Source: Chitinophaga sedimenti (GTDB lineage Bacteria > Bacteroidota > Bacteroidia > Chitinophagales > Chitinophagaceae). From it: a stretch of DNA of 64,000 nt. The stretch is taken from contig NZ_JAKUKA010000001.1 in the NCBI RefSeq assembly GCF_023156195.1, positions 1,116,001-1,180,000 on the forward strand, written 5' to 3'. Position 1 is the first letter of the stretch, and each line of letters begins with the position of its first letter. A model generated the notes under the pieces. That model saw only the letters and a list, made by a program, of their open reading frames with translations, was not told the origin of the DNA and did not search any database. Positions 1-64,000 of the stretch are shown here, in pieces. Both the position numbers and the translations under genes were made by a program.

Positions 1-58
1 GAACAGCAACAAACTTTTATCGCTGATGAGGGTTTGGCTGGCTTAACAGACGCCCGGT

Positions 59-878
59 ATGAAAGAACAAATTTCGATGGCCGATTACCCGGATGTGATC
101 CGGGTAATCCGGTTACGGTACGGATACGATTTTACAGGTTATGCACAGGCCTCTCTCAAACGGCGGCTGATGCGATTTATGGGGCACGCCGGTATTGAGG
201 CGGTGTTCGACCTGAAACACCAGCTGATCAATGATGAAGCCTTTTTCACCGCATGGTGCAATACCTCACCGTGAATGTGACGGAGATGTTCCGCGACCCC
301 GTATTCTACAAATCCCTGAAGGAAATTGTGCTGCCCAAACTGGCGGCCTATCCCAATATTAAGATATGGCATGCCGGTTGCTCTACCGGGGAAGAAGTAT
401 ACTCCATGGCCATCCTGCTGCATGAGGCCGGACTGCTCGATCGCACCCGGATTTATGCCACGGACCTGAACCCGGCCAACCTTGAAAAGGCTGCCTCGGG
501 TGTAGTGCAGCTGGAATATATGAAGGAGTATACGGCTAATTATATACAGTCAGGCGGCGAACAGGAGTTTTCGGACTACTACACCGCCCGGTACGATAAA
601 GTGATCCTGAACAAAGAATTGCGGCGCAATGTTACCTTTTTCAGCATAACCTCGTTACCGACCAAGTGTTTAACGAGTTTCAGCTGATTTGCTGCCGCAA
701 CGTGTTCATCTATTTTAACCGCGATCTGCAGGACCAGGTGCTGAAATTGTTTTACGAGAGTTTGTCGCCCTGGGGTTTCCTGGCGCTGGGTATTAAGGAA
801 TCCTTACGGTTTACGGAAATGCGCAACGCATTTGAATCGGTACATATGAATCACAAAATTTACAGGCGGAAAAGATAA
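59..878 (+). CDS. cheR: CheR-type protein-glutamate methyltransferase (frameshifted)
   Basis: SAM-dependent methyltransferase of the CheR family, which methylates glutamates of chemoreceptors in the cytoplasm; with CheB it forms an adaptation pair. The N-terminal helical part (about residues 1-55) is followed by the family signature LTVNVTEMFRDP, the SAM-binding loop HAGCSTGEE near residue 105 and the late motif CCRNVFIYFNR near 212. Repaired length is about 273 residues, normal for a stand-alone CheR. The reading frame breaks twice: near 255 (one base missing around gcatggtgc) and near 641, where a T run is one base short. Its stop overlaps the cheB start by one base (TAATG), so the two are translationally coupled. 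Bases 1-58 upstream could hold the end of another gene in frame 2 (stop at 44-46), but this is too short to identify. No CheA, CheW or receptor gene lies nearby, so a non-flagellar signalling role is likely. Confidence 0.85.
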
Positions 879-1436
879 TGGAGGCAACAAACCGGATCAT
901 ATTAATAGGAGGGTCGGCGGGAAGTTTACAGCCCTTAACGGCCCTGCTGGAAGGCATTCCAGACGATTTGCGCGTGCCCGTGGTGATCGTGTTGCATCGC
1001 CTGAGAAATGTACAGAGCGAAATGGACCGCCTGCTATCGGTGAAAAAAGATCACAGAACCGGAAGATAAAGAGAAAATTTTGGCTGGTGGTATCTATCTT
1101 GCACCGCAGAATTACCACCTCATGCTGGAAACCGATCACACCTTTATGCTGGATTATTCCGAGCTGGTGAACTTCAGCAGGCCGTCCATTGATATGACCT
1201 TCAGCAGTGCTGCCCTTGCCTATGGGAGTCGTGTAACCGCCATATTGCTTAGTGGAGCCAACCGCGATGGAGCGGAAGGCCTTTGTGAAATTGTTGCCGA
1301 AGGAGGTACCGCCATTGTACAGGATCCTGCCAGTGCAGATTTTGACATTATGCCGCTGGCCGCCATTACTACCTGTAACGGTGCGCGCGTAATGGGCATA
1401 AACGAGATCATACAGTATATAAAAAGTCTAATGTAA
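878..1436 (+). CDS. cheB: CheB-type methylesterase domain protein (frameshifted)
   Basis: Stand-alone CheB methylesterase domain that would remove methyl groups added by CheR. There is no N-terminal receiver domain, the usual form in Bacteroidota sensory clusters. The catalytic triad can be followed: Ser in IGGSAGS near residue 13, His in IVLHR near residue 40, and Asp in LSGANRDGAEG in the C-terminal half. The frame breaks in the A run at about 1043-1048 (one extra A or two missing), after which the text resumes as KITEPEDKEKILAGGIYLAP. Repaired length is about 185 residues, as expected. The gene starts inside the cheR stop codon and is followed 34 bases later by a receiver-kinase gene on the same strand, so all three are probably one operon. 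Confidence 0.85.
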
Positions 1437-1470
1437 AAACGCTAAAGGCGTTTTTGTCAACACCGAACCA

Positions 1471-2570
1471 ATGACCGAAAAAGCCAAGCCTAGAAAATTC
1501 ACCATCCTGCTGGTAGATGACCGTATCGAAAACCTGCTCTCCCTCGAGGAAATGCTGGCCGCGGATAATCGCGTGTTCATTAAAGCCAGTTCCGGTAACG
1601 AAGCCTTGAAACTCGTATTGCGCAATGAAGATATTGGGCTGATCATGCTGGATGTGCAAATGCCCGATATGGACGGATTCGAGGTAGCACGCCTGCTGAA
1701 AGCCAATCCTAAAACCCGCGACATCGCCATCATATTTGTAACCGCTATTAATAAGGACGAGCAGCATGTGCTGAAAGGTTTTGAAGAAGGTGCGGTAGAT
1801 TATTTACCCAAACCGCTGGATATGATGGTCACCCGCGCCAAGGTAAATGTATTCGAGAAGTTGTATTTCTACGACCGCGACCTGAAAAATGCTTTAAGGG
1901 AAAAAGAACTGGTGAACAACCAGCTCGAACGGTTCATGTACGTGGTAGCGCACGACCTGCAATCGCCCCTCTCGGGCGCCATGGGACTCATGATGCTCAT
2001 GCAGGAAGATGAACGCATCAAAGCACATGAAGACCTGCTGGAATATACCAACATGGCCGTGAAAGCCAGCTCCAGCCTGTCAGCTATGATCACCGCCATC
2101 TTTGAGTTTTCCCGTAAAAACGAATTGCAGCAGACCGTGGAAGATGTGGATACCAACGAATTGCTCCAGGAGATCATCGAAATGCTGTTTCCCCGGCGCA
2201 TATCCACATCCGGGTAGAAGGCAAACTGCCAACGATTTTCACCGTGCGCTCCAAACTGCACCAGGTATTCCAGAACCTCATCGGCAACGCCATCAAATAC
2301 AACAATAAAACCCAGGGCGAAATCAAAATAGGCGTAAAAGAAACCGATACGTTCTACGAGTTTTATGTGAAGGACAACGGTCCCGGTATCGAAGAAAAAG
2401 ACAATGAACGCATTTTTAAACTGTTCGAGGTGGTAGACGAAGGCAATGCCGGCAGTACGGGTATTGGCCTCAATATCCTCAAATACCTGGTAGAGTCACA
2501 GGGCGGTAAAGTATGGGTAGCGTCATTCCCCGGCGAAGGCAGCTGTTTCTGGTTCCAATGGCGGAAATAG
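1471..2570 (+). CDS. Response regulator receiver-histidine kinase protein (frameshifted)
   Basis: Cytoplasmic protein with an N-terminal receiver domain (about residues 8-125) joined to a HisKA/HATPase kinase core. Visible receiver landmarks are the acidic pair in LLVDD, the phospho-acceptor Asp in MLDVQMPDMDG and the Lys in YLPKPLD. The kinase H-box is VVAHDLQSPL, the N-box FQNLIGNAIKYNN, followed by DNGPGIE and GSTGIGLNI. No membrane segment is seen, so the input probably comes through the receiver domain. The frame breaks at 2194-2195, where ccccggcg would read in frame if one A or T stood between C and G (a CCWGG site). Repaired length is about 366 residues. This layout is typical of the kinase found behind CheR-CheB in Bacteroidota signalling islands. 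Confidence 0.87.
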
Positions 2571-2715
2571 CGGGATTATCAAAAATTGTCCTTCTATTAT
2601 CATAAATTGCCGCACACATAGCAATTCTGATTAAACCTGTTACATTTGAAGAAGCAAAATCATTTCATCCCCCGGGATGACATAACCAACCTCTTCATGC
2701 ACCAATAAGTAGCTT

Positions 2716-2745
2716 AAAAGCCCCGTCAAATGGGGCTTTTTATTA
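2716..2745 (+). terminator. Rho-independent terminator
   Basis: The stem AAAAGCCCC / GGGGCTTTT around the loop gtcaaat is followed by a T-rich stretch. It lies about 145 bases after the receiver-kinase gene and ends either that operon or a small transcript starting at the TACATTTG element at 2641. Confidence 0.75.
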
Positions 2746-2817
2746 TTCGATGAGCGGCAAAAATGCCACCGAATGTGATCTGGTGGCGATTATATACTTT
2801 GTATTGAGCAATGTAAA

Positions 2818-3695
2818 ATGAAAGTCATACAGTTTACCGTACCAGTCGCCACTGAAGACTCCGTGGTTGTGGAAGAAGACCTGCTTCCCAACTTCTATAA
2901 TTACCTGCACCGGCACAAGGAAATGCAGGTAACGCTCATTGTGAAAGGGAGCGGTACGCTCATTGCCGGCAATTACACCCAGCCGTTCGAGCCGGGCGAT
3001 ATTTACGTAATGGGGGCCAACCAGCCGCATATATTCAAGTCCGATCCCTCGCATTTCGTCAATCCCAAAAAGGGAAATGCGCACGCCATCCACATCTTTT
3101 TCGATCACGAACGCATCCTGAAAAACCTGCTGCACCTGCAGGAAATGGAGCTCATCAAACGCTTCCTGGACCGTACCCAGAGCGGGTTGCAGATGCATAC
3201 GCCGGTCAATGATCCGCACATTGCACAGGTTATTAAAAAAGTGAGCGACAGCTCGGGGTTCGAAAGACTGATGAACTTCCTGCAGCTGCTGCAAAATTTC
3301 TCCCGGGATGTAAAGGATTGGAAATCTTTGTCCACGGGCTTTTCCAAACACTCGCTGCCCGACTCCGAAGGTATCCGCATGAACGATATTTACCAGTATA
3401 CGATGGAACACTACGGTGAAAACATCTCCCTGAAAAGGATCGCCGAAGTCGCCCATATTACGCCGCACGCCTTCTGCAAATACTTTAAAAACACACACGT
3501 AAGACGTATATGGCGTTCCTGAACGAAATCCGCATCAACGAAGCCTGTAAGAAGATCATCAGCGGCGAGTTTTCCAGCATTTCCAGCATTGCGTACAACT
3601 CTGGTTTTAACAGCGCCATCAATTTCAACCGCGTATTCAAAAAAACAACCGGCATTTCCCCCAGCGAGTACATCCGGGAGTATAAAACGAAATAA
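2818..3695 (+). CDS. AraC-family regulator with cupin sensor domain (frameshifted)
   Basis: Transcription regulator of about 292 residues. The N-terminal half is an AraC-binding cupin (histidine-rich YLHRHKEMQV, then FEPGDIYVMGANQPHIF), and the C-terminal third is a double helix-turn-helix of the AraC type (ISLKRIAEVAHITPHAFCKYF, then NEIRINEACK and FNSAINFNRVFKKTTGISPSEY). The frame breaks in the A run near 3492 (ttta5c should be ttta6c), inside the DNA-binding domain, so a single-base error is far more likely than decay. It is clearly related to the regulator at 11185-12066. A terminator follows directly and the next gene is convergent, so it appears monocistronic; its target is not evident from the neighbourhood. 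Confidence 0.88.
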
Positions 3696-3698
3696 AAG

Positions 3699-3732
3699 TG
3701 GGCTGATCAGTTGTATTGGTCAGCCCATTTTT
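3699..3732 (+). terminator. Rho-independent terminator
   Basis: TGGGCTGA pairs with TCAGCCCA across a 13-base loop and is followed by a run of five T. It starts just after the stop of the AraC gene. Confidence 0.75.
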
Positions 3733-3807
3733 ATCAGTTAGCCAGCTTTCGTCCGCTGGTCAGCCCCCGTTGCGACGCTCCCTTCCACCTTGTTACGCTA
3801 CCGGGCC

Positions 3808-3851
3808 GATGGTTCAGTGATGGTTGGGTGATGGTTCAGTGACGGTTCGGT
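3808..3851. repeat. Four tandem 11-base repeats
   Basis: Four head-to-tail units: GATGGTTCAGT, GATGGTTGGGT, GATGGTTCAGT, GACGGTTCGGT. The first and third are identical, the others differ by two bases. The units lie outside any gene, between a terminator and the repeat pair at 3867-3974. Confidence 0.85.
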
Positions 3852-3866
3852 AACGTTGTCACGTCC

Positions 3867-3974
3867 TGTCACGTCCTAAAATAGGTTTACACCCTGGTTA
3901 GATAATCCGGACTTAGGTTTACACCCGTAGTTGTTAGTCTGTCACGTCCTGAAATAGGTTTGCACCCCTGGTTA
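3867..3974. repeat. Direct repeat pair of about 34 bases, possibly element ends
   Basis: Copy one runs 3867-3900 and copy two 3940-3974; both read TGTCACGTCCT then AAATAGGTTT then CACC and CTGGTTA, with two substitutions and one extra C. A shorter related piece (ACTTAGGTTTACACCC) lies between them, and TGTCACGTCC is doubled immediately before copy one. Copy two reaches exactly to the stop codon of the DUF885 gene. The pattern resembles leftovers of a small mobile element or insertion-sequence ends, but no transposase or matching inverted end is present, so the identity is a guess. Confidence 0.6.
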
Positions 3975-5665
3975 AAGCGTCCCGGCAAACCGCCAGCTGG
4001 TCGTATAATCCTTCTTTAACTGCTGCTGCAGCAGAATAGCGCGGAACAACTCAATAGGCATTGTATTCTGCTGTAAGAACGTATCATGAAACTGCTTTTC
4101 CGTGAGCTTGCCCGTACCGACTACCTCCTTATGCAGGGCGCGCAGTTGTAAGCCGCCCATCATGTAGGCGATCTGGTACAGCGGGCCATAACCGCCCGTA
4201 AAGGAGCGGCGTACTTCCGATTCGGCGCTGAAGGGTTCGTGGCCCACGCGCACGGTCAGGAAGTCGATGCACTGCCGGGTGTCCATTTGCCGAGATGGTA
4301 GTTGAGGGAAAAAAATGATGCGTGCGCAGCGGTGCATGCGCCAGAACAGCGCGCCTACCTTTTCCTCGGGAGTGGCGTGGAAGCCTTTGTCCCACAGCAG
4401 CATTTCCCAATAGAGGGCCCAGCCTTCCACCGAAAATGGCGTATCGAAATAACCGCGGTGCGTGTTGTAGCGCGAGTTCATGTAAAACTGCAGGTTGTGT
4501 CCGGGAATCAGCTCGTGGAACACGGTGGCATGCGCAAAACCGTAGTTGTTGCTGCGGAGGCTCATTTCCTTGGTTGCTTCGTTCATTTCTTCCGTGGGAT
4601 AGGCAATCAGGATCGATTCGCCGCCGAGGAAAAACGGCGCAAAACGTTGCTGCTCCGCGGTGAGCATGTTCATGCGCCAGGCCTCTTTGGCCAGGGCGGG
4701 TACTGTTACCAGGCTATTTTTTTCTACGAAGGCTATGGCTTCTTCCGCCAGCCGGTTAATCAGCTCCGGTTGTTTGCCGGGCGCCACATAGTTTTGCTTT
4801 GTTTTCTCCGGGGCCTTTTTCCAATCATCGCCAAAGCCCATTTCCCGGGAGGCTTTGCGCATTTCGGCATCGCACCAGGCAAATTCACGCTCGGCTACCT
4901 TTACCAGTTCTTCCGCGGTGTACGGAATCATCTCGAACTCCAGCAGCTTTTTCAGTTCGGCTGCGCCAATGGGCTGACCAATGATACCGGTACCGTCGTC
5001 CTTGCCACCGGCTTTAGGCATCGCTTTCAGTGTGCCGGCCAGTTCGTCCAGTTGTTTGTCGGTGTCTTTATAAGCCTGTGTTACCCGCCAGGTAAACTGC
5101 GGATCATACCCTTTATAAAAAGAAAAGAAGTTATCGAGGCCGCGATCCAGTTCCCCGGTGATGAGGATGGCTTTGGCCAGCTGCACCGGCTCCAGGGGCT
5201 GCTTTTTCCAGGTTTCGATGGTAGCGGCCACCTGCTTTTGTATGGTTTGCAGTTGTGCGGCGGTAGCAGCGCCATCGAGGTATTTGCCGCGACGGCGTTG
5301 CTGTTGCAATTGCAGGATCGTAGCGGCGAAAGGCATGTCCGGGGCGAGCTTTGCATACACAGCGGCACTTTCGCGCAGGCGGCGGTCCATGTCGGTAATG
5401 TTGCGTGTCAGCAACACATAATCCACCCGGTCGCCGGTGCTCATGCTGTTAAAGTCCAGCTTTTGCAGGGAGGCAGGGTTTCCGCGTTATGCTTTTGCAA
5501 GCGGTCGTAATACTCCGGGCTTTCACGGAAAATATACACCCGATCCAGGCTTTTTACATCCGTATAATATTGGTTGACGAGGTCCGGCATCACGGGCGCC
5601 TGTTGAGCGTAGCCGTTTATCCCCAGCAGCAGCAGGGCGGAGAGCAGCAGTTGTTTCGTTTTCAT
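3972..5665 (-). CDS. DUF885 family protein, putative metallopeptidase (frameshifted)
   Basis: Exported protein of about 564 residues with a signal peptide (KTKQLLLSALLLLGINGYAQ). DUF885 proteins resemble zinc carboxypeptidases; the family hallmark is seen here as FHELIPGHNLQFYM, with downstream YWEMLLWDKG and the C-terminal GYGPLYQIAYMMGGLQL. A peptidase role on exported or imported peptides is likely but the exact substrate of this family is poorly defined. The frame breaks near 5474, where one base is missing from a CCAGG/CCTGG site, separating the first 74 residues from the rest. The stop codon is embedded in the second copy of the 34-base repeat, so the extreme C-terminus may have been altered by that element, although the usual Trp-Arg-Phe-Ala-Gly ending is present. 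The gene stands alone. Confidence 0.85.
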
Positions 5666-5811
5666 AAGTTTTAAAGTCAGTGGAAAATAGGCATAAACGC
5701 CCGCATTTTATAGCAGGAGAGGGCATTGGCCAAGATTTGTAAAGAGTTGCACAATACCGGCCACATCCTATTGGCACGTGATGTGTAATAACTTCCTTAA
5801 AACCACAACTT

Positions 5812-5978
5812 ATGAAAGGCTTATCGTTGTCAGTACTGGCGTTTTTAACGCTGTTTTTAAGCAGTTGCGAACTGGTCGGAGGAATTTTTAAGGCAGGTGT
5901 TTGGACGGGGCTGCTGATCGTTGGTATCGTATTGTTCCTGATTATTTTCCTGATCGCGAAAATGGGGGAAAGAAATAA
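5812..5978 (+). CDS. Small membrane lipoprotein of unknown function
   Basis: A protein of about 55 residues: a lipoprotein-type signal ending in FLSSCELVGG, then one hydrophobic segment (TGLLIVGIVLFLIIFLIAK). As written the frame runs on to 6015, but restoring one G in the G run at 5964-5968 gives the ending AKMGGKK and a stop at 5976-5978. That short basic ending matches a widespread family of tiny Bacteroidota membrane proteins, some of them misnamed phosphatidate cytidylyltransferase. Such a length carries no enzyme domain. The gene is convergent with the sigma factor at 6012-6515 and separated from it by a hairpin. Confidence 0.7.
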
Positions 5979-5987
5979 CTGTTCGTG

Positions 5988-6008
5988 GCGTGCGCTTTCG
6001 GCGCACGC
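5988..6008. terminator. Bidirectional hairpin between convergent genes
   Basis: A perfect 8-base stem GCGTGCGC / GCGCACGC with the loop tttcg, set between the small lipoprotein gene and the ECF sigma gene. It lacks a strong T run on either side, so termination is inferred from position. Confidence 0.5.
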
Positions 6009-6011
6009 TGC

Positions 6012-6515
6012 CTAATCCCAGGTAACCCTGCCCAGCTTCAGCCGCAGGTGTTGTAATCCTATCTTTATCTGTGTTTTGATAGAGTTTTTGCTGATACTCA
6101 GCTGGTCGGCTGCCTGTTGGTAAGCCATTCCCTGTAAATACACGAGGGTGAATATCTGCGAACGCCGGGTGGGCATGTCGCCGATGGCAGCTGTAAGTTT
6201 ATCGGTAATATCGGGCCCCTCCATCATGCGGATCTCTTCGTTGTCCTGCAAAGTCTTCTGCTCGTGGGCGGCAACTTTCTTTTCGTGATTGGCTTTGTTA
6301 CGCTGGTAAGTAAGGCAGCGGTTGCGAACGGAAATCCACAAATATGCCCCCACATCCTTACGGATGTCAATGTCATCGCGTTTTTCCCATAGGTCGATAA
6401 AAAGAGCCTGAACCAGGTCTTTTGCTGCAGCTTCGTCACCAAGCTTCAGGAATGCTTGTGTGCAAAGACTATGAAAGTGTTCTTTAAAAACGGTTTCAAA
6501 TGTGCTGGCGTCCAT
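6012..6515 (-). CDS. ECF-type RNA polymerase sigma factor
   Basis: An intact 167-residue group IV sigma factor. Region 2 is recognisable at residues 10-75 (KDLVQALFIDLWEKRDD, AYLWISVRNRCLTYQR) and region 4 at 105-160 (MPTRRSQIFTLVYLQGMAYQQA, then the helix-turn-helix QLSISKNSIKTQIKIGLQHLR). Such factors recruit RNA polymerase to SusC/SusD-type or stress promoters and are usually held by a FecR-like anti-sigma protein. The nearest FecR gene (7448) is divergent and 930 bases away, an unusual spacing, so the pairing is uncertain. Confidence 0.9.
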   Translation of the reverse strand: MDASTFETVFKEHFHSLCTQAFLKLGDEAAAKDLVQALFIDLWEKRDDIDIRKDVGAYLWISVRNRCLTYQRNKANHEKKVAAHEQKTLQDNEEIRMMEGPDITDKLTAAIGDMPTRRSQIFTLVYLQGMAYQQAADQLSISKNSIKTQIKIGLQHLRLKLGRVTWD

Positions 6516-7447
6516 ACGGCACTAAGATTTCGGATATATTACGTTAAGTCGGTACAGAGATGAATCCGTTGTCAGACGCGTGCATTGGAGAAAGTCTTCG
6601 GTTACCCTGTTTGCTAAACAGGCGGTTATCGTGTTAAGCAAATCAAAAGTAGCGGAATTGGAGGAGCTAAATTGTTAACAGCGTGTTAATGATTGTGTTA
6701 CAAGCAAGCTGGGCGGGGACTGTAGCGAACAGCGCCGGATGTGGCAAATGAACGTGGCAAGTTGATTATAGCATTTGTATAATGATAAAACCTGTTGCAC
6801 CGACTGCTAAAACGTGCCAATGCTGCGTGGGCAACTGCGACATTGCTGCGTTTTTTATGACTGGTTTGGCGTAGGTTGGCCAGCAGGAAGGCTTTCGGGG
6901 AACAGATAAGATGCGGTAAAACGGCGTTGGTGATTGAATTGTTAATGACTGCGATAAAAGGGCCCCGGTGGTCAGCCAGGGCCGTATTAACAATAGGATA
7001 TGGTCATTCGCGCATCCAGCCACTTTTGCTGCCACGCGACGCCAATTGCAAGTCCCGGTACAGTTGCCGGTAAACTTTTTTGGTGTGTTGCTAACAGGTG
7101 TATTCGGTAATAGTTTAATTGACGCGGACTATCTTTTCTCCGCTGTTATCATAAAGACAATCAAAGTCATCCGGTCGGGTGAATGAATGGAATAAAAAAA
7201 TAAGATATTTTTTTGTCTAATGCGTTTGTGTCTTTTTTACTGCAATATGATGGCGGTATCATTTAATATTCGATATTTACAGCGCGGCCATCGCTGCTGC
7301 TTCTCTCCAATGTACTATAAGACGGGCCGTCAGCGTAACTAATTGCCAACGTTGCATTTCTTCCTTGTCTCCCCGAACACAGCTCTTTAATGAAATAATC
7401 TACACATGCGTTCACCCCGCGAACGTGTATTATAGTCTTTATATCGT
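6516..7447. other. Long intergenic region between ECF sigma and FecR
   Basis: Just over 900 bases without a convincing gene. Short open frames exist but lack family features or Bacteroidota-like coding texture. Two inverted repeats stand out: CCTGTTT / AAACAGG (6606-6622, 3-base loop) and TTAACA / TGTTAA (6675-6689, 3-base centre). TGTTAA or TGTTAC recurs in this stretch. It must hold the promoters of both flanking genes; beyond that I see nothing certain. Confidence 0.5.
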
Positions 7448-8595
7448 ATGGAACAGGATCAAATAGAACAGCTCATGGTGAAAAGACTGGCGGGCATGAC
7501 GACCGCCGGGGAAAACGCCCGTCTCGACGAGCTGCTAGCCGGTAATCCTGACCTGCAAGCCCAGTGGGACGAGCTCCGGGCCATGCCTGGCGCCCGCGAC
7601 GTGCAGGCCTTCGCTCAAAGCCTGGATGTGGAAAGCGCCTGGGATGAACTGCAAACCATCGTCGCCCCCGCCGCCCGGTCATGCGTCACCTGCGCCGCTT
7701 GTCCATCGCCGCCGCGGTGTTCCTCCTGCTTGGTGGTGCGACGTACTTCCTGGTGAACAGGCAGTCCGATAAAAAGCCCGTAGCCGCAGCCAAACCCGCG
7801 GCCCAGCCTGTACACATCGATGGTATCCGCCTCGAAACCGGTAATGGTGAAGTACTGGCCCTCGACGGCAACAATGCCACCACCTCCGCTACCGTTAACG
7901 GGGTACAGCTTAATAATGATAAAGAAACCCTTCGTTTCGAAGGGACTAATACCACCACCGAAAAGTGGAATACGCTCACCGTACCCGCTAAGCTGGACTA
8001 CAAAGTGGTGCTGGCCGATGGCTCACAGGTATGGCTCAACGCAAATACAAGGCTCCGTTTCCCCTTCGCCTTTCCGGCTAATTCCCGGGAGGTGATCGTA
8101 GATGGGGAAGCATATTTCAAAATTGCCCCGGATGCCGCCCGCCCCTTTATTGTAAACGTAGGGCATTCCCGCCTCGAAGTACTGGGCACCGAGTTTAACG
8201 TAAACAATTACGGCGGTAAAACCATTACCGCCTCCCTGGTAAAAGGCGCCGTAGCGGTAAAAAATGAAACGGACCGTGTGGTGCTCGCCCCGGGCCGCGA
8301 GGCTGTGTATGCCGACGCAGGCAAGGTAAAAGTGAAGGACTTCGAAGAAGAACACGTGATCAGCTGGATCAATGGCATCTACACCTTCCGTAACACGCCG
8401 CTGTCGGTCATGACCGATGTGGTACCACGCATGTTCGACGTGCAGGTAGTGTTCGATGACCCGGAAACGGCGGCCATCCGCTTTACCGGCGCTATGGATA
8501 AACACGACGACCTCTCTGTATTCGTCCGCAACCTGGAACTGGCGGCCGAAATCAAAAGTTATTATAAAAACGGGGTGCTGCACCTCAAGCAATAA
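7448..8595 (+). CDS. FecR-family anti-sigma/sigma regulator (frameshifted)
   Basis: Inner-membrane signal transducer of about 382 residues. The N-terminal cytoplasmic part (MEQDQIEQLMVKRLAG...) would hold an ECF sigma factor. One membrane helix follows near residues 82-100 (SIAAAVFLLLGGATYFLV), then a periplasmic FecR domain with the typical VLADGSQVWLNANTRLRFP, VDGEAYFKIA and EVLGTEFNVN motifs and a C-terminal DUF4974-like segment. The frame breaks at 7676-7677 just before the membrane helix; inserting one A or T makes a CCWGG site and restores the frame. Unlike most FecR genes it is not followed by a SusC gene with an STN domain, but by an S9 peptidase after a hairpin. Confidence 0.88.
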
Positions 8596-8623
8596 AGATG
8601 TTTTTCATTCTCTTCGAATCAGG

Positions 8624-8650
8624 CCGTCTGTATCTACAGGCGGTTATTTC
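8624..8650 (+). terminator. Probable terminator after FecR
   Basis: CCGTCTGTA pairs with TACAGGCGG (one U-G pair) directly after the FecR stop and is followed by ttattt. The loop is very short, so the innermost pairs probably open. Confidence 0.45.
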
Positions 8651-8756
8651 ACGTTCATCCCTAATGTTAATTTTCGTAAACTTTTTGCTAAGAAGCGCCT
8701 AACGAGCGTGTCGCAGGTCTTGTAATTTTATTTGCAGGAACAATCCGCTGTAGAGT

Positions 8757-11042
8757 ATGACCAAAATCGTTACATCCGGCCGTCTGTTGACAGTCGTATC
8801 CCTGTTTGCCTGCGCGCTGCCCGCCGCGGCACAGGCGCCCTTAATGCCTTATCACCCGGACCGCGAAGAAGTGGCCGTAAATTATAAAAGCGCCGCCGAA
8901 CTGGACTCGCTCGTACGCAATAAAGCGTATCGCACGGGTGTTCGTCCGCGCTGGCAATCGGGCAAAAATGCATTCTGGTACAAAAACCTGCTGCAGGATA
9001 GCACCGCCGAATATGTATATGTAGATGCCACCGCCGGCACACGGCAACTCGCATTCGACCACGCCCGGCTCGCTGCAGGCCTGTCTAAAGCCACCGGTAA
9101 ACCGCAGGACGCCGCAAAACTGCAGCTTACGGACATCGTGCTCGCCAAAGACGGTATCCTGGTGGAAACTGACGGTAAATGGTACAATTGCCACCCCGGC
9201 AGTTACGAGGTGAAACCGCAGGAAATCGCGCCAGAACGTTCAAAGGAATCGCTGAACCCGGGTTCCCGCCCGCGCTGGGACCGGGGTAATTGGGAGTCGC
9301 GCAATATCTCACCGGATAAGAAGTGGAAGATTGATATCCGTGAAGGTAATATCTGGCTGCAGCCCAACGAAGGCGGTGAGGCTGTTCAATACACGACCAA
9401 TGGCACCAAAGCTGCGCCATACGGAGAAGTACGCTGGGCGCCCGATAGCCGTTTCTTTGCCATGTGCCGTATATACCCGGTAGAAGCTGCGAAGGTTTAC
9501 TACCTCCTCAGCTCACAACCCAATACCACCCGTGCGGAATTGAAGTTTAATGAATACGCGCAGCCCGGCGACCCCAACACCATGTACGAAGTGTATGTAG
9601 GAGATGTAGCCGCCAAAACCGTACGCAAAGCGGCCATCGACAGCTGTAACGACCGCCCGTCGATCCGCTGGCGCAAATCCGATAACCGTTATTTCACCTA
9701 CGAGCGCGCCGACCGCGGCCACCAGCGCTTCCGCATCGTGGAAGTAGATCGGGAAACAGGCGCTACGCGTAACATCGTGGAGGAAAAAACGAATACGTTT
9801 ATTTACGAGCAACGCATCTTCACCAGCTACCTTGATGATAAAGATGAAATTATCTGGTCGACCGAAAAGGACGGCTACATGCACCTGTACCTCGTGGATG
9901 CGAAAAAGGGTGGTGTAAAGAACGCCATCACCAAAGGCGACTGGGTAGTGCGCGGTGTAGATAGTGTAGACGCGAAAAAACGCCAGGTATGGTTCCGCGC
10001 CAGCGGTATGAACGCCGGTGAAGATCCTTATAATGTACACTATTACCGCATCAACTTTGATGGAAAGGGACTGGTAAAACTGACCACCGCCAACGGACAG
10101 CACTCCTTAACTTTTTCTCCCGACAGAAGTTTTTATATCGATAATTATTCCCGCCCCGATGTGCCGCCGGTAACAGAACTGCGCCGCACTTCGGACGGCA
10201 GCCTGGTAACAACTATAGAGAAAGCGGATATCACCCGCTTACTGGCTACCGGACTGCGTTTGCCGGAGGTTTTTGTGGCGAAGGCCCGCGATGGTAAAAC
10301 CGACATATGGGGCATTGTTTGCCGCCCGCGCAACTTCGATCCGCAAAAAAAATACCCGGTAATCGAGAATATTTATGCCGGTCCGCAGGATGCCTTTGTG
10401 CCCAAGAGCTTTAGCTCCTACAGCGAAATGCAAAGCATGGCGGAACTGGGTTTTATCGTAGTGCAGATGGATGGCATGGGTACGGCCAACCGTTCCAAGG
10501 CCTTTCACGATAAGTGCTGGCAGAATATTGCCGACGCTGGTTTCCCGGATCGCATTCTTTGGATAAAAGCACTGGCAGCGAAGTATCCTTATGTGGATGC
10601 CGATAGAGTAGGGCTGTACGGCACTTCCGCAGGTGGACAGAACACCGTGGGCGGCTTATTGTTTCACCCTGAATTTTATAAAGCCGGTGTAGCCGCCTGT
10701 GGTTGCCACGATAACCGGGTGGATAAACAATGGTGGAACGAGCAGTGGATGGGTTATCCCGTAGGCAAACACTACGAAGAGCAATCCAATATTACCAACG
10801 CGGCGAAACTGCAGGGGAACCTGTTGCTGATTGTAGGCGAAGCCGATACCAATGTGCCGCCCGAATCAACTTACCGCCTGGCCGATGCGCTGATCAAAGC
10901 CAATAAAGATTTCGACTTCCTTGTAGTGCCGGGCATGGGGCACAGCGATGGCGGACCGTACGGTCGCCGCAAGAAGCGTGATTTTTTCGTGAAGACCTTG
11001 CTGGGCGCAGAGCCGCCGGTAAGGAACATCGCATCTAACTAA
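8757..11042 (+). CDS. S9 family dipeptidyl-peptidase IV-like serine peptidase
   Basis: An intact 761-residue exported peptidase with a cleavable signal peptide (residues 1-26). The first two thirds form the DPP-IV type eight-bladed propeller, with DKKWKIDIREGNIWL and RWAPDSRFFAMCR as recognisable blade text. The last third is the alpha/beta-hydrolase domain. The triad is visible: Ser624 in YGTSAGGQ, Asp697 in GEADTNVPP and His729 in PGMGHSDGG. Family members cleave dipeptides, usually after proline or alanine, from peptide N-termini in the periplasm. The gene stands after an orphan FecR and before two terminators, so it is probably transcribed alone. The neighbouring possible hydroxyproline locus suggests proline-rich substrates, but that link is inference. 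Confidence 0.92.
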   Translation: MTKIVTSGRLLTVVSLFACALPAAAQAPLMPYHPDREEVAVNYKSAAELDSLVRNKAYRTGVRPRWQSGKNAFWYKNLLQDSTAEYVYVDATAGTRQLAFDHARLAAGLSKATGKPQDAAKLQLTDIVLAKDGILVETDGKWYNCHPGSYEVKPQEIAPERSKESLNPGSRPRWDRGNWESRNISPDKKWKIDIREGNIWLQPNEGGEAVQYTTNGTKAAPYGEVRWAPDSRFFAMCRIYPVEAAKVYYLLSSQPNTTRAELKFNEYAQPGDPNTMYEVYVGDVAAKTVRKAAIDSCNDRPSIRWRKSDNRYFTYERADRGHQRFRIVEVDRETGATRNIVEEKTNTFIYEQRIFTSYLDDKDEIIWSTEKDGYMHLYLVDAKKGGVKNAITKGDWVVRGVDSVDAKKRQVWFRASGMNAGEDPYNVHYYRINFDGKGLVKLTTANGQHSLTFSPDRSFYIDNYSRPDVPPVTELRRTSDGSLVTTIEKADITRLLATGLRLPEVFVAKARDGKTDIWGIVCRPRNFDPQKKYPVIENIYAGPQDAFVPKSFSSYSEMQSMAELGFIVVQMDGMGTANRSKAFHDKCWQNIADAGFPDRILWIKALAAKYPYVDADRVGLYGTSAGGQNTVGGLLFHPEFYKAGVAACGCHDNRVDKQWWNEQWMGYPVGKHYEEQSNITNAAKLQGNLLLIVGEADTNVPPESTYRLADALIKANKDFDFLVVPGMGHSDGGPYGRRKKRDFFVKTLLGAEPPVRNIASN

Positions 11043-11068
11043 AAAAGTTTAACAGGAAAGCAGCATAC

Positions 11069-11100
11069 GCGCCCTGCCTGTAATGGGCGGGGCGTTTTTG
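11069..11100 (+). terminator. Rho-independent terminator of the S9 peptidase gene
   Basis: GCCCTGCC pairs with GGCGGGGC (one U-G pair), extended by C-G, then GTTTTT. It lies about 30 bases after the stop codon. Confidence 0.75.
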
Positions 11101-11128
11101 TTGGTAGGAGGTGAAAATATGGTGTATA

Positions 11129-11162
11129 AAAAAAGCAGCTGTATATAAACGGCTGCTTTTTT
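11129..11162. terminator. Strong bidirectional terminator
   Basis: A perfect 11-base stem AAAAAAGCAGC / GCTGCTTTTTT around a 12-base loop. It sits between the convergent S9 peptidase and AraC genes and has a T run on both strands. Confidence 0.85.
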
Positions 11163-11184
11163 ATTTGTATCTTATAGAAAGAAG

Positions 11185-12066
11185 TTAATGCTCTACATTC
11201 TGGAAGTAACTGTTTACATAATCGCTCGGCGATTGGTCCGTAATACTTTTGAACACACGGTTAAAATTCGTAATGCTGTTAAAGCCGCAGGTGTACGCAA
11301 CCGTGGCAATGTTATCGTATCCGCCGTCGGTCAGTTTTTTGCAGGCTTCATTGATGCGCACTTCATTGAGGAACGATACAAAGGTGTGTAACGTATGTTT
11401 TTTGAAATAACGGCAGAAGGCCTGCGGCGTCATGTGTGCTTGTTTGGCGGCGTCTTCCAGCGTAATCGGCTTATCATAATTGTGCATGATAAAGTTGTAG
11501 ATGTTGCCGATGCGGATACCCTCATGCTCGCTGTACACAGGCGTTTGGCTGGCAGACGATAAGGACTTCATTTCTTTTATCTGGCTTAAAAACTTAAGCA
11601 GATCAATAAAGTGAATGAGCTGATCGGCGCCACTGCTTTGTTGTATGCGCAGCATTTTGCTCGATACCTCTGATACATGTGTTTGCGGAATGCGAAAGCC
11701 CGATTGCGCCTGGGTAATGAAGTTCTTCAGGAGTTTTAATTCCGGCAGATTAAAGAAAGAAGCAAGCTGCCCGTTTGGATTGAAGAAGATGTCCAGTGCA
11801 ACAATTTTCTTTTTGCTTTTAGGCGTAAAGTAGGAGGGGTCGCTTTTGAATACATGTGGTTGATTGGCGCCGAGCCAGAATATCTCGTTATCGCGGAAGG
11901 AGTGCATGTTGTTTTCGGCCACCAGCGTGCCTTCGCCCTTCTGGATCCAGGTCATCTGGATTTCCTGGTGACGGTGCAGGTGCTGATAAAAATGCGCCAG
12001 CACATTCTTTTGAACGATGATCGTCTTATCGTGCGGGACAGGTATCGTAAATTGCAATACTTTCAT
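11185..12066 (-). CDS. AraC-family regulator with cupin sensor domain
   Basis: An intact 293-residue regulator and close paralogue of the one at 2818-3695. The sensor cupin has HLHRHQEIQMTWIQKGEG and IFWLGANQPHVFKSD; the DNA-binding part has ITLEDAAKQAHMTPQAFCRYF and the second helix-turn-helix at NIATVAYTCGFNSITNFNRVF. It is divergent from the DHDPS-like/aldehyde dehydrogenase/permease/GH51 operon, with about 200 bases between. The simplest reading is that it senses a small metabolite of that pathway and switches the operon on. Confidence 0.92.
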   Translation of the reverse strand: MKVLQFTIPVPHDKTIIVQKNVLAHFYQHLHRHQEIQMTWIQKGEGTLVAENNMHSFRDNEIFWLGANQPHVFKSDPSYFTPKSKKKIVALDIFFNPNGQLASFFNLPELKLLKNFITQAQSGFRIPQTHVSEVSSKMLRIQQSSGADQLIHFIDLLKFLSQIKEMKSLSSASQTPVYSEHEGIRIGNIYNFIMHNYDKPITLEDAAKQAHMTPQAFCRYFKKHTLHTFVSFLNEVRINEACKKLTDGGYDNIATVAYTCGFNSITNFNRVFKSITDQSPSDYVNSYFQNVEH

Positions 12067-12268
12067 TGCTTATACTATATTTTAACTGCTGATGTAATTG
12101 TTTACCCCTTTGGTTGACATTTGCTTAAAGCCTTACGGGCTGGTAGCTTACCCAATATTACTAAAAATTTGGCTGGTTTTGTAAACAGGTTAATATATGG
12201 GCACAATTGATTAGAATTGGGCATGCAATCCGAAACGGTTTGGAATACTTTTGAAAAAAAAGATAATT
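12067..12268. promoter_or_regulatory. Divergent promoter region of the DHDPS-like operon
   Basis: About 200 AT-rich bases between the AraC regulator and its presumed target operon. TACTTTTG at 12246-12253 fits the Bacteroidota -7 consensus TAnnTTTG on the plus strand, though it leaves a very short leader before the ATG at 12269 and no good -33 element is present at the right distance. Regulator binding sites are expected here, but I could not define one. Confidence 0.35.
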
Positions 12269-13203
12269 ATGAGTATTGCCTGGAAGGGTATATATCCCGC
12301 ACTGACTACCAAACTTACCGCCGACGAAGAACTGGATCTCCCTTTGTTCGAAAAGAACCTGAACGCACAGCTCGATGCCGGCATCGATGCAATCGTACTG
12401 GGCGGTACTTTGGGTGAGGCCAGCACGCTGACCACTGCCGAAAAGGAGAAGCTGACAAAGTTTGCAGTAGAACGTACCACGGGTAAAATACCGGTGATCC
12501 TGAACATCGCGGAAGGCTCCACGGCCGAAGCGCTGCTCCGCGCCAAAGAAGCGAAAGCCTGGGGCGCTAAAGGACTGATGATGCTGCCGCCGATGCGTTA
12601 TAAAACCGACGCACGCGAAACCGCTGCGTACTTTAAAACAGTAGCCAACTCCACCGATCTTCCGATCATGATATACAATAACCCCGTTGATTACAAAACG
12701 GAGGTAACCCTTGATGTGTTCGAAGAACTGGCCGAATGCCCGAACATCCGGCGGTAAAAGAATCTACCCGCGATATCAGCAATATCACCCGCATGCGCAA
12801 TGCATTCGGCGATCGTTTTAAACTGCTGTGCGGTGTGGATACACTGGCTATGGAAGAACTGCTCATGGGCGCCGACGGTTGGGTAGGCGGCCTGGTATGT
12901 GCATTCCCGGAAGAAACGGTTGCGGTGTACCGCCTCGTGAAAGCCGGCCGCATCGAAGAAGCGCTGAAAATTTACCGCTGGTTCCTGCCGCTGCTCGAGC
13001 TGGACATCCACGCCAAACTGGTACAGTACATTAAACTGGCAGAAGTGCAGGTAGGACTGGGTAGCGAGTATGTAAGAGCACCGCGCCTCACCCTCGTTGG
13101 AAAAGAGAGAGAGCGAATCCTGAAAGTAATCAACGATGCCCTGGCCATCCGCCCGGCGCTGCCTGATTACAAAGCGATTTCCGCCGAGCTGCAATCGATA
13201 TAA
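12269..13203 (+). CDS. DHDPS/NAL-family lyase, possibly hydroxyproline or arabinonate pathway (frameshifted)
   Basis: A TIM-barrel class I aldolase/dehydratase of about 311 residues. The family GTxGE loop reads LGGTLGEASTLT; the catalytic Tyr is in IMIYNNPVDY near residue 137 and the Schiff-base Lys in AVKESTRDIS near 166. The frame breaks at 12749-12750 between them; an A or T there makes a CCWGG site and gives NIQAVKEST or NILAVKEST. The ATG at 12269 is preferred over the TTG at 12251. Directly downstream is a ketoglutarate-semialdehyde-type dehydrogenase. That pairing occurs in two pathways: 4-hydroxyproline breakdown (pyrroline-4-hydroxy-2-carboxylate deaminase) and non-phosphorylating arabinose breakdown (2-keto-3-deoxyarabinonate dehydratase). 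Lysine-biosynthetic DHDPS is less likely because of the altered loop and this context. Confidence 0.8.
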
Positions 13204-13225
13204 CAGTAAACGATAAACGAAAGAT

Positions 13226-14709
13226 ATGCCTGTAACAGAAGCAGTCAATGTAGACGTAGTGATGAACAATGCCGCAAAGGCATTTGATGAATACAAACGC
13301 CTCCCGGCCGCCGCCCGCGCGGCCTTCCCGGAGGCGATAGCCCAGAGCTGGAAGCTGCAAAAGATGCGCTGGTAGCAGCTGCACATGCAGAAACCAATCT
13401 GCCGCTGGCCAGGTTAAATGGCGAGGTAGGCCGTACCACCGGTCAGCTGCGCCTTTTCGCCAACGTGATCAGGGAAGGCAGCTGGGTAAATGCCGTGATA
13501 GATACTGCAGACGCTACCCGCACCCCTGCAAGGCCCGATCTGCGCAAAATGGCGCTGCCACTCGGGCCTGTAGCCGTGTTCAGCGCAAGCAACTTTCCTT
13601 TCGCATTTTCAACCGCCGGCGGCGATACGGCCAGCGCACTGGCTGCGGGTTGTACCGTAGTCGTGAAAGGACACTCCGCACATCAGCAAACGTCCCAACT
13701 CGTATACGAAGCGATTCAGAAAGCCATTAAAAGCAGTGGTGTTCCCGAGTTTACCATGCAGCACATTACCGGCCCAGGCAACCTGGTAGGAAAGGCGCTG
13801 GTGCAACATCCGAACATTACCGCGGTAGGCTTTACCGGCTCATTCAGCGGCGGTACCGCACTGGTGGAGTACTCCAGCCAGCGTGAAGTGCCTGTTCCGG
13901 TGTTTGCCGAAATGAGCAGCATTAACCCGGTAGTATTTTTCCCCGACGCATTGGAGAAAAACGGCGCACAACTGGCGCAAACCTACGCAGGTTCTATCAC
14001 GCTCGGTATGGGACAGTTTTGTACCAACCCCGGTTTGCTGCTGGCAGTGAAATCTCCGGCCCTGGATGCCTTCACCGGCGTACTGGCCGAGGAGATCGCA
14101 AAAGTGGCACCGGCTAAAATGTTGCACACTGGCATCTGCCGCTCTTTCAACGAAAAGCTGGAAGAAGTGCTGGAGCACAAGGATGTGCAGCTGGTAAAAC
14201 AGTCGGCGCAGGCGCCGGCCGAACTCGAGGCGTATCCGACACTCGCAAAAGTAAGCGGCGCCGCTTTCCTGGCGGATGCTGCACTGAAAGAAGAGGTGTT
14301 CGGACCGTTTTCCCTGCTCGTGGAATGTGAAAGTAAAGCAGAACTGATCAAGGTATTAAAAAGTCTGAAAGGCCAGCTTACCACTACCTTGATGGCCACT
14401 GCTGAAGATATTAAAGCCAACCAGGACCTGCTCGACCTGCAAACAACGCTGGCCGGCAGGATTATTCTTAACGGCGCGCCCACCGGCGTGGAAGTGTGTG
14501 CGGCCATGGTGCATGGCGGTCCCTTCCCGTCTACGACCGATCCGCGTTTCACTTCCGTAGGCTCCTCCGCTATCCAGCGTTGGGTACGCCCGGTGTGTTT
14601 CCAGGGTTTCACGGAAGAGATGTTGCCGGCGGAACTGAAAAGCGCCAACCCGCTCAACATCTGGCGCACGGTGAACAACCAGTTCACACAGGCGCCTGTT
14701 AGCGCATAA
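13226..14709 (+). CDS. NADP-type aldehyde dehydrogenase, probable 2,5-dioxovalerate dehydrogenase (frameshifted)
   Basis: About 494 residues of the ketoglutarate-semialdehyde dehydrogenase class. Landmarks are GRTTGQLRLFANVIREGSWV early on, the cofactor region GPVAVFSASNFPFAFS, the catalytic Glu in VFAEMSSINPV, the nucleophile Cys in GMGQFCTNPG and the class-specific end NGAPTGVEVCAAMVHGGPFP. It would oxidise 2-oxoglutarate semialdehyde to 2-oxoglutarate, the last step of both hydroxyproline and arabinose pathways. The frame breaks near 13345, where one G is missing from a CCAGG site; repair joins IAQELEAAKDAL to the rest. It follows the lyase by 22 bases in the same operon. Confidence 0.85.
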
Positions 14710-14753
14710 GGGATTCCGCATACTGCGGCACAACTAAACACGCGTAACTGCGC

Positions 14754-14780
14754 TTCCCGGTGGTGTAAAGCCACCGGGAA
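14754..14780 (+). other. Strong intercistronic hairpin without T run
   Basis: A perfect 10-base stem TTCCCGGTGG / CCACCGGGAA with loop tgtaaag, between the aldehyde dehydrogenase and permease genes. No T run follows, so it may stabilise the upstream message or lower permease expression instead of ending transcription. Confidence 0.6.
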
Positions 14781-14858
14781 TGCCGGTCGCGGAACGGTCG
14801 GTGCAGGTTGTTGTTAACTCCACGACGATATTTTTCGGTAACTATTCATTTCAACCTT

Positions 14859-16308
14859 ATGACCAATCAACCAAAGTCATTTAAGCAATCGTTCGGATTG
14901 CTGGATGCCACCATGATCGTAGCCGGTTCCATGATTGGCTCCGGCATATTTCTCGTAAGTGCCGATATAACCCGCAACACCGGCTCCGCAGGCTGGCTGA
15001 TCCTCATCTGGATCATCACAGGTTTATTAACTGTTACCGCCGCCCTCAGTTATGGAGAATTGAGTGGCATGTTTCCCAAAGCCGGCGGACAATATGTATA
15101 CCTAAAAGAAGCTTTTGGCCCGTTAACGGGCTTTTTATTTGGATGGAGCTTTTTCACCGTCATACAGGCCGGCTCTATCGCCGCCGTCGGTGTGGCCTTC
15201 GCCAAGTTCTCCGCCTACATATTTCCCGCGCTGAGTGAAACCAACGTACTGCTCGATATCAGCGGGTTTAAGATATCCGCCGCACAGGTCACCTCGATAT
15301 TACTTATCGTTTTACTCACGTTCGTGAATACGCGCGGGGTAAAAGAAGGCAAGATCATCCAGACGGTTTTTACGCTGACTAAACTGGCCGCGCTGTTCGG
15401 GCTGATCATCTTCGGTTTCCTCTTCGCCGCGAAAAAGAAATATGGGACGCCAACTGGGCTACCGGTTTCAGTATCGGTAAGATGGATGGTGCTTCGTTGA
15501 TTTCCTACTCCGGCCTGTCTGTCCTCGGCGCCATTGCCGGCAGCATGGTGGGGAGCCTGTTCAGCAGTGATTCCCGGAACAACGTAACCTTCATCGCCGG
15601 CGAGATCCGCAACCCGAAACGCAACATCGGTCTTAGTTTATTCCTGGGCACCCTCATCGTTACCGTGATCTATGCAGCTACCAACTTAATGTACATCAGT
15701 ATTATGCCCATGCAGGAAATCGCCTATGCAGAAAATGACCGTGTAGGAGTGGTGGCCTCCAGGTATATCTTCGGTCCCGAAGGCACCATCATCATTGCCG
15801 CATTCCTGATGATTTCCACCTTCGGTTGTAACAATGGACTGATCCTGGCGGGTTCCAGGGTATCCTACACCATGGCGAAAGACGGTCTTTTTTCAAAGGA
15901 CTCGGTGTGCTGAACAAGAACGCGGTGCCGGGCAAAGCCCTGTGGATACAGTGCATTTGGGCCTGTGTACTGTGTTTGAGTGGCCGTTACGGCGAATTGC
16001 TCGATTACGTGATCTTTTGTGTACTCATATTCTACATCCTGACGATCCTCGGCATCTTCCGCCTGCGCCGCAAACGCCCGGACATTCCACGGCCTTACAA
16101 AGCATTTCTATACCCGGTACTGCCGGCCTTATATATTGCAGCCGCGTCAGTGATCTGCCTGGCTTTGCTCGTGTACAAGCCAATGTATACCTGGCCCGGA
16201 CTGATCATCGTATTGCTCGGCATCCCGGTATATTATCTTGTATGGGGTAAAAATTATACCGGTACGCCGGCATCGGAAACGTCTCCGGTAGAAGAAGAAG
16301 TTTTATGA
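14859..16308 (+). CDS. APC-superfamily amino-acid permease (frameshifted)
   Basis: Inner-membrane transporter of about 483 residues with roughly twelve hydrophobic segments. The N-terminal signature LLDATMIVAGSMIGSGIFLVS and the second conserved block YGELSGMFPKAGGQYVYLKEA are typical of the amino acid-polyamine-organocation family. The frame breaks near 15434 (A run one short) and near 15888 (T run one short). The chosen ATG at 14859 begins MTNQPKSFKQSFG; the longer frame start at 14808 is unlikely. Its place between a possible hydroxyproline catabolic pair and a glycosidase favours uptake of an amino acid such as hydroxyproline over sugar uptake. The gene end overlaps the GH51 start (ATGA). 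Confidence 0.87.
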
Positions 16309-18850
16309 AGAAAGTAATCTTACTCCTAGGCGGAAGTCTTTATCTGACGGGTGTTTTTGCACAACAGGCAGCTACGGTTACCGTCGATGTGTCGAAGCCG
16401 CAGGCCCGCGTGTCCCCTTCGCTGCATGGTATTTTCTTTGAAGAGATCAGCCATGGGGGAGAAGGTGGCCTGTACGCAGAGCTCATACAGAATCGGGGCT
16501 TCGAAGAAAGCCGTATCCCGCAAGGTGTACAGCTGAAAGATGGCTGGCTGGTGCCCGATCCGAAACCACACTGGTTCCTGAACGGTAAACCGAGCGACTG
16601 GCGCATGCCCTGGCCGGTTAAAAGTGATTATCCCAGCTGGCGTGGTAGTGCCGGTATCGATATAACCCTTACGCAGGAGCACCCGCTGAACACCGCGACC
16701 CCGCGTAACATGAAAGTAACCGTCCGGCAACCCGGCGCCGGCAGCCGGTTGATCAATGAAGGTTTCTGGGGCATCAACGCCGTAAAGGGAGATGTGTATA
16801 ATCTTACGTTTTACGCCCGTACGGACGCTGATTACAAAGGCGGCGTAGATGTGCAGCTGCAAAGTAAAGAGGGCCGCATACTGGCTAAAAATACGATCAA
16901 AAGCATTAGTTCCGGTGAATGGAAGAAGTACACGTGCAAACTCATTCCCACGGAAACCGATCCGGCGGCCGAGTTTGCGATCAGCTTCAACACCACCGGT
17001 ACGGCCTACATCGATTTTGTATCGCTGTTTCCCGCCAAAACGTTTAAAGGCCGCCCGAACGGCATGCGCAATGACCTGTCGCTGTTGCTGGCCGGCATGA
17101 AGCCCGCTTTCCTCCGCTGGCCCGGCGGCTGTTTCGTTGAAGGTATTACCATCGAAAGTGCGCCGGACTGGAAAAAGACCATTGGCCCGCAGGAGCAGCG
17201 GGAGCCTACTTACAGTCCCTGGGGTTATTGGGCAAGCAATGGCTTCGGTTACCATGAATACCTGCAATTCTGTGAAGATATCAATGCCGATGCGATGTAC
17301 GTGTTTAACATCGGTATCGCCTGCGAAATGCGCAGCGGTACGTTTTACGGGCAGGACAGCGTGCCTGCGCTCATCGGCAATGTGCTCGACGCCATTGAAT
17401 ATGCGATAGGGCCAGTGTCGTCGAAGTGGGGCCAACTGCGCGCCGCCAACGGTCATCCAAAACCGTTCCCGCTTAAGTACCGGAGATCGGGAATGAACAA
17501 CACGGTGTAGCCTATGCGCAGCGCTATAACGAATTTTATAAGGCCATTAAAGCCAAATACCCGCAGCTGCAAATGATTGCCAGCATGGGCATTGGCGACA
17601 TTAACCGCAATACGCTAGATAGTATGCATGCGGTAGACATCGCGGATGAACATGCGTACAAACCGGCCGGATGGGCCTTTTCGCACTACGATCACTTTGA
17701 TAAATATAAACGGGGCGCCTGGGATGTGTATGTAGGCGAATACGCCACCAACAACGGCGTAGGCGCCGGTAATATGAAAGCGGCGCTGAGCGATGCCGCG
17801 TACATCATGGGCATGGAGCGCAATGGCGACCTGGTGAAGATGTCCAGTTACGCACCATTGTTCGAGAACGTAAACACCCGCCACTGGCCGGTAAACCTCA
17901 TTAACTTCGATGCCTCCCGGAGCTTCGGCCGTATTTCTTATTATCTGATTAAGATGATGAATGATCACCGTGCCGACCAGAACTTCGCAGCAGGCGCCAC
18001 CTTGATAAAGGAAGCAGACCCGCAACCCCGTTTCACCGGCGGTATCGGTCTGGCTACCTGGGATACGCAAACGGATTACAAAGACATACAGGTGATCAAA
18101 AACGGTCAGGTCATCTACCAGAGTGATCTTATCAACAAAAAAGACGAATGGCAACATATAGTGGGCGGATGGGAGGTGTCTGACAGTGTGATCGCTATGA
18201 AACAGGAAGGCCCGCAACGCTTCGCGCTGCTGAAGGGGCAGTCGTTCGATACCTACACGCTCAAACTCAAGGCCCGTCGCAACAGTGGTTACAACGCCTT
18301 CATTATTCCTTTTGCCGTAAAAGATAATAAGACCATGCTGCGCGCGCACATCGGTTCCTGGGTAAACCAGAACTGCGTGTTCGAATCAGTGACCAACGGG
18401 TTCGATGTGGCAGATGTATCTGTCCAGAAGCGTTTGCCTGCGCAGATAGCGACCGGGCGTTGGTACGAGATCACCCTGGAAGTAGGGAAGGAGAAAGTGG
18501 ACTGCTACCTCGATGGGCAACTGCTGATGACCTTTGAACAACCGCAACAATTCCTCGCCATCGCCGGCCGCGACGAAAAGAACGGAGATATTATCGTAAA
18601 AGTAGTGAACGGACAGGCGAATGCGGTGAACACACAATTGCAGCTTACCGGCATAACAAGTGTCGGTAAACAGGCCACGATCACCACGCTGACCGCGCCT
18701 TCCGAAGAACTGGAAAACTCGCTCGACGCGCCGGAGAAATATGTGCCGCGTGAAAGCAAACTGGAAGATATGCGAACGGATTATCCGCTGAAGGTAGCAC
18801 CTTTCAGCATTAACATACTCAGGATCCATGATCCTGCCTGGAAAAAATGA
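16305..18850 (+). CDS. GH51 alpha-L-arabinofuranosidase with CBM-like and C-terminal lectin-like parts (frameshifted)
   Basis: Exported retaining glycosidase of about 848 residues that releases arabinofuranose from arabinans, arabinoxylan or arabinogalactan. A signal peptide ends near residue 20; FFEEISHGGEGGLYAELIQNR opens the GH51 fold, followed by an inserted carbohydrate-binding (CBM4/9-like) segment at about 60-245. The acid/base Glu lies in EIGNEQHG and the nucleophile Glu in VYVGEYATNNG. The C-terminal part holds a concanavalin-like segment (YKDIQVIKNGQVIYQ to GDIIVKVVNGQ) within the beta-sandwich. The frame breaks at 17481-17482, right before the acid/base motif; an inserted T makes CCTGG and gives KYLEIGNE. 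It overlaps the permease gene by four bases, so it belongs to the same operon, and ends at a terminator. Confidence 0.9.
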
Positions 18851-18863
18851 CCAAGCATGAAAT

Positions 18864-18895
18864 AACGGGGCACGTCTGCGCTCCGTTTTCTTTTG
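18864..18895 (+). terminator. Probable terminator after GH51
   Basis: AACGGGGC pairs with GCTCCGTT (one G-U pair) around an 8-base loop, followed by ttcttttg, 14 bases after the GH51 stop. Confidence 0.6.
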
Positions 18896-18946
18896 TCGCC
18901 CCTTTTGGGTATTATTGTATCCGGAAAGCAACCAAAGTTTATGTGA

Positions 18947-19544
18947 ATGGCCGTAGCGGAGATATACCAGTTTTCGGATGAAAGGGAACTATTTGACCGG
19001 GTAGCAGAGGGCGACGAAGATGCTTTTAACGCGGTTTACCAGCACTTTATGCGCCTCCTGAGCGGGGCAATTCTTCAACTTGTTAAGTCTGAGCCTGATG
19101 TAGCCGAAGTGCTGCAGGAAGCCTTCGTGCGTGTATGGCTCAACCGCGATAAGCTCCCTGATATCGAAAATCCCGGTGGCTGGGTAAGGCGCATCATCAT
19201 GAATGAATGTTACCGCTTATTAAAAAAATAACCTGCGCGACCGGCTCCACGATACGGTGCTCGCCGGCATCCAGGGCGAACCCGCATCCGCATTACGTGC
19301 CGAACACCGGCTGGTACTGAATGAAACCGAAAAGATCATACAGGCCGCATTAGCGGAGCTGTCGCCTCGGCAGTACACCATTTACCGCCTCAGCCGCGAA
19401 CAGGGCAAACGCACTGCCGAAATCGCCCAGCTGCTGGACCTTTCTCCCGACTATGTAAAGAAAACCCTCGCTACCGCCCTGCAGAAGATCCGGAAAAAAT
19501 TGCAGGACGCCGGTAAGCTATTACCCGCCGTATTATTTTTCTAA
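18947..19544 (+). CDS. ECF-type sigma factor of the peptide-utilisation locus (frameshifted)
   Basis: Group IV sigma factor of about 198 residues. Region 2 has DEDAFNAVYQHFMRLL and AEVLQEAFVRVWLNRDKLPD; region 4 has LSPRQYTIYRLSREQGKRTAEI and LLDLSPDYVKKTLATALQKIR. The frame breaks in the A run at 19222-19228 (one extra A, or two missing) between the two regions, giving RLLKNNLRDRLHD when one A is removed. A FecR gene follows 44 bases later, then a SusC with an STN domain: the classic three-part surface signalling chain in which the outer-membrane receptor signals through FecR to free this sigma factor. Confidence 0.9.
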
Positions 19545-19606
19545 AAATATTTTCAGACGGATACCCCCTTTTCCTTTTTCAAAGGTTAATGATAGTAGAA
19601 ACAGCT

Positions 19607-20767
19607 ATGGAACAGCAACGACTTGCCTATTTATTGCAGCGACTGGCCGATAATTCAATCACCGGCGAAGAGCATAACGAAATGATGACGCACCTGCATG
19701 CGCATCCCGGAGATGATTTGTCTGCCGAAGCCGGGGAGGCTTTCCTGGCAGCCAATGAGCATATCCCCACGGATTTTACCCCCTACGAACATATTGCCCG
19801 CGATATTGCCGGGTTAGACCGCATGCCGGCACGCCGTACAGGATGGCTGGCGATGTTGAATCCGCGCAAGGTGGCGGCTGCCGCTATTATATTGATAGCG
19901 GGATATGGTATTTACACCTTGTTGCGCAAACCGGCAGATAAACCACAGCTGGTGCAGCGGGTAGACATACTGCCCGGCCGCGAGGGGGCTATCCTCACCC
20001 GTGGCGATGGCAGTACCGTGGTGCTCGACAGCGTAACTTCCGGCGAGATGACGGAGCATAACGGCGCACGCCTGAAAGTGCAGCAGGGGCATGTATCCTA
20101 TGCGAACGCCACCGCCAGCAATACCGAAAATATATATAACACCATTACCACCCCCAACGCCGGGACGTTTCACCTGTTGTTGCAGGATGGTACGGAAATA
20201 TGGCTGAATGCCGGCAGTTCGGTGACGTACCCGGTGGTATTTACCGGTAACGAACGAAAGGTAAAGATCACGGGTGAGGCCTATTTCGAAGTAGCAAAGG
20301 CCGCGGGTAAACCTTTCCTGGTAAACGTAAATGACCGCGCGGAAGTAGAAGTGCTGGGTACTCACTTTAACGTGAATGCCTATGCGGATGAAGCCGCGAT
20401 TAAAACCGCCCTGCTCGAAGGGGCGATTCGTGTGCGCAGTAAAGAGGCGCGCACCGCGGTGTTGAAGCCTGGTCAGCAGGCAGTGATCGACAAGGCAGAA
20501 ATGAAAGTGGAGCCGGCTGATGCCGAAGAAGTAAGCGCACGGAGAAATGGATTGTTCCATTTCCGTAAAGCCACCGTACCGGAAATGATGCGCGAAGTAG
20601 CGCGCTGGTACGATGTGGAAGTACGCTTCGAGGGGGCTGTGCCCGAACGTACCTTTTCCGGCGATATAGAACGTACGCTTAGCCTGCAACAGGTATTGAC
20701 AATATTACGCGTAACACGTATCAATTATACTATCGACAACCAGAAACAAATAACGATCAGGAACTAA
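19607..20767 (+). CDS. FecR-family anti-sigma transducer
   Basis: An intact protein of about 386 residues counted from the ATG at 19607 (MEQQRLAYLLQRLAD); the frame is also open from 19589. After the cytoplasmic sigma-binding part, one membrane helix lies near residues 84-105 (VAAAAIILIAGYGIYTLL), then the periplasmic FecR domain (LLQDGTEIWLNAGSSVTYP, ITGEAYFEVAKA, EVLGTHFNVNAY) and a DUF4974-like end with FSGDIERTLSLQQVL. It should receive the signal from the STN domain of the SusC encoded next and control the sigma factor encoded just upstream. Confidence 0.93.
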   Translation: MEQQRLAYLLQRLADNSITGEEHNEMMTHLHAHPGDDLSAEAGEAFLAANEHIPTDFTPYEHIARDIAGLDRMPARRTGWLAMLNPRKVAAAAIILIAGYGIYTLLRKPADKPQLVQRVDILPGREGAILTRGDGSTVVLDSVTSGEMTEHNGARLKVQQGHVSYANATASNTENIYNTITTPNAGTFHLLLQDGTEIWLNAGSSVTYPVVFTGNERKVKITGEAYFEVAKAAGKPFLVNVNDRAEVEVLGTHFNVNAYADEAAIKTALLEGAIRVRSKEARTAVLKPGQQAVIDKAEMKVEPADAEEVSARRNGLFHFRKATVPEMMREVARWYDVEVRFEGAVPERTFSGDIERTLSLQQVLTILRVTRINYTIDNQKQITIRN

Positions 20768-20931
20768 CGAGTAAAATTTAAAAGTCAGCTTAGAGAAGTT
20801 CCGTTAGCCGGAACAAAAGCCTTCAGGTCATTAAAAAACCGGGGATCAGATTGGACCCTGCCCCGGTTAGCTAAGATCGAATGCTTACAGGGATTATACT
20901 GCTTAAATATCAACCTTAACACTGCAAAAGT

Positions 20932-23900
20932 ATGCAAATTCAGGCGTTTTGCGGCCAGTTTCCCAACAGCGGGAAGCGATGGCCGTCGTTATCAACCAAA
21001 ATAATGTTAGTCATGAAGCTAACAACGATCTTATTATTGGGCGCATTCCTGCACCTCAGCGCTGCAACAAAGGCACAAGTCGTGAATTACAGCGCAAAAT
21101 CCGTAAAGCTGGAACAGGCTTTTGACGCGATTAAAAAGCAAACCGGGTACGTGTTTTTTTATGACGATGCAGAACTCAAAACTGCACAACCGGTAAGTGT
21201 ACAATTGAAAGGTGCAAGCCTCTCCGATGCGCTGACGGCGCTGTTGGACAAGCAACCATTTTCCTACCAGATTACGGGCAACACCATCGTGGTAACGGCT
21301 ATCGCCAAAACGATGTTCCCGGTACTGACGCAGGAAAAGGGGCCCGTGCGCGGTGTGATCATGAACAATGTGGGCTCGCTGCTCGCCGGCGCCACCGTAT
21401 CTGTAAAAGGAAAAAAGCAAACGGTGTTTACCGATACGGAAGGCCGCTTTACGATCAGTGCGGATCCGGGTGATATACTGGAGTTCAGCTATGTAGGGTA
21501 TTCCAAAATGGAAATTCACGTGAGCAAAGTAGTTGCCATGACCACGGGGCAGTCGGCCAGCAACGCCGGCGGCCAGATTACTAAAATGGCCAGCGGAGAA
21601 CTGACCGTGATGCTGCAGATTTATGTAACCTCGCTTGGTGAAACGGTGGTAACAGGCTACCAGACGTTGAAGAAGTCGAGCGTGGCGGGCGCGGTAAGTT
21701 CCATTAAAGCAGAAGAGTTGTACCTGAACGGTATTAATACGATAGAACAGGCCTTGCAGGGTAAACTGCCCGGCGTGGTAATTACCAGCAATTCCGGGTT
21801 AACAGGCACCCGTCAGAAAACCAGGGTGCGTGGCACTTCTACGTTGCTGGGTACACAGGAACCAGTGTGGGTGGTAGATGGTATTATCCGGGAAGATCCG
21901 CTGCCATTTAAGGCTGCCACGCTCAGCGCGCTGGGGGAAATTACTTCCGATAATTTCGATTATATCCGCGACTTCGTGGGTACTTCTATCGGCTGGCTGA
22001 ACCCGAACGATATTGAGGATATCACCGTATTAAAAGATGCATCCGCCACTGCCATCTATGGTGTGAGAGCGGCAAACGGGGTAATCGTCATCAACACAAA
22101 AAAGGGAAAAGTTGGACCTGCCACGATCAGCTATTCCGTGAATACAAGCATTACCGAAAAGGTGAATTACGATCGCCTGGAGATGATGAATTCACAGCAA
22201 AGGGTAGCCGTATCAAAAGAAATTTATCAACGCGGGTTAGTGACCAATAGTCTGAATAATAGCGTAGGTTATGCCGGTGCATTGTCCGACTATCTTAATA
22301 AAAGAATTACCGCGGAAGAGTTTGAACAGAAGGTTGCCCGCATGGAAACGGTGAATACCGACTGGTTCGATTTAATGTTCCGCAACCCTGTCAGCATGAA
22401 TCATAACCTGAGCATATCGGGCGGTAATGCCAATACGCGTTATTACGCGTCGTTTGGTTATAACTCCACCAATGGTACGGCGATCGGTAACGATAGTAAA
22501 GGATATACGGGTAATGTGAGCATCACCTCCCGGCTCACCAGCAAGTTAAATGTGTCTATGCGTTTATCCGGGTCCAGGAAAACGGTGGATGGTTTTTACC
22601 TCGTGAACCCCTACAACTACGCCGCAAAAATCAACCGCGCCCTGGAAGCATACGATGCCGCCGGTCAGCTGGCTTATTACAACGGCGATAATGGTTTCCG
22701 TTACAACTTCCTCAACGAAAGGGATAATGCCGGTTTGCGCAACAACACGCTGGCAGCCAACACCAGCATTGATGTGAACTATGATATATTACCCGGACTG
22801 CGTTTTCAGACCATGTTCGGTTACAATACCACGGTGGTAGATGGTTATTCCTATGCTACCGAGCGCACGTCTTACATCGCGAAACTGCGCAACTTCGAAT
22901 ACGGCGCCGCCAAGCCTACGGATGCCGTGTATATCAATAGCCGCCTGCCCGTGGGTGGTGAACTGAATGAAGAACGTAACACGGTAGGCGCCTGGAACTG
23001 GCGTAACAGTCTCTCATACTCCAAAGTGATTGCAAAAAAACATGCACTCACCGTCATGGTAGGGCAGGAGGCAAGCAGCAGCAGGACGACCGGCGCCACC
23101 GCTACTACTTACGGCTACCTGCACAACCGCGGCAAATCGTTCGCTACTGTGCCGCTGACGTACACGGCGGCTAAAACGCCCAATACCCTGTACACAGAAA
23201 TGCAGGCAACAAGGAAGAACACCGACCGCCTCGTAAACAACATGGGCCTGTATGGTACCGTGAACTATGTATACGACAACCGATACGTCCTCAATGCAAG
23301 CGTACGTTCCGACGCCTCCAACCGCTTCGGACAGTACACCGGGGAGAAATTTAACCCGGTATGGGCTGGTGGTGTGCGCTGGAATGCCGCGAATGAAAAG
23401 TGGTTCGATCGCAGCAACTGGTTGGCAGACCTCAGCTTCCGCGCCAGCTTCGGTTACCAGCGTAACATCGTGGCCAATGTAAGCCCCGAGCTGATCGTGC
23501 GTATCCCGACGGGCGCTGCCGCGAACATCGTAGACCAGTTTACCGGCGAAGACATGCTCACCCTCAGCAAACTGCCTTATGCGGATCTGCGCTGGGAAAA
23601 GAATACCTCTGCGAACTTTGGTATTAACCTGAGCCTGTTCCACGGTAAAGTGCAAACGAGTGTAGACTACTACATGAAAAAAGGTCGCGACCTGATCAGC
23701 AACCTGAATGTACCGGTGGAATATGGGGTGGAAACCATGCCGGTAAATGGTGGCAATATGGTGAACCGCGGTATCGAGATCAGCGCCAGCTTTACACCCA
23801 TCCGCACCCGCGACTTTACCTGGAACGTTGGGGTGAACAGCGCCAAAAACTTTAACGAAATCCGCCGCACCGGCACGCAGCAGATCAACTGGAAAACTGC

Positions 23901-24593
23901 GGTGGGTGGTAACTATTATAAAACAGGTTATCCCGTTACCGGCTTCTGGGCATTTGATTATACCGGCATTAATAGTGTAAACGGTTACCCGATGTTTAAT
24001 ACCGTGGTAAAGCAGAAGGGCGATTCACTGAACGATCCTACGTCTTACATGCGTTACATGGGTAAACTGGACCCGGATTTCACCGGTGGACTGAGCATGA
24101 CGTTCCGCTACAAACGTTTTTCTTTAGGCACCAGCCTCAACCTGCAGGTAGGCGGCAAGCGATTCCTGCTGCCGGTGTATAACACCTCTACCGGTAAGCT
24201 GCCAACCGAATACGAGAACCTGTCGGCCGAACTGGTAAACAGGTGGACGCCGGATAATAAAACGGCCATGTACCCGGGACTGCCCGATTACACTGTGCCG
24301 TCATTCCTGCTGCCCGACAAACGTACCTACACGCAGGTGTACGAAATGTACAACTACAGCACTACCCGGGTCGTAAATGCGTCTTCGCTGCAATGTAATA
24401 ATTTGTCGCTCGGTTATAGCATGCCGGAAGTACTGGCGCGTAAAGTGAAGTGCCAGAACATCTCTATCAACGGCGGGTTTCACAACTGTTCTCGATCGTG
24501 AGTAAAGATTACCGGGGAAGAGATCCGGAAGTGGCTACCGGCCAGCAGCCGCGTACCAAAACGTACACCTTGTCACTCGCCGCCAGTTTCTAA
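20932..24593 (+). CDS. SusC/RagA TonB-linked outer-membrane transporter with STN domain (frameshifted near the end)
   Basis: Outer-membrane porin of about 1,220 residues that imports a ligand captured by its SusD partner, using TonB energy. Order of parts: signal region (KLTTILLLGAFLHLSAATKAQ), STN domain (about 50-110, AFDAIKKQTGYVFFYDD), a carboxypeptidase-like regulatory domain (about 135-185), the plug (VVTGYQTLKKSSVAGAVSSI, TVLKDASATAIYGVRAANGV) and a 22-strand barrel. The STN domain fits the upstream sigma/FecR pair. One base is missing near 24480 (T run), so only the last ~30 residues shift; repair gives SQLFSIVSKDYRGRDPEV and a C-terminal Phe, as usual for barrel proteins. The SusD gene follows after 20 bases. 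Confidence 0.93.
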
Positions 24594-24613
24594 CCACTAA
24601 ACGAAGATCAACA

Positions 24614-26143
24614 ATGAAAAAGATATGGATATTACTGTTGCCGGTTTGCCTGCTGGCATCTTCCTGTAAAAAGTTCCTGGAGGAAACAAGTCCGGACGAG
24701 ATCCGGCCTTCTTCCACCGAAGATTTATATGCCTTTATGATCAGCGATGCGTATCCCTATAGCGCACCCCTGGACCTGTTCTCAGATATGCTGACCGACG
24801 ACGTGAAAAGCTACGGCATGCCGCGGAATACGAACGGGACCATTAATACGACCTACGCCAGCTTTTACGAAAACGGCCGTGGCGTATTCAGCTTCGATCC
24901 GCTGGAACTGGATGGTAGCACCGGCACTGCTTCCACTGCGCTGAATGCCTGGAAAAACTTCTATAGCCGCATTAAAGGCTGCAACATCGTGATCGATTAC
25001 GCAGAAAAAGTAAAGGGCACCGACCAGGCGAAAGACGCATTGCGCGGACAGGCGATGGTATTACGTGGCTTTTACTATCTGAAGCTGGCGCAGTTATATT
25101 GCCTGCCATACAATGGCGCCGGCGTACAACCCGCTACGGCTATGGGTGTTCCGCTGATCCTCTCCATGCAGGTAAGTGATGAACACGTAGGCCGCCATAC
25201 ATTGCAGGCAACTTTTGACCAGATCGAAAAAGATATGGTGGAAGGCGCCGCACTGATCAAAGCGAATTACACCGCGCCAACGCCTTACCGTCTCAGCGAG
25301 ATCGCCGCTTACGCCCTGTTAGCGCGCTTTTATCTTTATCGCGGGCTGGATACGGATATGGACAAGGTGATCGAATATGCAAGTAAAGTAATTGAAGCAA
25401 GACCGACACTGACCCTGATGAAAGCGTACGTGGTTTCCAACACCAGCCTGAACCCAGCGGGTATTTACGATCAGACCACGAGTTCGGAAGTGCTGTGGCA
25501 GTATGGATTCAACTCAAAAAACAACGCCAGTTTTATGCCGGTTACGGGTACCTATACCAATCTTCATGCACCCTATGCGGTATCAGACGAATTGCGCAAT
25601 ATGTACGAGAAGGGCAACGGCACCGATAACAAGGGCGACCTGCGTTATGCGCTCAACTTCCAGAAGTATTTCGTGAGCGGCGCGGAATTTCCTTCCCGCA
25701 GCCTGAAGATCGGGCTGAATGCGAATGCAGGCGACAAAGGTATTCGTACGGGCGAAGTATATATTACCCGTGCAGAGGCCTATGCAAGGAGATTTAAAAA
25801 ATCAGCGCAGGACGCAGACCGTGTAGCAGCGATTAATGACCTGAACACCTTGCGCCTGAGCCGTTACGATACCCGCACGGCGGCTTACACGCCGGTGTCT
25901 TTTACGGATGCGGATGCATTGCTTAAATTCTGCACCGATGAACGCCGCCGTGAAATGAGCCTGGAAGAAGGTTCTCGTTGGGCTGATATTAAACGCCTGG
26001 GCCTGTCGGTAACGCATAACTTCATCGATGCGGAAGGTACCAGCACCGTGTTTACACTGGCGGCGAACAGCCCGCTGTACGCGCTGCCCATCCCGATCTC
26101 CGTGATCAGCCGTAACAACAATCTTGTTCCTAATCCCCGCTAA
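24614..26143 (+). CDS. SusD/RagB surface lipoprotein
   Basis: An intact 509-residue substrate-capture lipoprotein. The lipobox is LLASSCKK, so it is anchored to the outer membrane and acts as the lid of the SusC porin. TPR-type helices include GQAMVLRGFYYLKLAQLY; the C-terminal family block is DERRREMSLEEGSRWADIKRLG. The ligand cannot be read from sequence, but the downstream run of peptidase-related genes points to peptides. Confidence 0.94.
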   Translation: MKKIWILLLPVCLLASSCKKFLEETSPDEIRPSSTEDLYAFMISDAYPYSAPLDLFSDMLTDDVKSYGMPRNTNGTINTTYASFYENGRGVFSFDPLELDGSTGTASTALNAWKNFYSRIKGCNIVIDYAEKVKGTDQAKDALRGQAMVLRGFYYLKLAQLYCLPYNGAGVQPATAMGVPLILSMQVSDEHVGRHTLQATFDQIEKDMVEGAALIKANYTAPTPYRLSEIAAYALLARFYLYRGLDTDMDKVIEYASKVIEARPTLTLMKAYVVSNTSLNPAGIYDQTTSSEVLWQYGFNSKNNASFMPVTGTYTNLHAPYAVSDELRNMYEKGNGTDNKGDLRYALNFQKYFVSGAEFPSRSLKIGLNANAGDKGIRTGEVYITRAEAYARRFKKSAQDADRVAAINDLNTLRLSRYDTRTAAYTPVSFTDADALLKFCTDERRREMSLEEGSRWADIKRLGLSVTHNFIDAEGTSTVFTLAANSPLYALPIPISVISRNNNLVPNPR

Positions 26144-26154
26144 CACCGTACAAC

Positions 26155-27093
26155 ATGAAACTGAAAATATATATCCTTGCTGCTGTCACTTTGCTGGCCA
26201 TTGCCTGCACGAAAGAAGAAACACTGACGGCCTCGGGCGAAAGTGGCGCTTATACGCTGCCGCAGGGAAACCATGATTTCGATGCAACGATCAAAAGTTA
26301 TTACGATAAGTACGGCAGTTACCTGCTGTATAAATTCTCTAACCGCGATTCTTACTGGACACCGGCAGGATGGAAGAATGCTGCATACGATACCATTAAC
26401 AAACGCTGGAGCTCGGGCTTCCTCGTAAAACCGGCCGAGGAAACGTATGTACCCGCGCAACTGCAGGTGATGAATCGCCTTTGGTTCCGGTTTTATTCCG
26501 ATAAGTTTTTGAAAGAGTTCCTGCCCGGTAAAGTACTGCTTTGTTCTGCGGTGGATTCTGTATATCTCGGGTATGATTTTACCACCGTGCCCATTACCAG
26601 CATAAAGCTGGAAAAATCGGTGGCGGCCTGGTTTAACTACGATGCGATCAACGTGAACTTTGGTAATGCGAAGGTGCTTACAATGACACCGCAGGATTCC
26701 GGCATCTTTATCTGGAAAACGAATACGATTTTCATGCAAAGCATTTTTGCCCGCAAGCCCATTGCAGCCACCGCCGATTTTACAAAAATCACCAGTTATG
26801 CAACGGCGTTTACCACGCAGGCAGCGGCTTACGCGGCCGGTTCCATTACCGATTATTACGCATCTAATGCACAGTCGGACTGGGAACAGTATATCCTTGC
26901 GATGACCGGTTACCCGGAATCTGTGTTAAATACCAGCGCGCCCAATACCACACGTTCCTACGTAGGTATCCTGAACGCCACAAAAGATACGAATGGAAAG
27001 ATCAGGCAACGTTACAACCTGGTACGCAATTATTTTATCACGAATTACAACGTAGACCTGCAGATGATCGGCAACGCCGCCATCGCCCGGTAA
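26155..27093 (+). CDS. Lipoprotein related to Mx1-type metallopeptidases but lacking HExxH
   Basis: An intact 312-residue lipoprotein (lipobox LLAIACTK). The overall text resembles the zinc-binding Mx1 peptidase lipoproteins that accompany SusD genes: an early IKSYYDKYGSYLLYKFS, a middle LPGKVLLCSAVDSVY, and a late ITDYYASNAQSDWEQY and YNLVRNYFITNYNVDL. Where those enzymes carry HEFxH and a third acidic ligand, this protein has TNTIFMQSIFARKP and SDWEQY, and no HExxH occurs anywhere. If the relationship is right it is a catalytically dead homologue that may bind peptides at the cell surface. It starts 11 bases after the susD gene, so it is part of the same operon. The family assignment rests on memory of motif order. 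Confidence 0.6.
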   Translation: MKLKIYILAAVTLLAIACTKEETLTASGESGAYTLPQGNHDFDATIKSYYDKYGSYLLYKFSNRDSYWTPAGWKNAAYDTINKRWSSGFLVKPAEETYVPAQLQVMNRLWFRFYSDKFLKEFLPGKVLLCSAVDSVYLGYDFTTVPITSIKLEKSVAAWFNYDAINVNFGNAKVLTMTPQDSGIFIWKTNTIFMQSIFARKPIAATADFTKITSYATAFTTQAAAYAAGSITDYYASNAQSDWEQYILAMTGYPESVLNTSAPNTTRSYVGILNATKDTNGKIRQRYNLVRNYFITNYNVDLQMIGNAAIAR

Positions 27094-27169
27094 TTACATT
27101 TTATAAGCAGATGAATATGCAGTTTATGCTGCATACAGGCCATGCTTTGCTATAACGGAAATTGAGAAC

Positions 27170-29621
27170 ATGAGCATATTACGCAATTTTTTACTGACCG
27201 CCATTCTCGCTCCTGTGTCTGCACTCGTGCAGGCCCAGGATGCGGGCATGCCTTCGCTCCGGACTTACATTAAACCGGGCGCGCAGCGGTACCAGGGAAT
27301 GTGCAACATCTACGTACAGGATGGCCGTTACCTGATGGAAGTGCCCGATTCGATAGAAGGACGCGATATCCTGGCAGCCATTACGATCGTACAGGGTTCC
27401 GCTCAGCGCGAACGGAGAACGGACAAACGCTTCGGTTATTCAGGTGATGCGGTATACGAATCTGTATTTCGCTTCCAGCGCGCCGCGGGCGACCGTTTAA
27501 CACTGGTGCAGCCACAGTTCCGGAACGCGCGTGACACAAGCACTACTTTCTACCGCGCAACCGTGTCGTCCTTATTGCCGGTGATACAGTCGTTTGACAT
27601 AAAGGCGCGGGATGAACATGCATCATTGATCGACTTCACCGAAGCTTTTAAAGGCGATGTAGACCTGTTTTCACTCCGCGGCGCCAAAGATGAACTGGGG
27701 ATCGGGGAACTGCAATCAGACAAATCGTTCGTAAAAAGTGTTACCTGTTTCCCGGGCAATATCAACTTTCGTTCTGTCAAGAGTTATAGTCCCGGTACAC
27801 CGCCGCCCGCAGCCCCTGGTGGGGATGCCCGGGGCATCCGCTCCGCCGAAAAAGCCCAGCGATGCCACGGTGTGGGAGGTTGGCGCTTCACGGATATTAT
27901 TGCCCGAAACGCCGATGAAGCAGCGCTTCATGGACCCAAGGGTCGGTTACTTCACCAAAAGTGTGCAGGACCTGGACCACTACCCGGAAAATCCGCGTTG
28001 GGTGCAACTGGCTACCCGCTGGGACCTGCAACCCAAACCGGAAGATATGCCGCGTTACCTGCGCGGTGAATTAGTGGAGCCGGTGAAACCGATCATTTTT
28101 TATATCGACAGGAATACACCGGGTTACCTGGTGCCATATTTTATCGATGGTGTAAATGAATGGCGCCGGGCCTTTGAAAAGGCCGGTTTTAAAAACGCGA
28201 TCACTGCGCTTCCGGAGCCACCTGCCGACGATACTACCTATTCCCTCGAAGACGTCCGTTTTTCCTATATCTCTTACAAAGCATCACCTATCCCTAATGC
28301 CTATGGACCGTCGGTATGTGACCCGCGCTCCGGTGAGATCATCAGTTCACGGGTAGCGGTGTTCCATAATATCATGGACCTTATCCAGCGTTGGTACTTT
28401 GCGATGTGCGCCACCAACGATCCCGCTGCCCGGCAGTTCCCGCTCAGCCGCGACGTAATGGGCCGGCTGGTAAAGAACGTGATCACCCATGAAGTGGGGC
28501 ACGCACTCGGCCTGCGCCATAACTTCGCCGGCAGTTCTACTTATGATGTAGACAGTATCCGTAACCCGGCTTTTGTGAAAGCGAACGGCTTCGGCGCATC
28601 GGTAATGGACTACATGCGTTTTAACTATGTAGTACAGCCGGAAGATAAAATGCCCGTGGAGCTGTTATTACCCAACCTCGGCGTATACGACTTCTTCGCC
28701 ATCGAATGGGGATATCGTTATTGGCCGGAGTTTAAATCGCCCAAGGCGGAAGCCGATTCCCTGGAACGCTGGGTAAGCGCAAAGCGAAAAGATGAGCGCC
28801 TGATCTTCGGTAAAGAAACCGACCTGCACGATCCCCGCTTTCAGTCGGAAGATGTAGGCAGCAACGCGGCTAAAGCGGGTGAACTGGGCATGAAGAACCT
28901 GCGTACCGCTATGTTGCATTTCGATGAATGGATGACCGCCATGAAGGCCGATGATATCTATTATGGACAGCAATACCGCAGTATGCTGGGCCGCTATCAC
29001 AACTACTTGAACCATGCATTGCGCACGCTGGGAGGGCGCTATAATAACGAAGACGCCCTGCCGTCGGAGAACATGCCTGCCTTTATCCCGGTAAGTAAAG
29101 CCAAACAGGAGGAAGCTGTAGCCTTCCTTGAGCAATATATTATGCATTACCCTGAATGGTTGTTCCCTCCAAAGATCACGGACAAAGCCGGGTTCATATT
29201 CGACCGCGACGGCGCGGAACCGTTTGCGGTAGCACTGTCTAAGTTTTTCATGGCTTACTCCCGCATCCTGCAAAACGAAGTAGTGGCAGGGGACAAGGGC
29301 TACCATGCCAGCACGCTGTTCGACCGGATATACAGTTCCGTATACGGTAAACTCGCAAAAGGGCAACCCGTGAATGAGTTCGACCGTTTACTGCAACGCA
29401 CGCTGCTCGCCAGCATGATATCCAATGCCGCCTCTAAAGCCGGTTTTAGTAAGGATGTGTCGGTGCAGTTGCTCATATTGATCGGAAAAGTTCAGGCGGG
29501 CTGTAAAGCAGGCATGCCGCTGGCAAAAGATGTGCTCACCAAAGCGCACCTGCAGTCAATGGCCGATATGATTACTATTTGGGAAACCGGTACCGGCCAG
29601 GGTTTATTGGCCAATAAATAA
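27170..29621 (+). CDS. Zinc-dependent DUF5117 metalloprotease (frameshifted)
   Basis: Exported or periplasmic protease of about 816 residues with a signal peptide (residues 1-24). The N-terminal DUF5118/5117 region is followed by the metzincin-like zinc site VITHEVGHALGLRHNFAGSS near residue 442, with all three His and the catalytic Glu in place. The downstream block SVMDYMRFNYVVQPEDK contains the Met-turn-like segment. The frame changes within a proline-rich stretch at about 27790-27850 (one extra base or two missing); the exact point cannot be fixed because that linker is poorly conserved and contains CCCGGGG. It sits third behind susC and ends one base into the start of its zinc-less paralogue. 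Confidence 0.88.
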
Positions 29622-31876
29622 TGATAACACCAATAACGATGTATAGAAGGATGTTGACAATAGCGGCCTGTGTCGCAGTTATGAGCGCTTCGGCGCAGGA
29701 TGCGGCAAAGGGACCGATGCCGTTCGATAAGTTTTTTACGAAGGAAACCAAAACCATCAACGGCGATTTTCCTGTATACCAGCGCGGGAAAAGTTACTAC
29801 ATGGAAATTCCTGCCACCAGCCTGGATAAGGATATCCTGGTAATGGGATATGTACGGCGGGGCAATGCGTCTGCGATCGCGAAGTCGTCGGGCATTATCC
29901 GTTTCAGCAAAGGCATTAATGATTACCTCGACGTAACCCGTCCTATATTCAGCGAGGGTGCGTCCGGTGATGCGAACGGAGATATAGAACAGGTGATCAA
30001 AAAATCAGCGAAAGCGCCGGTGAACTACGGCTACCGGATCGAAGCACTGGGTAAGGAAAAGAACAGTTACATCATCGATGTTACCCGCCAGATCACGGAT
30101 GCGGGCGACTGGTTCGCCTTCAATGACCTCAGTTTCCTGAGCCATCCCGATCCGCAGCGTTTCTACGTGCAGCGCATCTCCCCGGAAAATAACGGCGTGC
30201 GGTTTGTCGTTGAGCGCTCGCAGACAGATTACATGGGAAATACCGGCGCTCCTAAAAAGGCGCATAACAACAGTTACGAGATAGAAATGTTGTTCAGCGA
30301 ACTGCCCGACAAAAAAATGCCCCGTAAGATAGCCCCCGAAGCCAGCGGTTTCGAAACCTTCAGTTTTACAGACTACGGGAAAGTGGCCTATACGGCCCGT
30401 AAATCGGAGTTTATCCGCAAATGGGATGTTCGTCCGGGGAAACAGAAAAAGGGCCTGGTTGCACCTGTAAAAGCGATCAGCGTGGTGATTGATCCGCTGA
30501 CACCGGAATTCTACCGCAGTTATATAAAAGCAGGTGTACTGGCCTGGAACGAAGCGTTCCAGGCTGCTGGTTACCAGGACGTGCTGGAAGTAACGGTAGG
30601 AAACGACCTGCAGCTGGCGCCAGGCAAAATTGTGATCAACTGGGGAAATGCCTATGCCGGGGTGTTGAACTCCACGGTAGATAATCCCGAAACCGGGGAA
30701 ATCATGATGGCCCGCATCAACCTCATGTCTAATAGTGTGGAAGAGCTGATGCTGCGTTACTTCGTACAATGCGGCGCTACCGATCCGCGTATCGTGAAAG
30801 ATATTAAAAGTCGTGAGGTAACGGGTGAGATCCTTCGCTGGCAGGTAACCCGTACCATGGGACAGGTATTGGGGCTGAAAGAAAATCCTGCCGCCAGTAC
30901 ACGGTATACGCCGGCAGCACTGCGCGATGCCGCTTCACTGAAAAAGCACAGCATCAGCGCTTCAATTATGGACGAGCTGAACTTTAACTATCTGGCGCAA
31001 CCGCAGGACCAGGTGCCTGTATCATTACTCATGCCGCATATCGGCGAAGATGATATCGCTGCCATTAAGTGGGCATATGGTACGGCGCCTAAGCCATCAT
31101 ATGTGTGGCTGCCCGAGGGTAAAACCGATCCGTTTACGCGTCAGTACGATCTTTCAAACGATCTGACGGAGGCGGCCATACTCGGGATCAGGAATCTCGA
31201 ACACCTGTATCCCCAACTGAAAGCAGCGTCTCTGCAATTGGACGGCAGCGAGAACCTGTTCAATGCAAATGGCTCGTTATACGGCGCAGTGCAGCGGGAA
31301 TACTACAAATATGTTACCGATGTTTTGTCCCAGATCGGCGGTATGGCCGATCGTAAAACAGGCCGCGTCGTAACTCCCGTAGCGCAGCAAAGGAAAGCCC
31401 TGCAGTTTTTATCCGCTTATGTTTTCAATGGCGCACCTGCCTGGATGACGGAGAAAGTAACACCCAGCGGCCGGGTGATTGATGTGGACGGCTGGATACA
31501 GCAATTGCAGGAAACAGCGCTGAACAGGCTGGCAAGTGTGGAAGTACTCGCCGCCGCCGCCCAGCCGGACGGCATCGGCGCAACAGAGATTTTCGCGTTC
31601 ATTGATAAAACGGTATTTAAGTCCTTCGATAAAAAGCGCGCGCTCACGGCCGGTGAAAGAACCACGCAACTTACGTTCATGTACAACCTGGCGCAGGCCG
31701 CCTATAAGGCGAACATCAGTAACGGTCTTGGTGACGGCAACGTGCTGCTGCATTATTACCTGACTACGACCGCGCAGAAGCTGGCGCAACTCGGAGAAGA
31801 ACACACCGACCTGCTGAGCCGCGAAACGTACCGCCTGATGAAGATGAGCGTGGACAAGGAGTTTTTAACAAGATAA
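29621..31876 (+). CDS. DUF5117 paralogue with a lost zinc site (putative pseudo-protease)
   Basis: An intact protein of about 751 residues (745 from the ATG at 29639), with a signal peptide ending SASAQ. It keeps the DUF5118/5117 architecture of its neighbour: INGDFPVYQRGKSYYMEIP, IRKWDVRPGKQKKGLVAPVK, VIDPLTPEFYRSYIKAGVLAWN and ASIMDELNFNYLAQPQDQVP. The zinc motif is gone: where the neighbour has THEVGHALGLRHN this one has TRTMGQVLGLKEN, so His-Glu-His-His are replaced by Arg-Thr-Gln-Glu. The surrounding fold residues (VLGL, the ASIMDELNFNY block) are retained and the frame is clean over 2.2 kb, so this looks like a maintained non-catalytic protein and not a dying gene. The start overlaps the upstream stop (TAATG). 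Confidence 0.88.
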   Translation: MITPITMYRRMLTIAACVAVMSASAQDAAKGPMPFDKFFTKETKTINGDFPVYQRGKSYYMEIPATSLDKDILVMGYVRRGNASAIAKSSGIIRFSKGINDYLDVTRPIFSEGASGDANGDIEQVIKKSAKAPVNYGYRIEALGKEKNSYIIDVTRQITDAGDWFAFNDLSFLSHPDPQRFYVQRISPENNGVRFVVERSQTDYMGNTGAPKKAHNNSYEIEMLFSELPDKKMPRKIAPEASGFETFSFTDYGKVAYTARKSEFIRKWDVRPGKQKKGLVAPVKAISVVIDPLTPEFYRSYIKAGVLAWNEAFQAAGYQDVLEVTVGNDLQLAPGKIVINWGNAYAGVLNSTVDNPETGEIMMARINLMSNSVEELMLRYFVQCGATDPRIVKDIKSREVTGEILRWQVTRTMGQVLGLKENPAASTRYTPAALRDAASLKKHSISASIMDELNFNYLAQPQDQVPVSLLMPHIGEDDIAAIKWAYGTAPKPSYVWLPEGKTDPFTRQYDLSNDLTEAAILGIRNLEHLYPQLKAASLQLDGSENLFNANGSLYGAVQREYYKYVTDVLSQIGGMADRKTGRVVTPVAQQRKALQFLSAYVFNGAPAWMTEKVTPSGRVIDVDGWIQQLQETALNRLASVEVLAAAAQPDGIGATEIFAFIDKTVFKSFDKKRALTAGERTTQLTFMYNLAQAAYKANISNGLGDGNVLLHYYLTTTAQKLAQLGEEHTDLLSRETYRLMKMSVDKEFLTR

Positions 31877-31891
31877 AAGTGTAAGCAACAT

Positions 31892-32980
31892 ATGAAAAGA
31901 TTAATAGCAGGTTTATTGCTGCTTCATGCCATAAACGGCCTGGCGCAAAACCGGGAAATAGCTTTTGCACATAACGATGTACCGGCAGTAATGGCCATGG
32001 CGAAAGCGGAAAAGAAAATGGTGTTCGTAGACTGCTACACAGAATGGTGTGGCCCTTGTAAATACATGTCAAAATCGGTATTTACGCAGGACAGCGTAGC
32101 CGATTTCTTCAACACGAATTTTATCAACCTGAAAATGGATATGGAGAAAGGAGAGGGGCCGGATATGCGCAAGCAGTACGCCGTTGGCGCATACCCTACT
32201 TTCCTGTTGCTGGATGGCGACGGTAAACTGGTATACAAATTTGTAGGTGGCATGGAAGCCGCGCCTTTCCTGGCGAAAGTTCGGGAAGGCATGAATCCTG
32301 CCAACCGCATTGCCAGCATGTTGAAGCGTTACAACGAAGGCGACCGCTCGCACGAACTGATGCGCGATTACATCTGGGAAGCCCTGAAGATGAAAGAGGT
32401 GAAACGCGCGCAGGAACTGGAACGCGAGTATTTTAATATGCTTACGCCGAAACAGCGCGCCGCAAAGGAAAACTGGTTCATGTTCGGGGAAAACATCTAC
32501 TCCCGTGAACTATCCGATATGCACAGCGAAAATTTTAATTACCTCGTGGAGCATTGGCGCGACTTCGCCGCCGTACAGGGTAAAAAGGTGGTAGATGAAA
32601 AGATATCCGCCGTATTTCGCAAACTGACCGGTTATACGTTCCGCGGCTGGTACCAGAAAAGTATTCCTTACGACGCAGCCGATTTTGTTCGCTATCGCAA
32701 ACAGATCAGTGGCACGAAAACACCGGATAAAAAAGATCTGCTGGTGATGATGGACATGGCGCAGGCTGCCTGTGAAAAGGATACGGTGAAGGTGTTACAC
32801 CTCATGGCCGGCAACATCGCGAAATTTGACAGCAAGAACATGGATATCACTTTCGATTTCTTTAGTCTTTATCCTCACTACCGCGGCAAATCGGTTCCGG
32901 AATGGAGAGCGATCATGGAAGCAGTGGCGGAGCATTCTAAAAATCCTAACCTCCTCCGCCATGTTAAGTCGCTGCTGTAG
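31892..32980 (+). CDS. Exported thioredoxin-fold protein
   Basis: An intact 362-residue protein with a signal peptide (KRLIAGLLLLHAINGLAQ). Residues 25-135 form a thioredoxin domain with the redox motif EWCGPCKYM and the cis-Pro segment YAVGAYPTFLLLD. The remaining ~220 residues are helical and unassigned. It probably acts in the periplasm as a thiol-disulfide reductase for exported proteins of this locus. It lies 15 bases after the DUF5117 paralogue and overlaps the start of the next peptidase gene by 20 bases, which supports one operon. Confidence 0.88.
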   Translation: MKRLIAGLLLLHAINGLAQNREIAFAHNDVPAVMAMAKAEKKMVFVDCYTEWCGPCKYMSKSVFTQDSVADFFNTNFINLKMDMEKGEGPDMRKQYAVGAYPTFLLLDGDGKLVYKFVGGMEAAPFLAKVREGMNPANRIASMLKRYNEGDRSHELMRDYIWEALKMKEVKRAQELEREYFNMLTPKQRAAKENWFMFGENIYSRELSDMHSENFNYLVEHWRDFAAVQGKKVVDEKISAVFRKLTGYTFRGWYQKSIPYDAADFVRYRKQISGTKTPDKKDLLVMMDMAQAACEKDTVKVLHLMAGNIAKFDSKNMDITFDFFSLYPHYRGKSVPEWRAIMEAVAEHSKNPNLLRHVKSLL

Positions 32981-35153
32981 GTTACTGCTGGTGGTATTGT
33001 TGCTGTCACATTATGGGTTTGCCCAGCAGGAAGATCCGGCCCGGCATTTCGATGCGCCTAACTTGCTGAAGCAGATCGGTTCCATGGGCATTGTACCTTT
33101 TTTCGTGGATAAGCAGGACAAGTTCTGGTTCGCGGCATCGGACAGTACGGACAGGAATTATTACTACATCGATCCGGCGGCGAAGATCCGCCGGAATATG
33201 TCGGACCGTCATGAAATCGCCGTGTTGCTGAAGAAGCTACTCCGCACGACGATAGATACGGCGCTGATCAAAGTTGAAGGAACCGGTGTTGGTAATGAAG
33301 GCGGCGTTGGTGTAAGCTATAAGGGGGACCGGTATGTGTATGAGTTCCTGTCGGGCCGGTTGGTGGCATCTCCGCCTAAGACGGTAAAGCGTGGCGACTG
33401 GCGTACAGGCCTATCTCCCGATAAACAGTGGCAGTTGTATTCGCGTGCGCATAATCTCTATTTAAGAAGATGTGCAGACAGTGCGGAGTACCAGCTGAGC
33501 CGCGACGCTGCGTTGTATTATTCTTTCCATATTAATGATGACGATACTTCCAGCATACGGGATTCCCAGTCTGAAGCCAACTGGATAAAAGGAACATCAA
33601 GTTTTTATGTCGTGCGCGAAGACCGTCGCGAAGTGGGCACCATGTCTGTCGTGCACACGTTAACTATGCCGCGGCCGCGGCTGGAAACGTACAAGTACGA
33701 GCTGCCCGGCGATAAACATGTAAAGCAGTTCGAACTGTTTGTAGGCGACACCGCCCGCAAAGCATTGCAACGCGTTAACATCGAACGCTGGAAAGACCAA
33801 GAGGTGGAAGTGGTCCACGCGGGAAGCCGCATCTTCTTCCTGCGGAAGAAACGTACCCGCGATGAGATCGAATTATGCACGGTAGATCCGGCAACAGCGG
33901 AAGTAAAGGTGTTGGTGCATGAAGTAAGCAAACCTTTCATCAATGAAGACCTGTTTAAAGTACATGTGCTTAATGATGGGAAAGACATCGTGTGGTGGTC
34001 TGACCGCAGCGGCTGGGGCCACTATTATCTCTACGACGGTAACGGACAGCTGAAACAGGCAATCACCGGCGGTGAATGGACAGCCGGTAAAATCGCAAAG
34101 ATCGATACGGTTAACCGTAAGCTGTACTTCTATGGCTACGGGCAACAGCCGGGTGTAAACCCTTATTACGCATTTGTATACAGTGTACGTTTCTCCGGTA
34201 AGGACCTGCGCCTGCTGACACCTGAAAATGCCACGCACAACGTGTTTATTGGTCCCGGAGGAAAGTACATGGTGGATACTTATTCCCGCATCGACATGCC
34301 GCCCCGTGTTGTGGCGCGCTCCACTGAAGGTAAGGTGATCATGGACGTATGGGTGCCGGATGTCAGCCGCCTTTATCGCTATGGCTGGAAACATCCCGAG
34401 ATGTTCAAAATAAAAGCGGCAGATGGGGTTACCGATATTTACGGGTTGATGTGGAAACCTTTCAACTTCGATGCTACCCGCAAATACCCCGTTATCTCGC
34501 AGGTATATCCTGGTCCGCAGACGGAAACAGTATGGTCGGAGTTTACGGTACTGGACCGTTACAACAACACTTCGCTGGCGCAAAACGACTTCGTAGTGGT
34601 GTGTATGGGGCACCGGGGTGGATCTCCTTATCGCTCCAAGGCCTACTATGCCTACGGTTATGATAACCTGCGCGACTATGCGCTCGAAGATGATATTGCC
34701 GGCCTGCGACAACTGGCTGCGCGGTATTCTTTCATAGACACGAGCCGGGTAGGCATTTTCGGGCATTCTGGTGGTGGCATGATGGCCGTAGCCGCGATCT
34801 GCACTTATCCCGATTTTTATAAAGTAGCGGTAGCCTCTTCCGGTAACCACGACAACCGGATATACAACCGTACCTGGGGCGAAACCTACCAGGGTATTGA
34901 TTCCAGCTTCCGTTTCCAGGTAAAGTTGAACCAGGATCTGGCCCGTGGACTAAAAGGCCGCCTGTTGCTGGTAACAGGGGAGGTGGATGCGAACGTACAC
35001 CCGGGTAATACTTACCGTATGGTAAATGCGCTCATACTGGCCGACAAGCCGTTCGACATGCTGGTGTTGCCGGGACAGAGCCACAGTTATGAAGGGCCAT
35101 ATAAAAGTTACTATCAGCAGCGGTTGAGAAGCTATTTTAAACAGTACTTGTAA
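32961..35153 (+). CDS. S9 family prolyl oligopeptidase/DPP-IV-like peptidase
   Basis: An intact 730-residue exported serine peptidase. The ATG at 32961 (MLSRCCRLLLVVLLLSHYGFAQ) gives a good signal peptide and is preferred over longer frames that enter the upstream gene. A propeller region (DKQWQLYSRAHNLYLR, ELCTVDPATAEVKVL, DIVWWSDRSGWGHYYLYDG) precedes the hydrolase domain. The triad is Ser603 in GHSGGG, Asp676 in GEVDANVHPG and His708 in PGQSHSYEGP. It would trim peptides from the N-terminus in the periplasm. It is the last gene of the sigma-FecR-SusC-SusD operon and is followed by a strong terminator. Confidence 0.92.
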   Translation: MLSRCCRLLLVVLLLSHYGFAQQEDPARHFDAPNLLKQIGSMGIVPFFVDKQDKFWFAASDSTDRNYYYIDPAAKIRRNMSDRHEIAVLLKKLLRTTIDTALIKVEGTGVGNEGGVGVSYKGDRYVYEFLSGRLVASPPKTVKRGDWRTGLSPDKQWQLYSRAHNLYLRRCADSAEYQLSRDAALYYSFHINDDDTSSIRDSQSEANWIKGTSSFYVVREDRREVGTMSVVHTLTMPRPRLETYKYELPGDKHVKQFELFVGDTARKALQRVNIERWKDQEVEVVHAGSRIFFLRKKRTRDEIELCTVDPATAEVKVLVHEVSKPFINEDLFKVHVLNDGKDIVWWSDRSGWGHYYLYDGNGQLKQAITGGEWTAGKIAKIDTVNRKLYFYGYGQQPGVNPYYAFVYSVRFSGKDLRLLTPENATHNVFIGPGGKYMVDTYSRIDMPPRVVARSTEGKVIMDVWVPDVSRLYRYGWKHPEMFKIKAADGVTDIYGLMWKPFNFDATRKYPVISQVYPGPQTETVWSEFTVLDRYNNTSLAQNDFVVVCMGHRGGSPYRSKAYYAYGYDNLRDYALEDDIAGLRQLAARYSFIDTSRVGIFGHSGGGMMAVAAICTYPDFYKVAVASSGNHDNRIYNRTWGETYQGIDSSFRFQVKLNQDLARGLKGRLLLVTGEVDANVHPGNTYRMVNALILADKPFDMLVLPGQSHSYEGPYKSYYQQRLRSYFKQYL

Positions 35154-35174
35154 GCGATATTTAAACTAATGTAT

Positions 35175-35207
35175 AAAAAAGCGGAGCACGTTAGTGCTCC
35201 GCTTTTT
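35175..35207. terminator. Strong Rho-independent terminator
   Basis: A 14-base stem of the form A-run + GCGGAGCAC / GTGCTCCGC + T-run, with loop gtta, 20 bases after the S9 peptidase stop. Confidence 0.9.
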
Positions 35208-35208
35208 A

Positions 35209-35683
35209 TGTAGTTGTATTACTACATTCCTTGTAGTTGTAGTTAAGTAATTGTGTTGATGTTTGTAGTTTTATTCCTACAGGAGTGCGCTGTTAGGATG
35301 CCTTTCATTCTGTTGTAATCCTTTACAGTGAAGGGTTTTGCAGGGCGTTTTGTTTTCACTTACATACTGTAGATTTTTATCTCTCTTTCTTTTTCTTCAT
35401 ATAGAATTAACAGCTAATCACTACTTTTACCCCAAGAGTATTGTCGGGTCCATAGCAGTAGCATAAATAGAAGCCTAGTAGTAGACATCCATTCCTGTGT
35501 AAAGAAAGGACTATACCATTAAGCATAAGTATAATCATAACCTTAAAGACCGTAACAAACATAAAGCCATTTCCGATGTAGAGAAATTTACGTTCCTCAT
35601 TAGATACCATTAACACCCTTAGATACCTCGCTGTCTGCCTGCCGGACGGCCTTGATTCTTATTGTCCTCTTACAACGACAGAA
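35209..35683. other. AT-rich leader upstream of the giant adhesin
   Basis: About 475 AT-rich bases without a credible gene. Near its start TAGTTGTA-like words recur several times. TTAGATACC is repeated at 35600-35608 and 35620-35628, 20 bases apart, about 60 bases before the adhesin ATG, a spacing that would suit a DNA-binding protein. The rest shows nothing I can name. Confidence 0.45.
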
Positions 35684-38600
35684 ATGAAAAGACTAATCCT
35701 GATTCTTATCGTATTGCTTTCTGCATCGGGCGTGCATGCAGATGATTATTACTGGGTCGGCGGCGCCGGCAGCTGGTCCGATCTCAGTCACTGGGCTTCC
35801 TCGTCCGGCGGGCCTGGCAACAAGTCCATCGTACCCGGGCTTAACGACGACGTTTACTTTGATGGCAACAGCGGTCTTCTTAACAACACCATTGTTACGA
35901 TGCCGACTACCGGTCACGCCTATGTGCGGAACATCTCGTGGGCGGGCGTTACCACCAACGCGATATTCAGAAATATTGCGGTGACCTACCAGTTAAATGT
36001 GTACGGCAATATGGAGCTTTCGGGCGCCATGCGATACGATATCAGGAATATTCTTTTCGCGGGAACAGGAAACGCCACGTTAAAGATGAATGGTGCCGGC
36101 AAGTACGTGGTTGCTAACGCTGTAAATGCAGTGAACGTAAATAAACCCGGTGGATCTCTTACTTTACTGGACGGCGCACCTGAGGCATTGAATGTGAACA
36201 TTGTGCTTACAACCGGACATGTAAACCTATCCGGTAATACGCATGCATTAAACCTCTTTAATGGCAGCAGTTCCACTTCAACAAGAAGTGCGGATATCAG
36301 TAATGCCACGTTAATTATCGGCAACTCACGGGACTACAGGGGCGCCAATGGTACGCTGAACGCCACCGGGTCTTCCATAAAGGCTGCAGTTTTTCAGTCA
36401 GATCGATATACTTTTCCGAAAGTGGAAATTACCGGTACGTCCGACCTCATGATCATTACTACCAGTACGTTCGGTGAGCTGACTTTCAGCAATCCGGCTA
36501 CGCCAACAGGAAGTGTAAGGATCGGGGGAGGCAATACCGTAGACCGGCTGGAGTTTATGGGTGGTGGCCGTATTGCTACCGGGGGCAGTGTGATTAATCA
36601 ACTGATACTCGCGCCTGGAAAAGGATATATTTTCCATGGCACCAATACGATTAATACGCGTATGCAGCTGAATACGCCGGACTGCGAAGGACTTGGCCAG
36701 CTTACCGGCGCGGACGCGAATGCGAAACTGGCATTTGCTACCGGCGCCGTAGTGGATTTACGCAATGTTTATGTTAAAACATTGACCGCTACCGGTGCTG
36801 TTACCCCCATTACCGTGGTAGGGGCAGACGGTGGCAGTAACGTTGGCTGGAACTTTTTACCACGACCTTCCGGCACCACCCTCTATTGGGTAGGCGGCGC
36901 CGGGGACTGGAACGATAAGTCGCACTGGAGCAGTGCAAGCGGCGGCACAGGCGGTGCCTGTGTGCCTTTACCGGGGATGATGTGGTGTTCGACGCCAACA
37001 GTGGATTTACCGCAGGCAATAACACGGTATCGCTGAGTGGTAATTCCTGGTGTCATAATATGACCTGGACAAGTGTAACCGGTGCGCCGATCGTCAATAT
37101 GACCGCAGGAATGCAGCTCGAAGTATGGGGCTCCATCTCCCTGGATCCTACCATGACGATCAACGGCAGCGTAACAGCCAGAGGTACGGAAGTAAATACG
37201 TTAACGACCAATGGTTGCAGCAATGGTACGCTCAGCCTCACGGTTAATAAAGAGAATACGGCGGGAGGAATGACACTTACGGATAACATCAATTTTCCCG
37301 GGCTCAATTTTGTGCACGCAAGGGGACAATTGAACATGTCCGGCCGTAACATCAACATGAACCTCTTTAATAGTACCAGCGGTGTTGGGCGTATTATGGA
37401 TATCAGTAACGCAACGATTAATGTTGTGTTCTGGAATGTCGGCGCTACCAATGTAACCTGGGTAAACAACGCCGCCGGCTCCTTTATTACCTCGAGAGCC
37501 TTTACGGTAAATGGCCTCACTTATCCGAAAGTTTATTGTACAACCTCTGTAAATGAAGCCAGCATTCAAAATGCCACCTTTGGGGAACTGGTGTTTACGA
37601 ACACCGCCCCAGCCAATAACCTGATCGGTCTGATTGGCAATAATACGGTTGGTACGCTGGAATTTAAGTCAGGTGCGGAAATACGCGGCAACAACACTAT
37701 TACTAACTTATTGCTGGCGCCATCCAAGCCGTACACGATCAGGAATACACAAACGGTGAACGGCCTGTTCCGCTTCAGTACGCCGGATTGTAACGCACTT
37801 GGTGAACTGAGAGGAGTGGAGGGCACCTCGGCAACGATCAACTTCGGTCCGGCAGCTACCCGCGATCTGAATAATATTTATCTCCTGAACATGACCGCCG
37901 CAGGTAGCGGCTTGCCGGTAACGGTATCTGGCGCCGATGCAAGTGGCAATACAGGTTTTGATATCACAGCCTCCGGTGTGGGCGCACGCTATTGGGTTGG
38001 TGGTTCGGGCGACTGGAGCGATCCGGCACATTGGAGTAACAGTAGTGGCGGTGCGGGTGGCGCTTGCGTTCCCGGTGTATCCAACGATGTGTTTTTCGAT
38101 GCAAACAGCTTCTCCAGCGGCAGCAATGCGGTAACGATCAATAACACACAGGCATATTGCCGTAACATGACTGGACAGGCGCGACCTTCAATCCAACGCT
38201 GACTAAGCCGGTTACCCTCGACCTCGAAATCTGGGGTAGCCTCGTATTGAGCCCCGGCGTAAGGATAGATGCCGCCATGAATTTTGTCGGGCCTTCCAAT
38301 GTTTCCATTACATCCAACGGACCCAGTACCGGCCTCACGCAGTTCTACATCATGAAGCCAACGGGTTATACGGTTACTTTGCAGGATGATTTCAATAATT
38401 CGTTAGCATACATATTTCCACGCAGCGGCGGTGTTAATATGAGTGGCCGTACGGTAAACCTGAATGGTATGGACGATGGCTCTTCGGCCAGTCCCCTCAC
38501 GATGAACATTACCGGCGCCACCATTACCGGCGCATGGCGCTATATGGCAGCGAACAAAACACTGCTGGCTGCCAATTCTGTGCTGAAAGCACGTCGTTTC

Positions 38601-41600
38601 CTCGTAAACGGCGGGGCGTACGACGTGGTGGATGCCAGCGGTGGTACAGCCAGCGATGCATATGTGTTCAGCACAACGGTAAACAGCCTGCTGTTCAGCA
38701 ATCCATCCGGCGCTTCGGCAATATCTGTCGGCTCCAACAACACGATCCGCCGCCTTGAGTTCAAAGGCAGGGGGCAATCACGGGTGATAATACCATCGAT
38801 ACACTGATTTTCGCTCCCGGAAAAACTTATACGCTAACGGCGGGTACCAATAACACCGTTACAAAAGAATGGTACGGAAGCGGTACTCCCTGTAACCTCA
38901 CAGAGATTACCAGCAGCACCGGTACCGCCACTATCACCAAAACAACCGGCGATGTGGAGTTCGACTACGTAAGGCTCCGCGGCATCATCACCGCCGCCGG
39001 TGTTACGCCTTTTAAGGCATTGGAGCATTCCGAGAACCTGGGAAACAATATGAATTGGGACATAGCCCCCTACAACGGCTCCACGCCGATTCTTGGTCTG
39101 GGCCCCGACCTGTTGCTTTGTCCGGACGCTTTCCCATATACTATTAAAACAGATGGTTTCTTCGCCTCGCCGCTTGCTTCTTTTACCTGGAATGATGGCA
39201 GCACGCTGGAAACACTGACCATCACAGATCCCGGTACGTACAGCGTAACGGTAAGTTATCCTGACGGTTGTTCGCGCACAGATAATGTGATCATCACCCG
39301 CAGCGATGTGCCGGTAGCGGCGCTTACAGGCACCACTGCTGTATGTACAGGCCGCACCACCACGCTGAGCAGCGCCACCACCGGCGGCGTATGGAGCACC
39401 AGTGATGCGGCAGTGGCTACTGTCAGCACCACGGGTGTGGTAACAGGTGTGACGCCCGGTAGCGTGACCATTACTTATACCATTACTAACAGCAACGGCT
39501 GCAGCGCAAGCCAGGATGCTACGATTACAGTAAATGCCGTGCCTGTGGTGGCCGATATCACCGGTACGCTGAGCGTATTCCAGGGCAGCACGACTGCATT
39601 GACGAGCACGACCGCAGGTGGCGTATGGAGCAGCAGCAACACCGCCATCGCCTCGGTGAGCAACACCGGCGTAGTATCGGGCGTTGCACCGGGTACCGCC
39701 ACCGTCACTTATACCGTAACGAGTCCGCAGGGCTGCGATGCCGCTAAAACCGCCATCGTAACGGTGGATGGATTTACAGCCGACAAACGGGTACTTTCCC
39801 TCACCAAAACCGCTGATGCCGCAGAACCTACTACCAATGGCAGCTTCGCGCTACGGTTACCTTCCGGCGTACTGGCGGAGGAAAACATCACGATCAATTA
39901 CACCGTAACCGGTACGGCCGGCATGGCCGATTACGCGGCACTGAGCGGTACCGCTACGATCCCGGCCGGACAAAACGGCGTTAATCTGCCGGTGACGGTT
40001 ACAGACGATGCGCTCGTGGAAATCACCGAAACCGTGATCGTGACCCTGAACAGCGCGACAGGTGTTAAATACACCTATACGCTGAGTCCGACCGATAATA
40101 ATGCCACTGTTAATATTACAGATGATGAAAACACCCCTGCAAAACGCACGCTGAGCGTCGCCAACGCGGGTAACGCTGTAGAAGGCGGCGCAGCGGGCAA
40201 ATTCCGTATCAGTCTGCCCGCCGGTGTAAATACCTCAGAAGATATCACCGTTACTTATACCATTAGCGGTACCGCCACCAATGGTACGGACTACACGACC
40301 CTGGGCGGCAGTATAGTCATCCCTGCGGGACTATCCGGCGTGGATGTGACGGTGACCACGATAAATGACCAGATCATTGAGGGTAACGAGACGGTTATAT
40401 TGACACTGACAGGCGGTACTACCGCCAGCATCGGCGCTTTCACCGGTACCGCCAGTGCTACCGTGAACATCGCGGATAATGACAATACAGCCGCTAACCG
40501 CACGCTGTTGGTATCCAATATCCAGAACGCGGCAGAGCCTTCCTCCAATGGCAGCTTTACCATCGGTCTGCCTGCCGGCGTAACCGTAACAGAAGCCATC
40601 AACGTAAACTATGCGGTAACAGGTACCGCTTTGAGTGGTGTAGACTACACTGCCCTGAGCGGCGTTGTAACAATACCGGCCGGACAAAACAGCGTGACCA
40701 TCCCGATCCTGGTGATCGATGATGCATTGGTGGAATTGACGGAAACGGTGGTTATTACCCTGCAGAACAGTTCGTCCGCTTCCTTCAACTTTACGCCGGC
40801 CACTACTGGCGGCAGCGGCACCGTGAACATTGCGGATGATGACAACATCGCAGCGAATCGTGTGATCAGCATCACGAAGAAAACAGATGCGGCTGAACCC
40901 GCTGCATCGGGCGCCTTTCATATCGGGTTACCGACCGGCATCATAGCGTCTGAAAATATTACCGTGGCCTACACGGTAAGCGGCACGGCCACACCCGGCG
41001 CCGATTATGTGGTGCTCCCCGCCACGGCAGTGATCCCGGCCGGTTCAAATGGTATTGATCTGCCCGTGAATGTGATCGACGATACTGAAATTGAAAGTAC
41101 AGAAACAGTGGGCTTATCGCTTAATAGCGCTTCCGCCGCTAATCTCACTTATACCATCAGCATCACGCAAAACGCCGCGACGGTAGATATTGCGGATGAT
41201 GATTTTGCAGGAAACAGTAATGTAGTATTGCTCACGAAAGTATCCGATGCCGTAGAAGGCGGCGTACAGGGCCAGTACCGTATTTCGCTGAAACCGGGCG
41301 TAACCAGCTCGCAGGATATCACCGTCAGCTTTAGCCTGGGCGGTTCTGCGATCAGCGGCACCGATTATACATTAACGGGACTAACCGGTGGTAATATCGT
41401 GATACCCGCCGGGGCGAACGAGGTACTGATCAATGTGAACGCAGTGGATGATGGCGTCGTGGAAGGACCGGAGGAGGTGTTGCTCACACTTATCGGTGCG
41501 GCTTCGGCCAGCTATCCCTTCGTGGTGGATCCCGCGAGCAACAGCGCTACGGTAAATGTCATCGATGCGAACGCGTCTAACAGCACACCTATCGAAGTGA

Positions 41601-44600
41601 TCGGCGGCGTTGTTAACGCATCAGAGCCTTCAACACCAGGCTCCTTTACCGTTAAACTGGCGGGTTCGGCAACTGCTGCATGGCCTGTCACTGTCGGTTA
41701 TGCATTATCTGGTACGGCAGTATCAGGACTCGATTACGAAGCGTTGGGCACGATCGTGATCCCGGCGAATACGAATAGCGTTACCGTAGCACTTAATATA
41801 CTGGACGATAAGATTATCGAGCCGGTGGAGACCGCGATATTCACCCTGTTGTCCGGCAGCGCCATCGCGGGCGCAGCACCTGCATATATCTTCCCGGCAG
41901 ATGCGACGAACAACCAGGTCACCATCAATATCGCGGATGACGACCAGGCCGCCGGCAACCGTGTACTGACCGTTGTAAAAACGACGGATGGCACCGAACC
42001 GGCTACTGGTGGCGTTTATACGGTAAGTCTGCCTGCGGGTTACACTTCATCCACACCGATCACGCTTAATTATAGCATGGTAGGTACGGCCACCCGTAAC
42101 ACAGATTACACGATCTCCGGCACTACGCTGCCTGCCAACCGCAACAGCGTGACCATCCCGGTACCGGTGATCGACGACCAGATCATTGAAGGCACAGAGG
42201 TGCTGTCTATGCGCATGGGAAACAGCACAGATGCCAACGGTTTCATTTATACCGTTGATCCTGCCACTACCGAAGTGTCCATGAATATCACAGACGACGA
42301 CACTGATCCGGCTAAACTGCAACTGGCGGTAACGAATAGCGGCAATGCGGCAGAACCTGCCACCAATGGCGAGTTCACGATCAGTCTGCCCACGGGCGTA
42401 ACAGCGGCCATCGATATTACGGTGAACTACACCGTGAGCGGTACGGCCACCCCTGGCAGCGATTACGTGGCATTGCCTGCAACGTTGACTATTCCTGCGG
42501 GACAAAACAGCATCACCGTTCCTGTAACAGTAAGCGATGATCAGCTGATAGAAAATACAGAAACCGTGATCCTGGCGATCACCGGCGGTACGGCCGGCAG
42601 CCTGAACCTGACGCCTGCAAGCGGCAGCAGCAGTGCGATCGTCAACATCACAGACGATGAAAATACAGCGGCTAATACCGTGATCGGTATTGCGGCAGGC
42701 ACAAATGCCACAGAAGGAACGGCGGACGTGAGCAGCTTTACGATCAGCCTCCCCATGAACATTCTTACACCGGAAGCCATAACAGTTACCTACACCATTG
42801 GTGGTACGGCGACTAACGGCGCCGACTATACTTTGTTAAGCGGTACTGCGGTGATTCCGGCCGGGCAGAACAGCGTGGTGGTAAGCACCCCGGCAACAGA
42901 CGACGATATCATTGAAACGGATGAATCGATCATTCTTACGCTGACAGGCGCTACCTCCAATGGTTTCAGCTGGACGATCCACCTAACTGCCAACGAAGCC
43001 ACCACGCTTATCATCGACAATGACAACACGGCCGCTAACCTGGCCCTGACCATCGTCAATGTAACTGACGCGGCAGAACCCGCCACCAATGGCATGTTCC
43101 GCCTCTCGCTGCCAACAGGTAAAACGGTAGCCGAAGATGTAACCGTGAATTATGCGGTTACCGGTACCGCAACCGCCGGCACGGATTATACCGCGCTTAC
43201 CGGTTCCGTGGTGGTCCCTGCGGGACAAAGCGGCGTAAACATTCCTGTAACCGTTATCGACGATCAGGTAGTGGAACCCGCTGAAACAGTGATCCTGACA
43301 ATCAATGGCGGAGCCAGCACCAGCTTTACTTTCACCGGTACAGGCAATGCCACCGTGAACATCGCGGACGATGAAAGCAGTGTGCCGGCTAACCTGGCGC
43401 TGACGATCAGCAACACCACCGATGCCGCGGAACCTCTTACCAATGGCAGTTTCAGCATCGACCTGCCTGCTGGTATCACGATCATGGAAGATGTGACCGT
43501 AGCGTACACAGTAACCGGTACGGCAACAGCAGGCACGGACTACACGGTACTTTCCGGTACCGCGGTAATCCCTGCCGGGCAAAGCTCGGTTAGCATTCCC
43601 GTAACAGTGATTGACGACCAACTGGTAGAACAAACAGAAACTGTGGTCGCTACCCTTAACGGGGGCAGCAGCACCAGCTTTACCTTCACCGGTACAGGCA
43701 GCGCCACGGTAAATATAACAGACGATGAAAGCGCCGGCAGCCTTACACTTGCCATCAGCAAAACAGCGGATGGTGCGGAACCTGCGACCAATGGCGGCTT
43801 TGAGATCAGCTTGCCTGCGGGCGTGATTTCTTCGGAAGACATCACCGTACATTACGCAGTGAGCGGCACCGCTACCCGCAATGCTGACTACACGGCGCTC
43901 AGCGGTACGGTTGTTATCCCTGCCGGACAAAACAGTGCCACTATTCCCGTGGATGTGCTGGATGACACGATCATTGAAGCCGTAGAAACGGTGATTGTAA
44001 CACTGAACGGAGGCAGCAGCGCCAATTTTACCTTCAGCGGTACGGGTAGCGCCACGGTAAACATTGCAGACAATGACAATACAGCGGCTAACCTGGTCCT
44101 CACGATCACCAAACTCAATGATGCTGCCGAACCTTCGACCGCGGGCCGTGTGAGCATCGCGCTGCCGGCGGGTGTTACTGCCGCGGAGAGCGTTACAGTG
44201 ACTTACAATGTTGCGGGCAACGCTTCCCCGGACGTGGATTACGCAGCCCTGTCGGGTACAGTGATCATCCCTGCCGGCGAAAACAGTGTTATGGTACCGG
44301 TATCCGTGATCGACGACCAGGTGATCGAAACAACCGAAACGGTGATCCTGGCGCTTAACGGAGGTACCAGCACCAACTTCGCTTTTACCGCTACAGGCAG
44401 CGTTACTGTAAACATTGCGGACGACGACAATGTGCCGGCCAACCTCGTGTTGAATGCCGCGGTCAATATTGCAGCGGCAGAACCGGATGTACCCGGCAGC
44501 TTTACCGTTGCATTGCCAGCGGGCATCACAGCCACCGAAGACATCACCGTGTCGTACGCGGTTGGCGGCACTGCTACTGCGGATGAAGATTACAGCAGTC

Positions 44601-46147
44601 TTACCGGCATCGCCGTGATCCCTGCGGGAAGCAACAATGTGGATGTGATGGTAAATATCCTGGACGACAAACTCATCGAAGGATCAGAAACGCTGACCCT
44701 CGAAATCACCGGTGGATTATCTACCAGCCTGGCCTTCGCGCCTGGCCCGGATAAAAAGCAGCGATGGATATTGCCGATGACGATGCCGATCCTATTAATA
44801 TGATATTGAGCATCACCAACGGCGCTCATGCGGCAGAACCCTCCACCAACGGCAGCTTTATCATCAGTCTGCCCGCAGGCACACTGTTATCGCAGGATGT
44901 AACCGTAACCTACACCGTGGCCGGCACTGCCACCGCGGGTACGGATTACACGGCCCTCTCCGGTACTGCGGTGATTCCCGCCATGGGCAATAGTGTGACC
45001 ATCCCCGTAACGGTATTGAATGATGAACTGATCGAACAATTGGAAACAGTTACCGTGACGCTGACCAACAGCAGCGCTGCGATCGGCGCCTTTACGATCG
45101 GCGCGGCAAACAGTGCTACTGTAAATATTTCAGATGATGATGCAGTTAATCTGAAACTGGGCGTAACCGCTACGCAGCCTGCTGCAGCGGAACCAGCCAC
45201 CAACGGTGGGTTTACGATCAGTATCGCCGGTGGTAAACTGACCAGCGAGGCCATTACCGTTCAATATACGATCGGTGGATCAGCTACGCCGGATGCTGAT
45301 TACCAGGCTATCAGCGGTATCATTACGATCCCTGCGGGCGCCAGCAGTGTAATCGTTCCCGTGAATGTGCTGAACGACGACGAAGTGGAAGATCCGGAAA
45401 CAGTAGTATTCACCATCACCGGTGGTACTGCCGCGAACTTCAGCTGGACACCCGATACGAACAACGAAGCTATCGTGACCATTACCAGCGACGATGCGCA
45501 TACCGGCAACCTCATGATCACCAAACAGATGGTATCGCCGGCTATCGGGCCGTACCGCCTGGGACAGGATATTACTTACCGCGTAACGGTAACCAACATC
45601 GGAACAGGCGTGTCTGCCGGTGTAACCGTAGCCGACTTCCTCGCGTCGCAACTCGGCCAGCCTGCCCGTACGGTAGCAAGCATCGGCCAGACCAGCTTCA
45701 ATGCCACGGACTTGCGTATCGACTGGACGATCGGGGATATGGCAGCCGGCGCCACCGCGCAGCTGGAAGTAACCTACAGGCTTACAGACGGGGTGCGATG
45801 GTACTCACGGCAGAAGCAGCCAGCACGAATACCGATACAGATCCTGCCGATAATAAAGCCAGCATGAATTTACTGGTGGAAGGCTCCGACCTGCTGTTCC
45901 CGAACACGTTCACACCGAACGGGGATGGCAAGAACGAACGGTTTATCATTGGTGGGCTCGACAAATACCAGGGCGCCAAACTGCAGGTGTTTAACCGCTG
46001 GGGCAGCCAGGTATACCGCTCCAACGATTACCGGAACGACTGGAACGGTTCGGGCCTCGCGGAAAGCACGTACTACTACATCCGGAAGTGAAGAAAACAG
46101 ATGGGAGTGTTAAAGCATACAAAGGATGGGTATTAATCGTACGCTAA
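35684..46147 (+). CDS. Giant Calx-beta surface adhesin with type IX secretion C-terminal domain (multiple frameshifts)
   Basis: One gene of about 10.5 kb encoding about 3,489 residues once six single-base gaps are closed (near 36972, 38170, 38771, 44752, 45791 and 46083). A signal peptide ([19 protein letters not shown]) is followed by three modules starting YWVGG.G.W.D..HW, two Ig-like repeats ([24 protein letters not shown]), sixteen Calx-beta repeats of about 110 residues (AAEP.TNG.F.ISLPAG to TVNIADDD) and a DUF11-like domain. The end is a gliding-motility C-terminal (CHU_C) domain with [16 protein letters not shown] and [12 protein letters not shown]. The last break, CATCCGGAAG, is a CCWGG site; repair extends the end to [11 protein letters not shown] and a stop at 46145-46147. 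Such proteins cross the outer membrane by the type IX system and act in adhesion or gliding. Calx-beta acidic loops suggest calcium binding. PorP/SprF and OmpA genes follow. Confidence 0.9.
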
Positions 46148-46176
46148 AATTATCTGCTGATCATAAAAGTGAAAAG

Positions 46177-47178
46177 ATGCAAACAGTAATCAGAGCAGCG
46201 GTAATCACCCTGCTGCTTATCACAGGAGGACGCGCCATGGCGCAACAGAACATACAGTTCAGCCAGTACGTTTTCAACGGCCTGAGCATCAACCCTGCGT
46301 ATGCGGGGTACAAAGAAGACCTTTACCTGAATGCCACGTATCGCCACCAGTGGGCGGGCTTTCCCGGTGCTCCACGTACGGGCGGCATATCGGTAGATGG
46401 TGTGACGCCCGGCAGCGAAGGCAGGGTAGGACTTGGTGGCCAGCTGCTGTTCGATCAGCTGGGACCGCAGCAGGTCCTGTCAGCCTATGGCTCTTATGCC
46501 TACCGCATTCCGCTGGACGCCGAAAATACAAAACGCCTCAGCTTCGGCATCGGTGCAGGTGTTACACAGTATTCCATCGACGGGTCGGCGTTACAGTACA
46601 TCGATAACGAAGATATGGCCATTACACCGGGGAAAACAAGTACCTGGGTGCCCGATGCGCGGTTCGGTGTGTACTATTCGACTTCCAGGTTTTATGCCGG
46701 CGTGTCGGTAATGGACCTGTTCTCACTGTATACCGACGCTTCGCGGTACAACTGGAAGGGGAATAATTACTCGACCATCCGTAAAACGCAGCATATGTAT
46801 CTCACTGCCGGTACCGTGTTCCCGCTGGGTGAAAACCTGCAGCTGAAACCTTCTTTTCTTATCAAGGAAGATTTTAAAGGCCCCAGCAGTGTAGATCTCA
46901 ATGCATTCCTGCTGATCGGAGAGATGTTATGGGTAGGCGGTTCTTATCGCACCAATGTGAACATCTGGCGCAAAACGGAGTTGCAGCGCAACCTGCAGCA
47001 ACAGAACGCCGCCAGCGCCATGGTGGAATTTTATGCGACCAAACAGCTGCGCATCGGTTATTCGTACGACATGAACGTGAATAAAATGGCGGCCTATGAA
47101 GATGGATCGCATGAGCTGTCACTCGGATTTTTAATCCCTTCCAGGAAGTTCACCGTGCAGAACCCGCGGTATTTTTAA
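46177..47178 (+). CDS. PorP/SprF-family outer-membrane protein
   Basis: An intact 333-residue protein counted from the ATG at 46177 (MQTVIRAAVITLLLITGGRAMAQ), which gives a clean signal peptide. The mature start QNIQFSQYVFNGLSINPAYAGYKEDLYLNA is the family signature. These beta-barrels partner with individual type IX cargo proteins, like SprF with the gliding adhesin SprB, and help secrete them or attach them to the cell surface. Its place 30 bases behind the adhesin makes that adhesin the obvious client. Confidence 0.92.
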   Translation: MQTVIRAAVITLLLITGGRAMAQQNIQFSQYVFNGLSINPAYAGYKEDLYLNATYRHQWAGFPGAPRTGGISVDGVTPGSEGRVGLGGQLLFDQLGPQQVLSAYGSYAYRIPLDAENTKRLSFGIGAGVTQYSIDGSALQYIDNEDMAITPGKTSTWVPDARFGVYYSTSRFYAGVSVMDLFSLYTDASRYNWKGNNYSTIRKTQHMYLTAGTVFPLGENLQLKPSFLIKEDFKGPSSVDLNAFLLIGEMLWVGGSYRTNVNIWRKTELQRNLQQQNAASAMVEFYATKQLRIGYSYDMNVNKMAAYEDGSHELSLGFLIPSRKFTVQNPRYF

Positions 47179-47196
47179 CCTTATTACAAACAACGT

Positions 47197-48937
47197 ATGA
47201 TACGACGTAGTTTATCGACAATATTGATGATGGCTATTGCCGGCGGCGGGTATGCACAGGAGCAGAAAAGTGTACACCAGCTGGCCGATGAAGCCTATGC
47301 AAGGGAAGAATATGCAGTAGCTGGCGCATTATACCAGCGACAGGCGCGCAAAGGTGATAAAACACCGTTGAACACGCTGCTGAAAATGGCGCACAGCTTC
47401 CGGGAAACAGGCCGTTACAACGACGCCGCGGCCGTTTATCAGCAATTGATCGCCCGGCCCGGACATCCGGCAGGCGTGTACTTCGAATATGGCGAAACGC
47501 TGCGGCAGCTGGAGCAGTACGATGCCGCGCGGCAGCAATATGTTTTATTCGCCACGGCAAATGCCGACAGCCTCCGGTTAAAAGCGATCGGGCTGCAAAG
47601 TTGCGACAGCGCAGCCGTGTGGATGAAGGCTGGTCCGGCGGTGCAACTTACTCCCATGAAAGCATTGAACACCCCGGGGTCCGACCTGGTCAGCGGCACG
47701 TTAAGTAATGGCCTGTTGTTGATGTCCAACGGTTACAGGACGCTGGTAAACGCGGAGCACCGTCCGGATAAAGACCTGCGTACCCAACACCCTTATTACA
47801 AGGTGTATACGTACCAGCAAAACACGCAGGGCAACCCGGTCATGTACCGGATGAACTGGCCGCGGAGCTGGTGGGCAAATATGACTTTCACGTCGGCCCT
47901 GTTTGCCTGAACAAAGCAGAAGATACTTTATACGCGACCCTCAACATACAGGGTAAAGACATACCTGTAACCAACCGTAAAGGCCCCGTAAATGGCGTTC
48001 GGCAGCTCCAGTGTTCCAGTCGGTTAAAATAGCAGGCAAATGGGGTAAATTGGTATTGCTGCCCGGGATTAATGTGACTGGGTATTCCTCCAGCCACGCG
48101 GTATTAAACAGCGAAGGGAGTGTGCTGTACTTCGTGTCCGATCGTCCCGGCGGCATTGGGGAAACCGACATCTGGTATACGGAAAAACAGGAAGATGGCA
48201 ATTGGGGTGGACCGGTAAATTGTGGCCGTACGATCAATACCGTAGCAGCGGAAACGTTTCCCACGATCAACGAAGATGGTTTGCTGTATTTTTCCAGCAA
48301 AGGCTTTCCCGGTTTAGGAGGATATGATATTTACCGCACGAAAGGAGAAAAGGCGCAATGGGAGATGCCGGAGAATATGAAAGCACCCATCAATTCGGGT
48401 GCCGACGAGCTCGGACTGGTGGTGGCCCGCAATGGTAAACAGGCGTATATGGCTTCCGGCCGGCCAGGTGGCGCGGGTAGCGATGACATTTACGCGTTTA
48501 CCATACAAGCGAAGGTAAATCCAGTAACGCAACCAGCGCCCCAACCCGCCGCAACTTATAACAACGCGGACGAAGCCGCCGACAAACACACCCCGGAATC
48601 GCTCAAGTTGTTCTATGATTATAAAAGCGCCAGCCTGGTGCCGGCATCAAAACAACTGCTCGACGAAGTGGCGGCTATCCTGAAACGCAGACCGGACTGG
48701 AAGCTGACGATTGCCTCCTTCGCGGATAGTCGTGGTGGCTACCAGTACAATATGGACCTGTCTGCGTTGCGTTGCCTGTCCGTTATAGACTACCTCGGCA
48801 GCAAGGGCATCGATCCCCGCCGTTTGTACTACAGCAACAAAGGCGAACTGGAACCGGTGAACAAGTGTGAAGACGGCGTATCCTGCAACGAAGAAGAACA
48901 CGCAGCCAACAGGCGTTCCGAACTGGAAGTAAAATAG
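47197..48937 (+). CDS. TPR-PD40-OmpA family protein (frameshifted)
   Basis: About 580 residues: signal peptide, TPR helices at about 25-130 (AYAREEYAVAGALYQRQARKG, GRYNDAAAVYQQLI), a PD40 propeller (VLYFVSDRPGGIGETDIWY, LLYFSSKGFPGLGGYDIY) and a C-terminal OmpA-like peptidoglycan-binding domain (DYKSASLVPASKQLLDEVA, SFADSRGGYQYNMDLSALR). It would sit in the periplasm, linking the secretion partner to the cell wall. Two breaks fall in CCWGG sites: at 47848-47849 (central base missing) and near 48011 (one G of CCAGG missing). Adhesin, PorP/SprF and this gene form the common type IX cargo operon. A perfect terminator follows. Confidence 0.9.
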
Positions 48938-48954
48938 AAAATTTCTTGATAGTT

Positions 48955-48988
48955 ATAAGCCCGCTCCCAGAGCGGGCTTATCTTGTTT
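48955..48988 (+). terminator. Rho-independent terminator
   Basis: A perfect 11-base stem ATAAGCCCGCT / AGCGGGCTTAT with loop cccag, followed by cttgttt, just after the OmpA-family gene. Confidence 0.85.
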
Positions 48989-49143
48989 GTAACCGATTGC
49001 AGAGCAAATGCGGGTTAGTGGTTTTTATGTGTCAAACAGACAGTTAAGTGCGAAAATAGTTTATCTTACGGCCGGAGAACGCACATTCGGGCAGAGAAAT
49101 CAACCGTGTATAGCCCGCAGAAACGATTGCAATTGGACACACC

Positions 49144-52100
49144 ATGAAAAGAACAGGTTTACTGATCTTCTTACTGACCCTGCATCTTGCACTGAGTGGA
49201 AATGACCGGACACCCATCGTCCGTTATCTCGACATTACCCATGGTCTGTCTAATAATGTAATCACCGCCATCTTCCAGGACCACCATGGTTTTTTATGGT
49301 TTGGTACCTACGACGGACTGAATAAGTACGACGGGTATTCGTTTACGGTGTACCGGAATGTAATAGAAGATACCAACTCCATCGGCGACAGCCGGTATCT
49401 GCGATCAGCGAAGACAGAGAGTATAATATGTGGATCGGCACAAGGGCCGGACTTACGGTATATAATCCTTTACAGGGGCGGTTCTATCACTGCCGTTATA
49501 AACAGCCGGATGGTACGGTGGCGGCTATCGGTGGTGGTGCGCGGGGAATCATTCCGAAGGGCAGGAAGATATTTGTGGGTACCGGCAGGGGGCTGCTGTT
49601 GTTCACCGGTCCCGGCCGGGTGGGCGACGTGGTGAAAGTGAAAGGCGGGGCCTCCACTTATTCGGTCAGCTCTATTGCTTACGATTCCGCCCGCAACGAG
49701 CTGTGGGCGCTGGCCGACGACAACCTGTATAAATATGACGAGCATAGTAATGAACTGGTGTTTGTAGCGGAAGCGGTAAAAAGGCTAACTGCATTGCGCT
49801 GGGTGGTGGCGATATCATCTGGGTGGGTGCCGAAAATGGGCTTTATAGTTTCAGTAAAAGCAATCGTACATTTTCTGCCAACCGGGCTGCCCAGCCTTTG
49901 TGGGTAACTGCCATTGTACATGATGCGGAAAATAATTTGTGGGTAAGTACCGAAGGACTTGGCGTGTGGATGATGCCGCGCGACAGCCAGCAGATCCACC
50001 CGTTCCGCGCAGCGGGCGCTGGTATTAATAGTAACGCGATCGCCACTATTTATGTAGACAAGGAAGACAGGAAGTGGGTAGGTACGCTCCGCGGTGGCAT
50101 CAACATCGTGGAGAACAGCCGCAACCCGTTCCGGAAGATCAGCTTCCTGTAAATGGCCCGGAAGACCTGGCCGCGAATTTCATTCTTTCTTTTAGTGAGG
50201 ACACGAATGAAAACGTGTGGATAGGTACCGATGGCGGCGGTATCTGGTATTGGGACCGGCGCAGTAATCAATACACCCGTTACACGAAAGAAACAAGTGC
50301 ATTGAGCAGCAATTTCGTGACCAATATTACAAAGGATCACGAGGATAATTTGTGGATCGCTACCTGGTTTGGCGGGGTAAACCGGCTGGCAAAGGGCGCC
50401 CGTTCGTTTAGGCAGTACCGTTGTTACAACCCGGCCCTGGCGCGCTATGAAAACAATATCTGGTTTATCCGCGAAGATCGCAACAACGGCTGTGGGCAAG
50501 CGCTACCAACAATGGTTGCCTGTACCTGTACGACCGCGCGGCCGACCAGTTTGAACTCTTTGATGCCGCGCTCACCAACCTGCAGGACATGACCGAAGAT
50601 GCCCAGGGACACCTCTGGGCAGGCAGCTATTCTTCTATTATCCGTATCGATCCTGTTGGTAAAAAACACCAGCAGTTCCCGGTAGGCTACCCGGTACGGA
50701 GCATCCGCGATGCCGGTAATGGCCAGCTCTGGGTAGGTACCGGTGGCGGCGGCTTGTTGTTGTTCGATGTAGCCACAGGTACTTTCAAAAGATTCACTAC
50801 TAATGACGGACTGCTGAATAATACGGTACTGCGCATCCTGGAAGATAAAAAGGGAGAATTGTGGATCAGCACTTTCGCGGGTTTATCACGCTTTAATCCC
50901 TTCACCGGTACCTTTAAGAATTTTACCCAGGCTGATGGCCTGCAGAGCAACCAGTTTAGCTTCAATGCCGCACTGGCGCTGCGGTCCGGTGAGTTTATGT
51001 TCGGCGGACTAAAAGGCTTCAACATTTTTAAGCCGGACGATATTGAGAATGCGCAACGCGAACCCGCTGTGCTGCTGACCGGCTTACGCATCAACAACCA
51101 GCCTGCCCATCGTAATGACAAGTATATCCGCGGGGTCATGGACGGCACTATCCGCTCCATTACCATTCCTGCCAGCGAAGCTAACCTGACCATCGATTTT
51201 ACGGCGATTGCTTTTAATGATGCGGATAAGTTAAGATATGCCGTATACCTGGAAGGCTGGGACAGAAGCTGGAGCACCGGTGCCAGCAGTCGCAACGCGG
51301 TGTATTCCCGCCTCAGCGCCGGCAACTACAAATTGCATGTACGCACTACGAAAAGTGATGGTACCTGGGGCGCAGATACGGTATTGCTTACGGTTCGTGT
51401 GTTGCCGCCATGGTACGCTACCTGGTGGGCGTACTTGTTATATGGCGTGGCATTGTTTGCCGCCGGTTTTGTATACCTGCGTTACAGCAAACGCCAGCAA
51501 CAGATGAAGTTTGAACTGCGGCTGGCCAACCTGGAGAAACTACAGGAGAAGCAGATGACGGAGAATAAGCTGTCGTTTTTTACCCACGTATCCCATGAAT
51601 TCCGGACGCCGCTTACGCTGATCATCAACCCGCTGAAAGACCTGCTGGCTGATGAGGAAGTGCGCCCTGCGCATGCCACGCTGACATTGATACAGCGCAA
51701 CGCGAAACGCCTGCTCAGTCTTGTAGACCAGCTGCTGTTATTCAGAAAGGTGGAGTCGGTAGACCAGCAACTGCGTTGGGAAAAGCTGGATCTTGGAGAA
51801 ATTTGTAACGATGTGTATTTAAGTTTCCTGCAACTCGCCACCTCGAAGAATGTAGCGCTTATTTATACCAGGCCCGAAGAAGCCACCTGTTTTTATGGCG
51901 ACCGGGAGAAAATTGAAATTATATTGTTCAACCTCGTCTCCAACGCGCTCAAATACACGCAGGCAGGAGAGGTGAACATCACGATACACCGGGAGGAAGA
52001 ACGGTTCGAGGTATGGGTGAAAGATACCGGCGCCGGGATTGCCCCGGACGTGGCGGCGCACCTGTTCGAATCTTTTTACCGCGGGGCGGATAAAACACAG

Positions 52101-53152
52101 GCCGGTTTTGGTATCGGGCTGCACGTCTCGCAAAAACTGGCCAAGGCGCATTCCGGGTTGATTTCTTTTGAAACGGAACCGGGGGCAGGCAGCCTGTTTA
52201 AGCTCGCGCTCACAAAAAATACGCATATGTTCGGCGCGGAAATCGCCGTACCGGCGCCACCGGCCGAATCGCGCTTGCTGAATGAGCTGGTCGCCGGCGT
52301 GGGCACAATAATAGGCGACGTGGAGCCGGAACCGCATCATCCCGCCAGGGATATTGAAAAGGTGGTGTCGGGACTGCCGACCATGGTCGTGGTCGACGAT
52401 GATCCCGAACTTCGCTCGTACCTGCACCAGGTTTTTGAGAAAACGTTCACGGTGTATATTGCCAGCGACGGCGAAGCCGGTTACGACCTGATCCGCGAGA
52501 AGTTGCCGGACATCGTGATCAGCGACGTAATGATGGACAAAATGGACGGCATCAGCCTGTGTAAGAAAATCAAAGGTGAAAAACACCTGTCCCATATCCC
52601 CATCATTTTATTAACCGGCAGCGTATCGGAGCAATCGAAAGTGAGCGGTTTCGATGTGGGCGCGGATGATTATATCGGCAAACCCTTTGACCGGAACATA
52701 ATCGTGGCCCGCGTGGAGAACATTCTCCGGGCAAAAAGCCGCATGCAGCAGTACTTCCGGATTCTGTACTGGCCCGGCCAACCATGGGCTTCGACTTTGA
52801 GCATAAGGAGTTTGTAGACAACTGTATTGCCGTGGTCGAACGACATATGGATGATCCCGAATTCGGCATCCGGGCATTTTGCAGGGAGCTGGGCGTAAGT
52901 CACCCTACGTTATACCGGCGCATCAAATCGCTTTCGGGGCTAACCATCGTTGAGTTTATCCGGAGTCTCCGCCTGCGGAAGTCCGCCGAATTATTGATCA
53001 CCACCGGGGCAGCCATCAGTCAGGTGGCGATGCAGACCGGCTTCAACGATATCAAGTACTTCCGGGAGCAGTTCGTCAAGTTGTTCGGGGTAACACCGTC
53101 GAACTTCATTAAAAAGTACCGGCAACCGCTGGGAAACAGGAAGGCAAGGTAG
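49144..53152 (+). CDS. Hybrid two-component regulator (HTCS/SusR type) (multiple frameshifts)
   Basis: One protein of about 1,337 residues spanning the inner membrane, broken by five apparent single-base losses (near 49393, 49786, 50132, 50492 and 52758). A signal peptide is followed by two-component propeller repeats (HGLSNNVITAIFQDHHGFLW, ENVWIGTDGGGIW, GELWISTFAGLSRFN), a Y_Y_Y domain and a membrane helix near residues 760-785. Inside the cell come the kinase (THVSHEFRTPLTLI, NLVSNALKY, DTGAGI), a receiver domain with acceptor Asp in VISDVMMDKMDG and Lys in YIGKPFD, and an AraC-type DNA-binding end (HPTLYRRIKSLSGLTIVEF). Such regulators sense an oligosaccharide in the periplasm and switch on adjacent glycan loci; here GH2 and the second SusC/SusD are the likely targets. 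Confidence 0.92.
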
Positions 53153-53153
53153 A

Positions 53154-53217
53154 ATTTACCCCCTTTTTTTTTTATCATTTACCCCCCTTTTACAGTGCAG
53201 GCCCTTATCTATTTTTA
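53154..53217 (+). promoter_or_regulatory. Probable HTCS operator and promoter of the GH2 gene
   Basis: ATTTACCCCC occurs at 53154-53163 and again at 53177-53187, 23 bases apart, followed 22 bases later by TATTTTTA (53210-53217), a weak match to the -7 element. The same arrangement with ATTTGTCCCC is found before the second susC gene. Two direct sites two helical turns apart suit an AraC-type DNA-binding dimer such as the one at the end of the hybrid regulator. Confidence 0.5.
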
Positions 53218-53243
53218 AGCGTTCCTTAAAAAAAGTAAACGTT

Positions 53244-55655
53244 ATGATAAGAGCAATAGCAGTCGTCGGCACGTGGATGACCCTGTACCTGTTTAGCCCG
53301 CAGGTTGCCAACGCACAGGCGGTTGAGCGGTCGCAGCTGATCTCGGCCGGTTGGAAATTTTTCCTGGGCGAGGCGAATGACGCCGCCAATCCAACATTTA
53401 AAGATGGTAACTGGAAAACAGTAGATCTTCCGCACGACTGGTCAGTGCACCAGCCCTATAATCCCTCCCTCGCGAGCGCGGCCGGTTATCTTCCCGGTGG
53501 CATCGGCTGGTACCGTAAAACGCTGGTGATCGATCCTGCCTATAAGGACAAACAGATAAGCATCTACTTCGAAGGTGTATCCAATAACAGCGAGGTATTT
53601 ATCAATGGTAAAAGCACGGGCAAACGCCCTAACGGTTATATCTCCTTTTCATATGACCTCACGCCTTACCTGAAAGTGGGCGAAACGAACATGCTGGCGG
53701 TGCGGGTAGATCGTACCAAATACAATGATTCCCGCTGGTATGCAGGGTCGGGCATCAGCCGGAATGTGTACCTGCGTGCCACCCATCCCGTGCATTTACA
53801 GCAGTGGGGCACCAACTACTACACCCGCAGCATCGGCAAAGATGGCGCATCCGTGACTATCAGCAGTACCGTGGAAAACAGCAGCGCGCAGGCGGCGAAC
53901 ATTACGCTGCAACAGCGCGTCTGGATAAAAGAACCCTGAAAGTACTGGCCACCGCCACTAAAACGGTAAAACTCGTCGCCGGTGAAAAAGGAGGTGAGTG
54001 TTGCCCTTAAAGTGCCGGGCGCCCGCGCCTGGTCGGTGGCCTCGCCCAACTTATACACCCTGCAAACCACGGTGCAAAAGGGCAAAGCGGTATTGGATAA
54101 AGAACTGACTTCCGTTGGTTTCCGCATCATCCGCTTCGATCCGGATAATGGATTTGCCCTTAATGGCGAATGGATGAAACTGAAAGGCGTTTGTTTGCAC
54201 CACGACGCAGGTGTACTCGGCGCCGCCGTACCCCGGCCGGTATGGGAGCGGAGATTGAAAACGCTGAAAACACTTGGTTGTAACGCCGTAAGGACCAGCC
54301 ACAATCCGGCTAATCCAGACCTGTACGACCTGTGCGACGAACTGGGACTGCTGGTAATGGACGAAGGTTTTGACGAATGGAAGCATCCTAAACGTAAATG
54401 GGTAGAAGGCTGGAACGTGGGAACTCCCGGCTTCGACGGCTATGCGCCGAACTTTGAAGAATGGGGCGAGCGTGACATGGCCGACCTGGTGCTGCGCGAC
54501 AGGCGTCATCCTTCTATTATTATGTGGAGCATCGGTAACGAAGTGGATTATCCCAATGATCCCTACTCACACCCGGTGCTCGATACCGCCACCTTCGGAC
54601 AAAAAGCCTATGGCGGTTATCGTAAGGATGCCCCGGACGCGATGGAACTGGGCGTGATTGCAGAAAAACTGGCCAAAGTGGTGAAAACGCACGATACTAC
54701 CCGTCCCGTTACGGCGGCGCTGGCAGGTGTAATCATGAGTAACTATACCGGTTATCCCGGTGCGCTGGATGTTGCGGGTTACAACTATACGGAGAACCGT
54801 TACGTACAGGACCATAAAACTTATCCTAAGCGCATTATTTACGGCAGCGAAAACCGCCACGACTTTGCCGCCTGGAAGGCAGTGCGTGACAGCAAAAACA
54901 TTTTCGGACAGTTTCTCTGGACCGGTATCGATTACCTGGGTGAGTCCGGGCCATGGCCATCGAGGGGTTTTTATTCCGGGTTGATGGATTTTGGCGGATT
55001 CGTAAAGCCATTGGGTTACTACCGCAGGTCATTGTGGGCGGAGGAGCCGGTGATTTACGTAGGTGCTATTGCCCGCGGCCGGGGAAGCAGGGGGCAAATG
55101 ACCAATGCACCCGCCCTCTGGAACTTTGAAGCCGGCGATACCGTGAGGGTAGTGGCGTATACCAACGCTGCCCAGGCAAAACTGCTGCTGAACGGTAAAG
55201 AGGTGGGCGCCGCCCGTGCCCACGACGATGCTACCGGCGTAATATTCTGGGACGTTGCCTACCAGCCGGGTAAACTGGAAGCCGTGGCCCTGAATAATGG
55301 CGCTGCGGTGGCCAATATGACGATCCAGACGTCGGGCCGCCCGTTCCGGTTGCTGGCAACCAACGCAGGCAGCGGCGACGTGGCCCAGGTAGTTGTAACC
55401 GTAGTGGATGAAGAAAACCGCCCCGTAGTACTGGCGGATAATAATATTACCTGCACCATCGAGGGGCAGGCCAAACTCCCGGGACTGGAAGGTGGTGACA
55501 ATACCGACATGGGCGATTATACCGATAATAAACAACGCGCATACATGGGCAGACTGTTGGCCTATCTCCAACCTGCGCAAAAGGCAGGAGCGGTTAAAGT
55601 GACATTTTCTAGCCCGTATTTGCAACCGGTAACGCTGACGTTACCGGCCCGCTAA
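53244..55655 (+). CDS. GH2 family glycosidase, probable beta-galactosidase (frameshifted)
   Basis: Exported glycosidase of about 803 residues with a signal peptide ending near residue 27. The N-terminal jelly-roll carries LPHDWSVHQPY and GGIGWYRKTL; the TIM barrel has LKGVCLHHDAGVLGAA and NAVRTSHNPANPDLYDLCDE. The acid/base Glu is in MWSIGNEVDYP near residue 432 and the nucleophile Glu in IIYGSENRHD near 535. A C-terminal DUF4982-like/Ig part ends in LPGLEGGDNTDMGDYTDN. GH2 includes galactosidases, glucuronidases and others; the activity cannot be fixed from sequence by eye. Breaks lie near 53920 (one C missing from CCTGG) and in the A run near 53982 (one extra or two missing). The gene follows the hybrid regulator on the same strand. 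Confidence 0.87.
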
Positions 55656-56104
55656 GAAGGTTGATGGGGACAAATCGCTGATAATGAATCATGTTTGATT
55701 TATTGCAGGTCGAATTTGTCCCCCTTTTTTACGATTTGTCCCCTCTCTTGCTGAACGATTAAGCGCTACTTTACAAATGCAATAGAACGATTTAATTCCA
55801 CAAACTGATGGTTTAATCCTTAATACCCACGCGTATGAAAACGAATACCTTCCATACATGTCGGCTTGCCGGCGCCGCGACTAACGGCGTCAATATAAAG
55901 GGATTCCACTGCCAGCTTTCCAGATAGCAACGCACATCACCAACATAAACTGTGAACTATTGATTATCGTATGAATATGAACAGTCTACCTCTTTCCATG
56001 TTGAACGCCGTACCGCTGCCCACGTTGCAGGTGCGGCTGAGTGTTCGCCCGAATCGTTCCGCGGACGGTTCGTTTTTCTTAAACCGCTCTAAATCTTGCT
56101 TGTA
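55656..56104 (+). promoter_or_regulatory. Regulatory region of the second SusC/SusD pair
   Basis: Holds ATTTGTCCCC at 55714-55724 and 55734-55743 (20 bases apart), an inverted copy GGGGACAAAT at 55666-55675, and TACTTTA at 55767-55773, placed 23 bases after the last direct copy like the element before GH2. The remaining ~330 bases up to the susC ATG show no gene or other clear signal and probably form the leader. Confidence 0.5.
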
Positions 56105-59100
56105 ATGAAAATTTGCACGTATCCACGGAGACGTACTGCTGCTCCGTTCTTTATCCGTATACTGAGCTGCGCGCCACTGCTGCTCCTATTAATGATGTTA
56201 ACCGGCCAGGCTTCCGCACAAACCATCCCTGTAAAAGGGGAGGTGTTGGACACTGCCAGGCGCGGTGTGTCCGAAGCGACCGTCCAGGTAAAAGGTACAT
56301 CTACCGGCGTTTGGACTGATGCTTCCGGCAAATTTACCATCAATGCCTCCAGGGGTGCTATCCTCCTCATTTCCTCCGTAGGTTATGCACCGCAGGAAGT
56401 AACCGTGAACGGTGAATCTGCGGGCACTATCATATTAAAACCCTTCAGCACCGACCTCACCGACGTAGTGGTGGTAGGTTTTGGTACGCAGAAAAAGTGA
56501 ACCTGACCGGTTCTGTATCTACTGTAACCTCCAAACAGCTGGCCGACAGGCCGGTGCGTAGTGCATCGCAGGCCTTACAGGGGCTCGCAACAGGGCTGAA
56601 CATTTCCCAGAATAACGGTTCGCTGGAAAGCAACCCAAGTATCAATATACGTGGTCTGGGTACGATCGGAACTTCCTCTTCCAGCCCGCTGATCCTGGTG
56701 GATGGTATGGAAGGTTCCCTGAACGCGATCAACCCGCAGGATATTGAAACCATTTCTGTACTGAAAGATGCATCTGCTTCCGCCGTGTACGGTTCCCGCG
56801 CCGCATTCGGCGTGGTACTGATCACCACCAAAAAAGGCAAGGCAGGCAAACCCAGTCTGAATTATAATAACAGCTTCCGTTCTTCCCGCCCGGTATTGCT
56901 GCCAAAACAAATGGATTCTTACACGTTCGCCCTGTACTGGAACGACGGTAATACCAACGCAGGCAGCGGAGCGTTCTTCTCGCCCGAGCACCTGCAGCGT
57001 ATTAAAGATTACCAGGACGGAACCAACAAAAACAGCATTATTCCTAACCCGACCAACCCCACCCGCTGGGCCGACGGTTACGGTTTTGGTAATGCCAACG
57101 TAGACTGGTATGGTGAGATGTACAAGAGTTCAGCGTTTTCCCAGGAGCACAACCTCAGCCTCCAGGGTGGTACTGATCGCATCAGCTATTACCTCTCCGG
57201 CAACGCCATGAAGCAGGCAGGTATGATGCGTTTCAACACGGACCATTATGACCGTTACGGCATCACCGCTAAAGTAAGCGGTAAAATATCCGACGAAGTC
57301 ACGGTGAACTACACCAACCGTTTCATTTATGAAGGATACGATCGTCCGTCTGCCATGACCGACGGTTTTTACCAGGACCTGGGCAGGCAGGGCTGGCCTA
57401 CATTGCCTTTGTATGATCCCAATGGTTTCCTGTACAGTGCCCCTTCTCCCGCATTGAAAATGAGGGACGGCGGCCAGGACGCCAACCAGCGTTCCTGGAA
57501 CTACCAGCAGCTGCAGATCGTGGCTGAGCCTATCGCAGGCTGGAAAACGTTCGCGGAACTGAACTACCGTTCCCGCACCGATTTCCGTCACTGGGATGTA
57601 CAGAAAATCTACAACCACGACGTAGCCGGTAACCCATACATCTATGATGCATATTCAGAAGTATATGAATATGGTTATAAAGAGAACTACTTCAACACGA
57701 ACATCTATTCAGAATACAGCAAACGTTTTGCGCAGAAGCACAACACGAAATTCATGCTCGGTTTCCAGTCGGAGCTGACCAAATATCGTGACCTGAGCGC
57801 TGTTCGCCAGGGTGTGATCGTACCGGGTAATCCTACGCTGAACACTACTTCCGGCGTAAACAACGCAGGTACCGTGGTGCCTCCGGGCGTTTCCGGCCAG
57901 TACCAGAACTGGGGTATCCGGGGCTTCTTCGGTCGTTTGAACTATGATTACGATGGCCGTTACCTGCTGGAAGCGAACATGCGTTACGACGCCTCTTCCA
58001 GGTTCCGTTCCGATAGCCGCTGGGGGCTCTTCCCGTCTGTGTCTGCAGGTTGGAACATTACCCAGGAAGCTTTCGCGCAGGATTGGTCTAACGTGGTTAG
58101 CCTGCTGAAACTCCGTGGTTCTTATGGTGAGTTGGGTAACCAGAATACCAACAACTGGTATCCTACTTATGTAACCATGCCGGTGGGCACCGCAAACGGC
58201 GCCTGGTTAATCAATGGCGTGCGTCCGAACACGGCCAGCGCTCCCGGCCTGGTGAGTTCCACGCTTACATGGGAAACCATCAAAAGTTCCAACGTTGGTA
58301 TAGATTTCGGTTTCCTGAAAAACAGGCTGACCGGTTCATTCGAGGTGTTCGAGCGTAAAACGCTCAACATGGTGGGCCCTGCCCCGGAACTGCCCGTATC
58401 ACTGGGTACTGCTGTTCCGCAAACCAACAATACCGACTTGAAAACCCGCGGTTTTGAAGCGGAAGTAACCTGGAACGATCGCCTGGACAATGGTCTGAAC
58501 TACAGCTTCCGTTTCCTGCTGTCTGACTTCCAGACAACCGTTACCCGTTATCCGAATAAAACCGGCGCCCTCAGCACTTACCGCGAAGGCCAGAAACTCG
58601 GCGACATCTGGGGCCTGACGACGATCGGCATTGCGAAAAGCCAGGAAGAAATGGACGGTCATCTGAATAAACTGACCAACGGCGGCCAGAGCGCTATCGG
58701 TAACCAGTGGGGTGCAGGTGATATCATGTATAAAGATATCAACGGTGATGGCAAGATCGATAAAGGTAACTCGACCGAAGGTAATCCCGGTGACCTGAGC
58801 GTGATCGGCAACAGCACTCCGCGTTACACTTTTGGTTTCGATGCAAATGCCAGCTGGAAAGGCTTCGATGTACGCGCATTCTTCCAGGGTGTTATGAAAC
58901 GCGATTACTGGCAGGGCAGCTACTTCTTCTGGGGTGCCACCAACAACATCTGGTGGTCGACCGGTTTCAAGGAGCATGAAGATTACTTCCGCGCCGATGA
59001 AAGCCATCCGCTTGGCCAAAACCTGAATTCTTACTACGCCCGTCCGCTGTTTAACAGTGGCCGTAACCAGAAACACAAACCCGCTACCTGCAGGATGCTT

Positions 59101-59324
59101 CTTATATCCGTCTGAAAAACCTGCAGATCGGCTACACCGTACCAGCCAACATCACCAGCAAACTGCGCATGCAGAACCTGCGTGTGTACCTGTCTGGCGA
59201 AAACCTGTGGACCGGTACTAAAACCGCTACCATGTTCGATCCGGAAACAATCGACGGTGGCTCGGGCGGTAGCGTTTACCCGCTGCAAAAAGTGATTGCT
59301 GGTGGTATCAGTGTAACCTTCTAA
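56105..59324 (+). CDS. SusC/RagA TonB-linked transporter without STN domain (frameshifted)
   Basis: Outer-membrane porin of about 1,073 residues. A signal peptide ending QASAQ is followed directly by the carboxypeptidase-like domain (IPVKGEVLDTARRGVSEATVQVKG, broken here only by line of reading), then the TonB box/plug (VVVVGFGTQKKVNLTGSV, SVLKDASASAVYGSRAAFGV) and the barrel, ending in ISVTF. The absence of an STN domain fits control by the hybrid regulator instead of a sigma/FecR pair. Breaks: near 56495 (A run one short, splitting FGTQKK from VNLTG) and near 59077 (A run one short, affecting the last ~80 residues). The partner susD starts 10 bases after the stop. Confidence 0.92.
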
Positions 59325-59334
59325 ACTAACGAAC

Positions 59335-61320
59335 ATGAAATTGCTGAATAACTATAAAAGTGTTATTGCCGCTGGCCTCGTAGCCACCACGGTGTTTGCC
59401 GCTTCCTGTACCAAAGTGTTGGAGCAGCAGCCCCCATCCGCTATCATTCCTGAAAATTACCTGAACGAAGAATCGCAGCTGGCGGCATATGCCATTGCGC
59501 GATATGATATCCTGCCTTCACATGGCAACTGGAGCTTCGGCACGTTTGGTACCGATGGCAATACCGATAATATGGCCACACCCACCATCAACGAACGCTG
59601 GGTACCGGGCCAATGGCGTGTAGGCGCTGAAGGTGGCGACTGGAGCTTTGGGAACATCTACCAGATGAACTACTTCCTCGAAAAAGTGATCCCGAAATGG
59701 ACGGCCAAACAGATTATTGGTAACACCACCAACATCGACCATTATATTGGTGAGATGTATTTCCTGCGCGCTTTCGAATACTTTAATAAACTGCAGGCGC
59801 TGGGTGATTTCCCGATCGTGCGTTCGGTACTGCCCGATAGCCGCGAACCGCTGGTAGCAGCGAGCCAGCGTGCGCCGCGCACGGAAGTGGCGCGCTTCAT
59901 CCTGTCGGACCTGGATTCTGCGATTACATTATTGCAGACCAGCTCACCCAACGGAAAAAGCCGTATATCCAAACCCGTTGCACAGTTGTTCAAGTCAAGG
60001 GTAGCCCTGTACGAAGGCACCTGGCTGAAGTACTTCAAAGGAACGGCGCTGGTACCAAATGGTCCGGGCTGGCCTGGTAAGGAAAAATCTTACAATGCAA
60101 ACTACCAGTTCAAATCCGGCAGCATCGATGGTGAGATCGAGTTCTTCCTGAACGAGGCGATGGTGGCTTCAAAAGCGGTAGCCGATGCGGTACAGCTGGT
60201 CAATAACACAGGCATCATCGAGTCGCCTAACAATGAAAATCCTTATTTCAATATGTTTAGCGCGGTGAACATGTCTGGCTACAGCGAAGTATTGCTCTGG
60301 CGCCAGTATGCCACTGCCATCGTTACGCACAACGTGCCGGTATACGCACAGAGCGGCAACTACGGTGTAGGTCTTACTAAAAGCATGGTAGAAAGCTTCC
60401 TGATGGCAAATGGTTTACCCATTTACGCCGCCGGCAGCGGTTACCAGGGCGATGACTCCCTGCAAACCATCCGCGCTGACCGCGACGGCCGCCTGCAATT
60501 GTTTTTGAAACAACCAGGACAGCGCAACATCCTGCTGAACGCTACCGCGGGTACGCATGGTACTGCGATAGAACCGATCCCGCAAATCTGGGTATCCAGC
60601 TGGGAAAGCAAGTACTCTACAGGTTACGCTATCCGTAAGGGGCTGAGCTACGATGGCGCGCAGACCAACAACGGTCAGGGTTTCACCGGCAGCATCACCT
60701 TCAGGGCGAGCGAAGCTTACCTGAACTATATAGAAGCTTCTTACGAAAAAACCGGCGCACTGGACGTAACCGCGATGGATTACTGGCAGAAACTGCGCGC
60801 CCGTGCAAAAGTGAGCACCGATATTGCCGCTACCATTGCTGCTACCGAAATGGCGAAAGAAACACAGGATTGGGGCGCTTACTCTGCCAACCAGCTGATA
60901 AACCCTACCCTGTACAACATTCGCCGCGAACGTCGTAACGAATTAATGGCGGAAGGCCTGCGTATGATGGACCTGAAACGTTGGAGAGCGCTGGATCAGA
61001 TGATCGCCACACCTTACCACGTAGAAGGTTTTAAACTGTGGGGCCCGATGAGAAACTGGTATACACCTGCACAACTGGTGTACGGTGGTGGCAATTCTGC
61101 CGCCGTAGTGTCCGACCCGGCACTGAGCCAATACCTGCGTCCCTACGAGATCCGCAATAACGCTATCGGCTACAACGGCGTACGCTGGAACCTGGCGCAC
61201 TACCTGAGCCCGATCGCGATCCAGCACTTCACGATCACCGCCAATGGTGCTGATCTCGGTACATCGCCGATTTATCAGAACCCGGGCTGGCCGATGGTGG
61301 CTGGACAGGGTGTTCAATAG
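59335..61320 (+). CDS. SusD/RagB surface lipoprotein
   Basis: An intact 661-residue lipoprotein (lipobox VFAASCTK), on the large side for the family. TPR-type segments include IGEMYFLRAFEYFNKLQALGD; the C-terminal block has NIRRERRNELMAEGLRMMDL followed by KRWRALDQM. It would capture the glycan at the cell surface for the SusC partner just upstream. The neighbouring GH2 and GH29 enzymes suggest a galactose- and fucose-containing glycan. A terminator follows 30 bases after the stop. Confidence 0.94.
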   Translation: MKLLNNYKSVIAAGLVATTVFAASCTKVLEQQPPSAIIPENYLNEESQLAAYAIARYDILPSHGNWSFGTFGTDGNTDNMATPTINERWVPGQWRVGAEGGDWSFGNIYQMNYFLEKVIPKWTAKQIIGNTTNIDHYIGEMYFLRAFEYFNKLQALGDFPIVRSVLPDSREPLVAASQRAPRTEVARFILSDLDSAITLLQTSSPNGKSRISKPVAQLFKSRVALYEGTWLKYFKGTALVPNGPGWPGKEKSYNANYQFKSGSIDGEIEFFLNEAMVASKAVADAVQLVNNTGIIESPNNENPYFNMFSAVNMSGYSEVLLWRQYATAIVTHNVPVYAQSGNYGVGLTKSMVESFLMANGLPIYAAGSGYQGDDSLQTIRADRDGRLQLFLKQPGQRNILLNATAGTHGTAIEPIPQIWVSSWESKYSTGYAIRKGLSYDGAQTNNGQGFTGSITFRASEAYLNYIEASYEKTGALDVTAMDYWQKLRARAKVSTDIAATIAATEMAKETQDWGAYSANQLINPTLYNIRRERRNELMAEGLRMMDLKRWRALDQMIATPYHVEGFKLWGPMRNWYTPAQLVYGGGNSAAVVSDPALSQYLRPYEIRNNAIGYNGVRWNLAHYLSPIAIQHFTITANGADLGTSPIYQNPGWPMVAGQGVQ

Positions 61321-61352
61321 CATTGTTTACGAATCACAGATAGAAAAGGATA

Positions 61353-61386
61353 GATCCCGTCACGAAAGTGGCGGGGTCTTTTTTTT
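61353..61386 (+). terminator. Rho-independent terminator
   Basis: GATCCCGTCAC pairs with GTGGCGGGGTC (with G-U pairs) around the loop gaaa, then a run of eight T. Confidence 0.85.
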
Positions 61387-61722
61387 ATGCAGCATAAATA
61401 GCCAGCCCCAGTTGCCCCCAGGTAACGGGGGGCTTTCCTATAGGGATCCTCTATACATCCTATATGCTGATCCGCTGAAACCCGCCACCATGCTACCCCA
61501 CCTTATAGGATCCATACAGGATGCATATAGGATGTCCGAACTATATTCAGTATTCTAAATAGTTAATACGAGGTGTATGCTGCAATAGCAAAGGTCTATA
61601 TGATTGATTGTTAAGCATAAACAAAATATAAATATAATTGGTACAAGTTTTACCCCACGCCAGTAAAGGGTTTCAGCCGATCAGGCACCGTTCATACGTC
61701 CAAAATGGGGGTCACTACAGCG
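61387..61722. other. Intergenic region with a distant inverted repeat
   Basis: No gene seen. CATCCTATATGC at 61456-61467 is the exact reverse complement of GCATATAGGATG at 61523-61534, 55 bases away, and variants of TATAGGATCC flank both arms, so the stretch 61440-61540 can fold back on itself. The AT-rich remainder shows nothing I can name. Confidence 0.5.
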
Positions 61723-61723
61723 T

Positions 61724-61966
61724 TTATGCAGCTTCGTTACATCGTAACCCATATCGGTATTTCACGATAGTATCTTTGTAAAACGTCACCCAAAAGGGGT
61801 GAAATCCCAGCCTGTCGATCGTCGTAAGATGGAGGCCAGGCGCGGTAAGTTTTTTGACATATTGGTTAAGAAAATGGTCTGCTTTATCATATATAGGTAA
61901 GGGGGATTTGTATTCCTCAACCGGCTGAAAGCGGCCAGTTTGTATGAGTACACGCATTTTGCTCAT
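61724..61966 (-). CDS. Possible small protein coupled to the AraC gene
   Basis: An 80-residue open frame (MSKMRVLIQTGRF...) whose ATG overlaps the stop of the AraC gene in the arrangement ATGA, a common sign of translational coupling. No signal peptide, membrane segment or known motif is seen, and I do not recognise it. The composition is unremarkable. It could equally be chance, since the region beyond is AT-rich and non-coding. Confidence 0.3.
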   Translation of the reverse strand: MSKMRVLIQTGRFQPVEEYKSPLPIYDKADHFLNQYVKKLTAPGLHLTTIDRLGFHPFWVTFYKDTIVKYRYGLRCNEAA

Positions 61967-62840
61967 ATCACGTTCAACGACCTGTTCTGCAACCGGTACT
62001 GGTTCGGCGTCATCCCCGTCACTTTTTTAAACACCTTCGAAAAGTGGGGTAGGCTTTCAAACCCAAGCTGCTCCGCAATATCCGCATATGGCGTACTGCT
62101 GGTAGCGATCAGGTACTGTGCGCGCTCTATCCGTTTTTCATGCACATAGCTCAGCGGCCGCATGCCGGTAAACTTCTGGAACTGGCGCGAAAAGTAATCC
62201 TGGTGCTGGGTTACACGTGCTGCCAGGTGCGCAATGGTCAGCTTTTCGGCCAGGTGCAGCTGTATATAGGAAATGGTGTCCAGTATTTTAGAAGGGATGA
62301 TCTGTGCCCCCGTTTGCCGCGCATTACTCACGAACCGGGACAGCAGTTGCAACAATATGCCCTGTGTTTCAAGGTACACCGCGTCGCTCTGGAGGTTGTT
62401 TAATTCACGGTACTCGCGGTAATAGGCGTCTTTTCATACACCTTCGGGTTGTCCGACCTGTTAATGCCTCTGCCCGGGTTGATGGCCAGCATCCTTTTAA
62501 AATTGGCGATATCGGTGTCAGTGGCGGGCAGCTTCATTAGCTGGCGGCTGTTGTAAAAGAGCGAGATGCCGTCCGGGGCCGCTTCAAAAAACTGGATAAA
62601 GTACTGGCTGAGGTACGAAGGGCAACTGAGGTTGCACAGGGTAAAGCTCGGAATAAGATAAATATGACCGGGTTCCAGCGTTACCTTGTCGCGCTCCCCC
62701 GATACCATGCCTTCGCCGTCGTCGATATAGTACATCCTGTAGTAGGGACTAATCACGTGTTTGTAGTTCCATTGGGCGTTCAGGCGAACATGGTCTACAT
62801 GGAGTAAGGAGAAAGCGTGTTTCAGGAGGCGGCTGCTCAT
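61963..62840 (-). CDS. AraC-family regulator (frameshifted)
   Basis: Regulator of about 292 residues. The N-terminal sensor has PYYRMYYIDDGEGMVSGERD and LEPGHIYLIPSFTLCNLS, typical of AraC cupins; the C-terminal DNA-binding domain has LTIAHLAARVTQHQDYFSRQF and YADIAEQLGFESLPHFSKVF followed by TGMTPNQYR. One base is missing in an A/T run near 62433, joining VYEKDAYYREYRELNNLQS when repaired. It is divergent from the GH29 gene with 132 bases between them, so it is the likely regulator of that gene. It is not a close relative of the two AraC regulators in the first half of the window. Confidence 0.88.
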
Positions 62841-62972
62841 GGCATGAAAATAAGGAATATAGTGATAGGGCAGAAGGTCGGATTTGAATAAAATAAAGTC
62901 TTATTTATAGTGCGTGGAAAAACGGCGTTAGGGTTATTTTGAGACCATTCCACCAAATCCCGCGTTGCGTAT

Positions 62973-64000
62973 ATGAATAGAAGAACACTGATCAAACAAT
63001 TGGGCCTGTCCGTACCGGCCTACCTGCTGTCCAGGCAAGCAGGCGCTTTTTCGCCGGCACCTTTTAAGTTTAAGCCAACATGGGAGTCCCTGGGCGGTTA
63101 CACGGTGCCGGAATGGTACCGCAATGCCAAATTCGGCATCTGGGCGCATTGGGGCCCGCAGTGTGAGCCGGAGTACGGCGACTGGTACGCCCGTGGCATG
63201 TACCAGGAAGGCAGCGGCCAGTATAAGTACCATTTACAGCGTTACGGTCATCCGTCCAAATTCGGTTTCAAAGATGTGATCCATCAGTGGAAAGCCGATC
63301 AGTGGAACCCGGAATATCTCGTGTCGCTGTACAAAAAAGTGGGGGCGAAGTACTTCTTCGCCATGGCCAATCACCACGATAATCTGGACCTCTGGAACTC
63401 CACACACCAGTCGTGGAACTCCGTAAATGTGGGCCCCGGGAAAGATATTATCGGGGGATGGGCGAAGGCTGCAAAAAAGCCGGACTGCCGTTCGGTGTAA
63501 GCGTACATGCCGCACATGCACGGAGCTGGTTCGAAACAGCACAACGGGCAGACAAGTCCGGCCCGATGGCGGGTGTACCGTACGATGGCAAGTTGACTGC
63601 CAAAGATGGCAAAGGCGCCTGGTGGGATGGCATGGATCCGCAGGCCCTGTATGCGCAAGACCATCCGCTGAGCAAAAACAGCGGAGATGATGGAATGATC
63701 CACCAGCAATGGAACTGGGGGAACGGCGTAACACCGCCATCTAAAGCCTATTGTGATAAGTTTTTAAAACGTACCCTCGAACTGATCGATAAATACGAGC
63801 CGGAGCTGATTTATTTTGATGACACGGTATTGCCCTTTTATCCGCTGAATGATATCGGGTTGCAGATCGCCGCACACCACTACAATCAAAGTATCAAACG
63901 AAATAAAGGAACGTTGAAGGCGGTGATCAATGGCAAAATCCTGGACGAAATGCAGCGGAAGTGTATGGTATGGGATATCGAACGCGGACAAAGCAACAGG
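62973..64000 (+). CDS. GH29 alpha-L-fucosidase, N-terminal part (frameshifted, cut by window end)
   Basis: Exported fucosidase; about 343 residues are visible before the window ends. The start MNRRTLIKQLGLSVPAYLL has a twin-arginine-like signal. GH29 landmarks are WYRNAKFGIWAHWGPQ, KYFFAMANHHDNLDLW and the nucleophile Asp in ELIYFDDTVLPF. The general acid lies beyond what I can place. One A is missing in the run near 63474; repair reads AAKKAGLPFGVSVHAAHA. It would remove terminal fucose from plant or host glycans, with the GH2 and SusC/SusD proteins nearby as partners. Confidence 0.9.

Follow-up and report, generated by a model that had tools for sequence, protein, structure and literature searches.

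Frame breaks of a Chitinophaga sedimenti assembly concentrate at CCWGG and suggest cytosine methylation of this motif

Results

The window, a stretch of 64,000 nucleotides from the genome of Chitinophaga sedimenti, a member of the Bacteroidota, holds two-component sensor, FecR, aldehyde dehydrogenase, glycoside hydrolase and other genes whose reading frames are broken at the places given in Table 1. Alignment to relatives kept 23 breaks in the window (20 losses and 3 gains); a long homopolymer is present at 12 of the 23, and two of these also contain CCGG. An earlier note, made from the sequence alone, had listed 15 places at which one base appeared to have been lost from CCWGG, either the middle A or T or a flanking C or G. 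Alignments with relatives reveal a break at 11 of these places. The break that had been put at a further CCGG candidate, 50132, lies at 50141-50151 instead, and the PorP/SprF gene that follows 46083 aligned unbroken to five relatives (the test here covered this gene). Places 36972 and 38170 stand outside the count, no alignment there having passed the cut-offs and relative ORFs of more than 2200 aa having been left out. Synteny with G011 and G012 around a SusC gene was tried and dropped, because few of the gene families in the window had strong matches there.

Table 1. Frame breaks in the window (positions counted from its first letter)
Position	Strand	Gene	Site	Alignment
2191..2198	+	Response-regulator/HisKA	Loss; CCGG beside C run	Two relatives concur
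4275..4276	-	DUF885	Loss at CCGG; new to this analysis	Relative alignment
~5474			Break	One relative; outside flank-filtered set
7670..7692	+	FecR	Loss; wide interval containing CCGG (7676 in the earlier note)	Relative alignment
12746..12753	+	DHDPS family	Loss at CCGG	Two relatives
13343..13347	+	Aldehyde dehydrogenase	Loss; CCWGG remnant (weak class)	Two relatives
17481..17485	+	Alpha-L-arabinofuranosidase	Loss at CCGG	Two relatives
47845..47852	+	TPR/OmpA family	Loss at CCGG	Five relatives
48009..48019	+	Same TPR/OmpA gene as 47845..47852	Second loss; CCWGG-remnant place of the earlier note	Five relatives
49393..49397	+	Hybrid two-component sensor	Loss at CCGG	G022
50141..50151	+		Loss away from the CCGG at 50132	Relative alignment
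52758..52759	+	Hybrid two-component sensor (relative's frame 1342 aa)	Loss at CCGG	Relative alignment
53919..53923	+	Glycoside hydrolase family 2	Loss; CCWGG remnant	Relative alignment
63471..63481	+		Loss with both homopolymer and CCGG; new to this analysis	Flank-filtered set

The breaks were sampled over 604 kb of the assembly, a run that replaced an earlier pass of 384 kb, by comparison with close relatives, mainly G073 (115,933 aligned codons), and no motif was chosen beforehand. A break was kept when it was flanked on each side by at least 18 aligned codons with at least 60% identity; before counting, 146 break calls failed this filter and 27 double calls were merged. The sample comprised 202 kept breaks (165 losses and 37 gains), and expected counts were obtained by sliding intervals of the same width and phase along the same genes. 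When the relatives G022 and G073 were compared with each other by the identical procedure, no break was kept in 14,476 codons, 10 calls having been filtered out.

CCGG was present at 45 of the 165 well-flanked losses (10.9 expected, P 4e-17). The excess was found within the window (8/20 losses vs 1.97 expected, P 2.6e-4) and also outside it, in sequence on which the earlier note had no view (37/145 vs 8.9, P 3e-14), so that loss of A or T from CCWGG exceeds chance by far and the observation of the note holds in essence. The note was right about the motif; the share it gave, 14 or 15 of about 35 breaks, is too high on this evidence. With long-homopolymer sites set aside, 103 losses remained, and a motif-free k-mer scan of these returned CCGG as the top 4-mer in the assembly's own sequence (40/103 vs 5.8, P 2e-24) and CCAGG/CCTGG as the top 5-mer in the DNA of the relative, which holds CCWGG at 29 of the 103 (5.2 expected). 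At the 40 CCGG-type losses the relative reads CCWGG 16 times and CCGG twice, so that what was lost is the W of CCWGG; given the shares of the two motifs conserved between this genome and the relative, 0.41 and 0.44, the true sequence at these sites is consistent with CCWGG.

The excess persisted when the filter was loosened (50/216 losses vs 15.3 expected, pad 2) or tightened (34/125 vs 7.7, pad 2). It was smaller at pad 0 (14/165 vs 6.1, P 0.003), a setting at which short intervals are often too narrow for a 4-mer. Among 16 palindromic 4-mers only CCGG was enriched, the runner-up being GTAC (P 0.09), and the control motifs GGWCC, GGCC, CGCG, GCGC and GATC had no significant excess at the breaks. 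The CCGG losses were spread over 12 of 13 bins of 50 kb, the last bin having only 2 breaks. A few gains sit in CCWGG with more G following. Taken together, these data strongly support CCWGG as a W-specific indel hot spot of the assembly and as by far its strongest motif besides homopolymers.

Homopolymers are the larger error class: long ones are present at 78 of the 202 kept breaks (62/165 losses and 16/37 gains). Loss of a C or G from CCWGG, the other class proposed in the earlier note, fared less well. Breaks were indeed found at 5474, 13345, 48011 and 53920, but remnants of this type occur in the window at 4/20 losses against 3.07 expected (P 0.37), and over all losses at 28/165 against 22.7 (P 0.13). 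With homopolymers set aside the figure is 22/103 vs 12.7 (P 0.006), and a single form, CCAGA/TCTGG, is clearly enriched (10/103 vs 0.9 expected); as a class it is weak. Two weaker words, each without explanation, were also seen: CCTCC/GGAGG in the relative at 8/103 losses (1.3 expected), and CGAGGA/TCCTCG at 4 losses (0.3 expected) and 3 gains (0.1 expected).

Motif totals carried no comparable information. The CCGG:CCWGG ratio, which the earlier note had proposed as a check, did not discriminate over the part aligned to one relative: the own-to-relative totals, 1.147 for CCGG and 0.913 for CCWGG, fall within the range seen for other motifs (0.836 to 1.189) and therefore give no independent substitution signal. 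By maximal-order Markov ratio there was no clear avoidance of CCAGG (0.94 here, 1.01 in G073 and 0.96 in G082).

Another check proposed in the earlier note, for a Dcm-like C5-methyltransferase elsewhere in the genome, returned two C5-methyltransferase loci. One, at G000:C1:524045-525254, lies in a low-GC defence island and adjoins an intact Vsr endonuclease gene (L017:8629-9048, the methyltransferase following from 9045), whose product matches the solved Vsr-type endonuclease 1cw0 with E 4e-34. The island combines the C5-methyltransferase and Vsr genes with a GHKL ATPase and a response-regulator-like gene. The other locus is a phage-type C5-methyltransferase with matches at C1:5683885-5684766. 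Within 1.25 kb the Vsr-linked gene is interrupted by three frame breaks, all of them away from CCGG and CCWGG; the chance of at least three at the sample's rate is about 0.04, and the gene could therefore be a real pseudogene. In the usual numbering of the catalytic motifs, I and IV fall in its N-terminal piece, VIII in the middle piece and X in the C-terminal one, and the ENV motif is in none of the three, being present in L128, an intact C. pinensis homologue. Alignment with E. coli Dcm and with G082 revealed no Dcm-like recognition region in the phage-type enzyme or in L128, through which the interrupted region of the Vsr-linked enzyme was judged. The CCWGG-specific methyltransferase that the earlier note had postulated is partly supported: the hot spot, the C5 genes and a vsr neighbour speak for it, but neither candidate, judged on L128 and on the phage-type enzyme, can be recognised as CCWGG-specific from its recognition region.

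Another error-rich genome of the genus, G082, encodes a Dcm-like enzyme together with Vsr and an EcoRII-type endonuclease. In this genome intact CCWGG was present at 13 of 67 non-homopolymer losses (3.5 expected, P 1.6e-5) and CCGG likewise at 13 of 67 (5.9 expected, P 0.0035), a weaker effect than in C. sedimenti. A LepA-like anchor was used, and 33 break calls were rejected at a 50% identity filter; a SusC anchor was discarded, its best match among 202 reaching only 30% identity. A search across the family, aimed at error-rich genomes that could serve as a negative control, left 165 genomes with no C5-methyltransferase match.

Discussion

The breaks are best explained as errors of an uncorrected assembly, whose error profile indicates that it was probably made from nanopore reads, and we consider it probable that CCWGG carries 5-methylcytosine in C. 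sedimenti. Failures occur at two kinds of site, single-base runs and CCWGG. At the latter the usual consensus error, as seen through frame breaks, is loss of the middle A or T, and 5-methylcytosine would shift the pore signal from what the base-calling model expects. The methyl group would most likely come from one of the two C5-methyltransferases of the genome, the Vsr-linked enzyme being a likelier source than the phage-type one. Methylation is graded as likely and no higher because the candidates are not recognisably CCWGG-specific, the better gene is broken, and an identical scar could arise from base calling with a model trained on Dcm-methylated DNA. In the available part of Wick et al. 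(2019, PMC6591954), Dcm motifs account for about 70% of the consensus errors that the then-default ONT models made in a Klebsiella genome. Errors at CCAGG/CCTGG and at homopolymers in an unpolished assembly are common to both cases; there, however, the Klebsiella genome has Dcm, whereas here, in a Bacteroidota genome, the two candidates have no Dcm-like recognition region as far as aligned and the errors are known from frame breaks alone.

MvaI-type CCWGG methyltransferases produce N4-methylcytosine. This modification, or N6-methyladenine on the single A, might mark CCWGG in place of 5-methylcytosine, and any modification is capable of disturbing base calling; the two families searched, PF01555 and PF02384, however, had no match in the genome, whereas among 14 control genomes they were found in 11 and 13, respectively, which makes such a mark improbable. 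Much the same low probability attaches to the idea that CCWGG is difficult to call whatever its methylation state: data from one genome cannot part context from modification, but palindromes of similar composition had no significant excess, and Dcm errors were almost gone once the model had been trained on methylated DNA (Wick et al. 2019, PMC6591954, same part). The breaks are very hard to regard as real mutations, i.e. pseudogenes, given 202 of them in the sample at a genome completeness of 80.5%, their concentration at homopolymers and CCWGG, and the zero kept between two relatives. Break calls (before the filter) occurred even in gyrA-like and lepA-like genes, names assigned from the sequence.

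A base-calling model trained on Dcm-methylated DNA, such as that of E. coli or Klebsiella, could conversely fail on unmethylated CCWGG, the scar then reporting the training set. This fits the two candidates having no Dcm-like recognition region as far as aligned, and outside the Enterobacteriaceae a custom Klebsiella model did cost an average of 1.64 units of consensus q (Wick et al. 2019, PMC6591954, part available). The genome does, however, encode C5-methyltransferases, and G082, which has a Dcm-like enzyme, likewise has an excess at CCWGG, contrary to the prediction of such a model if the pipelines were alike; we judge this account unlikely. A motif fingerprint can be read from the frame breaks that an unpolished public assembly contains, and annotators should not label such broken genes pseudogenes. 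A testable CCWGG specificity is also indicated for an uncharacterised, mobile family of Vsr-linked methyltransferases.

The arrangement resembles that of E. coli (dcm b1961, vsr b1960), in which a C5-methyltransferase gene likewise adjoins a vsr gene. The alignment of L128 with E. coli Dcm is confined to the shared catalytic parts, with 27% identity across 244 residues and a further C-terminal piece of 60 residues, and the recognition region of L128 differs. It matches the DISARM DrmMII profile PDLC02649 of PADLOC over its full length (E 2.8e-169), and this profile is also the best match for each of the three pieces in C. sedimenti. Several DrmMII models exist, E. coli Dcm itself matching another, PDLC02653. 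No match to drmA, drmB or drmC was found beside the Vsr-linked gene in three downstream ORFs searched with PADLOC or four searched with Pfam; PADLOC gave one weak REase_II match there (E 2.6e-6). The DISARM system of Bacillus paralicheniformis methylates CCWGG (PMC5957327, citing Ofir et al.; part available), and the C5 enzyme of Serratia DISARM has a different motif (PMC9142583, part available). Restriction-modification loci with paraMORC ATPases share with the island its C5-methyltransferase, Vsr, GHKL ATPase and response-regulator-like gene (Bellieny-Rabelo et al. 2021, PMC8011034), but the Pfam matches here are to the generic HATPase and Response_reg families and not to PF19191 and PF19192; CCWGG does not occur in the available main text of that paper. 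Literature searches found nothing on Chitinophaga with CCWGG and, in the available parts of the Fusobacterium and Campylobacter literature (including PMC8565308), no specificity for the Vsr-linked family. We tentatively suggest, as a possibility short of an even chance, that this DrmMII-profile family methylates CCWGG through a recognition region unrelated to that of Dcm, and that such specificities can be assigned, without signal data, by mining public assemblies for their consensus errors. Of 78 other genomes of the genus Chitinophaga that were searched, 12 encode an uninterrupted homologue of the Vsr-linked enzyme, 64-84% identical to it over the N-terminal part, and copies about 50% identical are carried on 41 Campylobacter plasmid records.

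Frame breaks in the assembly

The Chitinophaga sedimenti assembly (G000) comprises 6.42 Mb in 3 contigs, and its low completeness (80.5%), in a nearly single-contig assembly, suggests that it was built from unpolished long reads. Judged by its relatives, the organism belongs to Chitinophaga, and a methyltransferase homologue occurs in Chitinophaga pinensis isolate 3. We compared 604 kb (G000:C1:1096001-1700000), a stretch that includes the window (G000:C1:1116001-1180000), with G073:C1:1680001-2260000 and with pieces of G022, both same-genus relatives, using a purpose-written frameshift-aware codon alignment. The single-contig G073 has 77–80% DNA identity to G000 in best matches (77.2% across 336,321 aligned bases), is syntenic with it across much of the region, and contributed 115,933 aligned codons. 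A flank filter removed 146 break calls and 27 double calls were merged, leaving 202 breaks for both relatives together: 165 losses of a base and 37 gains, each stored with a 90% interval. Expected counts were obtained by sliding intervals of equal width and codon phase along the same gene. This approach is blind to substitution errors. When G022 was compared with G073 by the identical method, 0 breaks were kept in 14,476 codons, 10 calls having fallen to the flank filter.

The earlier note had claimed that frame breaks concentrate at CCWGG (W being A or T). An excess at CCGG was indeed found in the window (8 of 20 losses against 1.97 expected, P 2.6e-4) and outside it, in sequence on which the claim had not been based (37 of 145 against 8.9, P 3e-14), and 12 of 13 50-kb bins contain such losses, the last bin having 2 breaks. 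However, homopolymers form the largest class, with 12 of the 23 kept window breaks and 78 of 202 across the sample. A further proposed class, in which a C or G is missing from CCWGG, proved weak as a whole (4/20 window losses versus 3.07; 28/165 in the sample versus 22.7, or 22/103 versus 12.7 without homopolymers), although the form CCAGA/TCTGG stands out (10/103 versus 0.9). The break placed at 50132 does not lie there, and that at 46083 is unsupported by the gene after it. Long homopolymers and CCWGG forms are both absent from two kept breaks, at window positions 50479-50480 and 62425-62435. Separately, one segment of the window, putatively a variable or inserted region, finds no DNA counterpart in either G073 or G022 at E <= 1e-120 (Table).

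Sequence words at the breaks

A motif-free word scan of the 604 kb recovered A/T runs of five at 39 losses (3.9 expected), CCGG at 45 (11.0) and four C or G at 24 (4.8). Excluding long homopolymers left 103 losses, among which the top 4-mer was CCGG (40 versus 5.8, P 2e-24); in the relative's DNA at those places it was the 5-mer CCAGG/CCTGG that ranked first (29 versus 5.7; another count put the expectation at 5.2). Of the 40 losses of CCGG type, 16 have CCWGG in the relative, 2 have CCGG (one place has both CCWGG and CCGG), 1 has CCSGG and 23 have none of these. Since the share conserved between G000 and G073 is 0.41 for CCWGG and 0.44 for CCGG, these counts are as expected if the true site is CCWGG, not CCGG. 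The sequence aligned to G073 contains 1,289 CCWGG sites that are intact; compared with these, the ~34 excess CCGG losses indicate that W is lost from the consensus at roughly 2 to 3% of CCWGG sites, substitutions being invisible. These losses also show a flank preference, perhaps a base-caller trait, with CCGGA/TCCGG at 28 of the 103 against 1.7.

Gains also fall at CCWGG (9/37 versus 1.2, P 2e-6), mostly at copies with additional G behind them; without homopolymers the figure is 2/21 versus 0.7 (P 0.14). The control motifs GGWCC, GGCC, CGCG, GCGC and GATC gave no significant excess in G000 breaks, and CCSGG in the own sequence (10/103 versus 1.8) includes the CCGG core. The 53 breaks without homopolymers or CCWGG forms are markedly enriched in A-rich words (AAAG 22 versus 4.2, AAAA 19 versus 4.1, AGAA 11 versus 2.8). 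Two weaker words, CCTCC/GGAGG in the relative's DNA (8/103 versus 1.3) and CGAGGA/TCCTCG (losses 4 versus 0.3, gains 3 versus 0.1), are without explanation, and there may thus be a second motif besides CCWGG.

C5-methyltransferase loci

A Pfam search of G000 gave six C5-methyltransferase matches at two loci (Table), but the homologue of the enzyme linked to Vsr, the endonuclease paired with Dcm in E. coli, has a recognition region dissimilar to that of Dcm. The Vsr gene scores 140.8 bits with TIGR00632 (cut-off 97.85), and the response-regulator match behind the GHKL ATPase and a second HATPase ORF falls below its cut-off (28.7 bits, cut-off 30.2). With a GC content of 36–42% against 51–53% on either side, this island is a candidate defence island. 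The three breaks in its methyltransferase gene include none (0/3) at CCGG or CCWGG. Among 78 other genus genomes searched, 12 carry uninterrupted homologues (64–84% identity) and three further ones a distant homologue (38–39%).

Such a homologue matches PADLOC model PDLC02649, a DrmMII (DISARM methyltransferase) profile, along its full length, and PDLC02649 is the best model for each own methyltransferase piece. CCWGG methylation by DISARM of Bacillus paralicheniformis is reported in an excerpt of PMC5957327; the likeness to that enzyme is through the profile name, not its sequence, and of the several DrmMII models E. coli Dcm matches a different one. The phage-type enzyme has ~34% identity to the best-scoring phage records (best 8 of 1089). 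A second long ORF overlaps it on the same strand, where GC is 40–48%. Profile searches of G000 with PF01555 and PF02384 gave no match.

Table. Coordinates of the features discussed (L017 and L018, stretches of G000; L127, a stretch of G082, another error-rich genus genome)
Feature	Coordinates	Content
Segment unmatched in relatives	window 35000-49100	1949-aa ORF (weak sodium/calcium-exchanger match below cut-off), Calx-beta/DUF11 ORF, PorP/SprF
First C5-methyltransferase locus	G000:C1:524045-525254	directly after intact Vsr gene
Low-GC island	L017:8629-13486 (G000:C1:523629-528486)	Vsr, C5-methyltransferase in pieces, GHKL ATPases, response-regulator-like ORF, uncharacterised 263-aa ORF
Second C5-methyltransferase locus	L018:8627-9847 (G000:C1:5683627-5684847)	phage-type, 406 aa
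G082 cluster	L127:634-3692	Vsr-like gene (by alignment), Dcm-like methyltransferase, adjoining EcoRII-C endonuclease

Origin of the CCWGG errors

As a portion of PMC6591954 describes, nanopore base callers are known to fail at Dcm motifs, and CCWGG methylation is reported for Bacteroides thetaiotaomicron in part of PMC10333322. We consider 5mC at CCWGG in G000 the probable and best explanation of the error hot spot. The main rival is that a Dcm-trained base caller was run on unmethylated DNA; the same portion of PMC6591954 describes lower consensus quality outside Enterobacteriaceae for a model of that type, but we regard this origin as rather unlikely.

Methylation at CCWGG is also backed by G082 (65% complete, one contig), whose Dcm-like enzyme has 46% identity to E. 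coli Dcm across 364 residues. Of the 124 breaks kept for this genome, 112 are losses and 12 are gains. C/G runs are its strongest word (CCCC/GGGG at 39/112 losses versus 7.0), and among all 112 losses CCGG occurs at 17 versus 10.5 (P 0.03) and CCWGG at 15 versus 5.8 (P 5e-4). At the 67 non-homopolymer losses, intact CCWGG occurs at 13 (3.5 expected, P 1.6e-5), CCGG at 13 (5.9, P 0.0035), the relative's CCWGG at 11 (3.9, P 0.0014) and CCWGG remnants at 8 (10.9). Unlike in G000, breaks thus lie next to intact CCWGG as much as they reflect W loss, and because of this difference in form we take the G082 excess as support, not proof.
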